Source: Rhizobium brockwellii
GTDB taxonomy: Bacteria; Pseudomonadota; Alphaproteobacteria; Rhizobiales; Rhizobiaceae
Assembly (NCBI RefSeq): GCF_000769405.2
Contig: NZ_CP053439.1
Location: forward strand, 2,976,001 to 3,040,000
Reading direction: 5' to 3'
Length of the DNA stretch: 64,000 nt
Shown: positions 1-64,000 of the stretch, one piece after another
Layout: every line of letters begins with the position of its first letter
Position numbering within the stretch: position 1 is the stretch's first letter
Position numbers and translations under genes: made by a program
Notes under the pieces: generated by a model
Databases searched by the model: none
Told to the model about the DNA's origin: nothing
What the model saw: the letters and a program-made list of their open reading frames with translations, nothing else

Positions 1-589
1 CTTTCGCACCGATAGCGCCCAGCAGCGCGAGGAAGGCCAAAGACGCGGTTGCAACGGTATAGATCAGCACCGAGGCGGGCGAAAGTACCACCATGAGCAG
101 GGGTAATGCGGCCCCCACCCCAAACGTGACGGCCGACGTCAAGGCCGCCTCAACCGGCCGGGCCGCCATGTGTTCGACGATACCGAGTTCGTCGCGCGAA
201 TGCGCGTCGAGAGCATCATTAGCGGTCAGTTGGATCGCGACTTGCCTGGCCAGCTCGTCGGTAAGACCGCGTTTGACGTAGATCTGCTTTAGCTCCTCGT
301 ACTCAGCTTCGGGTTGCGTCTCCAACTCGATCCGTTCTCGCGCGAGATCGGCTTCCTCGGTGTCCGCTTGGGAGCTCACCGACACGTATTCGCCGGCCGC
401 CATGGACATTGCGCCCGCGACCAGACCAGCGACGCCTGCTACCAGGATCTGCGAGGGTCCGGCGGACGCGGTAGCGACGCCCATGATCAAGCTCGCCGTC
501 GAGACGATTCCATCGTTTGCGCCGAGGACGGCAGCCCGTAGCCAGCCGATGCGGGAGACCAAGTGATGTTCCGAATGCAGTCTGCTCAT
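1..589 (-). CDS. VIT1/CCC1-family membrane protein, 3' end outside window
   Basis: Reading leftward from ATG 587-589 gives a protein starting MSRLHSEHHLVSRIGWLRAA, followed by the VIT-family signature GANDGIVSTASLIMGV and then AGAMSMAAGEYVSVSSQAD. A soluble charged stretch (about residues 75-125) and further hydrophobic segments come before the window edge. VIT/CCC1 proteins move Fe(II) or Mn(II) out of the cytosol. GGAG lies 6-7 nt before the ATG. It starts 46 bp after the amino-acid permease stop on the same strand, so the two probably form one operon driven from the FixK box at 1948. The C-terminus is cut by the window edge. Family assignment is strong; the metal is not determined. Confidence 0.85.
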   Translation of the reverse strand, partial: MSRLHSEHHLVSRIGWLRAAVLGANDGIVSTASLIMGVATASAGPSQILVAGVAGLVAGAMSMAAGEYVSVSSQADTEEADLARERIELETQPEAEYEELKQIYVKRGLTDELARQVAIQLTANDALDAHSRDELGIVEHMAARPVEAALTSAVTFGVGAALPLLMVVLSPASVLIYTVATASLAFLALLGAIGAK

Positions 590-634
590 GCGCGTCTCCA
601 GGACAAAGTCGATTTTGACGTAGTGAGTGCGAGA

Positions 635-1903
635 TCAACCGATGAGCGCAACGTCGATCACGAGCAACGCGGCACTCGCGATCACACCTGCGACGGGCAC
701 CCAGAACGGGCAAATGAATACACCCGGAGGCAGCGCTATGGTCTCGGTCATCTTTATGCGGATCAGCGCCAGGTTTACCAAAGTGAACAGCCCCAAAGTG
801 CACTGCGATGTCAGCTTGGCGAGACCTTCGAGCGGTACGAAGATAGCAAACACAAGGATCGCCGTAGCCCCGATCAAAGTGGCGACGATCGGCGTTCCCG
901 TGTGAGGGTTCAGGCGTCCGAGCACCTGGGGGAGGTTTCCCTGTTGGACCAGGCCGTAGATCACCCGAGAGATCATAATCATGTGCACGATGATCCCGTT
1001 TAACGTCGCGATGATCGCGATCGCACTCATGGTCACGAGCGGCATGCCCGTCAGGCGTTCAAAGACGAGTGCGAGCGGCGCGGGCGACCTTGCCAGTTCG
1101 TCCGGAGGAACAGTGACCACAGCGACCCATGTGACGCCGGCATAGATGACGGCAGTCAGCCCTAACGTCACGAAGAGCGCGCGAGGCAGAGTCTTCGACG
1201 GCGTCTTCATCTCTTCGGCAATGTTGACCAGGTGTTCGAAGCCGATGAAGGAGAACACCGCAATCATGGCGGTACCGAACACGCCGACCCAGGCCGTGGG
1301 ATTGCCGCCGGGCCATGCCTCCGGCAGGCGTTCGATCAGGCCAACACCTTCGGAGAACCCCGCTCCGACGATGAGGAGCAGACCACCGACCTCGATGAGC
1401 GTCATAACACCTGCGAAAGTGATCGAGCTGGCTGTCGCCAGGCATGAAATAGCAGCCATTGTCAGCACGACGCCGGCGATGATCGAGGATCCAGGAAGCG
1501 GAAGGAGGACGCCTACATATCCAGCACTACCAGCGCTGATCGTCGCTGCCGAGATGATCGCCGTCACGATGACCAGCAACCCGGTCAAGATCGTGAACCA
1601 TCGCAGTCTAAATGCCCTGTCGACATAGGCGGCTTCACTTGCGCTGACGGGCATTCGCGTGCCGAGTTCCGCAAACGAGGCCGCGCTCAAGCCCATGACT
1701 GCGGCGGCACCCAGGAACGCAAGCGGTGCATGCATGCCCGCCCGCCCGGCGGCGACGCCGACGAGCACGTAAATACCCGCGCCTATGGTGACGCCGAGAC
1801 CGTACAGGACGGCGTGCGACAGGGTTAGCGTGCGTGCTAGTCTCGGCCGTATCCCGGCGGCTTCGGCGGTCGTTGAATTCACTTCGCGCTCCCATTGTCG
1901 CAA
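635..1903 (-). CDS. APC-superfamily amino acid permease
   Basis: A 422-aa polytopic membrane protein with the APC entry signature TLSHAVLYGLGVTIGAGIYVLVG in its first helix region and roughly 11-12 hydrophobic segments. It resembles cationic-amino-acid-type permeases. The start is the TTG at 1901-1903, because a strong AGGAGG sits 6 nt upstream; a GTG seven codons later is an alternative. A perfect FixK box lies 45 bp upstream of this start, and the VIT-family gene follows. Substrate cannot be told from sequence. Uptake of amino acids under low oxygen is an inference from the promoter. Confidence 0.85.
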   Translation of the reverse strand: MRQWEREVNSTTAEAAGIRPRLARTLTLSHAVLYGLGVTIGAGIYVLVGVAAGRAGMHAPLAFLGAAAVMGLSAASFAELGTRMPVSASEAAYVDRAFRLRWFTILTGLLVIVTAIISAATISAGSAGYVGVLLPLPGSSIIAGVVLTMAAISCLATASSITFAGVMTLIEVGGLLLIVGAGFSEGVGLIERLPEAWPGGNPTAWVGVFGTAMIAVFSFIGFEHLVNIAEEMKTPSKTLPRALFVTLGLTAVIYAGVTWVAVVTVPPDELARSPAPLALVFERLTGMPLVTMSAIAIIATLNGIIVHMIMISRVIYGLVQQGNLPQVLGRLNPHTGTPIVATLIGATAILVFAIFVPLEGLAKLTSQCTLGLFTLVNLALIRIKMTETIALPPGVFICPFWVPVAGVIASAALLVIDVALIG

Positions 1904-1947
1904 GCACGTCCTCCTGAATTCAATACCGGATCTCGGCCATCAAGGAT

Positions 1948-1961
1948 TTGACCACGATCAA
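1948..1961. promoter_or_regulatory. FixK/FNR box TTGACCACGATCAA
   Basis: Perfect TTGA-N6-TCAA palindrome, 45 bp upstream of the permease-VIT unit and 209 bp upstream of the universal stress gene at 2170. It matches the FNR/FixK consensus and recurs throughout the first 29 kb of the window. Confidence 0.85.
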
Positions 1962-2088
1962 CTTCCGCAGACTTCCAGTTGGAAAGGCACCGGTGTGAAC
2001 GTCCGGTTATCCTGGCGCTCTTCGAAGGAGAGGCGGAATTCTGGCACGCGGCGCCGTGCCGAGGCCAGAGAAGCCGGAGCGCCGGCAA

Positions 2089-2102
2089 TTGCGTTACATC
2101 AA
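2089..2102. promoter_or_regulatory. Variant FixK box TTGCGTTACATCAA
   Basis: One mismatch to TTGA-N6-TCAA, 68 bp upstream of the RBS-supported start of the universal stress gene at 2170. That is the spacing seen for perfect boxes elsewhere in the island, which is why I keep it despite the mismatch. Confidence 0.5.
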
Positions 2103-2169
2103 TGCCGAGTTGAGACGAATGGAGATAGATGATTGCAATCGTGGCGGTCCGCGAGAGATGGAGCAGGAC

Positions 2170-3003
2170 ATGACGGCACAATATTTTCTCCCGCTGGCAA
2201 CATATCCCGATTCAAGTTCCGGATTGATCATTTCGAACGCCGTAACGTTTGCTGGGTATTACAGCGCGCATCTTCACGCGTGCGCGCTAACAGTCGCGAT
2301 TCCGCACATCCCCAACGCATGGTCGTCTTTGCTGCTCGATACTCCGAAGATGATCGAGCATGCCGAGATTTTGAGCCGCGATCGTGCCGCAACGCTGGTT
2401 TCAGCGGCAACGAACCTCGCAGCGAGCGCCGAGGTTGAATTATCTTGTCGAACGGTGAAAACCGCCTTGCCCTTATTGCACGACACGGCAGCCACGGAAG
2501 CACGTTTTTTCGATCTGGCTATTCTCGAATGTATCGCAGACGTTCCCGATACCCGTATTGTCGCCGAAGCGGTCATATTCGGATCCGGCCGGCCGGCCAT
2601 CATCTTTCCCAAAAAGACCCTTGCGGGCCCAATCGACCATCTGGTCATCGCCTGGGACGGAAGCCGAGCCGCCGCTCGGGCCGTCAACGATGCAAACCCT
2701 TTCATTCACAAGGCCAAGCGGGTCTCGGTCCTATCTGTGACGGGCGAAAAGCCGCTGCCGGAGCCAAGCGGAGCGCACCTTGCTGAGATCCTGGTTTCGA
2801 GCGGCGTCAATGCAAGCTCAACGGCCGCTCGGTTTACTTCGTCATCCATCGGTTTGAGCATTCAGCAAACAGCACTGGAACTGGGCGCCGATATTCTGGT
2901 CATGGGAGGATTTGGACACTCGAGGTTACGCGATTTTGTCCTTGGCGGAGCAACCGATGGCGTGTTGCACGAGCCTCTTTTGCCCGTCCTCATGTCACAT
3001 TGA
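2170..3003 (+). CDS. Universal stress protein, tandem UspA domains
   Basis: 277 aa starting MTAQYFLPLATYPDSSS. The start is the ATG at 2170 rather than an earlier in-frame one, because GGAGCAGGAC precedes it and the paralogue at 22917 begins at the same place (MKPQFHLPLSTYPDASS). The N-terminal half is a degenerate Usp domain. The C-terminal half carries VIAWDGSRAAARAV and the nucleotide-binding glycine motif GGFGHSRLRDFVLGG near residues 240-255. Usp proteins bind ATP and protect cells during growth arrest. One of four usp genes in the island, preceded by a variant FixK box. Confidence 0.88.
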   Translation: MTAQYFLPLATYPDSSSGLIISNAVTFAGYYSAHLHACALTVAIPHIPNAWSSLLLDTPKMIEHAEILSRDRAATLVSAATNLAASAEVELSCRTVKTALPLLHDTAATEARFFDLAILECIADVPDTRIVAEAVIFGSGRPAIIFPKKTLAGPIDHLVIAWDGSRAAARAVNDANPFIHKAKRVSVLSVTGEKPLPEPSGAHLAEILVSSGVNASSTAARFTSSSIGLSIQQTALELGADILVMGGFGHSRLRDFVLGGATDGVLHEPLLPVLMSH

Positions 3004-3085
3004 CGAACTGCCCCCGTCGTAGCTTATGACTGGCTTCGGCTGCTATCGAGCGGCGGGACCTTACCGGGTTCGAACGGCGTGGACG

Positions 3086-3099
3086 TTGATATCGATCAA
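3086..3099. promoter_or_regulatory. FixK/FNR box TTGATATCGATCAA
   Basis: Perfect TTGA-N6-TCAA, 97 bp upstream of the Mg-type P-ATPase start. No other gene lies between. Confidence 0.8.
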
Positions 3100-3196
3100 G
3101 CCAGGCACCTTCGACGCGAAATACGAAGCTTGACAACCATCAATGACGTCCTCCTGGCGAAGACGATAATCGGCGAAATCACATACGGAGTTCGCC

Positions 3197-5836
3197 ATGA
3201 ATATCCCCGTTCCTCCTTCTCCTCTCCCTTCGTCCGCTTTAGAGGTCGCGATCCCTGCCTACTGGACGAGGTCGCCCTCGGAGCTCGGCGCTGCATTCGC
3301 CACGTCCCTGCAGGACGGGCTGACGACCGCCGAAGCCGAAGAACGCATGCGACGGTTCGGACCGAACTCTCTTTCCGACGAAAGCCGTGGAGGCATGCTG
3401 GCAGACTTGGCGCGCCAGTTCAAAAGTCCGCTCGTGCTCGTGCTGGTGTTCGCAGCGCTCGTCGCGGGTGGCGTCGGCGAAGTCCACGACGCCACCATCA
3501 TCGGCATCATCATTCTCGCTAGCTGCTTTCTGGGCTTTCTGCAGGAACATGGCGCGCAACGAGCGGTCGAGGCGCTGCGACAGCGAATTTCTCTCACTTC
3601 AAAGGTCCGCCGCGACGGCGCCGACAAGGTCGTGGCCGCAATCGGCATCGTACCGGGTGACCTGATCCTGCTCTCGGCCGGGAGCCTCGTGCCCGTCGAC
3701 GCAGTCGTCATCGTCGCGCAGGATCTCAACGTCAGCGAAGCGACGCTCACCGGAGAGACTTTTCCTGTAGCGAAGGCGCCCGGCGTTTCAACAAAAGACG
3801 CCGGTCTTGCAGATCGTTCCAACTGCGTGTTCACGGGAACCTCGGTTCGGAGCGGCACAGCGACTGCCCTTGCGATCGCGACCGGCCCCCGCACGGAATT
3901 CGCACGGATCGCCAGCGCCGTCGCGCGTCAGATTCCGGAAACGGAATTCGCGCGAGGTGTTCGGCATTTCGGATTTCTGATGACGCGGATCATGCTGTGC
4001 ATCGTCGTCGTCGTATTGGTGGCGAATCTTCTGCTTCACAGACCTATCGTGGACTCTCTGCTTTTCTCGCTCGCGCTCGCCGTCGGCCTGACGCCGGAAC
4101 TGCTGCCTGCGATCATCAGCGTGACGCTCGCGCGCGGCGCGCGGACGATGTCGAAGTCTGGCGTGATCGTCCGCCGCCTTGATGCAATGGAGAACCTTGG
4201 CAGCATGGACGTGCTTTGCACGGACAAGACGGGCACGCTCACCGAGGGCGTCATCCGCCTCGACAGTTGCGTCGACCCGCAGGGCGTCGTCTCGCCTGAA
4301 GTGAGGCGGCTGGCACTTCTGAATTCAGCGTTTCAATCGGGAATGAAGAACCCTCTCGACGACGCCGTGACGGCCACGATCGCGGCCGGGGAGATTTCGT
4401 CCGACGCCCGCAAGCTTGCCGAGATCCCCTACGATTTCTCGCGCAAGCGTCTATCCGTAATCGTCGGCGGAAAGGACGGGCCACCGCTGTTGATCTGCAA
4501 AGGAGCGGCCACCAACGTGATCGACGTCTGCGCCACCGTCATGACCGAGGGTCGCGAGCTGCCATTGGACAACTATGTCCGCAATCAGTTGGACGACGTC
4601 TGCCGGCAATGGGGAGAAGCAGGCATGCGCGCGCTCGCAGTCGCCACCCGGCGCATATCCGAAGCAACTCCCGAAATCTCGCGGGAAGACGAATCCGGAC
4701 TTTGCCTGCAAGGTTTCCTGCTCTTCTCAGATCCGCCGAAGGCCGACATTTCAGCCGTAGTAGCAAGCCTCGTCGAACGAGGGGTGCGGATCAAGGTGAT
4801 ATCGGGAGACAACCGATATGTCGTCCAGCATCTCGCGTCGTCGATCGGAATCGACGGTTCCCGCATGCTCACGGGGAAAGAGGTCGGCCGCATGAGCAAC
4901 GAGGCACTGTTCAGCCGTGCGGGGAAAACCGACCTGTTCGTCGAAATCGACCCAAATCAGAAGGAACGGATCGTGGCGGCCCTCCGCAAGGCCGGACACG
5001 TGGTCGGATATCTTGGAGACGGGATAAACGATGCGCCCGCCCTTCACGAGGCGGACGTCGGGATTTCGGTGGACGGCGCGGCCGACGTCGCCCGCGAGGC
5101 TGCCGACGTCGTCTTGATACGGCAGGATCTCGCGGTCCTTTCGAAAGGCGTGGACGACGGACGCAGGACCTTCACCAACACGATGAAGTACATATCGATC
5201 GCGACCAGCGCCAACTTCGGCAACATGATCAGTATGGCAGCGGCGTCGCTCGTGCTGCCATTCCTGCCGCTCCTTGCCAAGCAGATACTGTTAAACAATC
5301 TGCTGTCGGATCTGCCGGCGATGGCAATCGCCACGGACAAGGTCGATCAGGCAGACCTTCGACGTCCGCAGCGTTGGGACATCTCCCGCATCAAGAGGTT
5401 CATGCTCTGGTTCGGCCCGCTAAGTTCTCTCTTCGATCTGGCGACGTTCGTCGTCCTCCTGGCAGTGTTTTCCGCCGGACAGGACGAGTTCCGCTCCGCA
5501 TGGTTCGTTGAATCGCTAATGACGCAGTTGGCGACCATGCTCGTCATCAGGACGCCCGGTCCGATCTGGAGAAGCCGACCCAGTCCGCTGCTATTCGGCA
5601 CGGCGATCGCCGTCGGTGCGGCGGGAGTGACCATCCCCTACACCCCGGTCGGCGGGCTTTTTGGGTTCGTTCCGATCCCCCTCGAAATTCTCGCAGTGCT
5701 TTTGGGTATCACCTCGATCTACGTGACAGCTCTCGAGATCGTGAAGATCTTCTACTTTACGACGCTGTCAAGGGAGGACCATTCACGGCCCCAAGCGTCG
5801 CGCCGTCGGCCCCGCACTCGAACAAGGCGCCGTTGA
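3197..5836 (+). CDS. mgtA: Magnesium-type (P3B) P-type ATPase
   Basis: 879 aa, the usual size for MgtA/MgtB Mg(II) importers. It shows an N-terminal cation-ATPase domain (GLTTAEAEERMRRFGPN), the actuator motif LTGET, phosphorylation site CTDKTGTLTEG with the acceptor Asp near residue 343, hinge motif GDGINDAP near 615, and a C-terminal membrane bundle (about residues 680-850). The ATG at 3197 has GGAG 7 nt upstream. It stands alone on the plus strand and ends convergent with the ABC-type membrane gene. The last 20 residues are Arg-rich and probably unstructured. Cation specificity is by family resemblance. Confidence 0.88.
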   Translation: MNIPVPPSPLPSSALEVAIPAYWTRSPSELGAAFATSLQDGLTTAEAEERMRRFGPNSLSDESRGGMLADLARQFKSPLVLVLVFAALVAGGVGEVHDATIIGIIILASCFLGFLQEHGAQRAVEALRQRISLTSKVRRDGADKVVAAIGIVPGDLILLSAGSLVPVDAVVIVAQDLNVSEATLTGETFPVAKAPGVSTKDAGLADRSNCVFTGTSVRSGTATALAIATGPRTEFARIASAVARQIPETEFARGVRHFGFLMTRIMLCIVVVVLVANLLLHRPIVDSLLFSLALAVGLTPELLPAIISVTLARGARTMSKSGVIVRRLDAMENLGSMDVLCTDKTGTLTEGVIRLDSCVDPQGVVSPEVRRLALLNSAFQSGMKNPLDDAVTATIAAGEISSDARKLAEIPYDFSRKRLSVIVGGKDGPPLLICKGAATNVIDVCATVMTEGRELPLDNYVRNQLDDVCRQWGEAGMRALAVATRRISEATPEISREDESGLCLQGFLLFSDPPKADISAVVASLVERGVRIKVISGDNRYVVQHLASSIGIDGSRMLTGKEVGRMSNEALFSRAGKTDLFVEIDPNQKERIVAALRKAGHVVGYLGDGINDAPALHEADVGISVDGAADVAREAADVVLIRQDLAVLSKGVDDGRRTFTNTMKYISIATSANFGNMISMAAASLVLPFLPLLAKQILLNNLLSDLPAMAIATDKVDQADLRRPQRWDISRIKRFMLWFGPLSSLFDLATFVVLLAVFSAGQDEFRSAWFVESLMTQLATMLVIRTPGPIWRSRPSPLLFGTAIAVGAAGVTIPYTPVGGLFGFVPIPLEILAVLLGITSIYVTALEIVKIFYFTTLSREDHSRPQASRRRPRTRTRRR

Positions 5837-5884
5837 AAATAGGCGCGATCGCTCGGCGCGGGAGCGCGGAGTCTCAAAATGCAC

Positions 5885-6886
5885 TCATATTTCGTGGTTG
5901 CCAGCGCCATCGAACTTCGCGGCGTCCCTGATTAGCCGGAACTTCACCTGGGTCACCCTGAGGTCACGATACCAGTCCACGATCGCCCCCCAAGGGTCGA
6001 CGATCTTCGCCAGTCCCGAGACGAAGGCGACCACGGTGCCTATCTCGGTCTTGCCGGTGACAACATAATATCCCCCCAGGACGAAAATGCCGACATAGCC
6101 CAGTTGCGCCATGAGATTCATGAGAAAGTTCATGGCGTACTTGTAGCGGTAGATCTCCATGTTGGCGGCGAAGATCGCTCCGATGCGCGAAGTCTGAGGA
6201 TCCTCATCCTGGCCACCTTCGATCGCATGCACCATGCCTTCGCTGACGTCGCGCATGATGGCGACCTTCGCCTCGACCCGGCGGTTGATCGCGGCCTGCA
6301 ACATTGGGACGAACGCAATCTGCGGGGCGAAGGTCGCTGCGACGGCCAGCATCATCAGCGGCTGGAGATAGATCAGATAACTGCCGACGGTGACAAGGAT
6401 GCCGATCTGCAGCAGCGGCTCGGAGATGCTGGTCCCAACGAAACCGCCCACCGGTTCTGCTTCCGCAAGGACGATCGACAGCTCGACGCCTTCGAGCATG
6501 GATTCTGATGGCGGCGTCTCGGCCCGATGCAGAACACGCGCCCGCAGCCAGAGCGTGCCCTTCTCGCCCACCCAGCTTCTGTAGAGATTGAGGGCGAATT
6601 TTATCGCGCCCTCCAACACTGCCACCGCGAGATAGAGGGATACGAGGAAAAGAAGCGACCCGTATGACGCTTGCTGGGTCGCCTCATTGACGATCCGGCG
6701 CTGGAGTTCGAGAGGCGCCGCGCCTATGATAAACAGAACCAGGGACAGCCCGGCGATCAACGCCTGATGACGCCTTCCCATCAGCCAGATGAAACCGAAC
6801 AGTTGGGAGGGCATCGAATCCGCCGCGCTTCCGGTCTTTTGCGAGACGCGGCCGGGCAATTCAATCCTGGAGGGCCAAATGTTCAT
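5885..6886 (-). CDS. ABC-exporter-type membrane domain without ATPase
   Basis: 333 aa with about six hydrophobic segments arranged like the type I ABC exporter membrane domain (QLFGFIWLMGRRHQALIAG, then GGYYVVTGKTEIGTVVAFVSGLAKIVDPWG). No Walker A, signature or Walker B motif follows; the protein stops soon after the last helix. It is the last gene of a unit CBS-BON, small membrane protein, this gene, presumably run from the FixK box at 7806. Either it partners with an ATPase encoded elsewhere or it has become a non-transporting membrane protein. The start at 6886 has a weak RBS; ATG 6814 is possible. Confidence 0.7.
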   Translation of the reverse strand: MNIWPSRIELPGRVSQKTGSAADSMPSQLFGFIWLMGRRHQALIAGLSLVLFIIGAAPLELQRRIVNEATQQASYGSLLFLVSLYLAVAVLEGAIKFALNLYRSWVGEKGTLWLRARVLHRAETPPSESMLEGVELSIVLAEAEPVGGFVGTSISEPLLQIGILVTVGSYLIYLQPLMMLAVAATFAPQIAFVPMLQAAINRRVEAKVAIMRDVSEGMVHAIEGGQDEDPQTSRIGAIFAANMEIYRYKYAMNFLMNLMAQLGYVGIFVLGGYYVVTGKTEIGTVVAFVSGLAKIVDPWGAIVDWYRDLRVTQVKFRLIRDAAKFDGAGNHEI

Positions 6887-6893
6887 CGCGCAC

Positions 6894-7046
6894 TCACGGG
6901 TCAGAGAGAGAACGCTCGACGCGCCCGCTTCGAGAGTCGTCGGATGGTTTCACCAGCAGGACGTCCACGACCGTCCCGACCATGAGGATCAGGATGACGA
7001 GGAGAAGCCTCGACATGACGGCGTCTGCGATGACCCTGACAAACAT
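6894..7046 (-). CDS. Small single-pass membrane protein, 50 aa
   Basis: Starts MFVRVIADAVMSRLLLVILI, continues with hydrophobic LMVGTVVDVLLV, then a polar charged tail. GGAG lies 9 nt before the ATG. It sits between the CBS-BON gene (42 bp upstream) and the ABC-type membrane gene (8 bp downstream) on the same strand, so it is likely cotranscribed and could be a small subunit of that membrane protein. I do not recognise a family. Confidence 0.6.
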   Translation of the reverse strand: MFVRVIADAVMSRLLLVILILMVGTVVDVLLVKPSDDSRSGRVERSLSDP

Positions 7047-7088
7047 GACGGAAACTCCAGGGACGATTTCATCGTTTGAGGGGGCTCA

Positions 7089-7751
7089 TCATGCGGAAGC
7101 CAGGGTGATCTTGTTCACCACGCCGCCGACGCCGCGGACGCTTTCCGCCGCCACCCTGGCCGCTGAGCGCTCCAGCTCCGTCTCGACCTCTCCCCTCAGG
7201 GTGACCACCCCGTTGGAGACGGTCGCATTGACCATGGGGGGCGTTATTTCGAGCTCGGCTTCCAGGCGGCTACGAACGGCGGTCCATAGGGCCTCGTCGC
7301 CGGAAGCGGTGCACTGTCGTGGAACATCGAGAAGCGCTCGCATCAAGTCGCGACGGCTGATCATTCCGGCGAGCCTGCCGTTCTCGACGACAGGCAGGTG
7401 TTTGATGTCGTGGGCCTGCAGGAGTTCCGCGAGCTGGCTCGCGGTGGCGGTCGGGGCGGCGCTGATGACAGGCGTCGACATCACGTCCTTGACGCGCCAG
7501 CTTCGCGCCTTCACATAGTCCGCCAGTGCATCTTCGCGGTCGCGCGTATGCGGTACCGCCCGTCTCGCCCAAGACGACGCCACCCGGCGCAGCAGGTCTC
7601 CCTCGGTGACGATGCCCGTGAGCCGCCTTTCGCCATCGACGACGGGCACCGCGCCGATCTTGCTGGCGTTGACGATCTCGACGGCTTCCCTGACGTTGTG
7701 TCCCTCGTCGAGCGTCGTCACGGGGGTCGTCATGATGTCTCTAGCAAGCAT
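7089..7751 (-). CDS. CBS-pair and BON domain protein
   Basis: 220 aa from ATG 7751, chosen because AAGGAG lies 8 nt upstream. CBS1 (about residues 1-55) reads MTTPVTTLDEGHNVREAVEI and IGAVPVVDGERRLTGIVTEGDLL. CBS2 (about 82-140) reads KDVMSTPVISAAPTATASQL and HLPVVENGRLAGMISRRDLM. A C-terminal BON domain (about 150-217) contains GVVTLRGEVE. CBS pairs sense adenine nucleotides; BON domains are usually envelope-associated, but no signal peptide is present. Similar CBS proteins belong to the mycobacterial dormancy regulon (Hrp1). A perfect FixK box lies 55 bp upstream. Confidence 0.88.
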   Translation of the reverse strand: MLARDIMTTPVTTLDEGHNVREAVEIVNASKIGAVPVVDGERRLTGIVTEGDLLRRVASSWARRAVPHTRDREDALADYVKARSWRVKDVMSTPVISAAPTATASQLAELLQAHDIKHLPVVENGRLAGMISRRDLMRALLDVPRQCTASGDEALWTAVRSRLEAELEITPPMVNATVSNGVVTLRGEVETELERSAARVAAESVRGVGGVVNKITLASA

Positions 7752-7805
7752 CGCGCTGTCTCCTTGTTGGTCGGACAATTACGGAGCCAACACACGTTGA
7801 GCGCA

Positions 7806-7819
7806 TTGACGTGGATCAA
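7806..7819. promoter_or_regulatory. FixK/FNR box TTGACGTGGATCAA
   Basis: Perfect palindrome between the divergent CBS-BON gene (55 bp) and the type III polyketide synthase (177 bp). The spacing favours the CBS-BON operon; control of the polyketide synthase is possible but less certain. Confidence 0.85.
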
Positions 7820-7995
7820 GCCCGACACGAAGCCGCGGGAGGCCGTCTTCGCGCGTCGTCGTCTCCGGAGCCTTCCGACGAAGTGCGGCATCAGGCTCGC
7901 CGGCATTGCAACCTTTTGCAGGATCAACACGTTATGGTTCGGTTTCGTCCTCGCGCTGCACACCAAAGTCTTTCCGCGCCGTCGCAAGGAGTCTT

Positions 7996-9048
7996 ATGCA
8001 GCATTCCGTCAAGCTGGTATCCGTCGGTACAGCAGTTCCGCCACATGTCATCGATCAGGGTGACGCGGCGCGAGCGTCGCACACCGCGTTCTCATCGCGA
8101 TTTGGCGATTTCGAAAAGCTGGCAAGGGTGTTTGAAACCTCGGGGATTCGACGCCGCTATGGCGTCCGGCCGATCGAGTGGTATCTCGAGACGTCGGGAT
8201 GGCCCGAACGAAACCTCGCTCATATCGAGGGAGCGGGTGCGATGTTCATGTCCGCCGCCTGCAAGGCTCTGGCGTCGGCGGGCCTTACAGCAGTCGACGT
8301 CGACACGATCGTAACGGTCTCCTCGACTGGTATTGCGACACCTAGTCTGGAAGCGAGAGTAAGCAGAGATCTGGGTTTCCGGGACGACGTCGAACGGGTG
8401 CCCGTCTTCGGCCTCGGCTGTGCCGGCGGAGTCTCCGGGCTTTCAATCGCGTCACGGCTGGCGGCATCCCGGCCAGGCTCCGTCGTGCTGGTAGTCGCGG
8501 TCGAGACCTGCACATTGGCATTTCGCATGGACAAGCTTACGAAGGCGAACATCGTGGCGACCGCCCTCTTCGGCGACGGGGCCGCCGCCTGCGTAGTCCG
8601 AGCCAGCGAGGCCGGTCTGGCCGAGATCGAATTTGCAGGCCAGCATACGTGGCCCGAAACGCTGGACATCATGGGGTGGAGCGTCGATCCGGAAGGTCTA
8701 GGCGTAATCTTCGACCGTGCAATACCACCGTTCGCCGAAACTCACGTGCTGAAGGGCGTAACATCGATACTCGCCCGATCAGATCTCACTCCTGCCGACG
8801 TTGACCGGTTTGCGTGCCACCCCGGTGGATCCAAGGTCATCACCGCCTTGGAATCGGCACTTAAGCTGAGCCAGGGAACCCTCGACAAGGAACGTGAGGT
8901 TCTCTCGGATTATGGGAACATGTCGTCGCCAACCGCGCTGTTCGTACTCGAGAAGCTTCTTGCGCACGGACTACCCAGGAGAACTGTCCTGACGGCGATG
9001 GGACCGGGCTTCACGCTTAGCTGCCTCTCGTTGAGGGCTGCAGCATGA
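7996..9048 (+). CDS. Type III polyketide synthase (chalcone synthase family)
   Basis: 350 aa from ATG 7996, chosen because AAGGAG lies 5 nt upstream; the frame stays open for 30 codons further upstream without an RBS. The thiolase-fold triad is visible: Cys142 in VFGLGCAGG, His275 in FACHPGGSKV, Asn308 in YGNMSSPT. The C-terminal GPGF loop is present as AMGPGFTLS. The family condenses malonyl-CoA onto an acyl-CoA starter, giving alkylresorcinols, pyrones or phloroglucinols. Related bacterial genes are often followed by an Icmt-like methyltransferase, of which only a stub remains here. Product unknown. Divergent from a FixK-controlled operon. Confidence 0.88.
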   Translation: MQHSVKLVSVGTAVPPHVIDQGDAARASHTAFSSRFGDFEKLARVFETSGIRRRYGVRPIEWYLETSGWPERNLAHIEGAGAMFMSAACKALASAGLTAVDVDTIVTVSSTGIATPSLEARVSRDLGFRDDVERVPVFGLGCAGGVSGLSIASRLAASRPGSVVLVVAVETCTLAFRMDKLTKANIVATALFGDGAAACVVRASEAGLAEIEFAGQHTWPETLDIMGWSVDPEGLGVIFDRAIPPFAETHVLKGVTSILARSDLTPADVDRFACHPGGSKVITALESALKLSQGTLDKEREVLSDYGNMSSPTALFVLEKLLAHGLPRRTVLTAMGPGFTLSCLSLRAAA

Positions 9049-9116
9049 TCCCCTCGATCATTGTTCTCGCCGCGGTCCCGCTGGTGCGGGTGGTGACACG
9101 GTTGAGATGGGCGTAG
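9045..9116 (+). pseudogene. Stub of an Icmt-like methyltransferase gene
   Basis: The synthase stop overlaps an ATG (ATGA at 9045-9048), typical of translational coupling. That reading frame gives MIPSIIVLAAVPLVRVVTRL and stops after 23 codons. A hydrophobic start of this kind is typical of isoprenylcysteine-carboxyl-methyltransferase-like proteins that follow type III polyketide synthases in many bacteria. The next 150 bp up to the acetate kinase stop hold no gene I recognise, so I read this as a deletion remnant. The identification is inference from context. Confidence 0.35.
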
Positions 9117-9266
9117 ATGAAGTTGAGGTCCGGCGTCGTTCCCAAAGGTCCGAGAAGGGGGCTTGATTTGTTCCGGCCGAAGCGGCTCGCGCAGAAGTTA
9201 GCGGTCGATGAGTTCGTGCTCGCGAGCGGTGAGCTGAAGGCTGCTATGTTCAGACCTGTTCGATCC

Positions 9267-10440
9267 TTAAAGCCTGTGCCGGCTGATGACTTCGATCGCT
9301 TCTTCGGCGATGACCTGTTCCTCGTCGGTCGGAATGACAAGGGCGACGATTTCGCTTTCCCTCGTGCTGATCACGGTCGCATTCATCTTGTTCGCGGGCT
9401 CGCTCAACGAGAGACCCAGCCAGCCCAGATGGTGGGCGACGCCACTGCGTATTTCCGGTTGATGCTCGCCGACGCCGGCGGTGAAGACGACGGCGTCCAC
9501 CCCGCCTAGAGAGACGGCAAGCCTTCCTATCTCGCCGGCGATCCTGAAGCAGAAGAGGTCGAGGGCTTCCCTGGACGCCGGATGAAAGTCCTCCAGCAGG
9601 ACCCGGACGTCGCCGCTTTTCCCGGAGACGCCGAGCAGCCCGCAACGGTGGTAGAGGAAATCCTCGAGACGATCTGCGTCGTGACAATTGTTGCGCAAAA
9701 GGTGGACGACAGCGCCGGGATCGAGCGACCCCGGCCGGGTCGACATCGGAATCCCGTCCAGCGGGGAGAAGCCCATGCTTGTGTCTATGCTCACGCCGTC
9801 GACCATTCCGCAAAGGCTCGCGCCGCTTCCAAGGTGGGCGCAGACGACACGGCCGGCGGCCAGGTCGGGATCGTGTTTCCTGAGTTCGCCGGAGACGTAC
9901 TTATAGGAAAGACCGTGGAAGCCGTATCTGCGAATCCCGGCGTCGTGCAGCTCTCTTGGAATGGCGAGCCGTGCGGCAAGACTGCTCTGCGACGAATGGA
10001 ATGCGGTATCGAAGGACGCTGTCTGCGGTATGTCCGGATATGCGCTCCGGACTTCGCGGATGATGGCAAGCGCAGGAGGGAGGTGCACCGGCGCAAGATG
10101 CGTCAGGTCTTCCATTCTGAGCACGACCTTGGGTTCCAGCAGAACGGGGCCATCGAAGACCTGTCCCCCCATGGACGATGCGATGGCCGGCCACCACGGG
10201 GTCGAATCCTCTGCGGACGATGCAATCAACGACCTGCGAAACCAGCCGCGCGTCGATCGCTGTCCCGGACGGAAGATCGACAGTCTCGTCCCCGTCAGAA
10301 AATCGGAAGGCGAATCTTGACTGGTCTCCGAGCGTGGCAATACCGCCTCCCAGCCGGAGTGCCCGACCGTCCTTCAGCCTGAAGACGCCGACCTTGAGGC
10401 TGGAGGAACCGGCGTTGAAAGTGACGGCAACCCTATCCAT
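9267..10440 (-). pseudogene. ackA: Acetate kinase, split by +1 frameshift in a G-run
   Basis: The N-terminal part (start ATG 10440, MDRVAVTFNAGSSSLKVGVF, through VVAGHRIVHGG) and the remainder (QVFDGPVLLEPKV through GVGEHQPEIRSG to the stop at 9267) lie in different frames. On the coding strand the junction is CATGGGGGGACAG. Removing one of the six G (10165-10170) restores HGGQVFDG and a 390-aa enzyme, the normal AckA length. AckA converts acetyl phosphate plus ADP to acetate plus ATP, giving fermentative ATP under oxygen limitation. Last gene of the unit beta-CASP hydrolase, 117-aa protein, ackA behind the FixK box at 12454. Real mutation, sequencing error and slippage cannot be separated from sequence. 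Confidence 0.82.
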
Positions 10441-10786
10441 GGCCCGAAGTCCTGGAGCGTGCAGTCCCAGCCGACTTCGCAGCCACCTTCGTTGCAGCCT
10501 GCCCGGCTGCCTCCTTGCTTGCCTCTTCGAAGAACTCGCATGCGTACTCCAGGGCGGCCGTCTCGTCTTCCGGCGAAAGACCGAACGGCGCGCACTGCTC
10601 CTTCATGGCCCGCAAGACCTTCTTCTTCAACGCGGCGACCGCAAAGGCATTCTTCGAAGCGAGAACCTCCCGCAGGCAGGTTATAGCGACGACCTCGAGG
10701 ACGATAAGCTTGCCTTGCACCTCCCCCTGGGTCGGTATCGCGAAGCGTTCTCCGCCGCGCTTGCAGTCACGATCCATGATTAGCAT
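10433..10786 (-). CDS. Hypothetical protein, 117 aa, helical with Ala-rich tail
   Basis: Starts MLIMDRDCKRGGERFAIPTQ. The start at 10786 is set by GGGAGGAG 6-7 nt upstream. Middle helices (LREVLASKNAFAVAALKKKV) precede an Ala/Lys-rich C-terminus. It overlaps the 3' end of the beta-CASP gene by 20 nt and the acetate kinase start by 8 nt, so it is tightly embedded in that operon. I do not recognise the family. Confidence 0.7.
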   Translation of the reverse strand: MLIMDRDCKRGGERFAIPTQGEVQGKLIVLEVVAITCLREVLASKNAFAVAALKKKVLRAMKEQCAPFGLSPEDETAALEYACEFFEEASKEAAGQAATKVAAKSAGTARSRTSGHG

Positions 10787-12401
10787 CGAAATCTCTCCTC
10801 CCTTCGACCGCCGAAACATCTTCCGGGTCCAGTGCGCGTCGAAGCCTGCGCAGCACGACCGCGCGGCCCCTCTCGTCGGCGACGGATTTCAGACGACCGG
10901 ACAGGTCCAGAACGAACCGCTGATAGTCGTTGTTCCAGTCCGCCTTGCCGGGCACGACCGGCTTGATACGTGCGGGCGTCGTGTCTTCGATGAGGCGTGC
11001 ACCCGCCGGTGAAAGCTCGTAGGCGTCGTCCAGCGACGGGCAGACGACCTTTGCGGAAACTTGCTTCGAGAGACGCGCGGACATCGCTTCACGAGCGCTC
11101 TCCTCTCCATGGACAAGGAAGACTGCGTTCCGGATCGGCTCCCGCTCGGCAACCCACGCATCCAGTTCGCTTGCATCCGCGTGTCCGCTGTAGGCGTCGA
11201 GCGTGGCCATCCTGGCGCAGACGTGAATCTCCTCGCCCTGGATGCGGATATCGGTCGCGCCCTCCTGCAAGATACGGCCGAGCGTCCCCGCCGCCTGGAA
11301 CCCGACGAACAGCACGGTGCACTCCGGCCGCCAGAGCCAGTTCTTCAGGCGGTGGCGGATCCGCCCCGCCTCGCACATTCCACTTGCCGCGATAATGATG
11401 TGAAAGCCACGGACGAGATCGAGCGCCTTCGACTGCTCGGCCGTCTCGGTGAAGCGGACGTTCGGCGCGTTGAGCGCGCGAAGGAACGCCTTGCCGTGAT
11501 CGAGGTCGGCCGCATGCTTCTTGAATGCCTCGGTCGCTCGCGACGCGAGCGGCGAGTCTATCATGATCGGGCACCGCGGCACCTGTCCTTCGTCCATGAG
11601 GGCGACGAGATCGGTCAGCACCTCCTGCGATCTCTCGACGGCGAAGGAGGGAATCAGAAGAACCCCGCCGGGGCTGTTCGAGCTCGCCACCACTTCGCGC
11701 AGTCGGTCCCGTCGATCCTTCAGAGCGTACTCTTCCCTTTCGCGGTCTCCGTATGTGCTTTCGCAGATGAGGTAATCGACCCCGGAAGGCGCCCGAGGGA
11801 GATTTTCGAACAGTTTATTGCTCGCGCCGACGTCCCCCGAGAACAAAATTCTTGTCGCCCCGTCGGCGCCGGGCGTCTCGACTTCGATCGATGCGGAACC
11901 CATCAGGTGACCAGCATTCCAGTAACGGAACCTTACGCCGCCAACGGTCTCCCGCCACTCGCCGTACTCGACCGCGATGAACTGCGGCAGCATGCTGCGG
12001 GCGTCGTCGGCGGTATAGATGGGCTCAACCGTCTCTCGCGCCCGTCTGCGATTCCTTCGGTTGAGCTGTCGGACCTCCGACTCCTGGATGTGACCCGAAT
12101 CCTGCAGCATGATCGTGCAAAGGTCGATCGTTGCTGCCGTTGCAAAGATTGGCCCGCCATATCCCGCCTTCGCGAGCTTCGGAAGCAGGCCCGAGTGGTC
12201 GATGTGCGCATGTGTGAGCAGCACTGCGTCGACTTTCTCGGGATTGAATGGGAGCGGCTTGTAGTTCAGTTCCTTTTCCGATTTGGACCCTTGAAACATC
12301 CCGCAATCAACGAGAATGCGCCCCCCGGCCGTCTCGAGCAGGAAGCACGATCCGGTCACCGAGCCCGCGGCGCCGTGGAAGTGAAGGATCGGATTGGCCA
12401 T
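10767..12401 (-). CDS. Beta-CASP metallo-beta-lactamase-fold hydrolase
   Basis: 544 aa. The N-terminal MBL core has the zinc motif THAHIDHSG (about residue 62), GHLMGSASIEVE, SGDVG and later YSGHADASELD. The beta-CASP insertion carries CESTYGDRER, IMIDSPLASRATEAF and ASGMCEAGRIRHRLKNW. This is the architecture of CPSF73/YSH1-like nucleases and archaeal-type exonucleases rather than RNase J. Start ATG 12401 with AGGAG 6 nt upstream; a perfect FixK box 53 bp upstream. It heads an operon with the 117-aa protein and acetate kinase. Likely an RNA-processing nuclease; the substrate is unknown. Confidence 0.87.
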   Translation of the reverse strand: MANPILHFHGAAGSVTGSCFLLETAGGRILVDCGMFQGSKSEKELNYKPLPFNPEKVDAVLLTHAHIDHSGLLPKLAKAGYGGPIFATAATIDLCTIMLQDSGHIQESEVRQLNRRNRRRARETVEPIYTADDARSMLPQFIAVEYGEWRETVGGVRFRYWNAGHLMGSASIEVETPGADGATRILFSGDVGASNKLFENLPRAPSGVDYLICESTYGDREREEYALKDRRDRLREVVASSNSPGGVLLIPSFAVERSQEVLTDLVALMDEGQVPRCPIMIDSPLASRATEAFKKHAADLDHGKAFLRALNAPNVRFTETAEQSKALDLVRGFHIIIAASGMCEAGRIRHRLKNWLWRPECTVLFVGFQAAGTLGRILQEGATDIRIQGEEIHVCARMATLDAYSGHADASELDAWVAEREPIRNAVFLVHGEESAREAMSARLSKQVSAKVVCPSLDDAYELSPAGARLIEDTTPARIKPVVPGKADWNNDYQRFVLDLSGRLKSVADERGRAVVLRRLRRALDPEDVSAVEGRRDFDANHGS

Positions 12402-12453
12402 GACAGCTCCTATGTGTTGTCGGGCACTTTAAGGCACCCCGGACGACCGCACG

Positions 12454-12467
12454 TTGACGAAGGTCAA
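12454..12467. promoter_or_regulatory. FixK/FNR box TTGACGAAGGTCAA
   Basis: Perfect palindrome 53 bp upstream of the beta-CASP hydrolase operon and 90 bp before the divergent short BON gene. Confidence 0.85.
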
Positions 12468-12531
12468 AGACATGTTCGGTGCTCGCCTGACGTTCGGTCG
12501 ATTGGGAAGATGCAGGTCGTCGCCGGTTCAA

Positions 12532-12545
12532 TTGACCGAGCGCAA
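12532..12545. promoter_or_regulatory. Variant FixK box TTGACCGAGCGCAA
   Basis: TTGA-N6-GCAA, one mismatch, the same half-site variant as at 22847. It lies only 12 bp before the assigned TTG start of the short BON gene, so either it is non-functional or that start is wrong. Confidence 0.35.
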
Positions 12546-12556
12546 CGCCGGAAATT

Positions 12557-12769
12557 TTGGACGGCACATCATACCCCGCGGGGCCAACGGGCTTCGGAAT
12601 CCAACAGGACATAATCGACGAGCTGGCGTTCGAACCCAGCATCGACGCCGCCCATATCGGCGTCTCGGTGGAAGATGGCATTGCGACCCTCTCCGGTCAT
12701 GTGTCGACCTGGACGGCCTGGTCTGTTCCAGGCGTTGCGACCGTCGAGAACCACATCTGCATCAACTGA
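12557..12769 (+). CDS. Short BON-domain protein, probably internally deleted
   Basis: 70 codons from a TTG with a weak RBS. The N-terminal part (DIIDELAFEPSIDAAHIGVS, then VEDGIATLSGHV) matches the first BON repeat of the 215-aa protein at 17810-18457. The C-terminal part (TAWSVPGVATVEN) matches the end of that protein's third repeat (AAWSAPGISTLDD). The helix connecting them is missing, so this looks like a three-repeat BON gene collapsed in frame. A terminator hairpin follows at once. Function uncertain, possibly decayed. Confidence 0.5.
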   Translation: MDGTSYPAGPTGFGIQQDIIDELAFEPSIDAAHIGVSVEDGIATLSGHVSTWTAWSVPGVATVENHICIN

Positions 12770-12772
12770 AAA

Positions 12773-12798
12773 AGAGGGAGGGGTCGCCCCCTCCCTCT
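12773..12798. terminator. Hairpin between convergent BON and hsp20 genes
   Basis: An 11-bp perfect stem (AGAGGGAGGGG with its complement) around a TCGC loop, preceded by an A-run on the plus strand. Positioned to end both the BON gene and the convergent hsp20 gene. Confidence 0.65.
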
Positions 12799-12847
12799 CT
12801 CCGCGCCCACCGTACGCCACCCCCTCGGCGCAGCGGAGGGTTGACCG

Positions 12848-13357
12848 TCAAGCCGCCTTGACCGTGATCTTCTTGTCGTTCTTCTGCCGCTCGGGCGTCT
12901 TAGGCAGCGTTACCTTGAGAACGCCGTTGGAGAACTTCGCCTCGATCTTCTCGCTGTCCACGCCGCGCGGCAATTCCAGGCTTCGGTGGAACGATCCGTA
13001 GCGCCGTTCGGAAAGGTAATAGTCGTTTTCCTTTTCCTCCTTGGCCTCGTTCTTCTCGCCCTTGATGGTGAGCACACCGTCGGCGAGCGTGACGTCAAGA
13101 TCCTTGGCGTCGACGCCCGGAAGCTCGGCGGACAGCTCGAAGGCTATGTCGGATTCAACGAGATCGACGGCGAGCATGCCGCGCGAGAACGCGGCCGGCA
13201 TCCTGCTGAAGGCCCGGTCGAAAATCGACGGACTGCCGAAGTCGTTGAACACGCGGTCGATCTCGGATCGGAGGCTGTCGAGGGTCCACCAGCGGTCGGC
13301 AGGCGCCGCCGGCCTTGCTTCGGTCTTAACGGAAAGTTTCGTTGCAGAGTCTGCCAT
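12848..13357 (-). CDS. Hsp20 / alpha-crystallin small heat-shock protein
   Basis: 169 aa from ATG 13357, chosen because AAGGAG lies 7 nt upstream; an upstream in-frame ATG is too close to that RBS. The N-terminal arm ends near RAFSRMPAAFSRGM. The alpha-crystallin domain (about residues 60-150) has AVDLVESDIAFELSAELPGV, GVLTIKGEK, the SLELPRGVD segment and the signature FSNGVLKVTLPK. An IxV-like tail (KITVKAA) follows. It is an ATP-independent holdase, the counterpart of HspX in the mycobacterial dormancy regulon. A perfect FixK box lies 81 bp upstream. Confidence 0.92.
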   Translation of the reverse strand: MADSATKLSVKTEARPAAPADRWWTLDSLRSEIDRVFNDFGSPSIFDRAFSRMPAAFSRGMLAVDLVESDIAFELSAELPGVDAKDLDVTLADGVLTIKGEKNEAKEEKENDYYLSERRYGSFHRSLELPRGVDSEKIEAKFSNGVLKVTLPKTPERQKNDKKITVKAA

Positions 13358-13437
13358 TGTCATTCTCCTTCTCTCAAGAATGCCGTCGTTCACAGGCGGC
13401 GACGCGCACATAGAACAGTCCATCGCGTTCTCAGTCT

Positions 13438-13451
13438 TTGATCACCGTCAA
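13438..13451. promoter_or_regulatory. FixK/FNR box TTGATCACCGTCAA
   Basis: Perfect palindrome 81 bp upstream of hsp20 and 113 bp upstream of the divergent 147-aa gene. Confidence 0.85.
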
Positions 13452-13493
13452 ATCACCCTGGCTTTTGTCATTCGAGTTTCCCCGAACTGGCGA

Positions 13494-13507
13494 TTGACCT
13501 GGGACAA
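13494..13507. promoter_or_regulatory. Variant FixK box TTGACCTGGGACAA
   Basis: One mismatch (ACAA for TCAA). It sits 57 bp upstream of the 147-aa gene at 13564, the distance typical of the perfect boxes, so each divergent gene may have its own site. Confidence 0.45.
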
Positions 13508-13563
13508 GGCCCCAACTGCCGGACCATGCGAACATTTCCTCTCTATCGAGGAGGAAAGCAGTC

Positions 13564-14007
13564 ATGACATCGGGATATTGCGTCCGCCTGCTCCACTTGG
13601 ACGATGCGCTGATCGCCTACAGCCTGATTCAGGTGGCGGCTCCGTGCTTTTCTGCCGACGATTGGGCGCAAGTGGTGGCGAACGCCGATCGGTGGACGCT
13701 CGTCTCGTTAAAGGATCCGGCAGGCTATGTGCGGGGGCTGGCCGCCTACCGGATCGGCGCGCATCCGATCGCCGGACGATTGATGGACGTTCCGATCTTC
13801 GCGGTGGCGAGCGTCATTGACGACATGACCATCACGGACCTCCTGTTCACCTCGCTTCGAAGGCGATCGGCGGGATGCGACTACATGCGGTTCTGGGCGC
13901 AGTTTCCAGGTGATTTCTCAGAGATGGAAAGCGAAGACCGATTTCGTCGGTGGGATCATGGCCTGATGTTCAGGATCGACCGGAAGCCGTCTCCGGCCTT
14001 GCTGTGA
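13564..14007 (+). CDS. Hypothetical protein, possible GNAT-like fold
   Basis: 147 aa starting MTSGYCVRLLHLDDALIAYS after a strong GAGGAGGAAAG RBS. The middle (GYVRGLAAYRIGAHPIAGR, then DVPIFAVASVIDD, then CDYMRFWAQFP) has the strand-strand-helix rhythm of small acetyltransferases, but I see no clear acetyl-CoA loop, so this is only a suggestion. It overlaps the convergent fxkR 3' end by 38 nt. Probably FixK-controlled. Confidence 0.65.
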   Translation: MTSGYCVRLLHLDDALIAYSLIQVAAPCFSADDWAQVVANADRWTLVSLKDPAGYVRGLAAYRIGAHPIAGRLMDVPIFAVASVIDDMTITDLLFTSLRRRSAGCDYMRFWAQFPGDFSEMESEDRFRRWDHGLMFRIDRKPSPALL

Positions 14008-14713
14008 AGAGATATCCGACGCCACGAACAGACTTGATCAGGCTTGGATTTGCCGCATCCGTCTCTATCTTGCGCCGCAGCCTGACGATCAGTGCGTCGA
14101 TGGTGCGGTCGAAGCCGTCGCGGCCACGCTTGTGCGTCAAGTCCATCAGCATGTCACGCGTCATGACACGCCCTGCATGGGTGGCGAATACATGCAGCAT
14201 GTCGAACTCCCCCGTAGACATCGCCACTTCGTCCCCGGCCGGGTTCGTCACCGCTCTCCGTTCCGCGTCAAGCCGCCATCCAGCGAAAAAGAGCACGCCT
14301 GCTTCCGGGGGTGCGGCTTCGTTGGAAACTGTGCGTCTGCGCAGGACCGTCCTCACGCGGGCGAGCACCTCCCGGAGATGGAATGGCTTGCCAATGTAGT
14401 CGTCCGCGCCGACCTCCAGACCGACGACGCGGTCCATGACATCGTCGCGGCCGGACAGCATGATGATGGGAACGTCCGACCCTGAACGGATTTCCCTTGC
14501 GAGCTGGAGCCCGTCGCAGTCTCCCGGCATGACGACGTCAAGCAGAACGGCGTCGAATTTCGCCCCCGCCATTCTGGCGCGCATCTGTGAGCTGCTGCCT
14601 GCCACGTCGACGTCGAATCCCTCCTCGCCGAGATATTGCGCGAGCATTCTTTGGATCCGGACATCGTCGTCCACGACAAGTATGCGGGTCCGTCTGACAG
14701 TTCCGCTCGTCAT
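13970..14713 (-). CDS. fxkR: OmpR-family response regulator, FxkR-like
   Basis: 247 aa. Receiver domain (about residues 8-125) with the acidic pair VVDDD, phospho-Asp in AVLLDVVMPG, and conserved Lys in YIGKPF. The C-terminal OmpR winged helix (about 140-238) has LTHKRGRDGFDRTIDALIVR and the closing VRGVGYLF. In R. etli, FxkR is the OmpR-type partner of the hybrid kinase hFixL and activates fixK. Here it is divergent from fixK-hfixL, with a direct repeat in the shared promoter. The assignment rests on domain type plus this arrangement; other OmpR regulators look similar. Confidence 0.82.
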   Translation of the reverse strand: MTSGTVRRTRILVVDDDVRIQRMLAQYLGEEGFDVDVAGSSSQMRARMAGAKFDAVLLDVVMPGDCDGLQLAREIRSGSDVPIIMLSGRDDVMDRVVGLEVGADDYIGKPFHLREVLARVRTVLRRRTVSNEAAPPEAGVLFFAGWRLDAERRAVTNPAGDEVAMSTGEFDMLHVFATHAGRVMTRDMLMDLTHKRGRDGFDRTIDALIVRLRRKIETDAANPSLIKSVRGVGYLFTARPETASGRS

Positions 14714-14730
14714 TCCAGCATTCTTCGCTT

Positions 14731-14746
14731 GTTACGGATTGTTACA
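14731..14746. promoter_or_regulatory. Direct repeat GTTACG-N4-GTTACA, K-box-like FxkR site
   Basis: Two half-sites spaced 10 bp apart, as expected for an OmpR/PhoB-type dimer bound head to tail, in the fxkR-fixK intergenic region 90 bp before fixK. From memory, the published R. etli K-box is GTTACA-N4-GTTACA, which this matches with one mismatch; that recollection should be checked. Confidence 0.65.
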
Positions 14747-14835
14747 CAATCGCACCAAGTCTTACGCTTCTCGCATTCCGGTGTCATCAGCGTTCGGTCA
14801 AATCCAGGCCACGCAACGGCAGATGGAGCCACGAC

Positions 14836-15570
14836 ATGCAAGCGGTATCAAACATCCATTCACTCGAACGGCCATTGTCGCATGGAATGATCGACTTCGC
14901 CCCGCTGTTCATGCGCCAGACCGTCGAGACTGCCCAGTCGGGAACCACGATCTTCTTTGAGGGCGACGCCGCCCGGCACGTGTTTCGCATCGTCCGCGGG
15001 AACGTCCGCATATGCCGGTTCCTTCCCGACGGCCGCCGCCTCATCATCGGTTTTCTTGGTGCAGGCGACCTGGTCGGACTATCATTTCGCAACCGCTACA
15101 TGTTTGCAGGCGAGGCTATCGACGAGGTTGCCTTCACCCGGATGAACAAGCGGACGCTGGAAGAGGAACTGCAACTCGTGCCTGATTTCCGGCTTCAGCT
15201 CCTGTCGCAACTTCGCGACGAAATCTCCGCAGCGCAGGACCACATGCTCCTGCTGTCGCACAAGAACGCCGAGCAACGCGTCTGCACCTTCCTTCTTCAT
15301 CGGCTGGAACGGAGCGAGGGACGGGACGGCCGAACGATTAGTCTGCCGATGGTCCGTGCCGACATCGCCGACCATCTCGGCCTGACGATAGAGACCGTGT
15401 CGAGGACGCTTACCAAGCTGGTCGCCAAGGGCATACTATTGCCTGCGGACAAGCATCAGTTCAAGGTTGCGAGCCGGTTGGCACTGGCCCGCACCGCCGA
15501 CGAAGACCCGGACGACGTGTTCGAGGACGTAGACGCAGGAGCACGCTGTGGTGGAACACGCTACCAGTGA
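14836..15570 (+). CDS. fixK: FixK, Crp/Fnr-family regulator
   Basis: 244 aa with an N-terminal cyclic-nucleotide-like beta-roll (TTIFFEGDAARHVFRIVRGN), a dimer helix, and a C-terminal HTH (about residues 170-200) with DIADHLGLTIETVSRTLTKL. The recognition helix ExxSR is that of FixK/FNR proteins, which read TTGA-N6-TCAA. The N-terminal Cys cluster of FNR/FnrN is absent, so it should not sense oxygen itself and depends on the kinase cascade, as FixK does. GGAG lies 7 nt before the ATG. Its 3' end overlaps the hfixL start by 23 nt. Predicted activator of the boxes listed here. Confidence 0.9.
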   Translation: MQAVSNIHSLERPLSHGMIDFAPLFMRQTVETAQSGTTIFFEGDAARHVFRIVRGNVRICRFLPDGRRLIIGFLGAGDLVGLSFRNRYMFAGEAIDEVAFTRMNKRTLEEELQLVPDFRLQLLSQLRDEISAAQDHMLLLSHKNAEQRVCTFLLHRLERSEGRDGRTISLPMVRADIADHLGLTIETVSRTLTKLVAKGILLPADKHQFKVASRLALARTADEDPDDVFEDVDAGARCGGTRYQ

Positions 15571-17467
15571 GACAGACCTGGACCGGATCGTACGCATGTT
15601 CGACGGCGCCAACCTGATCGTCCACGGCTTCGACGGCGTCATCCAGCGCTGGACCTCCGGCTGCGAGCAGCTCTACGGATGGTCCGCGGCGGAAGCCGTC
15701 GGAAAGGTCGTCCACGATCTCTTGGAAACGCAGTTGCCGGCGGGCATCGACGAGCTTCGCGCGGAAGTTCGTGCCAACGGCTTCTGGACGGGACAGGTGT
15801 CGCACCGGCGAAAGGACGGGGGGCGGCTGGCGATCGTGACACGTTGGACGGTTCTGGATCTTGGCAACCCGCACACGCTCATCGTCCAGTCGAACAACGA
15901 CGTGACCTTCATGCAGCAGGTCGAGGACGAGCTGCGGGAGCGGCAGGCACACCTCCAGTCCATCCTAGCTACGGTCCCCGACGCAATGATCGTGATAGAC
16001 GACAAGGGTTGCATCGCCTCGTTCAGCACCGCGGCGGAAAAGCTCTTCGGTTACTCCGCGCACGAGGCGATCGGGCAGAACGTCTCGATGCTGATGCCGT
16101 CTCCGGACAGGGAGGCGCACGACGGATATCTGGATTCATACATTCAGACCGGACGCCGCCGGATCATCGGGTACGGGCGCGTGGTCGTCGGCCTCAGGAA
16201 GAACGGGACCACCTTTCCGATGGAGCTCTCGGTCGGCGAGGCGGTCGCCGGCGGCAAGCGGACGTTCACGGGCTTCGTCAGGGATCTGACGAGCCGCCAC
16301 CGCATTGAAGCCGAGCTGCGGCAGTCACAGAAAATGGAGGCGGTCGGACAGTTGACCGGAGGGCTCGCGCACGATTTCAACAATCTGCTCGCCGTCGTCA
16401 GCGGAAATCTCGAAATGCTGGAGGCCCGTCTTGCCGAGCCGGGGCAGTTGTCCCTGCTGCGAGAGGCGCAGTCCGCGGCCGACGACGGCGCCAGACTGAC
16501 CTCGCAGCTTCTGGCGTTCGGAAGGCGACAAGCTCTCGCACCGACGGTGCTGGACGTCGGCGCCCTGCTTGGAGAATTTTCAGACCTCGTCCAGCGAACG
16601 CTCGGCGACTCCGTCGAGCTCCGGACGATCATTCCTGGACGGCGGCTGAGCGCAATGGCAGACAAGGCGCAGCTCCAGAGCGCGCTTCTCAACCTTTCGA
16701 TCAACGCCAGGGACGCGATGCCTGCCGGGGGCCGTCTGACGATCGAGATATCCGGCGTCGAGATCGACGCCGACTACGTCGGGATGTACCCGGCGATCCG
16801 CCCCGGCAGATACGTCCTCATTTCGGTCACCGATACCGGCACCGGAATGACATCCGAGGTGATGGAGAGGGCTTTCGAACCGTTCTTCACCACGAAACCG
16901 ACGGGCTCGGGAACGGGGCTTGGACTCAGCATGGTCTACGGTTTCGCAAAGCAATCCGCAGGGCATCTGCAGCTCTACAGCGAACCTGGCGAGGGGACGA
17001 CGGTGCGCCTCTTTCTTCCACGCGCCGACGCCGGAAAGGACTCCCATCCGGACGAGCAGCAGGCCAAGGACGCCCCGTCTCACGGCACCGAAACCATCTT
17101 GGTCGTCGAAGACGACGCGAGAGTTCGCCGAGTGACGGTCAGCCGTCTGCAGACGCTTGGCTACCTCGTGATCGAAGCTACGAACGGGATCGACGCGTTG
17201 AAGGAGCTTGAGGCGGGGCATGACGTAGCGCTCCTGTTCAGTGACGTGGCTATGCCGGGAATGAACGGCGACGAACTGGCCCGGAAGGTCCGGGAGCGCT
17301 GGCCGAGGGTGAAAATTCTCCTCACATCGGGCTTTTCGGAGCCCCATGCTGCGGAGAAGGAGATCGAAGCAGGCGCCGGCTGGCTAAAGAAGCCATACAC
17401 GGCGTCGGAGATGTCGACCCGCCTCAGGCTGCTGCTCGACGCGAGGCATGGTGGCGATCCTGCGTGA
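15548..17467 (+). CDS. hfixL: Hybrid oxygen-sensor histidine kinase, hFixL-like
   Basis: 639 aa from GTG 15548, with AGGAG upstream inside fixK. Order: PAS1 (about 12-120), heme-type PAS2 (about 132-250), HisKA with His275 in AHDFNNLL, HATPase (about 370-500), C-terminal receiver (about 515-632) with phospho-Asp in LLFSDVAMPG. PAS2 closely follows FixL: DAMIVIDDKG, STAAEKLFGYS, then proximal heme ligand His191 in DREAHDGY, Arg211 in IIGYGRVV (equivalent to Arg220 of B. japonicum FixL), and FTGFVRDLT. The positions equivalent to Arg206 and His214 are Ser197 and Arg205. No transmembrane segment seen. Probably signals low oxygen to FxkR by phosphorelay. Confidence 0.88.
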   Translation: MVEHATSETDLDRIVRMFDGANLIVHGFDGVIQRWTSGCEQLYGWSAAEAVGKVVHDLLETQLPAGIDELRAEVRANGFWTGQVSHRRKDGGRLAIVTRWTVLDLGNPHTLIVQSNNDVTFMQQVEDELRERQAHLQSILATVPDAMIVIDDKGCIASFSTAAEKLFGYSAHEAIGQNVSMLMPSPDREAHDGYLDSYIQTGRRRIIGYGRVVVGLRKNGTTFPMELSVGEAVAGGKRTFTGFVRDLTSRHRIEAELRQSQKMEAVGQLTGGLAHDFNNLLAVVSGNLEMLEARLAEPGQLSLLREAQSAADDGARLTSQLLAFGRRQALAPTVLDVGALLGEFSDLVQRTLGDSVELRTIIPGRRLSAMADKAQLQSALLNLSINARDAMPAGGRLTIEISGVEIDADYVGMYPAIRPGRYVLISVTDTGTGMTSEVMERAFEPFFTTKPTGSGTGLGLSMVYGFAKQSAGHLQLYSEPGEGTTVRLFLPRADAGKDSHPDEQQAKDAPSHGTETILVVEDDARVRRVTVSRLQTLGYLVIEATNGIDALKELEAGHDVALLFSDVAMPGMNGDELARKVRERWPRVKILLTSGFSEPHAAEKEIEAGAGWLKKPYTASEMSTRLRLLLDARHGGDPA

Positions 17468-17505
17468 CGGCGGGGTTCCAACTCAGAGAAGTGAGGAGGA
17501 CTCCC

Positions 17506-17775
17506 ATTCGCGCTGTCGCCATTGATATACGGAACATCGAGCTCGATATATCGGTCTTGGGGACAGATCCAGTCAACCTGGATCGGGTCTCCAGGGACAA
17601 CATGCTTCTCCTGAAGCTCGCGACGGAGGCAGCGCATCGGCAGGTGCAGATTTCGTTTCGAAGGCGAGATCAACGCGGCAGTCGGACAGCGCCGAAGAGG
17701 CGCTCTGATCTTCGACCTCGGGATTGGTGGTGTATGCCAGGACGTTCGCAGCGGCGCTCTTGCTGCTGAGTGGGC
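17506..17775 (+). pseudogene. Possible frameshifted small gene after hfixL
   Basis: A perfect AGGAGG (17494-17499) lies 6 nt before an ATT codon, not ATG. That frame gives RAVAIDIRNIELDISVLGTD and LLLKLATEAAHRQV, then turns Arg-rich. Another frame takes over plausibly with FEGEINAAVGQRRRGALIFD. This pattern suggests a start-codon mutation plus a frameshift in a once-coding gene. I do not recognise the product. Confidence 0.3.
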
Positions 17776-17799
17776 GGAGCGGCTAACGTCAGCCGCTCC
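17776..17799. terminator. Hairpin between hfixL end and BON gene
   Basis: A 9-bp perfect stem (GGAGCGGCT with its complement) around AACGTC, between convergent transcription units. No strong T-run. Confidence 0.5.
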
Positions 17800-17809
17800 C
17801 AACATTCGA

Positions 17810-18457
17810 TCACTCGACCGTCAGCCGGTCGTCGAGAGTGCTGATCCCCGGAGCGGACCATGCAGCGCGCTCTGCTGCCTGCCGTTCCGACCAGGTCTTC
17901 ACCTTGCCAGATAGTGTGACGTTTCTGCCTTGGACGTCGATTCTTATGGAATCGGCCTCCAGAGCCGCGTCGCGCTGGAACGCATCCTCTATGCGTTTCT
18001 TGACGTCCACGGCCGTGATACGCGGCTTGAGCTCCACGAGGTTGGATACCCCCACAACGCCGGCGAGATCGCGCACGCCGTCGTAGGCTGCCTTCTTCTG
18101 ATATTGCCACTCGACCTGGCCCCGCAGGGTGATCCATCCCTTGAGGACCCGCACCTGCACCGAATCCTTTGGCACGGAGACATTCCAGTCGAGCATTTTG
18201 ACAGCCCTACGAGCGATGTCGTCGTCGTCTGTTTCCTTCGGTCCGAAAATCTGGACCTCTATGTCGGCAGCTATTCCGCGTACACCCTTGACGCGACTAG
18301 CCACCCGCTCTGCGGCTTCCTTCTCCGCGTAGGTACGCACGTGACCGGTCAGGGTTACAATCCCGCTGTGGACCGCGACGCCGATGCCAGCCGCGTCGAT
18401 GCTGGGTTCGAATTCCATTTCGTCGAGAATGCTCTGTCTGAGATGAATGTCGTTCAT
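17810..18457 (-). CDS. Triple-BON domain protein
   Basis: 215 aa from ATG 18457, fixed by GGAGG 6 nt upstream and by a FixK box that would overlap the longer alternative start. Three BON repeats: residues about 5-70 (EFEPSIDAAGIGVAVHSGIV), 78-145 (LKGWITLRGQVEWQYQK), and 148-213 (GRNVTLSGKVKTW). No signal peptide is visible, unlike OsmY. BON repeats are thought to bind membranes or hydrophobic ligands. Similar triple-BON proteins are common near stress genes in rhizobia. Perfect FixK box 59 bp upstream. Confidence 0.85.
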   Translation of the reverse strand: MNDIHLRQSILDEMEFEPSIDAAGIGVAVHSGIVTLTGHVRTYAEKEAAERVASRVKGVRGIAADIEVQIFGPKETDDDDIARRAVKMLDWNVSVPKDSVQVRVLKGWITLRGQVEWQYQKKAAYDGVRDLAGVVGVSNLVELKPRITAVDVKKRIEDAFQRDAALEADSIRIDVQGRNVTLSGKVKTWSERQAAERAAWSAPGISTLDDRLTVE

Positions 18458-18515
18458 GACAACCTCCGTCAGGTTTGCGGCGTGCCGATGGTGCCAGCGC
18501 CGCAGAATTTCGTCG

Positions 18516-18529
18516 TTGATCTTCATCAA
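18516..18529. promoter_or_regulatory. FixK/FNR box TTGATCTTCATCAA
   Basis: Perfect palindrome 59 bp upstream of the triple-BON start. It lies between the degP-like stop (18582) and the BON start, so the BON gene has its own promoter. Confidence 0.85.
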
Positions 18530-18581
18530 GCACGAGAGCGAACTTGCGATCTCATCGGACCGAACACCGTCTGCGAGGTCG

Positions 18582-19937
18582 CTACTGGGTCTGGACGTCG
18601 GCGGCCACGAAGAGGCGGTGGCCGTTCCTCACGACCGTGACGAGCGCGCGGGCATGCTCCTTCACGAGAATTGCGAGCAGTTGGCCGACGTCCGTTACCG
18701 GCTGCCGGTCGACAGCGACGATAACGTCGTCTGGCTGCAGGCCGGCCTGTGCCGCGACCGAACCCTCGGCGACGACGACGACGCGCGCGCCGAGACCGTC
18801 GGGGGAGTTCGCCATCTCGACGTCGGCGAGAGGGCCACGGGAGATATGGATGGTACGAGGAGCGGCCGGTTCGGCGACCGGTGCGGCGGATACCTCAGGA
18901 AAGGCCTCTATCCTTCGGCTGGCGCGATCGATCTGGAAGGACGGCTTGGACTGCAATGGTAGCGATCCCACAAGCCTACGTACGTCGGACGCGCCACGCA
19001 CCGTCCTTCCGTCGACCATTCGGACGACGTCGCCCGGCTGAATTCCTGCATTCGCAGCCGGCGAACCAGGCCGGACTTCGCTGACGAGCGCCCCCGGCCC
19101 TTCATCGACGCCGAACGCCTTTGCAAGACCGGGCGTCAGGTCCTGAGCGACAATTCCGACCTCGCCGCGTACCAGCTTGCCGGTCAGGATGAGCTGCCGC
19201 ATCACGATACCGACAGTCTCGGCGGGCACTGCAAAACCAATGCCGATGCTTCCGCCGGCGGGGCCGATGATCGCGCTGTTGATCCCGACGACGACGCCGT
19301 CCTCGTTTACAAGTGCGCCGCCCGAGTTGCCGGGATTTGTCGATGCATCCGTCTGAATGAATCCTTCGTACCCCTCCGATTCAACGGCGCGGCGTCCAAG
19401 CGCGCTGACGATGCCCATCGTGGCGGTCTGGCCCAGGCCGAAGGGATTCCCGATCGCCACGACGACGTCGCCGACATGGAGCGAGGACGCGCTTCCAAAA
19501 TCGGCCTGAACAAGATGATCGGGTGGAATTTGAACGACGGCGACATCCGTCTCGGGATCAGCGCCGACGAGTTTCGCTTTGAAGCGTCGGCCATCGGAGA
19601 GCGCCACCTCGATTTTCGAGGCGCTTGCTATGACATGTTGGTTGGTGACGATGTAGCCGAGGACCTCGTCGATGACGACACCCGAGCCGGCCGATTGGAA
19701 GCCGTGCTCTGCCGGCGCGGCGTCGTCAGGTAGTCCGAAAAACTTTCTGTAGAAGGGATCGGCGAGCGTCGCATCCGCGTCGTCGAGTTCCTTGCCCTGC
19801 ACCGAGATGCTGACGACGCTCGGCACGACACGCTGGAGCATGGGCGCGAGCGACAGGCTGTTTGCAACGGCCGGAGCCGACAACAGGCTCTCACCTGCGA
19901 TGAAGAGCGCCCCCAGGGCTAGCAACGAACGCGACAT
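18582..19937 (-). CDS. HtrA/DegP-type periplasmic serine protease
   Basis: 451 aa from ATG 19937, chosen for GGAGGAG upstream and the signal peptide that follows (MSRSLLALGALFIAGESLLS, cleavage near APAVA). The trypsin-like domain shows the triad: His in TNQHVI, Asp in ETDVAVV, Ser in STNPGNSGGALV. Two PDZ domains follow (about 265-350 and 375-450). DegP-type proteases remove misfolded envelope proteins and can act as chaperones. Perfect FixK box 78 bp upstream, in the gap behind the alcohol dehydrogenase gene. Which Deg paralogue it is cannot be told. Confidence 0.92.
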   Translation of the reverse strand: MSRSLLALGALFIAGESLLSAPAVANSLSLAPMLQRVVPSVVSISVQGKELDDADATLADPFYRKFFGLPDDAAPAEHGFQSAGSGVVIDEVLGYIVTNQHVIASASKIEVALSDGRRFKAKLVGADPETDVAVVQIPPDHLVQADFGSASSLHVGDVVVAIGNPFGLGQTATMGIVSALGRRAVESEGYEGFIQTDASTNPGNSGGALVNEDGVVVGINSAIIGPAGGSIGIGFAVPAETVGIVMRQLILTGKLVRGEVGIVAQDLTPGLAKAFGVDEGPGALVSEVRPGSPAANAGIQPGDVVRMVDGRTVRGASDVRRLVGSLPLQSKPSFQIDRASRRIEAFPEVSAAPVAEPAAPRTIHISRGPLADVEMANSPDGLGARVVVVAEGSVAAQAGLQPDDVIVAVDRQPVTDVGQLLAILVKEHARALVTVVRNGHRLFVAADVQTQ

Positions 19938-20014
19938 CTCTGTTCTCCTCCTGCGCCGCCGGCTGTCGACGGACGTTTGACGGAGAAGCTTCCGTTTTGA
20001 CCGAACGATCCGCA

Positions 20015-20028
20015 TTGATCCTCGTCAA
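20015..20028. promoter_or_regulatory. FixK/FNR box TTGATCCTCGTCAA
   Basis: Perfect palindrome 78 bp upstream of the protease start and 13 bp beyond the alcohol dehydrogenase stop, giving the protease its own control. Confidence 0.85.
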
Positions 20029-20040
20029 CGAGGATGGCGG

Positions 20041-21042
20041 CTATGGCACGATGATGGCTGCGCCGTTGATGCGGCCCGCCCGCAGGTCGTCGAGAGCCTC
20101 GTTTGCATGTTCAAGCGCGTAGACGCTGGTGACGCATTTGATCTCGGCCGCCTTCGCGATGGAGAAGAATTCCGCCCCGTCGCTCCGCGTCAGGTTCGCC
20201 ACCGAGACGACCCCCCGCTCACCCCAGAGCAGACGGTAGGGCATGCTCGGGATGTCTGACATGTGGATGCCGCCGCAGACCACCGTTCCGCCCTTCCGCA
20301 CTACGTCGAGCGCCATCGGCACGAGCTCGCCAGCCGGCGCGAAGATGATGGCGGCGTCGAGCGGCACCGGCGGCCTCTCACCGGAGAACCCGGCCCAGAC
20401 GGCGCCAAGATCAAGCGCGAACTTCCGGCCGGCCTCGTCTCCAGGACGCACGAACGCACAGACGCTCTGGCCCCGATGCTTGCACACCTGCACGAGGATG
20501 TGGGCGGCCGCGCCGAACCCATAGATGCCGATCGTCCGCCCCTCGCCCGCCATCTTCAAGGATCGCCACCCGATGAGGCCAGCGCAGAGAAGAGGTGCGG
20601 TCGCCACCGGGTCCGTATCGTCAGGCAGTTCGAACGCGTAGCCCGCCTCGACAACCGCATGCGTCGCGAAGCCGCCGTCGATGGTGTACCCAGTGAAGCC
20701 AGGCTCGTCGCACAGGTTCTCGCGACCCTCGCGGCAATATTCGCAGTGCCCGCAGGTGTGGCCCAGCCAGGGTACTCCGACTTTTCGACCGACAAGACGA
20801 TCAGGGGCACCCTCGCCGGTTGCGATCACGGTTCCCACAATCTCATGCCCCGGAACGAGAGGAAGCTTTGGCTGGGAGAGGTCTCCGTCGCAGACGTGAA
20901 GGTCCGTCCGGCAGACGCCGCAGGCCTCCACCTTGACGACGACGTGGCCGGGCGAAGCTGGCGGGTCCGGCCGCTCCACGAGACGGAGCCGCCGCCCCAC
21001 CTGTTCGAGTACCATCGCCCTCACGCTTCCCTCCACCGGCAT
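20041..21042 (-). CDS. Zinc-dependent alcohol dehydrogenase, AdhA/AdhP type
   Basis: 333 aa. Catalytic zinc ligands lie in ACGVCRTDLH and GHEIVG. The structural zinc loop CGHCEYCREGRENLC carries four Cys. The NAD-binding site is GIYGFGAAAH. This places it in the medium-chain AdhP/AdhA subgroup, where GxGxxxH replaces the usual GxGxxG. It would reduce acetaldehyde or oxidise small alcohols and so re-oxidise NADH when respiration is limited, complementing acetate kinase. Two perfect FixK boxes lie 42 and 65 bp upstream. Confidence 0.9.
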   Translation of the reverse strand: MPVEGSVRAMVLEQVGRRLRLVERPDPPASPGHVVVKVEACGVCRTDLHVCDGDLSQPKLPLVPGHEIVGTVIATGEGAPDRLVGRKVGVPWLGHTCGHCEYCREGRENLCDEPGFTGYTIDGGFATHAVVEAGYAFELPDDTDPVATAPLLCAGLIGWRSLKMAGEGRTIGIYGFGAAAHILVQVCKHRGQSVCAFVRPGDEAGRKFALDLGAVWAGFSGERPPVPLDAAIIFAPAGELVPMALDVVRKGGTVVCGGIHMSDIPSMPYRLLWGERGVVSVANLTRSDGAEFFSIAKAAEIKCVTSVYALEHANEALDDLRAGRINGAAIIVP

Positions 21043-21083
21043 GTGCCACGCTCTAATCGTATCACGACCTTCGCGACCTTGGC

Positions 21084-21097
21084 TTGATCCCGGTCAA
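21084..21097. promoter_or_regulatory. FixK/FNR box TTGATCCCGGTCAA
   Basis: Perfect palindrome 42 bp upstream of the alcohol dehydrogenase, identical to the box at 26090. First of two tandem sites in this divergent promoter. Confidence 0.88.
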
Positions 21098-21106
21098 ACA
21101 TCCGGA

Positions 21107-21120
21107 TTGATGCTCGTCAA
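21107..21120. promoter_or_regulatory. FixK/FNR box TTGATGCTCGTCAA
   Basis: Perfect palindrome 68 bp upstream of the 99-aa gene at 21189. The two boxes are 23 bp apart centre to centre, so each divergent gene has one site at the usual distance. Confidence 0.88.
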
Positions 21121-21188
21121 AGACGGAGCGCCTTGGAGCAGATAGGCTTCTGGACACAGCGCCACGACCTCATCCAAAGGAGACGGAC

Positions 21189-21488
21189 ATGCGCGAACAA
21201 GAAAAGACCCGCAAGGCAGCAACCGACATAGCCACGACCATTCCTCCAGTCGAGCGAACGTCCGCAGACCTTGTTCTCGAACGTCGGGACGAGGATCGCT
21301 GGGAGGTGACGGCGGCCACGCCGCGAGGCCAGGCGTGGGCGAGAGACCATTTCTGCTGCGCGCTCCGGCAATCCTTCACTGGCACCATGTGTCTCGACAT
21401 CATGAGCGCCGATCGGCTTCTCAAGGAAGCGCATGACGATGGACTGACCACCGAGTTCGTCAGCCTGTCTGGAAAGGACATATACTGA
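21189..21488 (+). CDS. Hypothetical protein, 99 aa, FixK-controlled
   Basis: Starts MREQEKTRKAATDIATTIPP after AAAGGAGACGGAC. The middle reads WEVTAATPRGQAWARDHFCC and the C-terminus SADRLLKEAHDDGL. It may be a small alpha/beta protein, but I do not recognise a family. One base separates it from the downstream single-domain universal stress gene, so they form one unit behind the box at 21107. Confidence 0.7.
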   Translation: MREQEKTRKAATDIATTIPPVERTSADLVLERRDEDRWEVTAATPRGQAWARDHFCCALRQSFTGTMCLDIMSADRLLKEAHDDGLTTEFVSLSGKDIY

Positions 21489-21489
21489 C

Positions 21490-21900
21490 ATGTTCGCCAC
21501 AGTCGTCTGCGCCATCGGCCGAGGATCCCGGCAACGCATGCTCCAGCTCGTCGAAACGGCCCGCGCGCAGCTCGCGCCCAACGGAAGCCTCCACCTCATT
21601 CACGCGGTGGAGGGCCTGCCCTCGTCGGCATCGCCGGACGATTGGGCGGTCGAGGTGATGGCCGCTGCCGAGACCAGACTTTCGGAAGCCCTGCGGTCGA
21701 CCGGCACTCCTGCTTCGATACACGTCCGGGCGGGCAACCCGTCGCAGCTCATCGTCGCCATCGCGAAGGAGATCGCCGCCGATCTCGTCTTGATCGCCTC
21801 TCACCGGGACGACGTGCTCGACCGGGTCTTCGGCTCAGTCGTGGACCATGTCGTGCAGCGCGCACCATGCTCCGTACTCGTCTTGCGAACGACCCGGTGA
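21490..21900 (+). CDS. Universal stress protein, single domain
   Basis: 136 aa: N-terminal strand MFATVVCAIGRGSRQRMLQL, and C-terminal nucleotide-binding and closing strands in LVLIASHRDDVLDRVFGSVV followed by APCSVLVL. This is the typical single UspA size. The ATP-binding glycines are only partly kept (R-DDVLDRVFGS in place of G-GRHG), so ATP binding is doubtful. Cotranscribed with the 99-aa protein. Confidence 0.85.
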   Translation: MFATVVCAIGRGSRQRMLQLVETARAQLAPNGSLHLIHAVEGLPSSASPDDWAVEVMAAAETRLSEALRSTGTPASIHVRAGNPSQLIVAIAKEIAADLVLIASHRDDVLDRVFGSVVDHVVQRAPCSVLVLRTTR

Positions 21901-21910
21901 GCCGCGCGCT

Positions 21911-22282
21911 TCAAACAACCGTCTTCGCTTCAGCCTCCCTGACCTGACCGGCGGCGGCGTCTCGATACAGTTCGGCGGCCTGCGACAACGTTCGTGACCC
22001 GGCCTCGCACAGCCGCGCCACCTCCCTGGGATACTCCTCTAGCTCGCTCTCAACGTAGTCCGAAAGGACCTCGACAGCATCACTGTTGTCAATACTACAG
22101 ACAAGTCGAGCCAGGAAATCGAAGTATCGGAGCCCCCGTCGCGCGGCGGACGCCGTCAAATCCGTGGTGACCCTCACCGACGCGGCGCAGATCTCGTCTT
22201 GAAACAGGAACCCCGTGCGAACAATGGGCGCGAGGTTGGCGTTCAGCGTGGCGCTGCGATGCAGGCTGGGGGGATATGGCAT
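21911..22282 (-). CDS. Hypothetical helical protein, 123 aa
   Basis: Starts MPYPPSLHRSATLNANLAPI; ATG 22282 is set by AAGGAG 8 nt upstream. The rest is predicted mostly helical (GLRYFDFLARLVCSIDNSDA, ESELEEYPREVARLCEAG), with a heptad-like pattern slightly reminiscent of phasins, but no firm match. It follows the PNPOx-like gene by 46 bp on the same strand, so likely the second gene of that FixK-type unit. Confidence 0.65.
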   Translation of the reverse strand: MPYPPSLHRSATLNANLAPIVRTGFLFQDEICAASVRVTTDLTASAARRGLRYFDFLARLVCSIDNSDAVEVLSDYVESELEEYPREVARLCEAGSRTLSQAAELYRDAAAGQVREAEAKTVV

Positions 22283-22328
22283 GTGGTGCTCCTTTTGTGG
22301 GATGTGGTCTCGGCTCGAGCTTCGGCGT

Positions 22329-22787
22329 TCACTCCGTTCTGACTGCGCTCCGTCCCGACACGGCCGTGACGGCAATGCCGTAGAAGACGTGAGGAGAACC
22401 ATCGAGCATTGGGACCTCGTGGGGCTTCATGGAGCCGATCTCCCACCAGTCCGAATACTTTTGGAGAAGCGACCACGCATGGAGCCTTTCGCTTCGTCGC
22501 GCGTCGCTGTCCGGAAACTCCTCGAACCGACCGTCGACGACGACGCTTTTCCAACCGCCGGCGGCAGGACGCTGCTCGACGTGAAGGCAGACCTTGTCGT
22601 TCCCCCGCATCCAGTCGAGCTTCTTGCCAGGCATGGTGAAGCTATAGGCAACGCCGCTGGAGAAGGCGAAGTAGATTGCCGCCACGTAGGGCTGGCCATC
22701 CTTGCAGCATGCGAGATGACCGAAGCGCTCGTTCTCAAGGATCCGGTAACACTCACCGGGGTTGATCTCCGTCAGCTTGATCGTCAT
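22329..22787 (-). CDS. PNPOx-like flavin-binding split-barrel protein
   Basis: 152 aa from ATG 22787 (GGAG upstream); the frame stays open far upstream without an RBS. Typical motifs: ECYRILENERFGHLACCKDG, QPYVAAIYFAFSSGVAYSFT, GKKLDWMRGNDKVCLHVE, WKSVVVDGRFEEFPD. This is the pyridoxamine-phosphate-oxidase-like family (also called NimA-like), which binds FMN or F420. Such proteins recur in hypoxia and dormancy regulons. Substrate unknown. A one-mismatch FixK box lies 60 bp upstream, shared with the divergent stress gene. Confidence 0.82.
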   Translation of the reverse strand: MTIKLTEINPGECYRILENERFGHLACCKDGQPYVAAIYFAFSSGVAYSFTMPGKKLDWMRGNDKVCLHVEQRPAAGGWKSVVVDGRFEEFPDSDARRSERLHAWSLLQKYSDWWEIGSMKPHEVPMLDGSPHVFYGIAVTAVSGRSAVRTE

Positions 22788-22846
22788 GACCGTGTTCTCC
22801 AGCTTTAGTGAAGGCACGATCATAAGAGCATCGTTGCGCCGCGGCC

Positions 22847-22860
22847 TTGACAAAGCGCAA
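22847..22860. promoter_or_regulatory. Variant FixK box TTGACAAAGCGCAA
   Basis: TTGA-N6-GCAA, one mismatch, centred between the PNPOx-like gene (60 bp) and the universal stress gene (57 bp). The symmetric placement supports function for both. Confidence 0.65.
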
Positions 22861-22916
22861 TGCAAACTCTCTCTGCGGCATGCATCATGACGGCTGTTTA
22901 ACCTCAGGAGGCCAGC

Positions 22917-23738
22917 ATGAAGCCGCAGTTCCATCTTCCTTTGTCGACCTATCCCGACGCGAGTTCCTTCGCCATAATCGACAATGCTATTGGCCTCGCT
23001 AGGCAGAATGACGCCCATCTCGTCGCCAGTATCCCGCAAGTCCGGATCCCCCAGGTCCATCCGCCCTTTCCCACCGTTATCGATGTCGAGACATGGCGAG
23101 GACAAGCAGAGCGGTATAGCCGGGACAGCGGGACTTCGCTGCGGGAACACGTCGCCGACGCTATTTCGGAAACTGGCTTCGAGGTGCGAATCCACGGATT
23201 CGAGGTCAGGGAACCGTTCGTCTATGAACGCTTTTCTGAAATTGCCAAGTGCTACGACCTTTCCATCGTCGAAGCCTCCGAGCTCTCCCGACAACTCCCC
23301 GAAACGCTGCTATTCGGAAGCGGCCGTCCGCTCGTGCTATTTCCAGCCACCAGCGACTACTCTCGTGTGGACACGATCGCCGTCGCCTGGGACGGCAGCG
23401 CCACCGCAGCGCGCGCCCTTTCCTGCGCACGGGTCTTCATCGAACGCGCGATCAAGGTGCAGGTCATCTCGATCACCGACGACAAGGACATCGACGAGGC
23501 GAACCGCGCCCTCCTGATCTCTTCTTTGAAGCATTCGGGACTCGACGTGGATGACGTATCGATCCAGGCATTCGGCGAGACCGCGACGGCCGCCATTCAA
23601 TCGGCCGCGCTGGAACGAAAAGCAGACCTATTGGTCGCGGGCGGATTTGGCCATTCGCGGCTTCGTGAATTCATCCTCGGCGGCGTCACTCGGGAACTGC
23701 TCGTCAAGGCAGAACTGCCGGTGCTTCTCGCCCATTAG
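22917..23738 (+). CDS. Universal stress protein, tandem UspA domains
   Basis: 273 aa starting MKPQFHLPLSTYPDASSFAI, with GGAGG upstream. A close paralogue of the protein at 2170: both begin FLPLxTYPDxSS-like, and both keep VAWDGSxxAARA at the start of domain 2 and AGGFGHSRLREFILGG near the end. The latter is the ATP-binding signature. Divergent from the PNPOx-like gene and sharing its FixK-type box. Its stop overlaps the convergent P1B ATPase end by 4 nt. Confidence 0.9.
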   Translation: MKPQFHLPLSTYPDASSFAIIDNAIGLARQNDAHLVASIPQVRIPQVHPPFPTVIDVETWRGQAERYSRDSGTSLREHVADAISETGFEVRIHGFEVREPFVYERFSEIAKCYDLSIVEASELSRQLPETLLFGSGRPLVLFPATSDYSRVDTIAVAWDGSATAARALSCARVFIERAIKVQVISITDDKDIDEANRALLISSLKHSGLDVDDVSIQAFGETATAAIQSAALERKADLLVAGGFGHSRLREFILGGVTRELLVKAELPVLLAH

Positions 23739-25598
23739 AGGGCGCGAAGGGCGTTGAGAATGACCGCCACGTCGATGGCCTCCTGAAGCAATGCGCCGCC
23801 GACTGGCGGAAGGTATCCCGCTCCTGCGAACCCCATCGCGAGGAGCGAGAGACCTATGCCGGCATAGATGCTTTGAAGCGCGATCTTGCGCGAACGACGC
23901 GCAATGCCGATCGCCGTCGCTATCTTGGTGAGGTCGTCCCGGACGAGCACGATATCTGCGGCCTCCGCGGCCGCCGCAAGGTTCTCGACGCCTACCGCGA
24001 TTCCTACATCGGCTGCTGCCAGCGCTGGCGCGTCGTTCACGCCGTCGCCGACCATCAGCACTTTCCCGTGGACGCGTTCCTTTTCGATGACTGCGACTTT
24101 GTCCGCGGGAGCGAGCCTCGCCGCGACGTCGTCCAAACCCAGAGAGCGAGCTATGGCTGTCGCTATAGCCAACTCGTCACCAGAAGCCAGGACTACTCGA
24201 GAGATTCCTGCCGCCCGGAGCTGGGTGACGAGTTGGACAGCGTCTTCGCGAAGCCGGTCTTCGAGCGTGATCGTGCCAGCCGGCGTGCCGTCAAACAGTA
24301 CCTTGACACGCATTGCGCTGCCTGACCCGTTAGGCCCGGACGGCGGCGCCTCTCCGAAATAGGCGTCTCCTCCGACGCCGACGCGCACCCCCCCCGACGA
24401 TTCCGGAGATTCCGGATCCCGCGGTCTCGGTCACCTCCGATGGGCGGCTCAGTACTAACCCACGTCTATGTGCCTCGTCCACCAGCGCGCGTCCGACCAC
24501 ATGGCCCGATGCCTGGTCCAGCGAGGCGGCCAGCCGCAGGATCCTGTCCGGATGCTCCGGGCCCTCTATTACACCGACTTCCGGCTGTCCCGCAGTGAGC
24601 GTCCCCGTCTTGTCGAACACCGCTACTGTGACCTGTGCGAGGGCCTCGAGAGGTCCCGCGCCCTTCACCAGAACGCCCTCCTTGGCGGCTTTTGAAGTGC
24701 CGGCTGCAAGTGCGACGGGTACCGCCAGGATCAACGGACAGGGCGTGGCGACGACAAGCACGGCCACGATCCGTGACATGTCTCCGGACATGAATGCAGA
24801 GACTCCTGCGACCGCGATCGTGGCGACCAGGAACCAGACCGAGAAGCGGTCGGCCAGGCGCATCAGCTTCGCCTTGGAACGTCTCGATGCTTCTACGAGC
24901 CTGACTATTCCGGCATAGGTGCTGTCCTCGGCGCGGCTTAGAACGCGGATTTCGATCGCATCGCCCTCGTTCGTGGCGCCGCTCGAAATGTTGCCACCCC
25001 TGACGATTCGCACCGGGAAAGGCTCTCCGGTCAGCACCGCCTGGTCGATCGTCGCGACTTCGCCGACGAGCGCCCCGTCGGCCGGTACGACGTCGCCCTT
25101 GCGTATCAGGAGCACGTCGTCGACCGCGATCTTCTCGATCGGAATTTCTTGGAAACCGGTTCCGTCAAGCCGCATGGCCGTCCGCGGAACTTGCGCCAGC
25201 AAAGCCGACATGCCCTCGTCGGCGCGACGATGTGCGTATGCCTCCAGAAACTGACCGCCGGAATACATGAGACCGACGATCGCTCCGGCGAGATATTCGC
25301 CAAACCATAAGGAGAACCCCATGGCCAGGGCCGCGATCAGGTCCAGACCGTATTCCTCTTTCTGCAGCTTCTTGGCGATTTCAACGCAAAGAGACAGCAG
25401 ACTCAGGCTGGTGCAGCCCGCCAGGATTAACCGATATCCAGGGCCGTGACCCGCGAGATAGAAGGCGAATGCGGCCGCAAGCGCAAGCAGCGACGACAGC
25501 ACCAGAAGGCCCGACCGGGAGCCTCCTTCCCTCAGTCGCGACAGCCCGCCCTCAGGACACGTCCACCTACCAGCCCACCAAGCCGCCGCTGTAGCCAC
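23735..25598 (-). pseudogene. P1B heavy-metal ATPase, split by +1 frameshift in a G-run
   Basis: The first frame (GTG 25598) covers the membrane helices, LTGEPFPV, the metal-site helix VVATPCPLILAVP and VFDKTGTLTAG (Asp near residue 329), then turns into Arg-repeat nonsense after SGIVGGG. The second frame resumes with GGDAYFGEA and continues through MVGDGVNDAPAL to the stop at 23735. Removing one of eight G (24388-24395) rejoins a 620-aa ATPase. No N-terminal HMA domain; the TPCP metal motif is not the CPC of Cu exporters, so the metal is unclear. Follows the DksA-like gene on the same strand. Confidence 0.82.
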
Positions 25599-25626
25599 CT
25601 CTCACCCTCCCATCAATCCAGAAGCC

Positions 25627-25950
25627 TCAGCGGAACGATTTTGCGCAATCGATGCAGAACGGCGTATAGGGAACCGCCGCGAGCCGCTCCTTGCCGATCG
25701 GATGGTGGCATTTGACGCATCGCCCGTATGTGCCGTCGTTCAGCCGGTCGATCGCCGCGTCGATGGCCCCGATCTGGTCGCGCCCCTCGGCTTGCATCTC
25801 GCGAAGAACCTCATCGTTTTCAACCTGGGTCGCGCGCTCCTCGCTGTCCTTCTCTAGCGCGACGCAGAGATCCGCATCGATCGCTCCGAGACGACGGACA
25901 AGGTCATCCTTCATCGTCTGCAGGACGGTCTGTACTGAGCTTTTATTCAT
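25627..25950 (-). CDS. DksA/TraR-family zinc-finger protein
   Basis: 107 aa from ATG 25950 (GGAAGG upstream). An N-terminal coiled-coil half with acidic residues (LCVALEKDSEERATQVENDE), then IDRLNDGTYGRCVKCHHPIG and the C4 zinc finger completed by FCIDCAKSF. DksA-family proteins enter the RNA polymerase secondary channel and adjust transcription during stress. Short relatives without the full coiled-coil tip are common, and their polymerase role is unproved. Perfect FixK box 140 bp upstream; the P1B ATPase follows 28 bp downstream. Confidence 0.87.
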   Translation of the reverse strand: MNKSSVQTVLQTMKDDLVRRLGAIDADLCVALEKDSEERATQVENDEVLREMQAEGRDQIGAIDAAIDRLNDGTYGRCVKCHHPIGKERLAAVPYTPFCIDCAKSFR

Positions 25951-26089
25951 TTTAGTGCCTTCCAATCTTGCCTGATCAATGCGGGTCCACACGCGGCACC
26001 GTCGGGAACCGATCCAAGCGCAGCGCGTGACCGCATAAAGCCGCGGTCCATAAATCGGCTCCAGCATATCTCAGTTCGATCGAAGCTCC

Positions 26090-26103
26090 TTGATCCCGGT
26101 CAA
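26090..26103. promoter_or_regulatory. FixK/FNR box TTGATCCCGGTCAA
   Basis: Perfect palindrome 73 bp upstream of the P2-type ATPase and 140 bp upstream of the divergent DksA-like gene. Confidence 0.86.
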
Positions 26104-26175
26104 TGCCTCGTGCGCGGGAGCACATAGGTTGTCGGGGGAGCCTTCAATGAAATCGTCGCGACAAGCCCGGAGCCC

Positions 26176-28851
26176 ATGATGAATCTGACGGCGCAGACAC
26201 CCGCCCCCACGACGCCTGCGGTGATCGGACTGACAAGCATCGAGGCCGAGGAACGCCTCGCCGAGCTTGGACCCAACATGCTGCCCGAGCCTGAGCCCCC
26301 ATCGCCGCTGCGGGTCTTTCTCATCCAATTTCGCAATCCGATCATCTACATCCTCTTGCTGGCATCGGCGCTCTCGTTTGCGACCGGCAGGATCGAAGAC
26401 GGCCTGTTCATTCTCGTCGTGCTTCTGATCAATGCCTCCATAGGCACCTACCAGGAGTATTCTGCGGATCGAGCGGCCGCCGCCCTTCGAAGGCTCGAGC
26501 AGCCGTCGGCCAGGGTCATACGGGACGGCGTGGCTTGCAGGATCGAGGCCAAGCGGCTGGTCGTGGGCGATCTCGTTCTTCTGGAATCCGGCGACCGAAT
26601 CCCTGCCGATCTGATGCTTGTCGATGCAAGTGATCTCCGATGCGACGAGTCGCTTCTGACCGGCGAGTCGATGCCGGTCCCCAAAGGGCGAACCGTCGAA
26701 GGATCGTCGGATGAAACCGCCAGTTCCATGCTGCGCGCGGGTTCCCTGGTGACGCGCGGGCGAGCCAAGGGCGTCGTGACCGCTACGGGTACCGCGACCA
26801 TGCTTGGCGGCATCGCAGCCGAGTTGGGAAGAGCCAGTTCGTCGCAGCCCCCGCTTGTTGCCCGTCTGGCGAAGTTCACGAATGCGCTCGCGGTTTTCGT
26901 AGGATTGGCAGCTTTGGTGCTGGTCGTCGCGGGCTTCATGCGGGGCCTCCCTCTGCACGATCTTGTCATGATGTCCGTAGGTCTGGCGGTGAGCGCTGTT
27001 CCTGAAGGGCTTCCGATCGCGATCTCCGTCGCGCTCGCCGTCAGCATGCGGCGGATGGCCGCCCGCAACGTCATCGTCCGACGCATGCCGGCTGTTGAGG
27101 CCCTCGGTTCGACCACGATAATCGCCACGGATAAGACGGGGACCTTGACCAGCAACGTGCAGACGGTGACCGAAATTCGCCTGCCGGACGGCACGGACAT
27201 CGCCCTTGACGCCCATTCCGATCTCGACAAGTGCGAGATCAGGGCGAGCGGCCTGGACAGCGACCTTGTCCGCGAGAGGGCGCGCAGGCTGCTACGCGCT
27301 GCACTGCTCGCAAACGAAGGAACCCTGGCTCGCCGCGACGATCTGTGGGTCGCCGCCGGAGACACGGTCGACGTGGCGCTTCTTGCAGCAGGACGGAAGG
27401 CCGGGCTGGGACAGGAAGAGTTGAACGACCGATACCCGCTGGCGGCAAGGATCGCCTACGAGCCCGAGCACAAATACGCTGCATCCTTCCACCACGGCAG
27501 TGATCGGATTCATGTCTTCGTCAAGGGGGCGTCGGAGGTGCTCATAGAAATGTCTGATCGCATGGACTCCGCGGGAAGCGTAGTCGAAATCGACCGTGCG
27601 TCGCTTTTGGCGCAGAAGGAAGAAATGGCCGCTCGAGGCCTCAGGGTGCTCGCGTTCGCCGAAGGGGAAATCGGCGCGTCCCTCGCCGGAAGCCTCGGAC
27701 ACGGTCACCTTGTCGATCTCGTGTTCTTGGGGCTGGCCGGACTGCAGGACCCGGTCCGGCCTGAAGTGCCGAACGCTATGAAAGACTGCCACGCGGCGGG
27801 CGTGGAGGTCGTGATGGTGACCGGGGACGACCCGCGGACCGCTGCCGCGATTGCCCGAGATGCCGGCCTGAGCTTTCACGCGGGCCAGGTGGTCTCGGGC
27901 CACAACATCGATGAAGCCGCGCGAGCGGGCGACCAACGGCTGGACGAGATCACAAGAGAGGCCCGCATCTACGCCCGCGTGCAGCCAGCGCAGAAATCGG
28001 CGATCGTCGCATCCCTGATCCGCAACGGCCACATCGTCGCCGTCACCGGAGACGGTGTCAACGACGGTCCGGCGCTGAAGAAGGCGCATGTCGGCGTCGC
28101 AATGGGCCTCAGGGGAACCGAGGTGGCGAAGGAAAGCGCCGATCTCGTCGTCACGGACGACAACTTTGCATCCATCGTCGCGGGGATCGCAGAAGGCCGG
28201 GCCGCCTATCGCAACATCCGCAAGGTAGTACTGATGTCGGTCGCAACAGGCGCCGCCGAGGTCCTGCTCTTCATGCTCGCGCTGCCGTTCGGCCTGCCCA
28301 TGCCGCTCCTCCCTGTTCAGCTCTTGTGGCTCAATCTCGTGACAAACGGCATCCAGGACGTCGCGCTTGCCGGCGGCAGGCCGGAAGGAGACGAACTGGC
28401 GGGGCCGCCGCGTTCTCCGCTCGAACCTGTCCTCGACCGGACGATGATCCGGCGCGTCGTCCAATCGACGGTCGCGATCGGCGGAGCAGCATTCCTGGCG
28501 TTCCAGTGGATGATTGCGCATGGATATGGCGTTCCCGAAGCACGCAACATAACGCTTCTGATCTTCGTGATGTTCGAGAACGTCCAGACCCTGGCATGCT
28601 CCTCCGAAAGACGATCGATATTCTCCGTCGATATCCTTCGGAACCGATTCCTGCTCCTCAGCGTGCTCGCCGCCCAGACGATCCACATCTCGGCGATGTA
28701 CGTGCCGTGGCTTAGCGGAACGCTCGGCCTGTCGCCGATCACGCCTCTTGAATGGGGCCTCAGCATGCTGATCGCTAGCTCCCTCGTTCTCGTGACCGAG
28801 GTAGACAAGTTCGTCTCCCGGCGACGCCGCGATCGTTCATCCCATGCTTGA
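26176..28851 (+). CDS. P2A-type cation ATPase (SERCA/CtpF-like)
   Basis: 891 aa. N-terminal cation-ATPase domain (GLTSIEAEERLAELGPNMLP), actuator LLTGESMPV, phosphorylation motif ATDKTGTLTSN with Asp near residue 319, PEGLP in helix 4, hinge GDGVNDGPALK, and a six-helix C-terminal module with NLVTNGIQD. This matches bacterial Ca(II)/Mn(II)-type P2A pumps, including mycobacterial CtpF, which belongs to the DosR regulon. ATG 26176 and 26179 are both possible; GGAG fits the second slightly better. Its TGA stop is part of the next FixK box. Confidence 0.9.
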   Translation: MMNLTAQTPAPTTPAVIGLTSIEAEERLAELGPNMLPEPEPPSPLRVFLIQFRNPIIYILLLASALSFATGRIEDGLFILVVLLINASIGTYQEYSADRAAAALRRLEQPSARVIRDGVACRIEAKRLVVGDLVLLESGDRIPADLMLVDASDLRCDESLLTGESMPVPKGRTVEGSSDETASSMLRAGSLVTRGRAKGVVTATGTATMLGGIAAELGRASSSQPPLVARLAKFTNALAVFVGLAALVLVVAGFMRGLPLHDLVMMSVGLAVSAVPEGLPIAISVALAVSMRRMAARNVIVRRMPAVEALGSTTIIATDKTGTLTSNVQTVTEIRLPDGTDIALDAHSDLDKCEIRASGLDSDLVRERARRLLRAALLANEGTLARRDDLWVAAGDTVDVALLAAGRKAGLGQEELNDRYPLAARIAYEPEHKYAASFHHGSDRIHVFVKGASEVLIEMSDRMDSAGSVVEIDRASLLAQKEEMAARGLRVLAFAEGEIGASLAGSLGHGHLVDLVFLGLAGLQDPVRPEVPNAMKDCHAAGVEVVMVTGDDPRTAAAIARDAGLSFHAGQVVSGHNIDEAARAGDQRLDEITREARIYARVQPAQKSAIVASLIRNGHIVAVTGDGVNDGPALKKAHVGVAMGLRGTEVAKESADLVVTDDNFASIVAGIAEGRAAYRNIRKVVLMSVATGAAEVLLFMLALPFGLPMPLLPVQLLWLNLVTNGIQDVALAGGRPEGDELAGPPRSPLEPVLDRTMIRRVVQSTVAIGGAAFLAFQWMIAHGYGVPEARNITLLIFVMFENVQTLACSSERRSIFSVDILRNRFLLLSVLAAQTIHISAMYVPWLSGTLGLSPITPLEWGLSMLIASSLVLVTEVDKFVSRRRRDRSSHA

Positions 28852-28861
28852 CGAAGATCAA
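28848..28861. promoter_or_regulatory. FixK/FNR box TTGACGAAGATCAA
   Basis: Perfect palindrome that includes the stop codon of the P2A ATPase and lies 58 bp upstream of the next stress gene, giving that gene its own promoter. Confidence 0.85.
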
Positions 28862-28918
28862 AGAACGTCGCCGCAAGTGCCGTTATCCTCTCGATATTCA
28901 AAAAGAGAGGTGATCGAA

Positions 28919-29752
28919 ATGTCCATTCGCACGGTAATGAGCATCCTGACTTCCAAATATTTCGACGAAGACCTGAAGGCCGCCGTGGAGTTTTGCGGAG
29001 CCTCCGGAGCGCATCTCAGCGCGGTCGTGATCTGCATGGGCGCGTCGCCGATGATGGGAGAATACAACTCCCTGTCGACCGTCTGGCTGGAAGAACGCCA
29101 GCGCGAAATCGAGGAACTCGTCAAGAAAGCCGAAGAGATCAAGGCGTATCTCTCGCGCACCGAACTCTCCTACGATGTGCAGGACGTCTATACGGAATAT
29201 GCTTTTGCGCGGGAGGACATTGCAGAACGGGCGCTCTATGCCGACGTCGTTCTCGTCGGCCGCCAAGCGTGCAAGGACGAGGAACTCCAGAAGCGGGTCA
29301 TGGATGGCGCTCTGTTCCATACGCCGACGCCGGTCATCATCAACCGCGGACGGCGGCCGCTCTCTTCCACTTCCAAATCGATCGTACTGGCATGGGATTC
29401 GAGCGACGAGGCGTCGCGTGCCGCAAGGCAGGCCCTCGACCTGTTGAAGACGGCGGACTGCGTCTACGTGACGATGATCGATCCAGTCTCGCGAGAGCGG
29501 GTGAATGGAGAAGAACCAGGCGCCGACATCGCGAGCTTTCTGTCCCGTCACGGGGTCAAGGTTCAGGTGGATCGCGTGGCCAGCGGCGGAAACACGGCCG
29601 ACGAGGTCCTGAGGCAGCATGCGATGGACGTGAACGCCGATCTGATCGTCATGGGAGCATACAACCACCCTCGGTGGCAGCAGACGCTCTTCGGAGGCGT
29701 GACGCGCAACATGATCGAGCAAAGCAGCATGCCAATATTCATGGCGCATTGA
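28919..29752 (+). CDS. Universal stress protein, tandem UspA domains
   Basis: 277 aa from ATG 28919 (AGAGAGGTGATCGAA upstream). Domain 1 (about 1-150) ends with DVVLVGRQACKDEEL and TPTPVIIN. Domain 2 begins SIVLAWDSSDEASRAARQAL and closes with LIVMGAYNHPRWQQTLFGGV, a good ATP-binding signature. It belongs to a different subgroup from the 2170 and 22917 pair (different N-terminus, MSIRTVMSILTSKYFDEDLK). Last clear FixK-box gene on the right of the island; a terminator follows. Confidence 0.9.
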   Translation: MSIRTVMSILTSKYFDEDLKAAVEFCGASGAHLSAVVICMGASPMMGEYNSLSTVWLEERQREIEELVKKAEEIKAYLSRTELSYDVQDVYTEYAFAREDIAERALYADVVLVGRQACKDEELQKRVMDGALFHTPTPVIINRGRRPLSSTSKSIVLAWDSSDEASRAARQALDLLKTADCVYVTMIDPVSRERVNGEEPGADIASFLSRHGVKVQVDRVASGGNTADEVLRQHAMDVNADLIVMGAYNHPRWQQTLFGGVTRNMIEQSSMPIFMAH

Positions 29753-29760
29753 GGGGGAAG

Positions 29761-29790
29761 GACACGGCCGCGCTCATGCGCTGCCGTGTC
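29761..29790. terminator. Long hairpin after the last stress gene
   Basis: GACACGGC pairs with GCCGTGTC, with an inner GCGC/GCGC stem and a TCAT loop; one unpaired position on each side. It starts 8 bp after the stop codon. No T-run follows. Confidence 0.55.
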
Positions 29791-29973
29791 GGAGTGGCGG
29801 CATGTCGCTTTCAGACACGATGGGTACGACCATCTCCATCAGCGACGCCGCCGCTGGTCTCTACAAGATGGTCAACGTGTTGGTGTTGCAAGGGTCGCTC
29901 GCTCTTCATACGCAAGGGTCACTTCTGGCCGGAAGTCGCGGCTCGCCGGCTGTCGAGCCCTTCGCTTGGCGCC

Positions 29974-30771
29974 TTAGCCCGGCACCACCGTCCCCCAGTT
30001 CCGATACAAAATGTAAGCAGCGACCACGAAGATGAGCGCTGCGAACAGGCGGTTGAGGATGTTCTTGTAGGCGCTGAGCCGGGTGGCGAGCAGCATGCCG
30101 AGTACGCCGCCGACAATGCCACCGCCAATAAACTCGGAGGCAAGCCACCAATCCACCAAGCCTGAACTGGCATAGCTCAGGGCCGTCGCCAGTCCGAACG
30201 CAGCGACGGAGAGGAGAGATGTCCCGATCGCGTTGATCATCGGCATGCCCGTCGCCAGCATGAGGCCGGGAACGATCAGGAAGCCCCCGCCGATCCCGAA
30301 GAAACCCGATGTAGCGCCGGCGGCGAGTGCCACGGCGGCGGTGGCAAGGCACATCTTAAGATCGATGGGCCGACATTCTGCCGATACTGGCTTCCTGGGC
30401 TTCAACATCAGGACGCCGACGACGAGCATGAGAATGCCGAACAGGAAAATCAGGCGATCTCCGTCCATCGCCTTGCCGAGACTGGAGCCGCCGAGGGCGC
30501 CGACGACGCCGAGCGCGGAGAAGACGGCCGCGCAGCGCCACCAGACGTGCCCCTTGATCGCGTGGCTTGCGAAGTTCGCGAAGGCATTCACCGAGACCGC
30601 AAGCGCACCCGTTCCGATGGCGATATGCGGCTGGGTCACGCCAACCACGTAGAGTAGTAGCGGCGTCGCCAGGATGGACCCGCCGCCGCCGAGCAGGCCG
30701 AGCATGAAGCCGACGATTCCGCCGGAGCCAACTGCCGCCAAAATGGAGGTATTCACGTCCGTCTGCTCCAT
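29974..30771 (-). CDS. TauE/SafE-family sulfite/sulfur-anion exporter
   Basis: 265 aa, about eight hydrophobic segments. The family signature is GFMLGLLGGGGSILATPLLL early and GFFGIGGGFLIVPGLML in the second half, the duplicated G-rich loops of TauE/SafE permeases. Last gene of the blh-bigR-yeeE-yeeE-tauE unit, overlapping the preceding gene by 19 nt. In that setting it probably exports sulfite or a related anion made from sulfide oxidation. Confidence 0.88.
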   Translation of the reverse strand: MEQTDVNTSILAAVGSGGIVGFMLGLLGGGGSILATPLLLYVVGVTQPHIAIGTGALAVSVNAFANFASHAIKGHVWWRCAAVFSALGVVGALGGSSLGKAMDGDRLIFLFGILMLVVGVLMLKPRKPVSAECRPIDLKMCLATAAVALAAGATSGFFGIGGGFLIVPGLMLATGMPMINAIGTSLLSVAAFGLATALSYASSGLVDWWLASEFIGGGIVGGVLGMLLATRLSAYKNILNRLFAALIFVVAAYILYRNWGTVVPG

Positions 30772-31184
30772 ACTCTGTCATACAAGGTCATCCCGACCAG
30801 CATGGCGATGACGAACAGGAACGTCTGGGGAAGGCCGACCGATAGGGATGCGACTGCCGGACCGGGACAGAAGCCACCGATCCCCCAGCCTAGGCCGAAC
30901 AAGGCCGAACCAACGACCAGCGGAGCATCGATCCGGCGGCTCGTCGGCACGTGGAAGCTGTCGTCAAAGGCTGGATGCTGCATCCGCTTCATCACCTGCA
31001 CGCCGATAAAGGCGACGACGACGGCGCCGCCGAGAACGAAGGCAAGGCTCGGATCCCAGTCCCCGAAGACGTCGAGGAAGCCTTGGACGCGGACAGGGTT
31101 CAGCATGCCGGACAAGGACAGTCCTAAGCCGAAGACAACGCCCGAAGCGAGCGCCGCCACGAATTGGTTGATGTTCCGGTTCAT
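30753..31184 (-). CDS. YeeE/YedE-family half-transporter (PmpB-like)
   Basis: 143 aa from ATG 31184. Hydrophobic, with LASGVVFGLGLSLSGMLNP, ALFGLGWGIGGFCPGPAVAS and a closing helix LFVIAMLVGM. The GGFCPGP segment carries the conserved Cys seen in YeeE thiosulfate/sulfur transporters. Its ATG overlaps the stop of the preceding half-transporter (ATGA at 31181-31184). The two short proteins together equal one full YeeE. Confidence 0.86.
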   Translation of the reverse strand: MNRNINQFVAALASGVVFGLGLSLSGMLNPVRVQGFLDVFGDWDPSLAFVLGGAVVVAFIGVQVMKRMQHPAFDDSFHVPTSRRIDAPLVVGSALFGLGWGIGGFCPGPAVASLSVGLPQTFLFVIAMLVGMTLYDRVWSRRT

Positions 31185-31591
31185 AACCCCACACCTCGCA
31201 GAAATGCGACGGCGACCGCGCCAGCCGTCAGGAACGTGGCGACCGCTACCATCGACCGCGGCGACAGGCGGGCAAGCCCAAGCACGCCGTGGCCGCTGGT
31301 GCAGCCCGATCCCATGCGCGAGCCGAAGCCGACAAACAGCCCCGCGACGATGAGCAGCGGCCAACCGGTGGTGATCTGCACGACCGGCCAGCCGCCGAAC
31401 ATGAGCAGATAGGCGAGCGGCCCGAGCAGCAGCCCGAGCGCAAAGGCAAGGTTGGTCGTCAAACCGATCCCTTGAGCAAGACGCCCGACGATCCCGCTGA
31501 TCCCGGCAATCCGGCCGTTGAGGAGCAGAAGCATGAGGGCCGACACGCCGATCAGCATGCCCCCGACCAATGAGGGGAGGTACGCGTTCAC
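31181..31591 (-). CDS. YeeE/YedE-family half-transporter (PmpA-like)
   Basis: 136 aa, four hydrophobic stretches, with GGMLIGVSALMLLLLNGRIA, GISGIV and the Cys-bearing FGSRMGSGCTSGHGVLGLA, the signature of the first half of YeeE proteins. It overlaps bigR upstream and the second half-transporter downstream by 4 nt each, so the operon is translationally coupled. Confidence 0.87.
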   Translation of the reverse strand: MNAYLPSLVGGMLIGVSALMLLLLNGRIAGISGIVGRLAQGIGLTTNLAFALGLLLGPLAYLLMFGGWPVVQITTGWPLLIVAGLFVGFGSRMGSGCTSGHGVLGLARLSPRSMVAVATFLTAGAVAVAFLRGVGL

Positions 31592-31935
31592 TTGTCATCC
31601 TTTACGCAGAAAATGTCATAGAGGGCGGCGACCAGTTGCGCGGCCTTCTCTTCCGTCAGGCGGTAGAAGATCTGTTTCCCCTCCCGCCGGGTTTCAACAA
31701 TCCCGGAGCCACGCAGCACGGTCAGGTGCTGCGACAGATGCGGCTGGTGGAGGTCGAGCTTCTCTTCAAGCTCGCCGACCGAATACTCGCCTTCCACCAG
31801 GGTACAGACGATCATCAGGCGCGCCGGATGGGACAGCGTCTTCAGGAGGTTCGCTACCTCTCCGGCCCGGCTGGCCATCTCGGCGGGGGAAAGCCCCACC
31901 CTCCTCATCGCCTTTAGATCGGTGGTCATTCCCAT
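31588..31935 (-). CDS. bigR: BigR/SqrR-type ArsR repressor, persulfide sensor
   Basis: 115 aa winged helix: VANLLKTLSHPARLMIVCTL, then recognition helix LHQPHLSQHLTVLRGSGIV and wing TRREGKQIFYRL. The two Cys of the BigR/SqrR redox switch are present, in MIVCTL and in the C-terminal DIFCVKDD. They form a disulfide or polysulfide bridge on sulfide exposure and release DNA. It overlaps the blh 3' end by 10 nt. The AT-rich inverted repeat before blh is the likely operator. Confidence 0.9.
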   Translation of the reverse strand: MGMTTDLKAMRRVGLSPAEMASRAGEVANLLKTLSHPARLMIVCTLVEGEYSVGELEEKLDLHQPHLSQHLTVLRGSGIVETRREGKQIFYRLTEEKAAQLVAALYDIFCVKDDK

Positions 31936-33224
31936 GCTGCTCCCTGTAATGCATCGAGCGGAAATTTGAGGTAGCGCTGGCCGTTGGCTTCCGGCTCCGG
32001 CAGGCGCCCGCCGCGGATGTTCACCTGCAGGGCATGCAGGATGAGCTTCGGCATCGGCAGCGTCTTGTCGCGCTTCGTCCTGAGCGCCACGAATTCTTCT
32101 TCCGTCACGCCAGCAAGATGGCGGTTGAACTTCTTCTGATCGGCCACCGTGCTTTCCCAGCGAGGTGCCCGACCGTCCGGCTGGTAGTCGTGGCCGGTAA
32201 AGATCCGCGTCTCATCCGGGAGCGCGAGGATGTCCTGGATCGACTTCCACAGGACGCGGGCGTCACCGCCGGGGAAGTCGGCACGTGCCGTACCGCTGTC
32301 GGGCATGAAGAGCGTGTCGTGCACGAAGGCAGCGTCGCCGATCAAAAAGGTGATGGAGGCGAGCGTATGTCCCGGAGAGAACAGCACCTTGGCATCGATC
32401 GAGCCGACCTTGAACGTCTCGCCATGGGCAAACAGCCGGTCCCATTGCGAGCCGTCGGTGGCAAGCTCGGGCCAGTTGTAGATGCCCTTCCACAGCTTCT
32501 GGACCTCCACGACGCGCTCGCCAATCGCTGTCTGCGCGCCAGTCTTCTCCTTCAGATACTGGGCCGCCGAGAAGTGGTCGGCGTGCGGGTGGGTGTCGAG
32601 GATCCACTCGACCGTCAGCCCGTTGTCGCGGACGTAGTCGAGGATCGCGTCGGCATTGATGGTTGCCGTCGCTCCGGACTTCTCATCGAAGTCGAGTACA
32701 GGATCGACGATAGCGCACCTGCGGGTCACCGGATCGGAAACCACATACTGGACGCTCCAGGTCCGCTTGTCGAAGAAGCCCCTTACCTGCGGCCTGCGGG
32801 CAGCATGTTGCACGAGCCAGGCTGCGGCGGCGCTGGTGTCGAAGCCGCGGTTGCGTCCGAATTCGACGACCTCGTCGGCAGGCATGCGGCCGTCAAGGAC
32901 CTCGCCGATCAAGTAGAGGCTTAGCGACCGAGTGCCGGTCTTGCAGTGGGCGAACACGGGTCCGTCGGATTCGTCGACGGCGCGCTGGAACGCACGTATG
33001 TCCGCCTCGGTGATCGTGCCGGCCGTGACCGGGACGAACGCATAGGACAGGCCGCAGTGCTTCGCTTCCTGGCTTTCCGCTTGCGTGCCTGGCTGTGCAG
33101 GATCCTCGCCGTCCGGTCGGTTATTGATGAGTGTCTTGAATCCTTTGTCGCGGAGCGACTGGATCTCCACAATACTCGGCTGCGACGAGACAGAAAGCTT
33201 CTCGGAAATAGCGGTGATGGGCAT
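31926..33224 (-). CDS. blh: Blh: DUF442 sulfur-transferase/persulfide dioxygenase fusion
   Basis: 432 aa from ATG 33224 (GGAG 7 nt upstream); the longer frame would start inside the operator. The N-terminal DUF442 phosphatase-like domain (about 1-105) has VFAHCKTGTRS with the active-site Cys. The C-terminal MBL domain (about 140-340) has DTHPHADHFSAA, SPGHTLASITF and FTGHDYQP and resembles ETHE1 persulfide dioxygenases. The protein oxidises persulfides from H2S to sulfite or thiosulfate. First gene of the BigR-controlled operon. Confidence 0.9.
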   Translation of the reverse strand: MPITAISEKLSVSSQPSIVEIQSLRDKGFKTLINNRPDGEDPAQPGTQAESQEAKHCGLSYAFVPVTAGTITEADIRAFQRAVDESDGPVFAHCKTGTRSLSLYLIGEVLDGRMPADEVVEFGRNRGFDTSAAAAWLVQHAARRPQVRGFFDKRTWSVQYVVSDPVTRRCAIVDPVLDFDEKSGATATINADAILDYVRDNGLTVEWILDTHPHADHFSAAQYLKEKTGAQTAIGERVVEVQKLWKGIYNWPELATDGSQWDRLFAHGETFKVGSIDAKVLFSPGHTLASITFLIGDAAFVHDTLFMPDSGTARADFPGGDARVLWKSIQDILALPDETRIFTGHDYQPDGRAPRWESTVADQKKFNRHLAGVTEEEFVALRTKRDKTLPMPKLILHALQVNIRGGRLPEPEANGQRYLKFPLDALQGAAWE

Positions 33225-33246
33225 GATTGGCTCCGTGTTCGAAATC

Positions 33247-33266
33247 ATTATATGTTATAATATAAT
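33247..33266. promoter_or_regulatory. AT-rich inverted repeat, likely BigR operator
   Basis: ATTATATGTTATAATATAAT, a near-palindrome in otherwise GC-rich DNA, 23 bp upstream of the blh start. BigR is known to bind AT-rich palindromes in its own operon promoter. Confidence 0.65.
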
Positions 33267-33870
33267 TTATACCGATATATGATCAAGGTCGGGCTCGAAA
33301 GTTTCAGCGCTTGCCCTGTAGTTCCCGCGAAAAGGAGGACCACCATTGCCACGACAGCAAATCCAATCAGCAGCCTTTGGTTGTACGACGACGGAAGCGG
33401 AGACAGTACGGCCGCCTTCGTTCCCGGAGCCACTTTACCGCGGGCATAGCGCTTACTCGGCTTGAGGCGGTCAACCGCGCGGGACGACAGCCTTGGGCCC
33501 GAGCTCGCGGATAAGCCGGGCGCCCCGGATGGACGGCGAGCGATGCGATGACGCGGGCTGCGGGCCGATGTCCCCCTTGGGCCCCGCATCCAGTCCTTGC
33601 TGCGTCCGATAGGTGCTGGCTCACGGCGTCCTTCGCACCATTCGCCTGATCGGTCATTTGGCCCTGCTGCCCGGAAGCCCTAACTAGCCGTTCCCGTGAC
33701 AACGGAAATGACACCGGAATGGCATCGGATCTGGCAACATCGGGCGCTGCGACTACGGACGCCCCTGGATGCTTGCGATCAGCCCCGCCGCGAGGAATCG
33801 CAAAATGATTCATGGCATTGCAGAGTTCCTGGACGCCTGTGAACGCGTTTGAAGCGATCGGGTCCTACGC
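33267..33870. other. Gene-poor stretch before the tRNA scar
   Basis: About 600 bp with no convincing gene. A minus-strand frame ending at 33248 contains one hydrophobic helix (LLIGFAVVAMVVLLFAG) but has no RBS and would run through the blh promoter. Another minus frame (33367-33813) has no recognisable domain. I see no integrase or transposase. Probably decayed DNA at an island edge. Confidence 0.5.
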
Positions 33871-33915
33871 CTCATAACCGCTTGGTTGGGGGTTCGAGTC
33901 CCTCCGGGCCCACCA
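33871..33915 (+). other. 3' fragment of a CAT-anticodon tRNA, probable att scar
   Basis: From the anticodon loop CTCATAA onward the sequence is a normal tRNA 3' half: stem strand CCGCT, variable region, T-arm GGGGG-TTCGAGT-CCCTC, acceptor strand CGGGCCC, discriminator A and CCA. The preceding bases do not supply the partner stem AGCGG, a D-arm, or the acceptor strand GGGCCCG. A tRNA truncated at the anticodon loop is what tyrosine-recombinase islands leave at their far end. By orientation the island lies to the left, with the intact tRNA (elongator Met or Ile2) outside the window. Confidence 0.75.
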
Positions 33916-33944
33916 CTATTCCTCTAGTTCGTTTGGTTGTTTAC

Positions 33945-36900
33945 TCACATATCCGACCCCACGACCTCGAACGGACCCCAATATAGCGGGTGGGCGAATC
34001 GTCCCGCGTCGACCGCCCTCAGGTCGCGCATCGCATCGCCAAGAGCGGACGCATACGATTTGTCCGCGGCTTTGGCTCTATTTTCGAACATTTGGGTGGT
34101 AAGCGCCGCCGTGGCCATGGAGTCGACCGCCCAATGCGAGACGACAAGGTTACGGGCTCCGGCGAAAAAAAACGCCTTCGCAAGTCCCGACAGTCCCTCG
34201 GCACCCACCTGCTCCGGCGCGGCGGTGTTGCAGGCGGAAAGAAGAACGACATCAGCGTTCAGGTTCAATGCCGCGATATCGCTGGCCGAAAGATATCCGT
34301 CATCGATCGCCGTCGCGGCGGCGGGAGGCGTCATGATGAGGCCTGCCTCCTGAAGGCCGCTAATTTCGCCCGCGAGCAGGCCGTGCGTCGCGAATGCCAA
34401 TGTCTGGAAACGGGTAAGGTCTTCTGCCTTGAGCACCGTCTCCGTTGCATTCTGCCCGAGCAGCAGTGAATCATCGGATGCGTTGAAGGTCTTCTGGAGC
34501 GCACGCAATTCATCGGCCGTCTCCGGAAGACGCGGTAGGGCACGGATGTCGCTGACGTTTGCCCCGCCCCTCAAGGTAGCGATTTTCATCGCATCCACGC
34601 TGCCGCGTTCGGTGTCGGGATCGCCGTCAAGCGTCGGGTCGCCGATTCCCAGGAATGGCCGGTCACCTGCCTTCGCGTTCGCGCCCGCCCTGAGCATCGT
34701 CAGGGACGCAACAGACGGGACTCGGGTCACGACATATCTGTCCGAAAACCACTTCCCATTGACGAAGTCGTCGCGCTGCATTTCGGCAGTCAGCAACACC
34801 GCAAACGGTATGCTTTCGAGCGCGCCGTCGGGGACGAGGATGAGATGCTCGGGCGGCTTCGACCATTGCGCCTCGATCGGCTCGAAGAGCTGTCGATACA
34901 GCTGGTAGGCAGCTTCGCTGCGGAAAGCCGGAAGACGTCCACCACGAAGCTCAAGGCCACGCCGAAGGTCGCGGACCAGGCCATCGACGTCCTCGGAAGA
35001 CATAGCGGTCTTAATCACGGTCGCCTTGGTCGAAGTCACGGCCATAACCAGATAGTTCTCGCCCGTGTTCAGGAACGCGATCAGCGCCTCTTTCTCGGTT
35101 AACTCCTGCGCAACCTGCGCGGCGGGCACGGCTACCGTGCCCGCGATTTCGACGTATCGGGGAAACTGCTTCGCGAGTTCGACGTCGAGTTCATCGACTT
35201 TGGCGGCCAGAGCCTTTCGGTCGTCTTGCTGTTCCGGAGACATTGTCAGCCATTGCTGGCGCAGTTCCTCGCGTTCTTTGGCAAGGTTCGCGAGGGCCGG
35301 CGATACAGCCGAAAGCCTGCCCGCAAGGCGCGCTATCGTCGCGCCCGTTCCGCTCGGCTTCATCATCTGAATGATCTGGAACATGGCTTCCAGATCGTCG
35401 GGAGAAAGATCGGTTCCATCGACGAGAACGTCCAGAGCCTCGGTCAGAGCCGGGCGGGCAATGCGGACGATCACTTCCCTGGTTTCGTTGCGCGAAAAGC
35501 TCTGAAGGCCAAGGACAAAGCGGATGTAGGAAACCAAGGCCTTTGCGTCCTCGCGAGCAGCCGGGCGGTCGTGAAGTCTTTCGTTTGCGATGATGCGTCC
35601 GTGATAAGCACCGATTACCCTTTCCCAATCGAGGCTCGATTGCGCTTCCTGGCCCCCACCTCGTCTGCTGTAAGACAGCTTTTGCGGGATGTGTTTGCTG
35701 AAGGCCGTGTTGGCCAAAAGCGGTTTCTCAAGTATCAGCCACCGCCATCCATCCAGGTACGTCTGTTCCTCGTAAGCTTCTGAGAGCCAGGCGCTGAAAA
35801 TCGTCTGAGGCGCGCTGGCTGACTGATAACGCTCGATCGCAGGCCCAGCCCACGATCTGGCCATATCGATTTTGCCTGCCTCCAAAAGCGCAGTCGAAAG
35901 AAATGCTGCGTCGAAATCCTTCGAGAATCGATCATCGCGCCGGGCGTTTACTGGCATCTGCTGAATATAGGTTTCGTAGTCCCGCGGCTTTTCGAGGAAT
36001 TTCCGTTCTCGGCTCGAGAGCTTTCTGTCTTCGAAAGCGGTGCTTTCTCCGGGTGCGAAGACCATTTTCGCCCATGGGCGGACTTGTTTGTATTCGGGTT
36101 CGTCCAGCAGCTTTAGAAGCCTCCAGTCAGGCACCGCGAAAAAAGGTTGGCTCTGAATGGACTGTGCGATATTTGGCGTTGATTTGAGCTCAGCGCGGAG
36201 AGTTTCGACGTCAACTGACTTTTCTTCAGTGCAGAATGAAACACGTACAACGGCTGGCAATTCCCTCGGTTGCTGCGCACATATGGCCTGAGCGACCTTC
36301 GGACCAATCACGGGCAGTTTTGAAACCGGGCCGGGGCCATCTTCTTCCTCGCCTGGTTTCGGAATTCTTGCGCCCAACGTTTTAAGTGCCGCCTCAAATC
36401 CTATTGGGTCGTCGCGAATTATCGAGGCGTAGAAGGCCAGTTCTGCAGGCGGATCGGCATCGATATCCGAGAGCCTCTCGTAGGCGGACAGGAAACTATC
36501 GGGCGACCCGTAGTATGATTCGAACGTCGACATTTCGCGCAAGCTCTCGACAAGGAACTTCTTCCCTTCTTGAGACTGTCCGGCAGCCGCTGGAAGAAGC
36601 TCGATGCCCATTTCAAGATAGCGAAGACCCTGCCCGATGTCGCCTTGCGACCTCATCCAGGCGGCCCACTGCACCGAATTCGCGCAGAATGGAGGTATCC
36701 CGCCATAAACCCTATCGTAACCGTCTGCGCTCTCATATCCGTTGTAGCTCCAGGGAATGAGCCTGCAGAAGTAGGCCGCTTTTGCCTTGTCGCCGGTGTC
36801 GTAAATCCCTTCCCATTGCCCCAGGAGGGTCATGAGATTATTACGTCCCTCGGCAATGAACGGCATAAGGTTGCGGTCAACAAAGAACCTTGTTGCCACA

Positions 36901-37841
36901 TGGTCGTAGGGTACCATGTTCGGGGCCTCTTGATATTGATCCCAACCGACGGATTTCCCGGCATCTGGGTCGTCGTATATGAAGAACGGTGAGGGCTTCA
37001 TTCGACCTATGAAAAGCTTCTGATCGCTCACACTTTTCGCCGCATTAAACGCCGAAGCGAGTTCGGCGTAAGCACCTTTCTCGTCGCCCCCGGACGCAAG
37101 TTCAGATGCCCTGGCACGTGCAGCCGCGAACGTTGCTATGAGCGGGTTCCCATCGGTCTCAGCGATCCTCAAGCGCCTGAGCGGACCTTCGAGACTTGCG
37201 TGGCCATCCCCTGTCGGCACGTTGTAGACGTTCCTCGCGATCTTGATTTCCGCCTCAGCAACCTTCCGCTTTGCATCGGCTCCATCAACGGCATCGAACA
37301 GCGTCGGAAAGAACTGAAGCTGATAGGCGTTGTCGTTGAACCGTTTCCAATGGATGGCCAAACCATTCCGGAGTGAGGCTTCGGCACTCTTCTTGTCACC
37401 GAGCGCAAGGTACGCCATGCCCGCGAACCTATATGCGCGGGCCCGCTGGATGATGAAGCCGTCGTGTTCCCCCTGGTAAGGCTTCAGCATATCCGCACCT
37501 GCGACAAGGGCCGCGGCAGCCCGCTTGAGCTTGTCGGTCTTCTGCGCTCCGCTCAGATAGTTCGCCTGCTTGAAGGCGGCTTCCCCGATGTCACAGAGCA
37601 GCACACCAACCTGAGGGCTCTTCTTGCCAGGCGGGACTTCGTTCATCGAAATCAGTCGACCGAGGACGACTACGGCGTCGTCAAGCTGGGCTGACGTCGC
37701 ATAGTCGGTTTGGATGATCTCTTTTACAGACGAGTGCTCAGGCCCGATCGTCATGCCTTCCATGGCCGAGGCAGTGATAATGCTCCAGACCAGAGCGGAT
37801 GCGCCCAGAACCGCGACAAGCAAGATACGGAAAAGGGTCAT
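33945..37841 (-). CDS. TPR-CHAT caspase-like protein, 1298 aa
   Basis: Signal-like hydrophobic N-terminus (residues 5-25), then a long helical region with TPR-like repeats (AYRFAGMAYLALGDKKSAEA near 140; others to about 850). The C-terminal 300 residues are a CHAT domain: PPEHLILVPDGALESIPFAV, catalytic His1153 in FATHGLLAG, catalytic Cys1204 in LLSACNTAAPE, then SGLAKAFFFAGARNLVVSHW. CHAT domains are caspase-fold (clan CD) proteases, separase relatives; some act in prokaryotic immunity (Craspase TPR-CHAT). Last gene of the CHASE2, FecR-like, CHAT operon, overlapping the previous gene by 4 nt. Substrate unknown; with the leader it would act outside the cytosol. Confidence 0.88.
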   Translation of the reverse strand: MTLFRILLVAVLGASALVWSIITASAMEGMTIGPEHSSVKEIIQTDYATSAQLDDAVVVLGRLISMNEVPPGKKSPQVGVLLCDIGEAAFKQANYLSGAQKTDKLKRAAAALVAGADMLKPYQGEHDGFIIQRARAYRFAGMAYLALGDKKSAEASLRNGLAIHWKRFNDNAYQLQFFPTLFDAVDGADAKRKVAEAEIKIARNVYNVPTGDGHASLEGPLRRLRIAETDGNPLIATFAAARARASELASGGDEKGAYAELASAFNAAKSVSDQKLFIGRMKPSPFFIYDDPDAGKSVGWDQYQEAPNMVPYDHVATRFFVDRNLMPFIAEGRNNLMTLLGQWEGIYDTGDKAKAAYFCRLIPWSYNGYESADGYDRVYGGIPPFCANSVQWAAWMRSQGDIGQGLRYLEMGIELLPAAAGQSQEGKKFLVESLREMSTFESYYGSPDSFLSAYERLSDIDADPPAELAFYASIIRDDPIGFEAALKTLGARIPKPGEEEDGPGPVSKLPVIGPKVAQAICAQQPRELPAVVRVSFCTEEKSVDVETLRAELKSTPNIAQSIQSQPFFAVPDWRLLKLLDEPEYKQVRPWAKMVFAPGESTAFEDRKLSSRERKFLEKPRDYETYIQQMPVNARRDDRFSKDFDAAFLSTALLEAGKIDMARSWAGPAIERYQSASAPQTIFSAWLSEAYEEQTYLDGWRWLILEKPLLANTAFSKHIPQKLSYSRRGGGQEAQSSLDWERVIGAYHGRIIANERLHDRPAAREDAKALVSYIRFVLGLQSFSRNETREVIVRIARPALTEALDVLVDGTDLSPDDLEAMFQIIQMMKPSGTGATIARLAGRLSAVSPALANLAKEREELRQQWLTMSPEQQDDRKALAAKVDELDVELAKQFPRYVEIAGTVAVPAAQVAQELTEKEALIAFLNTGENYLVMAVTSTKATVIKTAMSSEDVDGLVRDLRRGLELRGGRLPAFRSEAAYQLYRQLFEPIEAQWSKPPEHLILVPDGALESIPFAVLLTAEMQRDDFVNGKWFSDRYVVTRVPSVASLTMLRAGANAKAGDRPFLGIGDPTLDGDPDTERGSVDAMKIATLRGGANVSDIRALPRLPETADELRALQKTFNASDDSLLLGQNATETVLKAEDLTRFQTLAFATHGLLAGEISGLQEAGLIMTPPAAATAIDDGYLSASDIAALNLNADVVLLSACNTAAPEQVGAEGLSGLAKAFFFAGARNLVVSHWAVDSMATAALTTQMFENRAKAADKSYASALGDAMRDLRAVDAGRFAHPLYWGPFEVVGSDM

Positions 37842-38716
37842 GGCCAGTCTCCGAATTCGATTGCGTCCGTCAGGGCTTCTTTCACCCGCGGGTCGAGGTT
37901 TAGCGTCGAGATTTGCTGGACCCCTTCGAAGGCCCAGTCTCCGCCGCTATCGGAGATCGCGGCAACGATCCTGGAGGCCCGATCATAATCGTCGATTTCG
38001 GCGTCGCCGGACGCTGCATCGAACCGGGATACACCGTACAGCGTATAAGAGACGACCTCGTCTCCGGCCGTCAGCTCCAGACGGATGGCCGTTTCATTCT
38101 TGACCGCAACAGTGACGGTTCCGCTTCGGCCGCTCTCCGTGACCACGCCTTCGGCCTCTCGTCCATTGGGCGTGATCGCGACCAGACGGAAGGGCGGCTT
38201 GCCATCCACCCACCGAAGCTGGAGTACGCGATCGCCGACGACAACAAGCGGCTTTGCAATGTTGTCCAACGCGGGCACGCGCGGTTTATAGGAATCCCGG
38301 CTACGCATGGGCTTTCTCTCCCGCTCGGGGTCCCACCAGCCAAGCATTTCCGCGAGCCGCTGGTATCGACCTGCGACCTCTCCCGCCAAGCCGGGGGCCG
38401 AAACAGCATAGTCGGACGTTATCTTCGCCGTGCATCCTTCTTCGGCCTTTTCCTGGTAATCAGGCGAAGCCAACCATTCGCACGTGCCTCCGCGGTTGAT
38501 CTTCACGAATCCACGCTCGGGAACTTTCAACCGGTCTCCTTCTTCGAGGACGGTCCCGAGTTCGAACTTCATCGGAGCCCCGGCACGCGCGCCCCTCAAC
38601 TCGTTCCCGGGGCCGTAATCCACGATCAGCGCCACACCTTCCGCGGCGTTACCGAATCGTCCCGGCCAGAGAATGCTGACCGTTAGAATTAATAAGCTTC
38701 CCCACGGCAATCTCAT
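37838..38716 (-). CDS. Exported FecR-like beta-rich protein
   Basis: 292 aa with a clear signal peptide (MRLPWGSLLILTVSILWPGR). The next 100 residues have the look of a FecR-type domain: GTVLEEGDRLKVPERGFVKI, typical of proteins that present a threshold strand. A second beta region follows (PLVVVGDRVLQLRWVDGKPP) that resembles an Ig-like or substrate-presentation fold. The start lies 15 bp after the CHASE2 gene stop, and the stop overlaps the CHAT start (ATGA). FecR-like partners of CHAT proteins may be ligands or anchors; that is inference. Confidence 0.7.
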   Translation of the reverse strand: MRLPWGSLLILTVSILWPGRFGNAAEGVALIVDYGPGNELRGARAGAPMKFELGTVLEEGDRLKVPERGFVKINRGGTCEWLASPDYQEKAEEGCTAKITSDYAVSAPGLAGEVAGRYQRLAEMLGWWDPERERKPMRSRDSYKPRVPALDNIAKPLVVVGDRVLQLRWVDGKPPFRLVAITPNGREAEGVVTESGRSGTVTVAVKNETAIRLELTAGDEVVSYTLYGVSRFDAASGDAEIDDYDRASRIVAAISDSGGDWAFEGVQQISTLNLDPRVKEALTDAIEFGDWP

Positions 38717-38731
38717 TTGCGGCGGCCCCCT

Positions 38732-40033
38732 TCAGCCGTTGAGAAATGATCTCCATCCACGCCCGTCTATGAAAATTCCCCTGCAGATCGACTCCAGCGA
38801 TTCAAACGCGATCGCCAGTACCCAGATCACGATACCGTTCTGGGTCACCGAGTGAGCCGCCACCGGACCCCAATGAATGTTGCACACGATGTAGATTGCG
38901 ATGCCAAACCCCAGCGACATGGGTCCCGCAATCAACGGCTTCAGCGCCATTGTCAGGAGTGTCACGACACCTCCCACGAGCATGCTGCAAACAATTACAG
39001 CTGTGGTTTTGCATGGGGAGTTGGCTTCGATCACGTTCGGTGAATTGGCAACCGCATTCGCTATAATGCGCATGCCCTCCATTTCTCCGATCGGCGTGTC
39101 GTGAAAGTCGCCGTTATCGGCGTAGCTGTTTCCAATTATGACGAAACGGCCTTTCAGCGCGCTTGCTGCTACGGGCCGTTCGGCGAATGGAAAGGCCGAT
39201 AGCTGCACGAGGGCGGGAGCGCCACTCTCCGGAATCGTCGTCGGTGATATCGCTGTGTTGCTCCGGGGAAAGGAAAACTGGATCGGTGCGCTTTTCTCCA
39301 GCGTGAGAAGCCATTCCGGTATCTCGGAGAATTGGCGCTTTGGGCAATCGATGCCTTCGCGAGCGCCGAGGTAGTCCTCCGCCAGTCGCACGGTCTTGGC
39401 ACCGCCCTTATTGTAGGCAAAGTGAAGAAGCTGAGGCGCAAGCAATGCCCTGCAACTGCCTTCGGGAAGTTCCCACAGATTCCAATTTCTTATTTTGAGA
39501 TCGTCCTGCTGTTCAAAGAGAACATTGACCCAATAAAGAGGCTTGCCGTCCGTGAAATGTCTGTCGAATGAAATCTGCCCGAGGGGCCGGGTTTTACCGT
39601 CCTCGCCTATGGAAAGTTCTTTCGGAAACAACAGCGGAGGATCGTGTTCACTCCATTCGGCTAGCAGATTTTCCAGCGCTTCGGCGTCTGCTTGGGAGGT
39701 TGCGGCCGAAATGTCCAAGTCGACCAGTATCGCGGCAGGCTTCTCCTTCCTTGCTGTGTCCACCAACCCCGCGATTAAAGATTTACTGAAGGGAAATGGC
39801 CGATGCCATTCGGCAAAGCTAGGGTCGTCGATGCGTACCAGAGTGACAGGAATACGAGGGGATGGCAGGAGGCCGAGACCTTCGGCGATTGCATGAATGG
39901 CATCCAGGGAAGGATTTTCTGTTATTCCTTCGACGACGTTCTTCAACCGCACTGGCACCAAAACCGCAAAAACGGCAAACAGCAACAATATCGTAGATAA
40001 AAGTTTGTAACGTCTCCGTAATCTCATCGCCAT
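38732..40033 (-). CDS. CHASE2-domain membrane protein
   Basis: About 433 aa. One N-terminal helix (YKLLSTILLLFAVFAVLVPV), then a large exported domain with CHASE2 motifs: VTLVRIDDPSFAEWHRPFPF, PAAILVDLDI, and KGRFVIIGNSYADNGDFHDT followed by PIGEMEGMRIIANAVAN. Three C-terminal helices follow (VIVCSMLVGGVVTLLTMALK and two more). No kinase, cyclase or GGDEF domain is attached, unlike most CHASE2 proteins, so the output is probably the downstream proteins. The start is uncertain: ATG 40033 or 40027 preferred; a TTG at 40093 lacks an RBS. First gene of the three-gene unit. Confidence 0.8.
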   Translation of the reverse strand: MAMRLRRRYKLLSTILLLFAVFAVLVPVRLKNVVEGITENPSLDAIHAIAEGLGLLPSPRIPVTLVRIDDPSFAEWHRPFPFSKSLIAGLVDTARKEKPAAILVDLDISAATSQADAEALENLLAEWSEHDPPLLFPKELSIGEDGKTRPLGQISFDRHFTDGKPLYWVNVLFEQQDDLKIRNWNLWELPEGSCRALLAPQLLHFAYNKGGAKTVRLAEDYLGAREGIDCPKRQFSEIPEWLLTLEKSAPIQFSFPRSNTAISPTTIPESGAPALVQLSAFPFAERPVAASALKGRFVIIGNSYADNGDFHDTPIGEMEGMRIIANAVANSPNVIEANSPCKTTAVIVCSMLVGGVVTLLTMALKPLIAGPMSLGFGIAIYIVCNIHWGPVAAHSVTQNGIVIWVLAIAFESLESICRGIFIDGRGWRSFLNG

Positions 40034-40682
40034 ATGTGCGCCAAATATACAATAACCCAGCAGGATAAAAACACGGAAGTAACTTACACACAATCACGTT
40101 CAATTACTTAATTTGGGTACTTCATGTTTACTTCGCACACCGATATCGATACGTGCTTTCCCATACCATACCCTCGCCTGATCGTAACGCATTGTTGCCG
40201 CTGGCATTCGGATTGGCTCTGAGCCGATCCGAACTGGAGCAATTTCTTCAATCGAGCGCCTGGGCACCGGCAAAAGAGAACTCGGGTCGATTTGGCTGTC
40301 ACCAGCGCAAATCAGAACCGCAGCGCCGTCCACCCCGATGCGCTCACCATTATATTCGCTGTCTCGGGTAGTTTCCCCCTGCGATCTTCGCTCCGCCGTT
40401 AACCCGCTTCGCCGATTTTCCAGCCTCGAAGAATGTAGAAATAGGCTCATGAAGACCCGGCCGACGCGGAAAACCCAATGAGCGGCATCATCCCTATATC
40501 GTTGTCCAAACAAACGACATCTGTAGGCGTGTCCAAGGCAACCTTGATCGTCGCAGCGAGTGCCGGCGAAGGGGTTTTCAGCCAATAACAAAATCTTGAT
40601 CGACAACATCAGTTATCGGGACGCCTCATCGGCCCTACTTGCCAGCATTATACGGACACTTCGGACAGTGAGGGGTGGGGAG
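40034..40682. other. Intergenic region before the CHASE2 operon
   Basis: About 650 bp, AT-rich next to the CHASE2 start (40030-40130), presumably its promoter. A minus-strand frame of 169 codons (40100-40609) has no RBS, no domain and an Arg-rich composition, so I do not call it a gene. No repeat or RNA gene recognised. Confidence 0.45.
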
Positions 40683-40877
40683 ATGCTTCAAACTTGCAAA
40701 CTATCGGCAGCCATGGCAGCCGCCTTCGTCATTGCCATATCGGCATCGTCGTGCACCACGAGCTCAAACGACTCGGTGCAGACGGGTTCGGTCGGCTATA
40801 CCGCTCAGAGCGCTGACTTTGCCCTTCGGCCTGCCTGCCGCGATGGATTCGGCAACGATCGTCCATGCAGCTATTAG
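40683..40877 (+). CDS. Small lipoprotein-like exported protein, 64 aa
   Basis: Starts MLQTCKLSAAMAAAFVIAIS, with a lipobox-like SASSC near residue 23, then a polar region and the C-terminal motif RPACRDGFGNDRPCSY. A purine-rich GGGGAG directly precedes the ATG. It is paralogous to the convergent gene at 40980-41171 (NPACGGGF ending in CSY). Function unknown. Confidence 0.6.
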   Translation: MLQTCKLSAAMAAAFVIAISASSCTTSSNDSVQTGSVGYTAQSADFALRPACRDGFGNDRPCSY

Positions 40878-40979
40878 CGCTGGAAAATTAGAGTCTGATT
40901 GCGGCGATAGTTCGCTTCCGGCGATGGCCGGGATCACACGACGTCGCCCGGCTGCGTCATGCCCGACCGGTGCACGTTT

Positions 40980-41171
40980 CTAATAGCTACAAGAACGGCC
41001 ATCACTCGGTCTGAACCCACCGCCACACGCCGGATTAAGCGGCTGACGCTCATAATAACCGCCGCCGATCGACGACGTCTGGTCGAGATTTCCGGACGAC
41101 GTGCAGCCCGAAATGATCGTGGCAAGGCTGATCAGCGTTCCGGTCGCGATAGATGCGAAAAATCGGTTCAT
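40980..41171 (-). CDS. Small lipoprotein-like exported protein, 63 aa
   Basis: Starts MNRFFASIATGTLISLATII, lipobox IISGC, then SSIGGGYYERQPLNPACGGG and terminal RSCSY. AAGGAG lies 8 nt before the ATG. Same architecture and C-terminal Cys motif as the convergent gene 100 bp away. Two Cys in the tail may form a disulfide outside the cytosol. Function unknown. Confidence 0.65.
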   Translation of the reverse strand: MNRFFASIATGTLISLATIISGCTSSGNLDQTSSIGGGYYERQPLNPACGGGFRPSDGRSCSY

Positions 41172-41425
41172 CTGAGCTTCTCCTTCGGAGGGGCATGGCT
41201 TTACCCCAAGCGGGCAATCTAGCACCCACGGCGAATACCGACGAGGATTTATAGCAGCCGACCGCTCTGGAAGGCCGCTTCTAACGTCAATGTGATCACC
41301 TTTTAGGCCAGCCACCCTCAAGCCATGCACTGTCACATAACTGTCATGCAAAATTGCCCATTGTTACGGCAGCCTGGGCAAAATATATGCTGCCGGCTAA
41401 CAAAAAAAAGAATGAGTGAACTGCC

Positions 41426-41572
41426 ATGAGTGCCATACATAAACTTTTCAACCGCAATCTCCTGACCCGCTTCGTGGCTGGTCTCGGTGCGGTTCCCCAG
41501 CGTATTCGCGACGCACGCGAAGAGCGCAAGCCCGCCATCCACCCATCCTTCATGGACGATTTCGGCGCTTAA
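41426..41572 (+). CDS. Small basic protein, 48 aa
   Basis: Reads MSAIHKLFNRNLLTRFVAGL followed by a basic helix (PQRIRDAREERKPAIHP) and the end FMDDFGA. A short amphipathic, positively charged protein of the sort common in rhizobia (like DUF1127 proteins, without a clear match). The RBS is weak. Codon use looks coding, but the call is modest. Confidence 0.45.
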   Translation: MSAIHKLFNRNLLTRFVAGLGAVPQRIRDAREERKPAIHPSFMDDFGA

Positions 41573-41671
41573 TAGGACAATTGGCGAGTCAACAGACTCG
41601 TCTGCCCCGCGATTACGTCCTCCAATGTCATCTCAGTTGATATCTGATGGGAAGCCGCCAGCGGCTTCTGA

Positions 41672-42118
41672 TCAACTTGCGGCGTAAAATTCCTTGCGGA
41701 ACCAGATCCGGTCAACGGGCCGGCCTCCCGCATGCCCGCTGACCCTGCCGAATTCGACATATCCGAGCTTCGGGTAAAAATCCGGGGCCTGGGTCGAGAG
41801 CGTGTCGACGCAGGCCGCGACCGCGGCGCGGCGGCGCCCCTCTTCTTCGGCCGCCGCCATCAATTTCGTGCCGATGCCGCCCTGCCGCAGCGATTTTGCG
41901 ACCCACAGATTACCGATGAAAAGAACCGAGAAGGAAACGGACGCCGTTATTCCGGCGATAAGCCCTCCGTTCTCTCGCCAAACGATGGCAAAAGCCTCGC
42001 GTCTGATCCCAGCGCTCTCGTTGAAGGCGTTCAGGCCGTCGGAAATCGCGGTGGCGATCTCGGACGGGACGGGATCGAGCGTTTCGAACATTGCTTCCTC
42101 GTTGTCGATGGTCGCCAT
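41672..42118 (-). CDS. GNAT-family acetyltransferase
   Basis: 148 aa from ATG 42118; ATG 42091 has the better RBS (GAGGAAGC) and may be the true start. GNAT features: GGLIAGITASVSFSVLFIGN, then LWVAKSLRQGGIGTKLMAAA carrying the acetyl-CoA loop (RQGGIG), and QAPDFYPKLGYVEFGRV. Acceptor unknown. Confidence 0.85.
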   Translation of the reverse strand: MATIDNEEAMFETLDPVPSEIATAISDGLNAFNESAGIRREAFAIVWRENGGLIAGITASVSFSVLFIGNLWVAKSLRQGGIGTKLMAAAEEEGRRRAAVAACVDTLSTQAPDFYPKLGYVEFGRVSGHAGGRPVDRIWFRKEFYAAS

Positions 42119-42315
42119 ATGATAGCGAGCCGTCGGTTCCGGTCCAGCCGTTTCGGCTCTTGAGGATCGGCGGACGTCCTGCAGGTTCAGGCTCCGATAC
42201 AGGCATCCCTGACATTTTTTTCTCGCTACACATGCGCCTGTCTTTTCCGCCGTAATAGCTTCACAATCAACCGACAGAAAGCTCTTCCGGGAAACGACAA
42301 CCAAGGAATGAAAAC

Positions 42316-43056
42316 ATGGCGCCGATCTATACCAGAACAGTCCTGATGACCGCCCTTTTGGCGCTGCCGCTCGCCGCCGCAGCGCCCGCCTTCGCGCAGG
42401 AGATGAAGCCGCGCGAGCCGGTGATTTCGGTGACCGGCGATGGCGAATCGTCCGTCGCTCCCGATATGGCCATCGTCAATTTCGCCGTCGTCAAACAGGC
42501 GAAAACCGCCCGCGAAGCGCTCGACGAGAACAACAAGGCGATGAACGACGTGCTTGCCGCGCTGAAGAGCGGCGGCATCGCCGAGCGCGACCTCCAGACC
42601 TCCGGCTTTTCCATCCAGCCGCAATACAATTATCCGCAGCCGGTCGACGGCCAGCAGCAGCAGCCGCAGCTGATCGGCTACCAGACCATCAATTCGGTCA
42701 CCGTCCGGCTGCGCGATCTCGCCAAGCTCGGCGCGGTGATCGACCAGTCCGTCAGCCTCGGCATCAACCAGGGCGGCGACATCCAGTTCACCAATGACAA
42801 GCCGGATGCCGCCATCGAAGAGGCGCGCAAGGATGCCGTCGCCGAAGCCGTCAAAAAGGCGAAGACGCTGAGCGAAGCCGCCGGCGTTAAGCTCGGCCGC
42901 ATCATCGAGATCAACGAGAATGTGCCGCGCGCAATGCCGCAGCCGGTCTATCGCGCCACGATGATGAAGGAGGCCTCCGACGCTGCCGTTCCCGTCCAGA
43001 GCGGCGAGAACAATTACAATGTCAGCGTCACCGTGACCTTCGCGATCGAGCAATAA
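42316..43056 (+). CDS. SIMPL (DUF541) periplasmic protein
   Basis: 246 aa. Signal peptide ends at AAAPAFA-QE. The DUF541/SIMPL domain begins PVISVTGDGESSVAPDMAIV, continues with LQTSGFSIQPQYNY and ends with NYNVSVTVTFAIE. Family members such as YggE form periplasmic or outer-membrane oligomers and reduce oxidative stress. AAGGAATG upstream of the ATG. A strong hairpin follows the stop. Confidence 0.9.
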   Translation: MAPIYTRTVLMTALLALPLAAAAPAFAQEMKPREPVISVTGDGESSVAPDMAIVNFAVVKQAKTAREALDENNKAMNDVLAALKSGGIAERDLQTSGFSIQPQYNYPQPVDGQQQQPQLIGYQTINSVTVRLRDLAKLGAVIDQSVSLGINQGGDIQFTNDKPDAAIEEARKDAVAEAVKKAKTLSEAAGVKLGRIIEINENVPRAMPQPVYRATMMKEASDAAVPVQSGENNYNVSVTVTFAIEQ

Positions 43057-43063
43057 GCATTAC

Positions 43064-43095
43064 AGCCCCGCGCGTCATTTCAGACGCGCGGGGCT
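43064..43095. terminator. Strong hairpin after the SIMPL gene
   Basis: A 13-bp perfect stem (AGCCCCGCGCGTC with its complement) and a 6-nt loop, starting 7 bp after the stop. No T-run, but the stem is long and GC-rich. Confidence 0.7.
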
Positions 43096-43230
43096 CGGAT
43101 TGCTGACAAAGTCGGCCACTGACCTTCGTCATGCTCGGGCTTGTGCCCCAAGCAGTTACCTCGGTTGATCCTCGGCACAAAGGCCGATGCTGTCCGGCTG
43201 GCGCCGACGGCTGCCGCTCACAAAACAAGT

Positions 43231-43403
43231 CCCCTCCCCAACCCCTCCCCACAAGGGGGAGGGGCTAACATGCCGCCCCCACTTCACATGACCTCCATCG
43301 TAGCAATCCGTAGAGCGGTAACAGCCAGCGACACGTCTGCTTTTTGGTCCCGCCTGGGCCACAGCTTAGCCCCTCCCCCTTGTGTGGAGGGGTTGGAGAG
43401 GGG
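43231..43403. repeat. Inverted intergenic repeats, Rhizobium mosaic type
   Basis: A C/G-rich segment at 43231-43268 (CCCCTCCCCAACCCCTCCCC, then ACAAGGGGGAGGGGCTAA) returns in inverted orientation at 43366-43403 with a few differences, with about 97 bp between. Such CCTCCCC-rich palindromic pairs are common between Rhizobium genes. The stretch 43096-43470 holds no gene. Confidence 0.7.
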
Positions 43404-43470
43404 TCTTGGATTCATACACAAGGCCCGCGATGATGCCGGAGGAAAGAGCGCAGTCAAACTGAGCGCAAAA

Positions 43471-43511
43471 GAAAACCGCCCTTGCCGATCCGGGGAGACG
43501 GGCAAAGGCGG
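43471..43511 (-). terminator. Terminator after the 43560 gene
   Basis: Read on the minus strand: CCGCCTTTGCC, a 14-nt loop, GGCAAGGGCGG, then TTTTCTTTT. Stem of 11 bp with one G-T pair, positioned about 50 bp after the stop at 43560. Confidence 0.7.
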
Positions 43512-43559
43512 CTCTTGGCCGCCGCATCGGGGAGACGGGGCGGCGTTTTCTTCTAACGA

Positions 43560-43904
43560 TTAGCGGCGCAGGGCGGGGCAGCCGCGCACATTGCCGAAGC
43601 TCATTTCATCTTGGCCGCGACGCGTCCAACCCTGGACGATCACACGGCGCGGGGTGATGTCGACGACCCGGGCGCGACGAAAGCCGTAATCCCGAGCAAG
43701 GTTTTCGGCGAGCTGCGGATTGCAGCCGCGCGATGGCCGGCCATAGCCCGGCCCAGGAGGCGGACGGCGGTAGTCCTGCGGCGGACCACGGTCCTGATCG
43801 CCAATAATGATATTCAACTGGGCGGCGGCCGGGACCACCGTGCCGGCAAGGGTACCGGCTGTCAGCATGACGGCAAGACCCGCCTTTGCCAGAAACTGCA
43901 TCAT
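43560..43904 (-). CDS. Small exported protein, RGC motif family
   Basis: 114 aa from ATG 43904 (AAAGG upstream). Signal peptide MMQFLAKAGLAVMLTAGTLA ending near AAA-Q. A Pro/Gly/Arg-rich linker follows, then a conserved module: RGCNPQLAENLARDYGFRRA, RVVDITPRRVIVQGW and FGNVRGCPALRR. The module is shared with the 101-aa protein at 44081-44386. Two conserved Cys may pair. Function unknown. Confidence 0.75.
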   Translation of the reverse strand: MMQFLAKAGLAVMLTAGTLAGTVVPAAAQLNIIIGDQDRGPPQDYRRPPPGPGYGRPSRGCNPQLAENLARDYGFRRARVVDITPRRVIVQGWTRRGQDEMSFGNVRGCPALRR

Positions 43905-44044
43905 CGAAAAACCTTTCGTTTGAAAGTCGGTGCGGTCGAGCCGCCCTCCCCATTGGTCCGCATCACGCCGAAGCGTCATTTGGGAATCACTCATACAGGT
44001 CAGAGAAGAGACGGCTGAAAGTGTCACCGTCAAGGCAAAACAGA

Positions 44045-44071
44045 CCGGAAGCGCCGCAGCGGCGCCTCCGG
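44045..44071 (-). terminator. Hairpin after the 44081 gene
   Basis: CCGGAAGCGCC pairs with GGCGCCTCCGG (one mismatch), loop GCAGC, just beyond the stop of the 44081 gene. Confidence 0.45.
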
Positions 44072-44080
44072 CTGCAGTCC

Positions 44081-44386
44081 TCAGCGCCGGATCAGCGGGC
44101 AGCCGCGGACATTCGCGAAGGTGATCCTGTCCCAGCCGCGGCGTTCGCGTCCGGCGACGACAACCACCCGCGGCGACATGCGGGTGATGCGGGCATCGCG
44201 CAGGCCGAAATCACGCGCCTTGCGCACCGCGTGCATCGGCGAGCAGCCGCGGATCGGACGATGGTATTGCGCCTCGACGACGAAGTTCGTCTGCGGTCCG
44301 GCGGCGGCCGCCGTGGAAACGGTGGCCGGAATAGTGCAGAGGGCGAGCAGAGCGGCAAGCGAAGCCTTGGTCAGGAAATGCGTCAT
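44081..44386 (-). CDS. Small exported protein, RGC motif family
   Basis: 101 aa from ATG 44386 (GGAG 7 nt upstream). Signal peptide MTHFLTKASLAALLALCTIP. Then RPIRGCSPMHAVRKARDFGL, DARITRMSPRVVVVAG and ITFANVRGCPLIRR, matching the neighbour at 43560-43904 position for position, without the Pro-rich linker. A tandem duplication. Function unknown. Confidence 0.75.
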   Translation of the reverse strand: MTHFLTKASLAALLALCTIPATVSTAAAAGPQTNFVVEAQYHRPIRGCSPMHAVRKARDFGLRDARITRMSPRVVVVAGRERRGWDRITFANVRGCPLIRR

Positions 44387-44509
44387 GTTGTGTCTCCGTC
44401 GATTGAATTCCAAGCTCTCCCTTCAGGGATTGCCTCGACAGTAGACCCAGCAAACTGAATGGCGTTCGAACCGGGCATTCAGTTTGCATTCACAAGAGTT
44501 AACCCGGTT

Positions 44510-44932
44510 TCAGGTGCTGAAATGCAGCACGATTTCGCGCCGGTGCGGGCGGTCGCGATGTTCGAAAAGATAGAGCCCCTGCCAGGTGCCAAGCATCAGC
44601 CGCCCCCTGGCAACGGGAATGCCGATCGAGACCTGCGTCAGCGCCGCCTTGATATGCGCCGGCATGTCGTCCGGCCCCTCGGCCCTGTGCACGATCCAGC
44701 CCATCTCGGGATCGGAGGTCGGCGGCACGAGGCGGTGAAAGAAGGCGAGAAGGTCGGTGCGCACATCGGGATCAGCATTTTCCTGGATCAGCAGCGAACA
44801 GGAGGTGTGGCGCACGAAGATAGTGAGAAGCCCCTCCTCCCGCCCCGACGCGCTGACGAAGGCCTCCGCCTGGTCGGTGAATTCGTAAAGGCCCTGTCCG
44901 CGTGTGGGCAAGGTGAGGATCGTCTGGGGCAA
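44510..44932 (-). CDS. YjbQ-family protein
   Basis: 140 aa from TTG 44932, supported by AGGAGA 5 nt upstream. Motifs: GLLTIFVRHTSCSLLIQENA, DPDVRTDLLAFF, MPAHIKAALTQVSIGIPV, GTWQGLYLFEHRD. YjbQ/UPF0047 proteins have weak thiamine-phosphate-synthase activity in E. coli; the true role is unsettled. Stands alone. Confidence 0.88.
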   Translation of the reverse strand: MPQTILTLPTRGQGLYEFTDQAEAFVSASGREEGLLTIFVRHTSCSLLIQENADPDVRTDLLAFFHRLVPPTSDPEMGWIVHRAEGPDDMPAHIKAALTQVSIGIPVARGRLMLGTWQGLYLFEHRDRPHRREIVLHFST

Positions 44933-45049
44933 GGCGCTCTCCTACTTCGAGATGAAATCTCTCGCGAGTTGGCGCGCTGATTGCCGCAAGTCAAGCTCGC
45001 GTGGGCAAAGTCAAGCTTGCCCGGGCAAGTCAATGGCTGGCTTGGGCGA

Positions 45050-45403
45050 TCAGAGCTTGAGCATCATCTCGAAGCCGCCATAGATCATCCGCTTGCCGTC
45101 GAACGGCATCTGCCATTGGTCACCCTTGAGCCTCGGATCGGCCATCACCTTGGCATTGATATCGTCGCGCTCCTGGCGCGAGCCGTAGACGATCCAGGAA
45201 AATACCACCACCTCGTCCTCCTTTGCCTGCACGGCGCGGGGAAACGAGGTCAACTCGCCATAGGGTACATCGTCGCCGACGCATTCGACATAGTCGAGCG
45301 CGCCATATTCCTTCCAGATCGAGCCGGCGAAGGTCGAGAATTCCTTGTAGGCCTCGATATTCGCTTTCGGCACCGCGACGATGAAACCATCGACATAAGA
45401 CAT
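45050..45403 (-). CDS. DUF1428 family protein
   Basis: 117 aa from ATG 45403 (AGGAGGAACGAG upstream). Begins MSYVDGFIVAVPKANIEAYK and includes YGALDYVECVGDDVP and MPFDGKRMIYGGFEMML. This is the YbaA/DUF1428 ferredoxin-like dimer family of unknown function, related to antibiotic-monooxygenase-fold proteins. Confidence 0.87.
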   Translation of the reverse strand: MSYVDGFIVAVPKANIEAYKEFSTFAGSIWKEYGALDYVECVGDDVPYGELTSFPRAVQAKEDEVVVFSWIVYGSRQERDDINAKVMADPRLKGDQWQMPFDGKRMIYGGFEMMLKL

Positions 45404-45592
45404 CTCGTTCCTCCTTTGCACTTGTCAGCAGAGAAAGATAGGAGACCGGCCGATCAGGTCCAGGGATGAAGCACTTACAGGTTTTCGCGGTCGATCGAAC
45501 GAAATCGCGAAGTAAGAAATTGCACCGACATCAATGCGACGTATAAGTAGAAATCTTCAGGTTCTACCCGTCATTTCGTCCGCAGGTTTCCC

Positions 45593-46249
45593 ATGCGTGT
45601 TATTGCTGTATCCGTTTTTTGCTTAACTCTGATCCAAATCGCAACCGTTCACGGCGCGGTAGATAGTCGCTCTTCTCATCTGCAGGCGGTCAATGGGGAG
45701 GATAAATCCTGCTATGCCGTCAACCGTGCATACGAAAACACGCACAATAGCGGGCGCTACAGCTTTACTGTGTCGGAGTTGAAAGAAGATGGCCATCTCA
45801 GACCTTACATGGAGGCGCGAGCGATAGACGGAGTCTTCTATTCCAGAATCGAAAATGGCGTCTGGGATGAAGATAAGCGGCTGCCCATTCGTACCCCCCT
45901 CGATGCAAATTCGGGACTGCCAATCTTTACGTCCTGTAAAGAGCTCGGGAACTCGCAAACCGAAGAAGGCCTGGCTTTTCACTATTCCGCATACTGGCAC
46001 CGTTACAAATGGAGTGCGGCAATCGACATCTGGATATCGAAGACTTCAGGGAAGTTCCTCAAGACAATCAGCCGCTATGATCAGGGCGCGGGAGAGATGC
46101 CATTTCCAGTGGCTGTCCAAATAATGGATTATGACAGAGCCCACGCAATGAAACCGGTAGTCCCACCAACCTGTTGGGCCCTTAATCTGGAGGCTTCGCC
46201 AGCCATCTGCATCGATCTCACCTCTCCGACTCCAATCACGGCCCATTGA
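45593..46249 (+). CDS. Hypothetical exported protein, 218 aa
   Basis: N-terminal signal peptide (MRVIAVSVFCLTLIQIATVH). Mature part with several Cys (EDKSCYAVNR, FTSCKELG, PTCWALN, PAICIDL) and aromatic-rich segments (LAFHYSAYWHRYKWSAAIDI). No family recognised. A+T content is higher than in the neighbours. Its 3' end overlaps the convergent DUF922 gene by 14 nt. Confidence 0.65.
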   Translation: MRVIAVSVFCLTLIQIATVHGAVDSRSSHLQAVNGEDKSCYAVNRAYENTHNSGRYSFTVSELKEDGHLRPYMEARAIDGVFYSRIENGVWDEDKRLPIRTPLDANSGLPIFTSCKELGNSQTEEGLAFHYSAYWHRYKWSAAIDIWISKTSGKFLKTISRYDQGAGEMPFPVAVQIMDYDRAHAMKPVVPPTCWALNLEASPAICIDLTSPTPITAH

Positions 46250-46832
46250 CCAGCTTGAGGATGAGCTGCTGGATATTGCCGCCATCACCCATTTCGATCT
46301 TGTCGAAGTCACGGCCGCGCTGGCGCTGCCGGGCGGAGATCTCACCGAGGCGGCGGGTCAGCTCGATCCTGATCTTCTTGCAATCGGGATCATCGTCAAC
46401 GGTGAGGCCGATGCTTGTCGCCTCGATCTCCTTGACCATTTCCTTGATGGTCTCGCCATGCACCCGCTCATGCGCCTGCACAGCTGATATGAAGGCCTGC
46501 CAGCTGCTCTTGACGGCGGCTGGCAGCGCAGCAGATGGTTTCGGCAACGTATAGGTGATGATGAGCTTCGGCCGGTTGGTCACGATGACGCAAGCATTGC
46601 CCTGCGGTTCGTATTTCCTGGTCCAGGTCAACTTGAACGTCGTATGCGCGATCGCCCTGCCAGCACCGGCTTCAGGCCCTCGCGCGCCGATCGATTCGTA
46701 GAGCTCAGCGCCCGTTTTGCCAGATATCGAATAAGGCCGCACCTCTTCGGTCGCCTGCCACTCAGCCAGCGCCATGGCGGGCACCAACGTGAAAACCGCC
46801 GCCAGCACACAGGATAGAAAATTTGTCGTCAC
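46236..46832 (-). CDS. DUF922 exported putative zinc protease
   Basis: 198 aa from GTG 46832 (GGAG upstream). Signal peptide to about MALA-EW. DUF922 features: YSISGKTGAELYESIGARGP, FKLTWTRKYEPQGNACVI, and the zinc-protease-like motif VQAHERVHGETIKEM (HExxH as HERVH). Probably an envelope metallopeptidase; activity unproved. Confidence 0.85.
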   Translation of the reverse strand: MTTNFLSCVLAAVFTLVPAMALAEWQATEEVRPYSISGKTGAELYESIGARGPEAGAGRAIAHTTFKLTWTRKYEPQGNACVIVTNRPKLIITYTLPKPSAALPAAVKSSWQAFISAVQAHERVHGETIKEMVKEIEATSIGLTVDDDPDCKKIRIELTRRLGEISARQRQRGRDFDKIEMGDGGNIQQLILKLVNGP

Positions 46833-46906
46833 GCGGGGCTCCGCCGAATGATGTTTGGGGCGAACCTAACGGGAGCGGTCGCCGCTTTCAACGCGTCATG
46901 CATGCG

Positions 46907-48127
46907 CTAGCCCTGCAGCGTCTTGACCTTGGTGAGATCTGGGAAGAGCCGCATCCACAGGAGCACGACGACGATTGTACCGAGCCCACCGACAACGCCG
47001 GTGGCGACTGGCCCAAGCGCCGCCGCCATCATGCCGGATTCGAATTCACCGAGCTGATTGGAGGTGCCGATGAACAGCGAGTTGACGGCGCTGACGCGGC
47101 CACGCATCTCGTCCGGCGTCAGAAGCTGCACCAGCGAGCTGCGCACGACGACGCTCACCGTATCGGACGCGCCGATGACGAGCAGCGCTACGACGGAAAG
47201 TGCGATATTGGTCGACAGCGAGAAGACGATGGTGGCGACGCCGAACACGGCGACGGCGGCAAGCATCTTGCGCCCGACATTGCTCTCGAGCGGCCGGCGG
47301 GCAAGCACGATCGACATGGCGAGCGCGCCGACCGCCGGGGCCGCGCGCAGAAAACCGAGACCCCAGGGACCGGCATGCAGGATATCGCTGGCGAACATCG
47401 GCAGCAGCGCAGTCGCGCCGCCGAGCAGCACTGCGAAGAGATCGAGCGAGATCGTGCCGAGCATCACCGGCCGGCTGCGGATGAACGAGACGCCGGCAAA
47501 GACCGAGGCGAGCGTCACCGGCTCACGCTTGGCAGGGCTCCATTGCATGCGGATCGAGATGACGTTGAAGCTTGCGACGGCAAAGAGCAGCGCCGCCAAG
47601 GCAAAAGGCGCGACGGGGTGGAGGCCATAAAGCAGGCCTCCGAGCGAGGGGCCGATGATCAGCGCCGTCTGCATCATCGAGGTCGAGGTTGCGACTGCCT
47701 TCTGCAGCATCGAGGCCGGCACGATGTTCGGCAACAGCGCCGCCATGGTCGGCCGTTCGAAGGCGACGACGGCGCCGAGCACCGTGACGGCGACAAGGAT
47801 GCCGGCCGGTGTCAGCCATTGCTGCCAGGTGGCGACCGCCAGCACCAGCGCCGTCACCGCTTCGATCAACTGGCAGACAAGCCCGATGCGCCGCCGGTCG
47901 AACCGGTCGGCGACATGGCCGACGACGAAGGTCAGCACCGCCATCGGCAGGAACTGGCACAAGCCGACGAGGCCGAGCGCAAAGGCGCTGTGTGTCTGAT
48001 CGTAGATCATCCATCCCATGGCGATGCCAATGGACTGGAAGGAGAGCGAGGAAAAAACGCGGGAGGCAGCGAAGTTCAGATAGCCGGGGTGGCGAAGAAC
48101 GCTCCCCGGCCCTTGGGATATGTCCAT
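46907..48127 (-). CDS. MFS transporter, EntS/DUF894 type
   Basis: 406 aa, 12 predicted helices. Motif A-like loop GHVADRFDRRRIGL after helix 2, FERPTMAALLPNIVP, ALIIGPSLGGLLYGL, and the equivalent second-half loop RRPLESNVGRKMLA. The TPDEMRGRVSAVNSLFIG stretch is typical of the enterobactin-exporter-like subgroup. Substrate unknown. Confidence 0.87.
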   Translation of the reverse strand: MDISQGPGSVLRHPGYLNFAASRVFSSLSFQSIGIAMGWMIYDQTHSAFALGLVGLCQFLPMAVLTFVVGHVADRFDRRRIGLVCQLIEAVTALVLAVATWQQWLTPAGILVAVTVLGAVVAFERPTMAALLPNIVPASMLQKAVATSTSMMQTALIIGPSLGGLLYGLHPVAPFALAALLFAVASFNVISIRMQWSPAKREPVTLASVFAGVSFIRSRPVMLGTISLDLFAVLLGGATALLPMFASDILHAGPWGLGFLRAAPAVGALAMSIVLARRPLESNVGRKMLAAVAVFGVATIVFSLSTNIALSVVALLVIGASDTVSVVVRSSLVQLLTPDEMRGRVSAVNSLFIGTSNQLGEFESGMMAAALGPVATGVVGGLGTIVVVLLWMRLFPDLTKVKTLQG

Positions 48128-48264
48128 TGCGATGTCACCGGCCGGCAGCGCGGGTCCGCCAGCCTTTATAAGAGTTTTAAGAAGGTCGAGGCGGTGTTCT
48201 GCCCGAATGGTCGAATTGTCAATCGCAATGAACTGGTGTCACCGGATTGTGTGATACCTCGGCC

Positions 48265-48984
48265 TTAACGTGGTTCCCTGAAGATGCTGAGATAGCCGGG
48301 ATCGAATTCGGCGATTTCCTGCAGGCGTTCCCAGTCGACGATGGTGATCGTCCGGTTCTCCCAGGTGAACACGCCCTCGCGCCTCAGCGCCTGCAGCGTC
48401 TTGTTCAGGTGGACGACGGAAACGCCGAGTACGTCGGCCATCTCGATCTGCGTCAACGGAAACTGGAAGCTTGCGCCGCGCGTCCGCTTCACCACCTGCA
48501 GCCGCACGAAGAGTTCGCAGACGAGATGGGCGATATGGGCGCGCTTGGAGCGCCGACCCATGGCGACGATCCACTCGCGGTGGATGGCGCCATCGACCAG
48601 CGTATCGAGCCAGAGCAGCCGGGTCAGATGCGGCATTCGCTCGGTGATCGCCTTGAGATCGGCGTGATCGGCGAAGGCAACATGACAGGACGACAGCGCG
48701 ACGATGCCGTGATCCATCTTCTTGATCGGGAAAGCATGCAGATCGACGAAATCGCCGGCGACATGCAGCGCGGTGATCTGGCGGCTGCCATCGGCCATCA
48801 CCTTGTAGCGCGCCGCAAAACCATCGAGCAGCAGCGTGCTGTAGCCCGGCCTGCTCCCTTCGGAAACGAGATCCTCCCCGGCAGCAAAATACCTGTCTTT
48901 GTCGATGATTGCTCTGAGATGGCTTTGCTCTTCGGCCGACAGCACATCTCGGCTTCCAAGGTTCAGCAGCAGGGGTTCAATCAC
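48265..48984 (-). CDS. Crp/Fnr-family transcription regulator
   Basis: 239 aa from GTG 48984. Beta-roll (YFAAGEDLVSEGSRPGYSTL, DGSRQITALHVAGDFVDLHA), long dimer helix, and HTH near residues 180-205 (LTQIEMADVLGVSVVHLNKT). The recognition helix VVHLNKTLQ differs from FixK's ETVSRTLT, so it should not read FixK boxes. No Cys cluster for Fe-S. This sequence type is widespread in Rhizobium. It lies 137 bp from the MFS gene on the same strand. Confidence 0.87.
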   Translation of the reverse strand: MIEPLLLNLGSRDVLSAEEQSHLRAIIDKDRYFAAGEDLVSEGSRPGYSTLLLDGFAARYKVMADGSRQITALHVAGDFVDLHAFPIKKMDHGIVALSSCHVAFADHADLKAITERMPHLTRLLWLDTLVDGAIHREWIVAMGRRSKRAHIAHLVCELFVRLQVVKRTRGASFQFPLTQIEMADVLGVSVVHLNKTLQALRREGVFTWENRTITIVDWERLQEIAEFDPGYLSIFREPR

Positions 48985-49117
48985 GGGCTTGCCCGCCGAT
49001 ATCGCAAGAGTTCCTGATCATTTCGATGCGACCTATATTTTCTATAAGAATCAATGCCTAGCCCCGGGAACAATTGTCTTCATCTGTGATTTCTCCCTGG
49101 GATGCACAGGAAGAAAC

Positions 49118-49363
49118 ATGGCTCGCTACTATTTCGATCTACACAATGGGGAAGGTCCGACACGCGACGAGCACGGCACCGAGCTCAAATCTCGCGAAGA
49201 CATTCCGAAAGAGCTGACCCGCATCCTGCTGGATGTGGCCCGCGACGAACTGCCCGCGGGTGATCGCATGACCATCGCCATTACCGTTCGCGACGAGAGC
49301 GGCGATCCGGTCACGGTTGCCAGCCTCGTCTTCAACAATGAATGGCTCGACGTCTTACGATAG
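49118..49363 (+). CDS. DUF6894-type small protein
   Basis: 81 aa from ATG 49118 (GGAAG 4 nt upstream). Reads MARYYFDLHNGEGPTRDEHG, then DIPKELTRILLDVARDEL, TIAITVRDESGDPV and VASLVFNNEW. This pattern (RYYF-H-G---D--G and a closing V-D--G) is that of the short DUF6894 proteins common in rhizobia. Function unknown. Confidence 0.75.
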   Translation: MARYYFDLHNGEGPTRDEHGTELKSREDIPKELTRILLDVARDELPAGDRMTIAITVRDESGDPVTVASLVFNNEWLDVLR

Positions 49364-49531
49364 CGGCCGCCGTTTGAGGGCTGCCGCGGTCACTCCTACG
49401 CATCAATCCGACTCGGTCGATGGGCGCGACGCTAAGACCCGCCTTCATAGCCGGCAATTAAATTTGACATAGTCTTTGATTGCTTTGGCCGCGATCGACG
49501 GCCATTCACAGAGCCGGCATCCTTATCGCGG

Positions 49532-49765
49532 CTATTTCGCGATTTCTTCGAGAATGAGCCGGATTTCAGCAAGCGGCCTACGGCTTTCATCGAAGAGTTC
49601 CACCGACATCATATTCAAAGGTGCAGTCGGCAAGCCTTCGGTGGCCATCTCCGCCAACACACGCCGCGCCTCCGCTTTCGCTGCTTCGATGGATTCAAAA
49701 TCATATGCCGTCTCGGTCGTCCCGGCGCCATCACGATCGAAAAGTTGAAAGTAGAATTTCGGCAC
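49532..49765 (-). CDS. DUF6894-type small protein
   Basis: 77 aa from GTG 49765 (GGGGG upstream). Reads MPKFYFQLFDRDGAGTTETA, AKAEARRVLAEMATEGLP, and SVELFDESRRPLAEIRLI. Same layout as the gene at 49118, on the other strand. The gap between them (49364-49531) holds nothing recognisable. Confidence 0.72.
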   Translation of the reverse strand: MPKFYFQLFDRDGAGTTETAYDFESIEAAKAEARRVLAEMATEGLPTAPLNMMSVELFDESRRPLAEIRLILEEIAK

Positions 49766-49846
49766 GGCATATCCCCCGCTAGATGAACCTAACGGTCCGG
49801 CGGACAACATGTTCCGCCGGAAAGGGTTTCAATGTCATGCGCCGCG

Positions 49847-50245
49847 TCAGAAAGCGCCGGCTTCCGGAGAGGCCATCTCCTCGATGCCGTCGACGCGGTC
49901 GGGATAGAAGGCGAGATGGTCCTTGATGCTGCTGACCGCGGCATTCGGCGCCTCGTAGGTCCAGACGGCATTCTTCGAGCGCTCGCCGCCCGGAATGATG
50001 CTGTAATAGGAGGCGTCGCCCTTATAGGGGCAATGGCTGCTATGGTCGGTGCGTTGAAGCAGCGACATGTCGACATCCTTGCGCGGAATATACTGCACCG
50101 GCGGATAGGAGGCCTCGCACAGCGTCAGTGCATCGCGCGTATCGGCAATCGTCTTGCCGCCAAGCGTGACGACGACGCGGGAGGGATTGTGCTCGACGGT
50201 GATCGGATGATCCGGCCCCGGAATCTTGATCGACTTGTCTGACAT
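49847..50245 (-). CDS. DUF427 domain protein
   Basis: 132 aa from ATG 50245 (GGAG upstream). Reads PGPDHPITVEHNPSRVVVTL, ALTLCEASYPPVQYIPRKDV, SSHCPYKGDASYYSII and AFYPDRVDGIEEM, the DUF427 signature. Beta-rich family of unknown function. Confidence 0.88.
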   Translation of the reverse strand: MSDKSIKIPGPDHPITVEHNPSRVVVTLGGKTIADTRDALTLCEASYPPVQYIPRKDVDMSLLQRTDHSSHCPYKGDASYYSIIPGGERSKNAVWTYEAPNAAVSSIKDHLAFYPDRVDGIEEMASPEAGAF

Positions 50246-50342
50246 CGGGTTCGTCTCCAGGAGATATCGATCGCGTAGAGATAGGGCGGGCATGCCGCCA
50301 ACCCAAGGCCCGGAACACCACCTTTGCTGAAGTCTCGCTCCC

Positions 50343-51035
50343 TTAGAATTCGAAGCGCGGCGATACCGGAGTTAGCATCGCCGTTTTCGGCGTCGCCGGC
50401 CAGTGACGTGCAAGCGCATCCGCAACTGCTTCGACCAGCCTGGCGATGTCGTCGCCGGCGGAAGCGTGCAGGGCCTCGGCAACGATCAGCACCGAGCGCG
50501 TCGTCTCCCGCACCGCCGAAAGCCCGCTCTGCCTATTCGTCCAGCGCCGCGCATGTGCCCTGTGCTCATCGTCTGCGAAGATCACTTCGTTCGCCTCCGG
50601 ATGCTCGATTTCGCCAGCGAAAGTCAGATAGGTCTCGTCACCCTTGGCTCGCCGGACTTCGAGATCGCCAGCGATCTTTTCAATGTCGAAGACGGCGATC
50701 GGAATGGCGAAGGCGAGCGAAATCGCGTTGCAGAGATCGATGAGCGGATGCAGGCGCGGCAGCGCATGTTCCTGGCGGAAGCGGCGCAGCAGCGCCTCGG
50801 AAGCGCAGCGATATTGCGTCGGCTTCAGCCCCATGCGGGAAAAGCCGCGCCGCCAGGCCTGGATTTCGGGGAATTCGCCTTCCTGCGCTTTGGCCAGCCG
50901 GGCCTCGGCAATCGCGTTGAAGCTTGCGATTGCCGCCTCGACATCGGCATCCGCATCGATCCCTCCCGCGTGGAGCGCGCCGGCGCGAAGCTCCGGAAAG
51001 GCCTGCCACATGGCATCGGAATGGCTGAACTGCAT
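50343..51035 (-). CDS. B3/B4 tRNA-binding-domain protein
   Basis: 230 aa from ATG 51035 (GGGAG upstream). Motifs of free-standing B3/B4 proteins related to the PheT editing domain: EIQAWRRGFSRMGLKPTQYR, LPRLHPLIDLCNAISLAFAI, ANEVIFADDEHRAHARRW, TTRSVLIVAEALH. Such proteins may trap or hydrolyse misacylated tRNA or amino-acid adducts; unproved. It starts 3 nt after the EamA stop, so the two are cotranscribed. Confidence 0.85.
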   Translation of the reverse strand: MQFSHSDAMWQAFPELRAGALHAGGIDADADVEAAIASFNAIAEARLAKAQEGEFPEIQAWRRGFSRMGLKPTQYRCASEALLRRFRQEHALPRLHPLIDLCNAISLAFAIPIAVFDIEKIAGDLEVRRAKGDETYLTFAGEIEHPEANEVIFADDEHRAHARRWTNRQSGLSAVRETTRSVLIVAEALHASAGDDIARLVEAVADALARHWPATPKTAMLTPVSPRFEF

Positions 51036-51038
51036 GGT

Positions 51039-51935
51039 CTATCTCCCTCCGGCAAGTTTCACGCTACGGCTCCCGGCAAAGGCAAGCCCGAGTACGGCCG
51101 CAAGCACGCAGGCGATACCGGCGATCTGGCTGAGCCCGACCGGCTCGCCAAGGATGATGAAGGCAAGCATGACGGCGGAAACTGGCGCAACCGCGGTGAA
51201 GAGCGCGGCTTCGGTGCCGCTCACCCTTTCTGCTCCCGCATACCAGAGCAGAAATCCCCCGACGGTCGGCACTAGCGCATAATAGACGACGGCACCTACA
51301 GCGCTTGCGGAAATACCCTGTGCGAAAGGCGCTTCGAAAATGGCCGGTATGGCGGCAACGATGAAGCCAATGCCGGCCATCAGCGTCGACAGGGCAAGCG
51401 GCGCAATCTCCGTCTTCAGCTTTTTATTCAGCAGGATGAACAGCCCTTCGCAGACGACGGCGCAGAAGATCAGCGCATTGCCGGCCAATGATCCGCCGGC
51501 CGCATCCGGCGTGAAGGCGATCGACAGCACGCCTGATGTCGCAAGCGCCACCGCGAGAAGCAGCGCAGGCTGCGGCCGTTCGCGTAGCAGCAGGATGGAG
51601 ATTGCGGCCGACACCACCGGCAGCGTGCCGATAATGACGCCAGCATCGGCCGCCGAGGTCAGGCTGAGGCCGGAGATCAGCAGCGTCGTGTAACCAACAC
51701 TGCCGGCCCCGGCCTGAATGATGAGGATGAGGCGGTCATGCCGGGAAAACCTCGGCAGCCGCGTGCCGGTCGCCCGCATCAGCACGAGAAGGATAGGAAA
51801 GGCGATGGCGAAGCGCAATGCGGTGGCGCTGAACGGCGGCAGACCCGAAGCGATCAGCTTGCTTGCGATCACAGTGCTTCCGACCGTCAGCATCGCCAGC
51901 GCCAGATAGAGATAACCTTGAACCTGCATCGACAT
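51039..51935 (-). CDS. EamA/DMT-family transporter
   Basis: 298 aa, ten helices in two EamA repeats (GYLYLALAMLTVGSTVIASK, then ALRFAIAFPILLVLM; second repeat from NALIFCAVVCEGLFILLNKK). Ends with LGEPVGLSQIAGIACVLAAV. AGGAG upstream of the ATG. Substrate unknown; likely amino acid or metabolite export. Confidence 0.88.
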   Translation of the reverse strand: MSMQVQGYLYLALAMLTVGSTVIASKLIASGLPPFSATALRFAIAFPILLVLMRATGTRLPRFSRHDRLILIIQAGAGSVGYTTLLISGLSLTSAADAGVIIGTLPVVSAAISILLLRERPQPALLLAVALATSGVLSIAFTPDAAGGSLAGNALIFCAVVCEGLFILLNKKLKTEIAPLALSTLMAGIGFIVAAIPAIFEAPFAQGISASAVGAVVYYALVPTVGGFLLWYAGAERVSGTEAALFTAVAPVSAVMLAFIILGEPVGLSQIAGIACVLAAVLGLAFAGSRSVKLAGGR

Positions 51936-52018
51936 TCAGCGTCTCCTGTTGAATGCGCCGAGAAAACAGCAGGGATGGATCAGGGTCTTGAACGAAATTG
52001 CAGGTGCAAAGCAGCTGC

Positions 52019-52825
52019 TCAGAGAAAGGCGCCGGCATAGCGGCGCGGCGAAAGACCGTATTTGCGCACGAAGACCCGCGTCATGTGGCTCTGGTCGGCA
52101 AAGCCGCTGGCAAAAGCCGCTTCCGCAAGCGGCATGCCCTGAGCGATCAGCCGGCGGGCGATATGGATGCGGGCCTGGACGAGATAGGCATGCGGCGTCA
52201 ATCCGGTCGCCTTGGCAAAACCGCGCAACACCTGGAAGCGGCTGAGCCCACTTTCCCTGGAGAGATCGGCAAGCGAGACGGCGGCGAGCGGATCGTCATC
52301 GATCAGATCTCGGGCCGCGCGGATCGACGCCGGCACCAGTGGCCGCTCTTCGATACCATAGCGCTCCCGCATAACATCGGCGACGATTTGCAGAAGCAGT
52401 TCGTCGTGAAGCAGCTCCTCCGCCGCCCTGCCGCCGGTCACCGCGCCAAACAGCGTTTCGAAGCGGGCGGCGATCGCCGCATTGCGGATGACGGGATGCG
52501 GAATTTCCGATCGCCCTACCCCGCTTTCGCTGATCTCTCGTGACAGACCGGTGACGATGGCGGGATCGAAATAGAGGATGCGCCACGACCGGCCCTCGCC
52601 TATCGGCGCGCCGTCATGCACTTCGTTCGGATTGACCGTGATGATGTCGCCGGCCTCAGCCTCCACCATGCCACGGCCGCTCAGCGACGCCTGCGCGCCG
52701 GCGGACATCAAGCCGATGCCGAACTGCTCGTGCGTATGACGGGCGAAGCAGTGATGCGTTTCCGCTTCCACCGCTTCGACGCCTGCCAGCGCCGAGCGCA
52801 ACATCCTGAACTGGTTTTTCGCCAT
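52019..52825 (-). CDS. AraC-family regulator
   Basis: 268 aa, ATG 52825 preferred. The N-terminal cupin senses a ligand (HCFARHTHEQFGIGLMSAGA, GDIITVNPNEVHDG). The C-terminal double HTH (about 165-265) has LADLSRESGLSRFQVLRGFA and EAAFASGFADQSHMTRVFVR. Located divergently or upstream of the EamA unit (83 bp between), so it may control that transporter, as many AraC-EamA pairs do. Confidence 0.87.
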   Translation of the reverse strand: MAKNQFRMLRSALAGVEAVEAETHHCFARHTHEQFGIGLMSAGAQASLSGRGMVEAEAGDIITVNPNEVHDGAPIGEGRSWRILYFDPAIVTGLSREISESGVGRSEIPHPVIRNAAIAARFETLFGAVTGGRAAEELLHDELLLQIVADVMRERYGIEERPLVPASIRAARDLIDDDPLAAVSLADLSRESGLSRFQVLRGFAKATGLTPHAYLVQARIHIARRLIAQGMPLAEAAFASGFADQSHMTRVFVRKYGLSPRRYAGAFL

Positions 52826-52904
52826 ACTCTGTCCGCAGGTCCGATCGCCGGACACTCTGCCAGCCACAGTGAGATGACGCAATCATTGCGGCTAGGATGC
52901 CTGT

Positions 52905-53702
52905 CTAGAAGAATTCGTCGAGCAGCTGATAATAATCGAGCCTTGCCGGATCCGCGGCCGGCATGCCGTAACGTTCGAGGAAGGGCTGCACCAGCGCCTC
53001 GCCGAAATTGTGGGCGATGCTGCGGCAGGCGAGCGCGATATCCTGATAGCGGTCGGCGACGCCGAGACGGCTGCAGTCGATATAACCCGAAAATCCCTCT
53101 TCCGACGCGATGAAATTCGGCAGGCAGGCATCACCATGGGTGATGACGAGATCCTCGCGGCCCAGGCTCCCGCTTTGGAGTTCGGCAAACAGTGCCTCAG
53201 CACTCTTTCCAACCCGCGTCTCATCGAAATCGGTCTCGTCGACGATGCTGGCCTGCATCCGCGCTTTTGCCGCCGCGACACGCCTCTCCAGCCGATGATC
53301 GAACGGGCAGGATGCGATCGGCAGGCGATGCAGGTCAAGAAGGGCTGCAGCCAGCAGCTCGACCCGCGCAAGCGGCGTTAGAACCAGTGCACTGGCGAGA
53401 TCACTCCCGGGTAGCGCGCTGATCAGCAACCGGTTGTGCACACCGTCGCTATCCTCTGCAATGATATCGGGACAAGGCAGACCGGAAGTCTGGAGCCAGC
53501 GAAGCCTGCCTGCTTCGTCGGCGAGTTCGCCAAAAGGACCGGCTCGTTCGACCTTCAGATAAAGCGTTGGCAATCCAAGCGCTTCCAGCCGGAAGACGCT
53601 CGCGGCGGAGCGGCCGAGCGCATCGCGTTCGAACCGGTAGCCGGCCAGACGGGCATTAAGCGCCTCCGCCGACGGCGGTTGATCCTCTTGGAAAATCGAC
53701 AT
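52905..53702 (-). CDS. APH(3')-like aminoglycoside phosphotransferase
   Basis: 265 aa. Kinase-like fold: LYLKVERAG (Lys), the Brenner catalytic loop VITHGDACLPN with the catalytic Asp, and the metal-binding segment GYIDCSRLGVADRYQDIALA, which is characteristic of the APH(3') group. C-terminal YGMPAADPARLDYYQLLDEFF. Chromosomal APH(3')-like genes occur in rhizobia; whether it gives kanamycin/neomycin resistance is not visible. Confidence 0.88.
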   Translation of the reverse strand: MSIFQEDQPPSAEALNARLAGYRFERDALGRSAASVFRLEALGLPTLYLKVERAGPFGELADEAGRLRWLQTSGLPCPDIIAEDSDGVHNRLLISALPGSDLASALVLTPLARVELLAAALLDLHRLPIASCPFDHRLERRVAAAKARMQASIVDETDFDETRVGKSAEALFAELQSGSLGREDLVITHGDACLPNFIASEEGFSGYIDCSRLGVADRYQDIALACRSIAHNFGEALVQPFLERYGMPAADPARLDYYQLLDEFF

Positions 53703-53807
53703 GATATCTAGGCCATTGATGCTGGCGCATTATCCCGACATAAGGGGACAGCGCAAGCCGCGCGACCGGTCAGGACACACTGGCAGACCGAACGGGCCTC
53801 CGCGACC

Positions 53808-53969
53808 CTAATGAACGGTTTCGGCGGGCGCGGCTTCGAGAAGGATTTCAAAAGCCTCTTCCAGGGCAGCCACGAGAATATCGGTCAGCTCGTCGCCCTT
53901 GTTTTCCAGGAACAGCGCGCTCACGGCTTCGTCCTGACGCTCAAAAAAATGCTCGATCTCATTCGACAT
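53808..53969 (-). CDS. Small acidic protein, 53 aa
   Basis: Starts MSNEIEHFFERQDEAVSALF, continues as an acidic helix (KGDELTDILVAALEEAFEIL) and ends ETVH. GAGG lies 9 nt before the ATG. No family recognised; looks like a single amphipathic helix pair. Confidence 0.55.
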   Translation of the reverse strand: MSNEIEHFFERQDEAVSALFLENKGDELTDILVAALEEAFEILLEAAPAETVH

Positions 53970-54075
53970 ATCATTGTCCTCTTCTTCACCGGATCATCAC
54001 GGCCATGGGAAGAAGCTAGGTAGGGTTGCTTGCGCGTGGCTGTTGCCGGTGAGACGCAATCCAGGATCACGAGGA

Positions 54076-55131
54076 CTAGTCACGAATTTCATATTTCGCA
54101 TACTGACTGCGGGGGATCAATCCACCAACTTCGTGGGCAAATGACACGACTTTCGTCGCTTCCTCATCCACCTCGCAACGGAAACGAACCTGGTACCAGC
54201 CCTTGGCTGTGCCAAAGGCGGCATCTCTTACATCAAGGATGGTACCGGTTCGCAATCCAAAACTAGGCAATGCGGAAGGGAAATAACGCGGCGAACCGTG
54301 AACGAGTTGGCCCTGAAGTTCGGTGGTGCAAAGAGTGGCCACTCGCTCTTTGCGCGAAAGACCACTGACCGCAGTTTGCGCAAACAAATTGCCATCTTCC
54401 GTCCGTGAAAACAGAGTTTTTGCCTTGGGCAGATCGTCTTTAGCTATCACTTTCGGTTTCTCAGCCGCCAGTTGCTCCGGCGGCTTAGTCTGCTCGATGC
54501 TAGTATTGGCTTCGCCAGAGACGTCTGTCGGCGGCCCATTTCGCTCTGGGGAAACGTCAGTCGTCGCGACCTCAGGAAGCTTCACGTCGTCCGGCACCGG
54601 TTTTGACGGAGGCTCCTCGGTTTTTGGTTTTTCTGCAGCAGTCTTTGTCGGCATCTGCGCCGGTTCGGCATCGTGCTGCGGCGGAGTTGTTGCGGGTTTG
54701 GTTTCGCCCTGAGGAGAACTTCCCGCCAAAGACTTTTCGGGGCCGCTATTCCTATCGCCAAACTCGATGACAGGGTTCAGAGTCGGCATAGGCCTCGGCT
54801 TAGCTTGCTCGGGATTCTTGCTGGCCGGCGGCGGCGGAGGTGGCGGAGGCGGCGGAGGCGGTTCCTTCTTGGCCTCTTCCGGCGGCTTCGGCTCCGGTGG
54901 CTTTTCCTCGGGCTTGGGCTCCGGCTTTTTCTCCTCCGGCGGCGGGACGAGTTCCACCTTCACGCTCTCGTCTTCGGGAGGCTTCGGCTCGATCTTCGGC
55001 AGCCCGAAAATCAGAAGAGCAACGATAGGAATATGCGCAGCAACGGACGCGACGACGCCCCAGCGGATTTCAGGCCGCTGCTTTCCCGTTTCGTGCTGCG
55101 TTTCCGCCGGTTCTACGTCTTCTTCTGTCAC
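54076..55131 (-). CDS. DUF930 protein with TonB-like Pro-rich linker
   Basis: About 351 aa, start uncertain (GTG 55131 taken; no clear RBS). N-terminal helix GVVASVAAHIPIVALLIFGL, then a long Pro/Glu/Lys region of TonB/VirB10 type (about residues 45-110, including a run of 12 Pro), a disordered middle, and a C-terminal domain with ATLCTTELQGQLV and WYQVRFRCEVDEEATKVVSF ending RSQYAKYEIRD. The last domain matches DUF930 and the adjacent gene. Single-pass, with the C-terminus in the periplasm. Function unknown. Confidence 0.78.
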   Translation of the reverse strand: MTEEDVEPAETQHETGKQRPEIRWGVVASVAAHIPIVALLIFGLPKIEPKPPEDESVKVELVPPPEEKKPEPKPEEKPPEPKPPEEAKKEPPPPPPPPPPPPASKNPEQAKPRPMPTLNPVIEFGDRNSGPEKSLAGSSPQGETKPATTPPQHDAEPAQMPTKTAAEKPKTEEPPSKPVPDDVKLPEVATTDVSPERNGPPTDVSGEANTSIEQTKPPEQLAAEKPKVIAKDDLPKAKTLFSRTEDGNLFAQTAVSGLSRKERVATLCTTELQGQLVHGSPRYFPSALPSFGLRTGTILDVRDAAFGTAKGWYQVRFRCEVDEEATKVVSFAHEVGGLIPRSQYAKYEIRD

Positions 55132-55208
55132 AGCAGCGATGTGGCCTCTAAAACCGGCAGCATCAAGCCACAAAAGAAAAAAACCGCGTGATCGAGCAGC
55201 GATGAGGG

Positions 55209-55946
55209 TTATTGGTCGGCGACGCCATCGTCGGCCACCAGATTGTGCTCCTGCCATTCATCTTGCGGAATGGCATCGCCGACGAGGAAGGCAAAGGACA
55301 CGACCTTGCCGGAGCCGGCATCCAACTCACATTTGAATTGGATGTTGTACCATTTCCGTTTGCTTCGGAAGGCGCCGCCCTTCACTTCGACGCTGTTGCC
55401 GCTGACCTTCTCCGCCGCCATCGCATAGGGCGCAAGCGCATCCGGCGCCATGGCCGGCTGCGCCCGGCGCACCTGCTCCAACGCCTCCAGGTCACAGAGC
55501 TGCAGATTGCGCTCGCTGCCGGCAAGGCCACGCAGTGCCTCGCGGGCGCGGCGGCTGCGCGGATCGGCAAGGACCTTGTCGGAAAACAGCTGTCTTGCCT
55601 CGACGAATTCCATCGGCTTTGGCACCGGCAAAGTGATCGGTGCCACTGAAGGCATTGCCGCGGCAGGCGGATTATTTGTAACCGGCGCCGCCGGCTCGGC
55701 TACGGGTTTTGCCGCCTCAGGCTTTGCCTGTTCCGGCAAAGGCGTCTTGGCGGGCTCGGGCATTTTCAGCGATTCCACGGCCTGAGGAACGATCTCCACC
55801 GAGAGACCGTCATCCGGCAATGGCAACGGCGGCTCGGCCTTCGGCAACAGCAGCAGAAGGAGCAGGATCGCGATGGCATGCAGCGCGAACGACGCCGCAG
55901 CGCCCCGCCGGATCCCGTCATCCCACTTGCCCGCCGCCAGTTCCAT
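55209..55946 (-). CDS. DUF930 membrane-anchored protein
   Basis: 245 aa. N-terminal helix AAASFALHAIAILLLLLLLP, a shorter Pro/Ala linker, then the DUF930 domain: RNLQLCDLEALEQVRRAQPA, KWYNIQFKCELDAGSGKVVS and IPQDEWQEHNL. Same layout as the downstream neighbour (77 bp away, same strand): helix, Pro-rich linker, W-Y-x-x-x-F-x-C-E-x-D core. A tandem duplicate pair. Function unknown. Confidence 0.8.
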   Translation of the reverse strand: MELAAGKWDDGIRRGAAASFALHAIAILLLLLLLPKAEPPLPLPDDGLSVEIVPQAVESLKMPEPAKTPLPEQAKPEAAKPVAEPAAPVTNNPPAAAMPSVAPITLPVPKPMEFVEARQLFSDKVLADPRSRRAREALRGLAGSERNLQLCDLEALEQVRRAQPAMAPDALAPYAMAAEKVSGNSVEVKGGAFRSKRKWYNIQFKCELDAGSGKVVSFAFLVGDAIPQDEWQEHNLVADDGVADQ

Positions 55947-56121
55947 CGGTCAGCAAGCGGCTGTCGGACGATCGATGACGATCATGAAACTGAGGAGCGT
56001 TTTCATCGTAAGCTTGCCGAAAAGTCGGGCCGCAGCCTGCCGCGGAAATTGAAGCACGCCGCGACACTGCCAGCGCAGCCAATGCTCCGCAACCTTCAAG
56101 ATCGACAATCGCCGTTTCCGG

Positions 56122-56415
56122 CTACCCGAGCGAGCCGATGAGATCCCGGTAGGCGGCTTCCGGGAATGCCTTCAGCGTCTCCGTGCGGACATTGCCGCCC
56201 ATCGCCAGCGAGAGGGTAAAATGCGCCATGACGGCGTCATCGGGCGCCTCGCAGACGGCGACCATGTCGTGCCCGCCCATCGTCAGAAAGAACTGGTTGA
56301 AGGAACCGCCAACGCTGGCGAGCAATTTCTTCGCCGCATCGAGCCGTTTTGCCGAGTCGCGAATATTGCGGATGCCCTGATCCGTCCAATTGATCAAAAG
56401 AATGTAAGTGGTCAT
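56122..56415 (-). CDS. GYD-domain protein
   Basis: 97 aa. Reads MTTYILLINWTDQGIRNIRD, FNQFFLTMGGHDMVAVCEAP, the GYD signature (here GGHDMV), and GGNVRTETLKAFPEAAYRDL. Small ferredoxin-like family of unknown function, common in rhizobia. Confidence 0.88.
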   Translation of the reverse strand: MTTYILLINWTDQGIRNIRDSAKRLDAAKKLLASVGGSFNQFFLTMGGHDMVAVCEAPDDAVMAHFTLSLAMGGNVRTETLKAFPEAAYRDLIGSLG

Positions 56416-56427
56416 GTCGCACCTCCC

Positions 56428-56477
56428 AGAGCATGATGCCGAAAAGTTTCAGCGGTTTTCGGACGACGTCATGCTCT
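56428..56477. repeat. Rhizobiales palindromic intergenic repeat
   Basis: AGAGCATGATGCCGAAAA and its imperfect inverse TTTTCGGACGACGTCATGCTCT flank a short loop. This palindrome is familiar from many Rhizobiales genomes. The rest of the gap up to 56684 holds nothing I recognise. Confidence 0.7.
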
Positions 56478-56684
56478 ATTTCTTTGATGTGGATCTGGAT
56501 TCAGATTTTAGGCCCGTCAGGCCTGAAATCACCCGGATCTAGCGGAGGATTAGTTCACGCAGTCACACGGCGACCCTCGGTCGCGCGTTGCGATCGATGC
56601 CTTCCCCCGTGGCCGGATTATAGGCTTGTCACCATGGAGGGACAAGAAAGACACCGGGGATCATTGGTATTAATCACGAAAAGC

Positions 56685-56711
56685 AAAAGCCGGGCATAAC
56701 GCCCGGCTTTT
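56685..56711 (-). terminator. rpoD terminator
   Basis: AAAAGCCGGGC pairs with GCCCGGCTTTT around ATAAC, 27 bp beyond the rpoD stop. Read on the minus strand it ends GGCTTTTGCTTTT, a classic intrinsic terminator. Confidence 0.85.
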
Positions 56712-56737
56712 CCAATCAGAACGACGTGGCCGAAGCC

Positions 56738-58795
<2,058 letters not shown>

Positions 58796-59262
58796 TTATA
58801 TCGTCGCCTTCCTGACGCTATCCAATCTCGCTACGGTGAACGGGCTGTCTCAGGGCCTGACGCGCCGCACGCGCCGCCCTCGAATCACCTTTGCCCACCT
58901 AACGGGATGACATTTAAAGCCTGATTAACCACGATTACCGGCACCGGACAGCAAAGCTTTCTTGCTCTTGGATTTCCGGCCATGGTTGCGCGATCCGCCT
59001 TGACCCAGTTCACCATTCAACAAGTCGAACGGTGATTCCCACATTTTTTGTTCTCGTCAAGCTTTTCCGGAAAAAAAGCCCACAAAAATACGGAAAAAGC
59101 CTTATCCACAGGCTTTGAACCGCGGCAGCGATTGCGAACCCTTATTTAAGATGCGGCGAACAAAAGACAAGGGCAGCAAATATTTTGCCCGCCGCACCAG
59201 TCGTTTCCACCATTTTCGCAGTTGCGCCCAGGATCTGTTCGCCATCGCCTGACGGATATCAG
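58796..59262. promoter_or_regulatory. rpoD upstream region with a perfect DnaA box
   Basis: 467 bp without a gene, becoming AT-rich toward 59040-59180. TTATCCACA at 59102-59110 is an exact DnaA-box consensus, followed by GGCTTTG. The AT-rich part presumably holds the rpoD promoter. I cannot place -35/-10 elements with confidence. Confidence 0.5.
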
Positions 59263-59610
59263 CTAACGCGCCGCGCCGTCATACGCCTTCACCGTCAGCG
59301 CGCCGATATCGACCGCGGGAATGCAGCGCAGATTGATCGAAGCCATGGCCGCGCCGTTCGGACCCACAGCCTCGCCGAACGGTGCGATGCCGCAATTGGC
59401 GCAGAAGTGATGCCGAATGACATGCCGGTTGAAAGTATAGGTCGAGACATTGTCCTCCGGCGTTTTCAGCACCAGCTTCTCGCGCGGCACGAAGGCCAGA
59501 AGTCCGCCCCGCCTGCGGCAAAGCGAACAATTGCAGTCGAGCGCCTCGGTGAATTCGCCTTCGACTTCGAAAGCCACGTTGCCGCAATGGCAGCTTCCTT
59601 CATAGAGCAT
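59263..59610 (-). CDS. GFA/CENP-V-family protein
   Basis: 115 aa. Zinc-ligand motifs of the glutathione-dependent formaldehyde-activating family: EGSCHCGNVAFEVEG, LDCNCSLCRRRGGL, HFCANCGIAPFGEAVG. Family members bind two zinc ions and S-hydroxymethyl-glutathione or related ligands; most have no proven activity. It starts 9 bp after tdh on the same strand, so probably cotranscribed. Confidence 0.88.
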   Translation of the reverse strand: MLYEGSCHCGNVAFEVEGEFTEALDCNCSLCRRRGGLLAFVPREKLVLKTPEDNVSTYTFNRHVIRHHFCANCGIAPFGEAVGPNGAAMASINLRCIPAVDIGALTVKAYDGAAR

Positions 59611-59619
59611 GTCGTCTCC

Positions 59620-60657
59620 TCACATCCAGTCCATCACGACCTTGCCGGAATTGCCCGACCGCATCGCCTCGAAGCCGTCGCGGAAATCGTCGATGCCGAT
59701 CCGGTGGGTGATGATGGGCGCGAGATCGAGGCCGCCCTGGACGAAGGCGATCATCTTGTACCAGGTCTCGAACATCTCGCGGCCGTAGATGCCCTTGAGA
59801 TTGAGCATCTTGAAGATCACCTTGTTCCAGTCGATTTCGAAGCCCGCCGGCGCGATGCCGAGAATGGCGATCTTGCCGCCATTGTTCATCTTGTCGATCA
59901 TGTCGCGGAAGGCTGGTGCTGCCCCCGACATTTCCAGCCCGACGTCGAAACCCTCCGTCATGCCGATCGCCTTCATCACGTCGGCGAGGTTTTCTTTCGA
60001 TGCGTCGACGACATGGTCGATGCCGAGCTTGCGCGCCAGCTCCAGCCGGTGCGGATTGATATCGGTGATGACGACCTTGCGGGCGCCGGATCGCTTGGCG
60101 ACGAGCGCGCCCATGATGCCGATCGGCCCGGCGCCGGTGACGAGCACGTCTTCGCCGACGAGATCAAAGGAAAGCGCAGTGTGCACCGCATTGCCGAATG
60201 GATCGAAGATTGCGGCGATCTCGTCGGAAATATCATCCGGGATCGGCACGACATTGCTTTCGGGAATGCAGACGAACTCACCGAACGAACCCGGGCGATT
60301 GACACCGACACCGAGCGTATTGCGGCAGAGATGCCCCCTGCCCGCCCGGCAGTTGCGGCACTTGCCGCAGACGATATGCCCCTCGCCGGAGACCCGCTCG
60401 CCGACATGATAGCGGGTGACCGCCGAGCCGATCTCGGCGATCTCGCCGGAGAATTCATGGCCGACCACCATCGGCACCGGAATGGTCTTCTGCGCCCACT
60501 GATCCCAGTTCCAGATATGGACATCGGTGCCGCAGATCGCCGATTTCTTCACCCGGATCAGCACATCGTTCGGCCCGACCTCGGGCACCGGCACATTCTC
60601 CATCCAGAGCCCGACTTCCGGTTTCGCTTTGACCAGCGCCTTCATCATGTTCGACAT
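59620..60657 (-). CDS. tdh: L-threonine 3-dehydrogenase
   Basis: 345 aa from ATG 60657 (GGTGGA upstream; a TTG two codons earlier is possible). Zn-MDR fold: [26 protein letters not shown], structural Cys loop [18 protein letters not shown] site [27 protein letters not shown] and [12 protein letters not shown] typical of Tdh. Converts threonine to 2-amino-3-ketobutyrate with NAD. Kbl, the next enzyme, is encoded just upstream on the same strand. Confidence 0.95.
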
Positions 60658-60695
60658 CGACAATATCCACCCTTACTTGGCGCCCGACTTTGCTA

Positions 60696-60747
60696 TCCCC
60701 TCTTCTCCCCAGCGGGGAGAAGGTGCCCGTAGGGCGGATGAGGGGGT
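60696..60747. repeat. Rhizobiales intergenic repeat between kbl and tdh
   Basis: CCCCTCTTCTCCCCAGCGGG followed by GAGAAGGTGCCCGTAGGGCGGATGAGGG. Contains the hairpins CTTCTCCCC/GGGGAGAAG and GCCCGTAGGGC. This sequence type is abundant between Rhizobium and related genes. It sits inside the probable kbl-tdh operon. Confidence 0.75.
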
Positions 60748-60767
60748 GACACGGCACGCCGTCAAAC

Positions 60768-61955
60768 TCAAATCACACCCAGTTCCCGCCCTGTCTCGGC
60801 AAAGGCCGCAATCGCCCGCTCGACATCCGCCCGCGAATGCGCCGCCGACATCTGTGTGCGGATGCGGGCCTGGCCTTTCGGCACGACGGGGAAGGAGAAG
60901 CCGATCACATAGATCCCCTTCTTCAGCATCAGGCCGGCCATATCCTGGGCAAGCTTAGCCTCCCCCAGCATCACGGGGATGATCGGATGGCCTTCGCCGG
61001 CAAGCGTGAAGCCGAGCTTGGTCATTTCGGTGCGGAAGAGATCCGCATTGTCGGAAAGGCGCTTGCGCAAGGCATCACCGTTTTCGATGAGATCGAACAC
61101 CTTGAGCGAGGCGGCGGCGATAACGGGCGCCAGCGTGTTCGAAAACAGATAGGGGCGCGAGCGCTGCCGCAGCCATTCCACGACTTCCGCCTTGGCGCAG
61201 GTATAGCCGCCCGAGGCGCCGCCGAGCGCCTTGCCGAGCGTCCCGGTGATGATGTCGATCCGGCCCTCGACGCCGCAATGTTCGGCAGAGCCGCGACCGT
61301 TCTTGCCGACGAAACCGACAGCATGGCTGTCATCGACCATGACCATTGCGCCGTATTTCTCGGCGAGATCGCAGACCCCGCCCAAATTGGCGATGATGCC
61401 GTCCATCGAGAAGACGCCGTCGGTGGCGACCAGCTTGAAGCGGCTGCCCTCGGCCTTTTTCAGCTCCTCTTCGAGCGCTGCCATATCGTTGTTGGCGTAG
61501 CGGAAACGCTTGGCTTTCGAAAGCCTGACGCCATCGATGATCGAGGCATGGTTCAGCGCGTCGGAGATGATCGCGTCCTCCTCCGACAGCAGCGTTTCGA
61601 ACAGGCCGCCATTGGCGTCGAAGCAGGAGGAATAGAGGATCGTGTCTTCCATGCCGAGGAAAGAGGAGATGCGCGCTTCGAGCTGCTTATGCTCTTCCTG
61701 CGTGCCGCAGATGAAGCGCACCGAAGCCATGCCGTAACCATAGCGGTCGAGCGCCTGCTTGCCGGCCTCGGCCAGTTCCTCGTTGTCGGCAAGGCCGAGA
61801 TAGTTGTTGGCGCAGAAATTCAGCACCCGCTCGCCGGTGGAAATCACGATCTCGCCCGCCTGCTTGGAGCTGATGACCCGCTCGGATTTGTAGAGACCGG
61901 CATCCTTCAGCGCCGAAATCTCGTTGCTGAGATGGGAGAGAAATTGCGAGGTCAT
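60768..61955 (-). CDS. kbl: 2-amino-3-ketobutyrate CoA ligase
   Basis: 395 aa, alpha-oxoamine synthase family. [55 protein letters not shown] and the PLP-lysine loop [16 protein letters not shown] are all present; ends [20 protein letters not shown]. With CoA it cleaves 2-amino-3-ketobutyrate to glycine and acetyl-CoA, completing threonine degradation begun by Tdh. Confidence 0.96.
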
Positions 61956-62019
61956 GGACGGCCTTTCATGAAGATTTCCGTGGCAGTGGGGTTAGCATAT
62001 CGCCATCCGCTTGTCTTCT

Positions 62020-62748
62020 TCAGCGCTGGACCGCAATCAGCAGGAACATAGGCCGGTCCATCTCCTCAGCCCAATCTGGATTGTCGTGGAGCTCATCTTC
62101 GTTCGGGCTCCACTCCTCGACATGGCGGAGGGTAAAGCCGGCCGCGATCAAGGTGTTGAGCGTCGTGCCGAGCTTGCGGTGCTGCTTGACCACGCCCTTG
62201 GCGAGCCAGTTGGTGGTGCGCGGACCTTCGACGGAATAGTGGTCGAGCGGCCAGATGCGCCGTCCTTCGGCATCGGTTGTCCAGGCCGGATTGGTCGGCG
62301 CCATGAAGATCGGATGCTCGATGGTGAAGACGAAATGCGATCCCGATAAAAGCGCGCGATAGACCGTCGCGGCGAGACCGGCGAAATCCTCGATATAATG
62401 CAGCGCCAGCGAGCTGTAGGCGAAATCGAAAGAAGCTTGAGCAAGCGTGAGATGCTCGAGATCGGCGACCTCGTAGGTGATCGCTGCTTCAGTCGTATCG
62501 GCCCTCGCTCTGGCGATCATCTTTTCCGAAATGTCGAGCGCAAGCACGCTTGCAGCACCCTGACTCACGGCAAAACGCGAAAACCAGCCGAAGCCGCAGC
62601 CGAGATCGACAACACGCTTGCCGGCAAGATCGGGCAGGAGCGCACGCACGGCCGGCCACTCCGATGCTCCGTCGAGCCCGTGAACGGATCGTCTCATGCC
62701 GCTATATCCGGCGAAGAATTCCGGTCGGTCGTAAATATTCTGGGCCAT
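62020..62748 (-). CDS. Class I SAM-dependent methyltransferase
   Basis: 242 aa. SAM motif I RVVDLGCGFGWFSRFA, motif II region VLALDISEKMIARA, later FDFAYSSLALHYIEDFAGLA. Substrate unknown. Strong RBS (AAAGGAGGAGC), which lies inside a hairpin. Confidence 0.88.
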   Translation of the reverse strand: MAQNIYDRPEFFAGYSGMRRSVHGLDGASEWPAVRALLPDLAGKRVVDLGCGFGWFSRFAVSQGAASVLALDISEKMIARARADTTEAAITYEVADLEHLTLAQASFDFAYSSLALHYIEDFAGLAATVYRALLSGSHFVFTIEHPIFMAPTNPAWTTDAEGRRIWPLDHYSVEGPRTTNWLAKGVVKQHRKLGTTLNTLIAAGFTLRHVEEWSPNEDELHDNPDWAEEMDRPMFLLIAVQR

Positions 62749-62752
62749 CGGC

Positions 62753-62771
62753 GCTCCTCCTTTAGAGGAGC
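62753..62771 (-). promoter_or_regulatory. Hairpin covering the methyltransferase RBS
   Basis: In the mRNA, GCTCCTC pairs with GAGGAGC across a 5-nt loop (TAAAG). The 3' arm is the Shine-Dalgarno sequence itself, 4 nt before the ATG. Perfect 7-bp stem, so the RBS could be masked when folded. Confidence 0.55.
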
Positions 62772-62816
62772 ACTACCATGCCCCCTCGCCCGATCTCAAG
62801 GATCAGGCGGGCTCGC

Positions 62817-64000
62817 TTAACCCTTGTCCTGCGCCAAGATGATCTCCAGGAAGGCATCGCCGTAGCGTTCGAGCTTCGCCTGCCCGACGCCTGATATGGC
62901 AAGCAATTCCTTGCGGCTTCGTGGCTTCTCGGTGGCAAAGGCGATCAGAGTCGTATCGGGGAAGACGACATAGGGCGGCACGCTGAGTGATTTGGCGATC
63001 GCCATGCGCTCGGCCCTGAGCGCCTCGAAGAGACTGCCGTCGGCGCCTGATAGTCCCGATTTGCGCTCGCTGCGATCCGCCTTCTTCGTACGCCGTTCCG
63101 AGGCCGGCCGGTCCTTGCGGAAGAACACCTGCCGCTCGTGCTTGAAGACGGAGCGCGCCTCCGGCTCCAGCTTCAGCGCCCCGAAGGCCTCATGATCGAC
63201 GCGGATCAACCCCATGGCGAGCAACTGGCGGAAGACCGACTGCCAGACGCGCGCTGGAATATCCTTGCCGGCGCCAAAGACCGGCATTTCGGCATGGCCG
63301 AAACGTTCGGTCTTTTCGTTGACGTTGCCGAGGAGCACGTCGACGACATGGCCAGCGCCGAAACGCTCGCCGGTGCGGTAGACAGCGGCCAGCGCCTTGA
63401 TCGCCGCCTCGGTGCCCTCCCAGGTCTCGACCGGTTTCAGACAAGTGTCGCAATTGCCGCATTGGCCGGCATGCGCTTCGCCGAAATGGGCAAGGATCGC
63501 CTGGCGGCGGCAGGAGGCGGTCTCGCAGATCGCCAGCAATGCGTTGAGCTTGGCGCGTTCGACCCGTTTGATCTCCGCGGCGGCGCTGCCTTCATCGATC
63601 ATCCGGCCGCGCTGGATGACGTCGGCCATGCCATAGGCCATCCAGACCTCGGACGGCAGGCCGTCGCGTCCGGCGCGCCCTGTCTCCTGATAATAGGCCT
63701 CGACGGAGCCCGGCAGATCGAGATGGGCGACATAACGCACATTCGGCTTGTCGATGCCCATGCCGAAGGCGACGGTGGCAACCAGGCAAAGATTCTCTTC
63801 TTTCAGGAAGGCATCCTGATTGGCGTCACGAACCGCCCTGTCCATGCCGGCATGATAGGCACGCGAGCGAATGCCCTGCCCGTTCAGCCACTCGGCCGTA
63901 TCCTCGACCTTGGCGCGCGACAGGCAATAGACGATGCCACTGTCGCCCTTGTGGCCGGACAGGAACCGCAACAGCTGCTGGCGCGGCTGGTCGCGCTCGA
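62817..64000 (-). CDS. recQ: ATP-dependent DNA helicase RecQ, 5' part outside window
   Basis: The visible C-terminal part (about 394 aa) begins ERDQPRQQLLRFLSGHKGDS and continues to the window edge without interruption. Helicase C-terminal motifs GIVYCLSRAKVEDTAEWLNG, AFGMGIDKPNVRYVAH and YYQETGRAGRDGLPSE; RQC zinc site with CRRQAILAHFGE and CGNCDTCLKP; winged helix; and a C-terminal HRDC domain (YVVFPDTTLIAFA, AISGVGQAKLERYGDAFLEI). RecQ unwinds recombination and repair intermediates. Confidence 0.96.
   Translation of the reverse strand, partial: ERDQPRQQLLRFLSGHKGDSGIVYCLSRAKVEDTAEWLNGQGIRSRAYHAGMDRAVRDANQDAFLKEENLCLVATVAFGMGIDKPNVRYVAHLDLPGSVEAYYQETGRAGRDGLPSEVWMAYGMADVIQRGRMIDEGSAAAEIKRVERAKLNALLAICETASCRRQAILAHFGEAHAGQCGNCDTCLKPVETWEGTEAAIKALAAVYRTGERFGAGHVVDVLLGNVNEKTERFGHAEMPVFGAGKDIPARVWQSVFRQLLAMGLIRVDHEAFGALKLEPEARSVFKHERQVFFRKDRPASERRTKKADRSERKSGLSGADGSLFEALRAERMAIAKSLSVPPYVVFPDTTLIAFATEKPRSRKELLAISGVGQAKLERYGDAFLEIILAQDKG

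Follow-up and report, generated by a model that had tools for sequence, protein, structure and literature searches.

Among the described systems that resemble the locus analysed here, cluster 3 of Rhizobium leguminosarum, fxkRc-fixKc-hfixLc (RL1881-RL1879), agrees in gene content and gene order, going by the published numbers, and its published fixKc transcription start site (TSS) lies 27 bp from the FixKc start of the related genome G001; unlike our locus it is described, in the available part of the account, as lacking a K-box. On plasmid pSymA of S. meliloti 1021, the region at 600-649 kb carries 12 perfect TTGA-N6-TCAA boxes (7 of the stricter form TTGAY-N4-RTCAA), an FxkR-FixK-hFixL set with a perfect K-box, and Hsp20, DegP, beta-CASP, Usp, PNPOx, BON and P-type ATPase proteins. 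Compared on the unannotated record, it differs by a protein identity of 35-64%, another gene order and its location on a symbiotic plasmid. The lxa locus of Burkholderia cenocepacia is likewise linked to low oxygen and encodes six Usp and an alpha-crystallin, and a FixLJ/FixK link has been suggested in a relative; likened here through the available part of its published description, it comprises 50 genes and belongs to another class of Proteobacteria. Table 1 of a study of the FixK/FNR core regulons of Alphaproteobacteria (PMC2908626, available portion) shares Hsp20, CBS protein, Zn-ADH, phosphoketolase, FixL, UspA, heavy-metal P-type ATPase, FNR/FixK and DnaK suppressor with the island, but describes a regulon predicted across genomes and not a single island. 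The mycobacterial DosR regulon shares the Usp and alpha-crystallin classes at low oxygen (PMC6127331, available portion). With cluster 3, the pSymA island, the core regulons and lxa all comparable, this kind of island is already known. Box counts were made in 80 loci, and gene content was compared in 17.

The locus is a chromosomal island of about 31 kb, with about 25 genes for stress, metabolism and regulation, in a Rhizobium of the leguminosarum complex; its features within the window, that is, the whole stretch of DNA analysed (64,000 nucleotides), are listed in Table 1. It is likely, in our judgement, to be a low-oxygen stress regulon on which a local hFixLc/FxkRc/FixKc cascade and FnrN act through common boxes. 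A published but unexplained regulator cluster is thereby placed within a 13-box regulon, and proteins detected in bacteroids (Usp, Hsp20, phosphoketolase) are tied to one locus. No description of the whole box island around cluster 3 was found in the available part of the published cluster 3 account, and an earlier one may exist. What may be new is the conserved one-mismatch FxkR K-box at the fixKc promoter; our coverage of the literature was incomplete, and this too may have been reported before.

Table 1. Genes, anaeroboxes and K-box of the island (positions in the window).
Feature	Position	Strand	Basis or remark
APC-family permease	635..1855	-	Pfam AA_permease_2; start chosen here; centre of box 1948 99.5 bp away
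Perfect anaerobox	1948..1961	+	aligned and conserved in 2/7 relatives (L115, L004)
One-mismatch box before Usp1	2089..2102	+	conserved in 2/7 relatives
Usp1, universal stress protein	2170..3003	+	Pfam Usp; start chosen here; L115 relative annotated 17 codons longer
Perfect anaerobox, distal, MgtA	3086..3099	+	box scan
Perfect anaerobox, proximal, MgtA	3130..3143	+	box scan
Mg-type P-type ATPase	3197..5836	+	NCBIfam TIGR01524 over cut-off
CBS-CBS-BON protein	7089..7733	-	Pfam CBS, BON; start by orthology
Perfect anaerobox, CBS-BON gene/type III PKS intergenic	7806..7819	+	box scan, conservation count
Type III polyketide synthase-like protein	7996..9048	+	Pfam Chal_sti_synt
Acetate/propionate kinase	9267..10440	-	two frames in this assembly
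117-aa protein	10433..10786	-	neighbourhood: adjoins beta-CASP gene here and in C2 cluster; no NCBIfam match, no Pfam match for longer ORF
MBL beta-CASP (RNase-like) protein	10767..12401	-	Pfam Beta-Casp, RMMBL
Perfect anaerobox, beta-CASP/ackA operon	12454..12467	+	box scan, conservation count
One-mismatch box before BON1 remnant	12532..12545	+	box scan, conservation count
BON protein remnant (BON1)	12584..12712	+	residues 2-43 of 215 matched
Hsp20, ortholog of RLV_1399/RL1883	12848..13357	-	Pfam HSP20
Perfect anaerobox of Hsp20	13438..13451	+	box scan, conservation count
One-mismatch box, Hsp20/147-aa protein intergenic	13494..13507	+	box scan, conservation count
147-aa protein	13564..14007	+	ORF; no match in Pfam or NCBIfam
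FxkRc, OmpR-type response regulator	13970..14713	-	Pfam
K-box GTTACG-GATT-GTTACA, predicted FxkR site of fixKc-hfixLc promoter	14731..14746	+	
FixKc, Crp/Fnr regulator	14836..15570	+	FixK2 closest solved relative
hFixLc, hybrid histidine kinase	15548..17467	+	FixL-type PAS and receiver domain
Triple BON protein	17810..18457	-	Pfam
Perfect anaerobox	18516..18529	+	conserved in 7/7 relatives
DegP-like protease	18582..19937	-	Pfam Trypsin_2, PDZ
Perfect anaerobox	20015..20028	+	half-sites conserved in 7/7 relatives
Zinc alcohol dehydrogenase (Adh)	20041..21042	-	Pfam ADH_N; start chosen here
Perfect anaerobox	21084..21097	+	conserved in 7/7 relatives
Perfect anaerobox	21107..21120	+	half-sites conserved in 7/7 relatives
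99-aa protein	21189..21488	+	no NCBIfam match
Short universal stress protein	21538..21900	+	L101 ortholog so annotated
123-aa protein	21911..22282	-	no family match (Pfam, NCBIfam)
PNPOx-like flavoprotein	22329..22787	-	Pfam Pyridox_ox_2
One-mismatch box, PNPOx/Usp2 intergenic	22847..22860	+	perfect box in G001 ortholog
Usp2, universal stress protein	22917..23738	+	Pfam
Heavy-metal P-type ATPase	23735..25598	-	two frames in this assembly
DksA/TraR-like protein	25627..25950	-	Pfam
Perfect anaerobox	26090..26103	+	box scan, conservation count
P-type ATPase	26176..28851	+	Ca-type by best model, score below model's cut-off
Perfect anaerobox	28848..28861	+	box scan, conservation count
Usp3, universal stress protein	28919..29752	+	Pfam

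A scan of the 64-kb window returned 12 perfect boxes, all within 1948-28861; the preliminary description had claimed eleven and had missed the one at 3130-3143. None of 100 dinucleotide shuffles reached this number (shuffle mean 0.75), and all 12 boxes match the stricter form as well. The whole genome (7,118,658 bp) contains 104 perfect and 49 strict boxes, compared to 22 and 6 for a control in which the pattern was read backwards. The genome background minus both box clusters predicts 0.33 perfect and 0.10 strict boxes for 29,790 bp, giving Poisson probabilities for at least 12 of 3e-15 and 2e-21, respectively; the boxes themselves had guided where the ends of this region were set. The genome scan that had been proposed, run here with box patterns, thus placed the density of the island far above background. 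A 13th strict box lies 1.35 kb to the left of the window, at C1:2974650. The one-mismatch class, with 14 boxes in the window versus about 15 expected, is not enriched; the four such sites described earlier all exist, but their case therefore rests on position and conservation. Three further sites of this class in the same 30 kb (2797, 7076 and 22762) were absent from that list, and those at 2797 and 22762, located in coding sequence, are likewise conserved. A two-tier box grammar, with fewer TTGAT-N4-ATCAA boxes in the island, was considered but is not claimed: the proportions were 3/13 in the island and 13/24 among boxes outside both clusters (P 0.09), and the P of 0.001 came from a post hoc comparison with eight boxes, those of fix, hemA and fnrN genes and of one neighbour, that had been selected after the fact.

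Boxes had been placed before almost every transcription unit. This holds for most units, but none was found near fxkRc, the fixKc-hfixLc operon, whose promoter has the K-box and no perfect anaerobox, or the ABC-membrane ORF at 5885-6886. The edge-to-start distances measured here, 38 to 97 bp, roughly agree for most units with the 42-81 bp given before; the type III PKS and DksA genes each have a shared box, with its centre 183.5 and 146.5 bp, respectively, from the start. A TANNNT-like -10 signal at 29.5 from the box centre, corresponding to class II spacing, was the best of 81 offsets (z 5.3), with a score of 36/66 and a full match in 5/22 promoters. The set consisted of 16 promoters from the window and 6 chosen from 12 boxes of a second box cluster (C2), and the A+T profile of an almost identical set had been inspected before the scan. 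Counted for 16 boxes in at most 7 relatives, with unaligned pairs dropped, conserved aligned positions amounted to 662/664 in half-sites, 489/498 in spacers and 8882/9824 in flanks. A conserved box regulon with the targets first listed is supported. In L116, the alignment of box 3086 probably involves a paralogous box of identical sequence.

An oxygen cascade belonging to the island itself, acting through boxes that FnrN also uses, is probable, because a conserved K-box is present at the fixKc promoter and is spaced as in functional fixK promoters. In this genome FxkRc, FixKc and hFixLc are open frames with their domains. hFixLc matches the FixL haem-PAS and has a receiver domain, haem binding being predicted from the sequence. 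FixK2 is the best match to FixKc among solved relatives, and the N-terminus, without a nearby cysteine, is of the FixK and not the FnrN type. The FxkRc ortholog in ATCC 14479 and the C2 copy share 61% identity. The fixKc promoter does carry a K-box, with a single mismatch among its 12 positions, which calls into question its absence as stated in print. The pattern GTTACR-N4-GTTACA occurs at two sites in 7.1 Mb, the fixKc promoter and before fixK9a, and 21 of the 22 loci, among them those of Bosea, Ensifer and S. meliloti pSymA, have a K-box with at most one mismatch. No other stretch of the fxkRc-fixKc intergenic region is as well conserved as this site. Once one mismatch is allowed, the backward control outnumbers the K-box pattern (13 versus 4 genome matches), and the case for the site therefore rests on its place and conservation. 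In the genome with coordinates matching strain 3841, its proximal edge lies 63 bp from the published fixKc TSS (PMC7888657, available portion). A K-box stands at -62 in both fixK promoters that were judged to be functional, and for fixKc the available part of the 2021 study gives none; this placing takes the published positions to be proximal edges, and by centre our site is at -70.5. FxkR sites have been predicted before 10 operons, in the available text perhaps including the fixKc operon (PMC4999443). The local cascade and an identical K-box are also present in UPM791, and a FixKc-like protein (E 1e-80 or better) was found in 10 of the 148 genus genomes searched, our own counted. In the FixK tree, 10 of 16 inner branches were open and the bootstrap had not converged; nothing here rests on its branching order.

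In the proposed mechanism, falling oxygen would cause hFixLc to phosphorylate FxkRc, which would bind the K-box and drive fixKc-hfixLc in a positive loop. FixKc, FnrN and plasmid FixK proteins would then activate the chaperone, protease, Usp, BON/CBS, ion-ATPase and fermentative genes via the common box. In nodules FnrN would probably be the main activator, with the local cascade providing an earlier response at moderate microoxia.

Control by FixK, as first proposed, stands insofar as the low-oxygen box regulon is real and conserved and has its own hFixL, FxkR and FixK genes; FixK as the activator is not established, since the box is common to FixK and FnrN and the Hsp20 promoter (RLV_1399 of UPM791) is FnrN-dependent. 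In the available text, RLV_1399 is induced about 50-fold under microaerobic conditions and stays at basal level in an fnrN1 fnrN2 strain, while RL1883 is more than 400-fold up in pea bacteroids and its mutant in 3841 fixes nitrogen normally in pea (PMC11784457). The box centres of our Hsp20 gene, at -87.5 and -143.5, equal the values published for rlv_1399, and the gene has an equivalent place on UPM791 pRlvB. In the literature consulted, Hsp20 was the only island promoter found to have been tested, and none was found tested in a fixKc or hfixLc mutant. FnrN, with plasmid FixK9, might alone drive the island, in which case fxkRc-fixKc-hfixLc would be passengers of little or no activity, which is what the 2021 study implies for cluster 3. 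Besides the FnrN requirement of RLV_1399, the two fnrN-like genes with paired boxes in this genome favour such a view, as do the data on Rlv3841, where, in the available accounts, loss of hfixLc lowered only fixNOQP9 (to 71%) and neither fixKc (1.6-fold) nor fxkRc (1.3-fold) was significantly up in bacteroids. The K-box, conserved and positioned like functional ones, and the open, domain-bearing frames of all three regulators argue against it, and we consider it unlikely. The likelihoods given to these readings are not mutually exclusive.

It is still less probable that the local FixKc is the main, dedicated activator: it adjoins its targets here, in relatives and in pSymA and has the K-box, but the Hsp20 promoter of UPM791 depends on FnrN although FixKc is present. 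Returning to the joint action of cascade and FnrN, we tentatively suggest, as a possibility somewhat below even, that the third FixK set of R. leguminosarum, supposed to be idle, works as a self-amplifying switch dedicated to the surrounding island: a private oxygen circuit that is passed whole between chromosome and plasmids and is set to an oxygen level different from that of FnrN. The question of why there are three FixK sets becomes directly testable.

A DosR-like dormancy programme of non-growing cells appears quite doubtful. The DosR regulon differs from the island in regulator family and operator, and no DosR-type regulator was found in the island, whose regulators are, by Pfam, of the Crp/Fnr and OmpR types. 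The gene classes do resemble each other, but the parallel drawn in the preliminary description is not new, having been published for Burkholderia lxa (PMC6127331, available portion). The term dormancy is itself unsupported, since three proteins of the UPM791 copy (RLV_1384, 1399 and 1404) were reported in pea bacteroids, two of them in the printed abundant list (PMC7950203, available portion); judging from gene count and length, Usp3 would correspond to RLV_1384. That the box density is a non-regulatory leftover of duplication or chance, as the identical sequences of boxes 21084 and 26090 might suggest, is extremely improbable in view of the differing spacers of the other boxes, their class II spacing and conservation, and the tested Hsp20 promoter.

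The C2 cluster contains ccoN/fixN, other fix-like genes and hFixL, FixK and FxkR paralogues, together with relatives of Usp3 (61%), PNPOx (59%), beta-CASP (64%), its small partner (38%), Usp1 (47%), CBS (41%) and Adh (32%). Because relatives of several island genes thus stand beside fixN, assembly independent of fix genes is rejected as stated; the claim of an independently assembled island without classical fix genes is further weakened by the similar island on pSymA. Both ackA and the heavy-metal ATPase gene have their frame broken within C runs, around 10165 and 24395, which may be due to assembly error or real decay. The BON1 remnant looks like a real gene loss.

All 12 perfect TTGA-N6-TCAA boxes of the window lie within 1948-28861, and each fits the strict form TTGAY-N4-RTCAA. 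The preliminary description had counted 11; these exist, but one at 3130 had been overlooked. The whole genome (7,118,658 bp, 7 contigs) contains 104 perfect and 49 strict boxes, compared to 22 and 6 matches for the pattern read backwards, and 25 of the 49 strict boxes fall in two clusters. With both clusters excluded, 0.10 strict or 0.33 perfect boxes would be expected per 29.8 kb, against 12 observed in a region selected on account of its boxes; the density check against genome background, named beforehand, thus upholds the box-rich island. One-mismatch sites, as a class, showed no excess over chance.

Locations of the features described (C1, C2 and C6, contigs of the source genome G000; L numbers, compared loci; other coordinates refer to the window)
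Feature	Location	Content
Box cluster 1	C1:2974650-3004861	13 strict boxes, 12 of them in the window
Box cluster 2	C2:407540-439837 (G000, L082-L084)	12 strict boxes
K-box, predicted	14731-14746	GTTACG-GATT-GTTACA, between fxkRc and fixKc
fnrN-like genes, box pairs	C1:2387994/2388026 and C6:55703/55735	identical pair, 32 bp apart
ackA	9267-10440	split into two frames
Heavy-metal ATPase	23735-25598	split into two frames
TauE, DUF6691/YeeE, Blh-type genes	29974-33248	adjoin the island on the right
CHAT-domain protein	33945-40093	1298 aa, near a CHASE2 protein
Sigma-70 gene	56738-58795	all regions present

For most units the box centre lies about 45-105 bp upstream of the start codon. Most start positions are backed by annotation of the relative in R. 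leguminosarum ATCC 14479; for Usp1, MgtA, Adh and the permease the start was chosen in this analysis. Only fxkRc, fixKc-hfixLc and one ABC-membrane ORF are without a nearby box. When 22 promoters were aligned (16 from the window and 6 of the 12 C2 boxes), a TANNNT-like signal stood out at just one of the 81 offsets compared, at a distance of 29.5 bp from the centre of the box. A box centred at -41.5, as in class II FNR-type promoters, would have this spacing. The full TANNNT was matched there in 5 of the 22, with fixN and fixG among those lacking it. Among relatives, half-sites were conserved at 662 of 664 aligned positions, spacers to 98% and flanks to 90%. The box pairs of the two fnrN-like genes are of a kind published for autoregulated fnrN.

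At the island centre lie genes for two regulators, one of OmpR type and one of FixK type, and for a hybrid FixL. This FixK shares 47% and 38% identity with the pair of FixK proteins that the C2 cluster encodes, the very figures reported for Rlv3841 fixKc against fixK9b and fixK9a (PMC7888657). In G001, a genome with coordinates matching strain 3841, the fixK copy at 1976353-1977084 lies 27 bp from the fixKc TSS reported at 1977111 (PMC7888657), surrounded by Hsp20, DegP, Usp, ATPase and ackA genes; the 40 kb examined contain 10 perfect boxes. Relative to its start, Hsp20 has boxes centred at -87.5 and -143.5, the positions also reported for rlv_1399 (PMC11784457). The stretch of UPM791 pRlvB that runs from CBS to Usp3 has the gene order of the window, except that a phosphoketolase replaces the type III PKS and Usp2 is not annotated. 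From this shared order, with gene count and length, we infer that RLV_1384 is Usp3, RLV_1399 Hsp20 and RLV_1404 the phosphoketolase, three proteins reported in pea bacteroids at 2.0-2.2 times the lentil level (PMC7950203). The C2 cluster itself combines fix-type genes, namely fixN (model match) and genes reading as other fix genes, plus hemA, with relatives of the island stress genes, and carries hFixL, two FixK and an FxkR paralogue.

The reported FxkR target is GTTACA-N4-GTTACA (PMC7888657, PMC4999443), and cluster 3, the fxkRc/fixKc-hfixLc set, is said in the 2021 study to have no K-box (PMC7888657). The form GTTACR-N4-GTTACA occurs at two sites only in the whole genome, the predicted fixKc site and one before fixK9a. 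With up to one mismatch to the consensus, 4 places were found and 13 in the backward control, so a one-mismatch K-box alone is insufficiently rare genome-wide; its chance occurrence inside a given 122-bp gap is unlikely. The identical 16 bases are present in G001, where their proximal edge is 63 bp away from the fixKc TSS and 7 bp inside the fxkRc TSS, both as published; the reported K-boxes are at -62 for fixK9a and fixK9b and at +6 for fxkR9 (PMC7888657), a comparison that takes these positions as proximal edges. The distance to the shared CATTCCGGTG motif is 27 bp in the window and likewise in the fixK9a promoter. Across 22 loci, which are related and not independent, the K-box has at most one mismatch in 21 and two in one. 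Ten of its 12 half-site columns are conserved to at least 94% (19 distinct rows), other intergenic columns averaging 72%, and the K-box, together with its one-base shift, gives the best 12-column windows of the alignment.

Sites, positions, conservation and gene content are direct observations; the regulation they suggest would run from hFixLc through FxkRc and the K-box to FixKc and the boxes, which FnrN and plasmid FixK may use as well. That FixKc is the leading activator is a reading opposed by three results: in UPM791 Hsp20 depends on FnrN (the one island promoter, rlv_1399, for which this is published, PMC11784457) despite a local regulator set and K-box, loss of hfixLc in strain 3841 has small effects, and its RL1883 mutant fixes nitrogen in pea without defect. 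Shared use of the boxes by FnrN, plasmid FixK and FixKc is preferred.

The island is of a known kind, since its gene content agrees with the predicted FixK and FNR core regulons as reported (PMC2908626), S. meliloti pSymA (600-649 kb) carries 12 perfect boxes with a similar gene set, and the lxa locus of Burkholderia cenocepacia is its closest named analogue (PMC6127331, PMC9733578). The parallel to DosR, which the preliminary description had proposed, had already been drawn for lxa (PMC6127331). What is added here is the fixKc K-box and the interpretation that cluster 3 forms the core of a box island, neither of which was found in print in a limited literature search.

In both ackA and the heavy-metal ATPase the length difference lies within a run of C, and both genes are unbroken in several relatives. 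In L116 and in L129 (UPM791 pRlvB) a phosphoketolase adjoins ackA, where the window has the type III polyketide synthase. The reduced island of R. etli CFN42 p42d (L114) is without FxkR, FixKc, Hsp20 and beta-CASP and has Adh in two pieces; it keeps five boxes. The CHAT-domain/CHASE2 pair is possibly a signalling or defence set. The TauE, DUF6691/YeeE and Blh-type genes recur in two sister islands (L115, L116), and the Sigma-70 gene fits a chromosomal place. Several sister islands, in contrast, are plasmid-borne (L101, L115, L116, L129), which suggests that the island moves among replicons.
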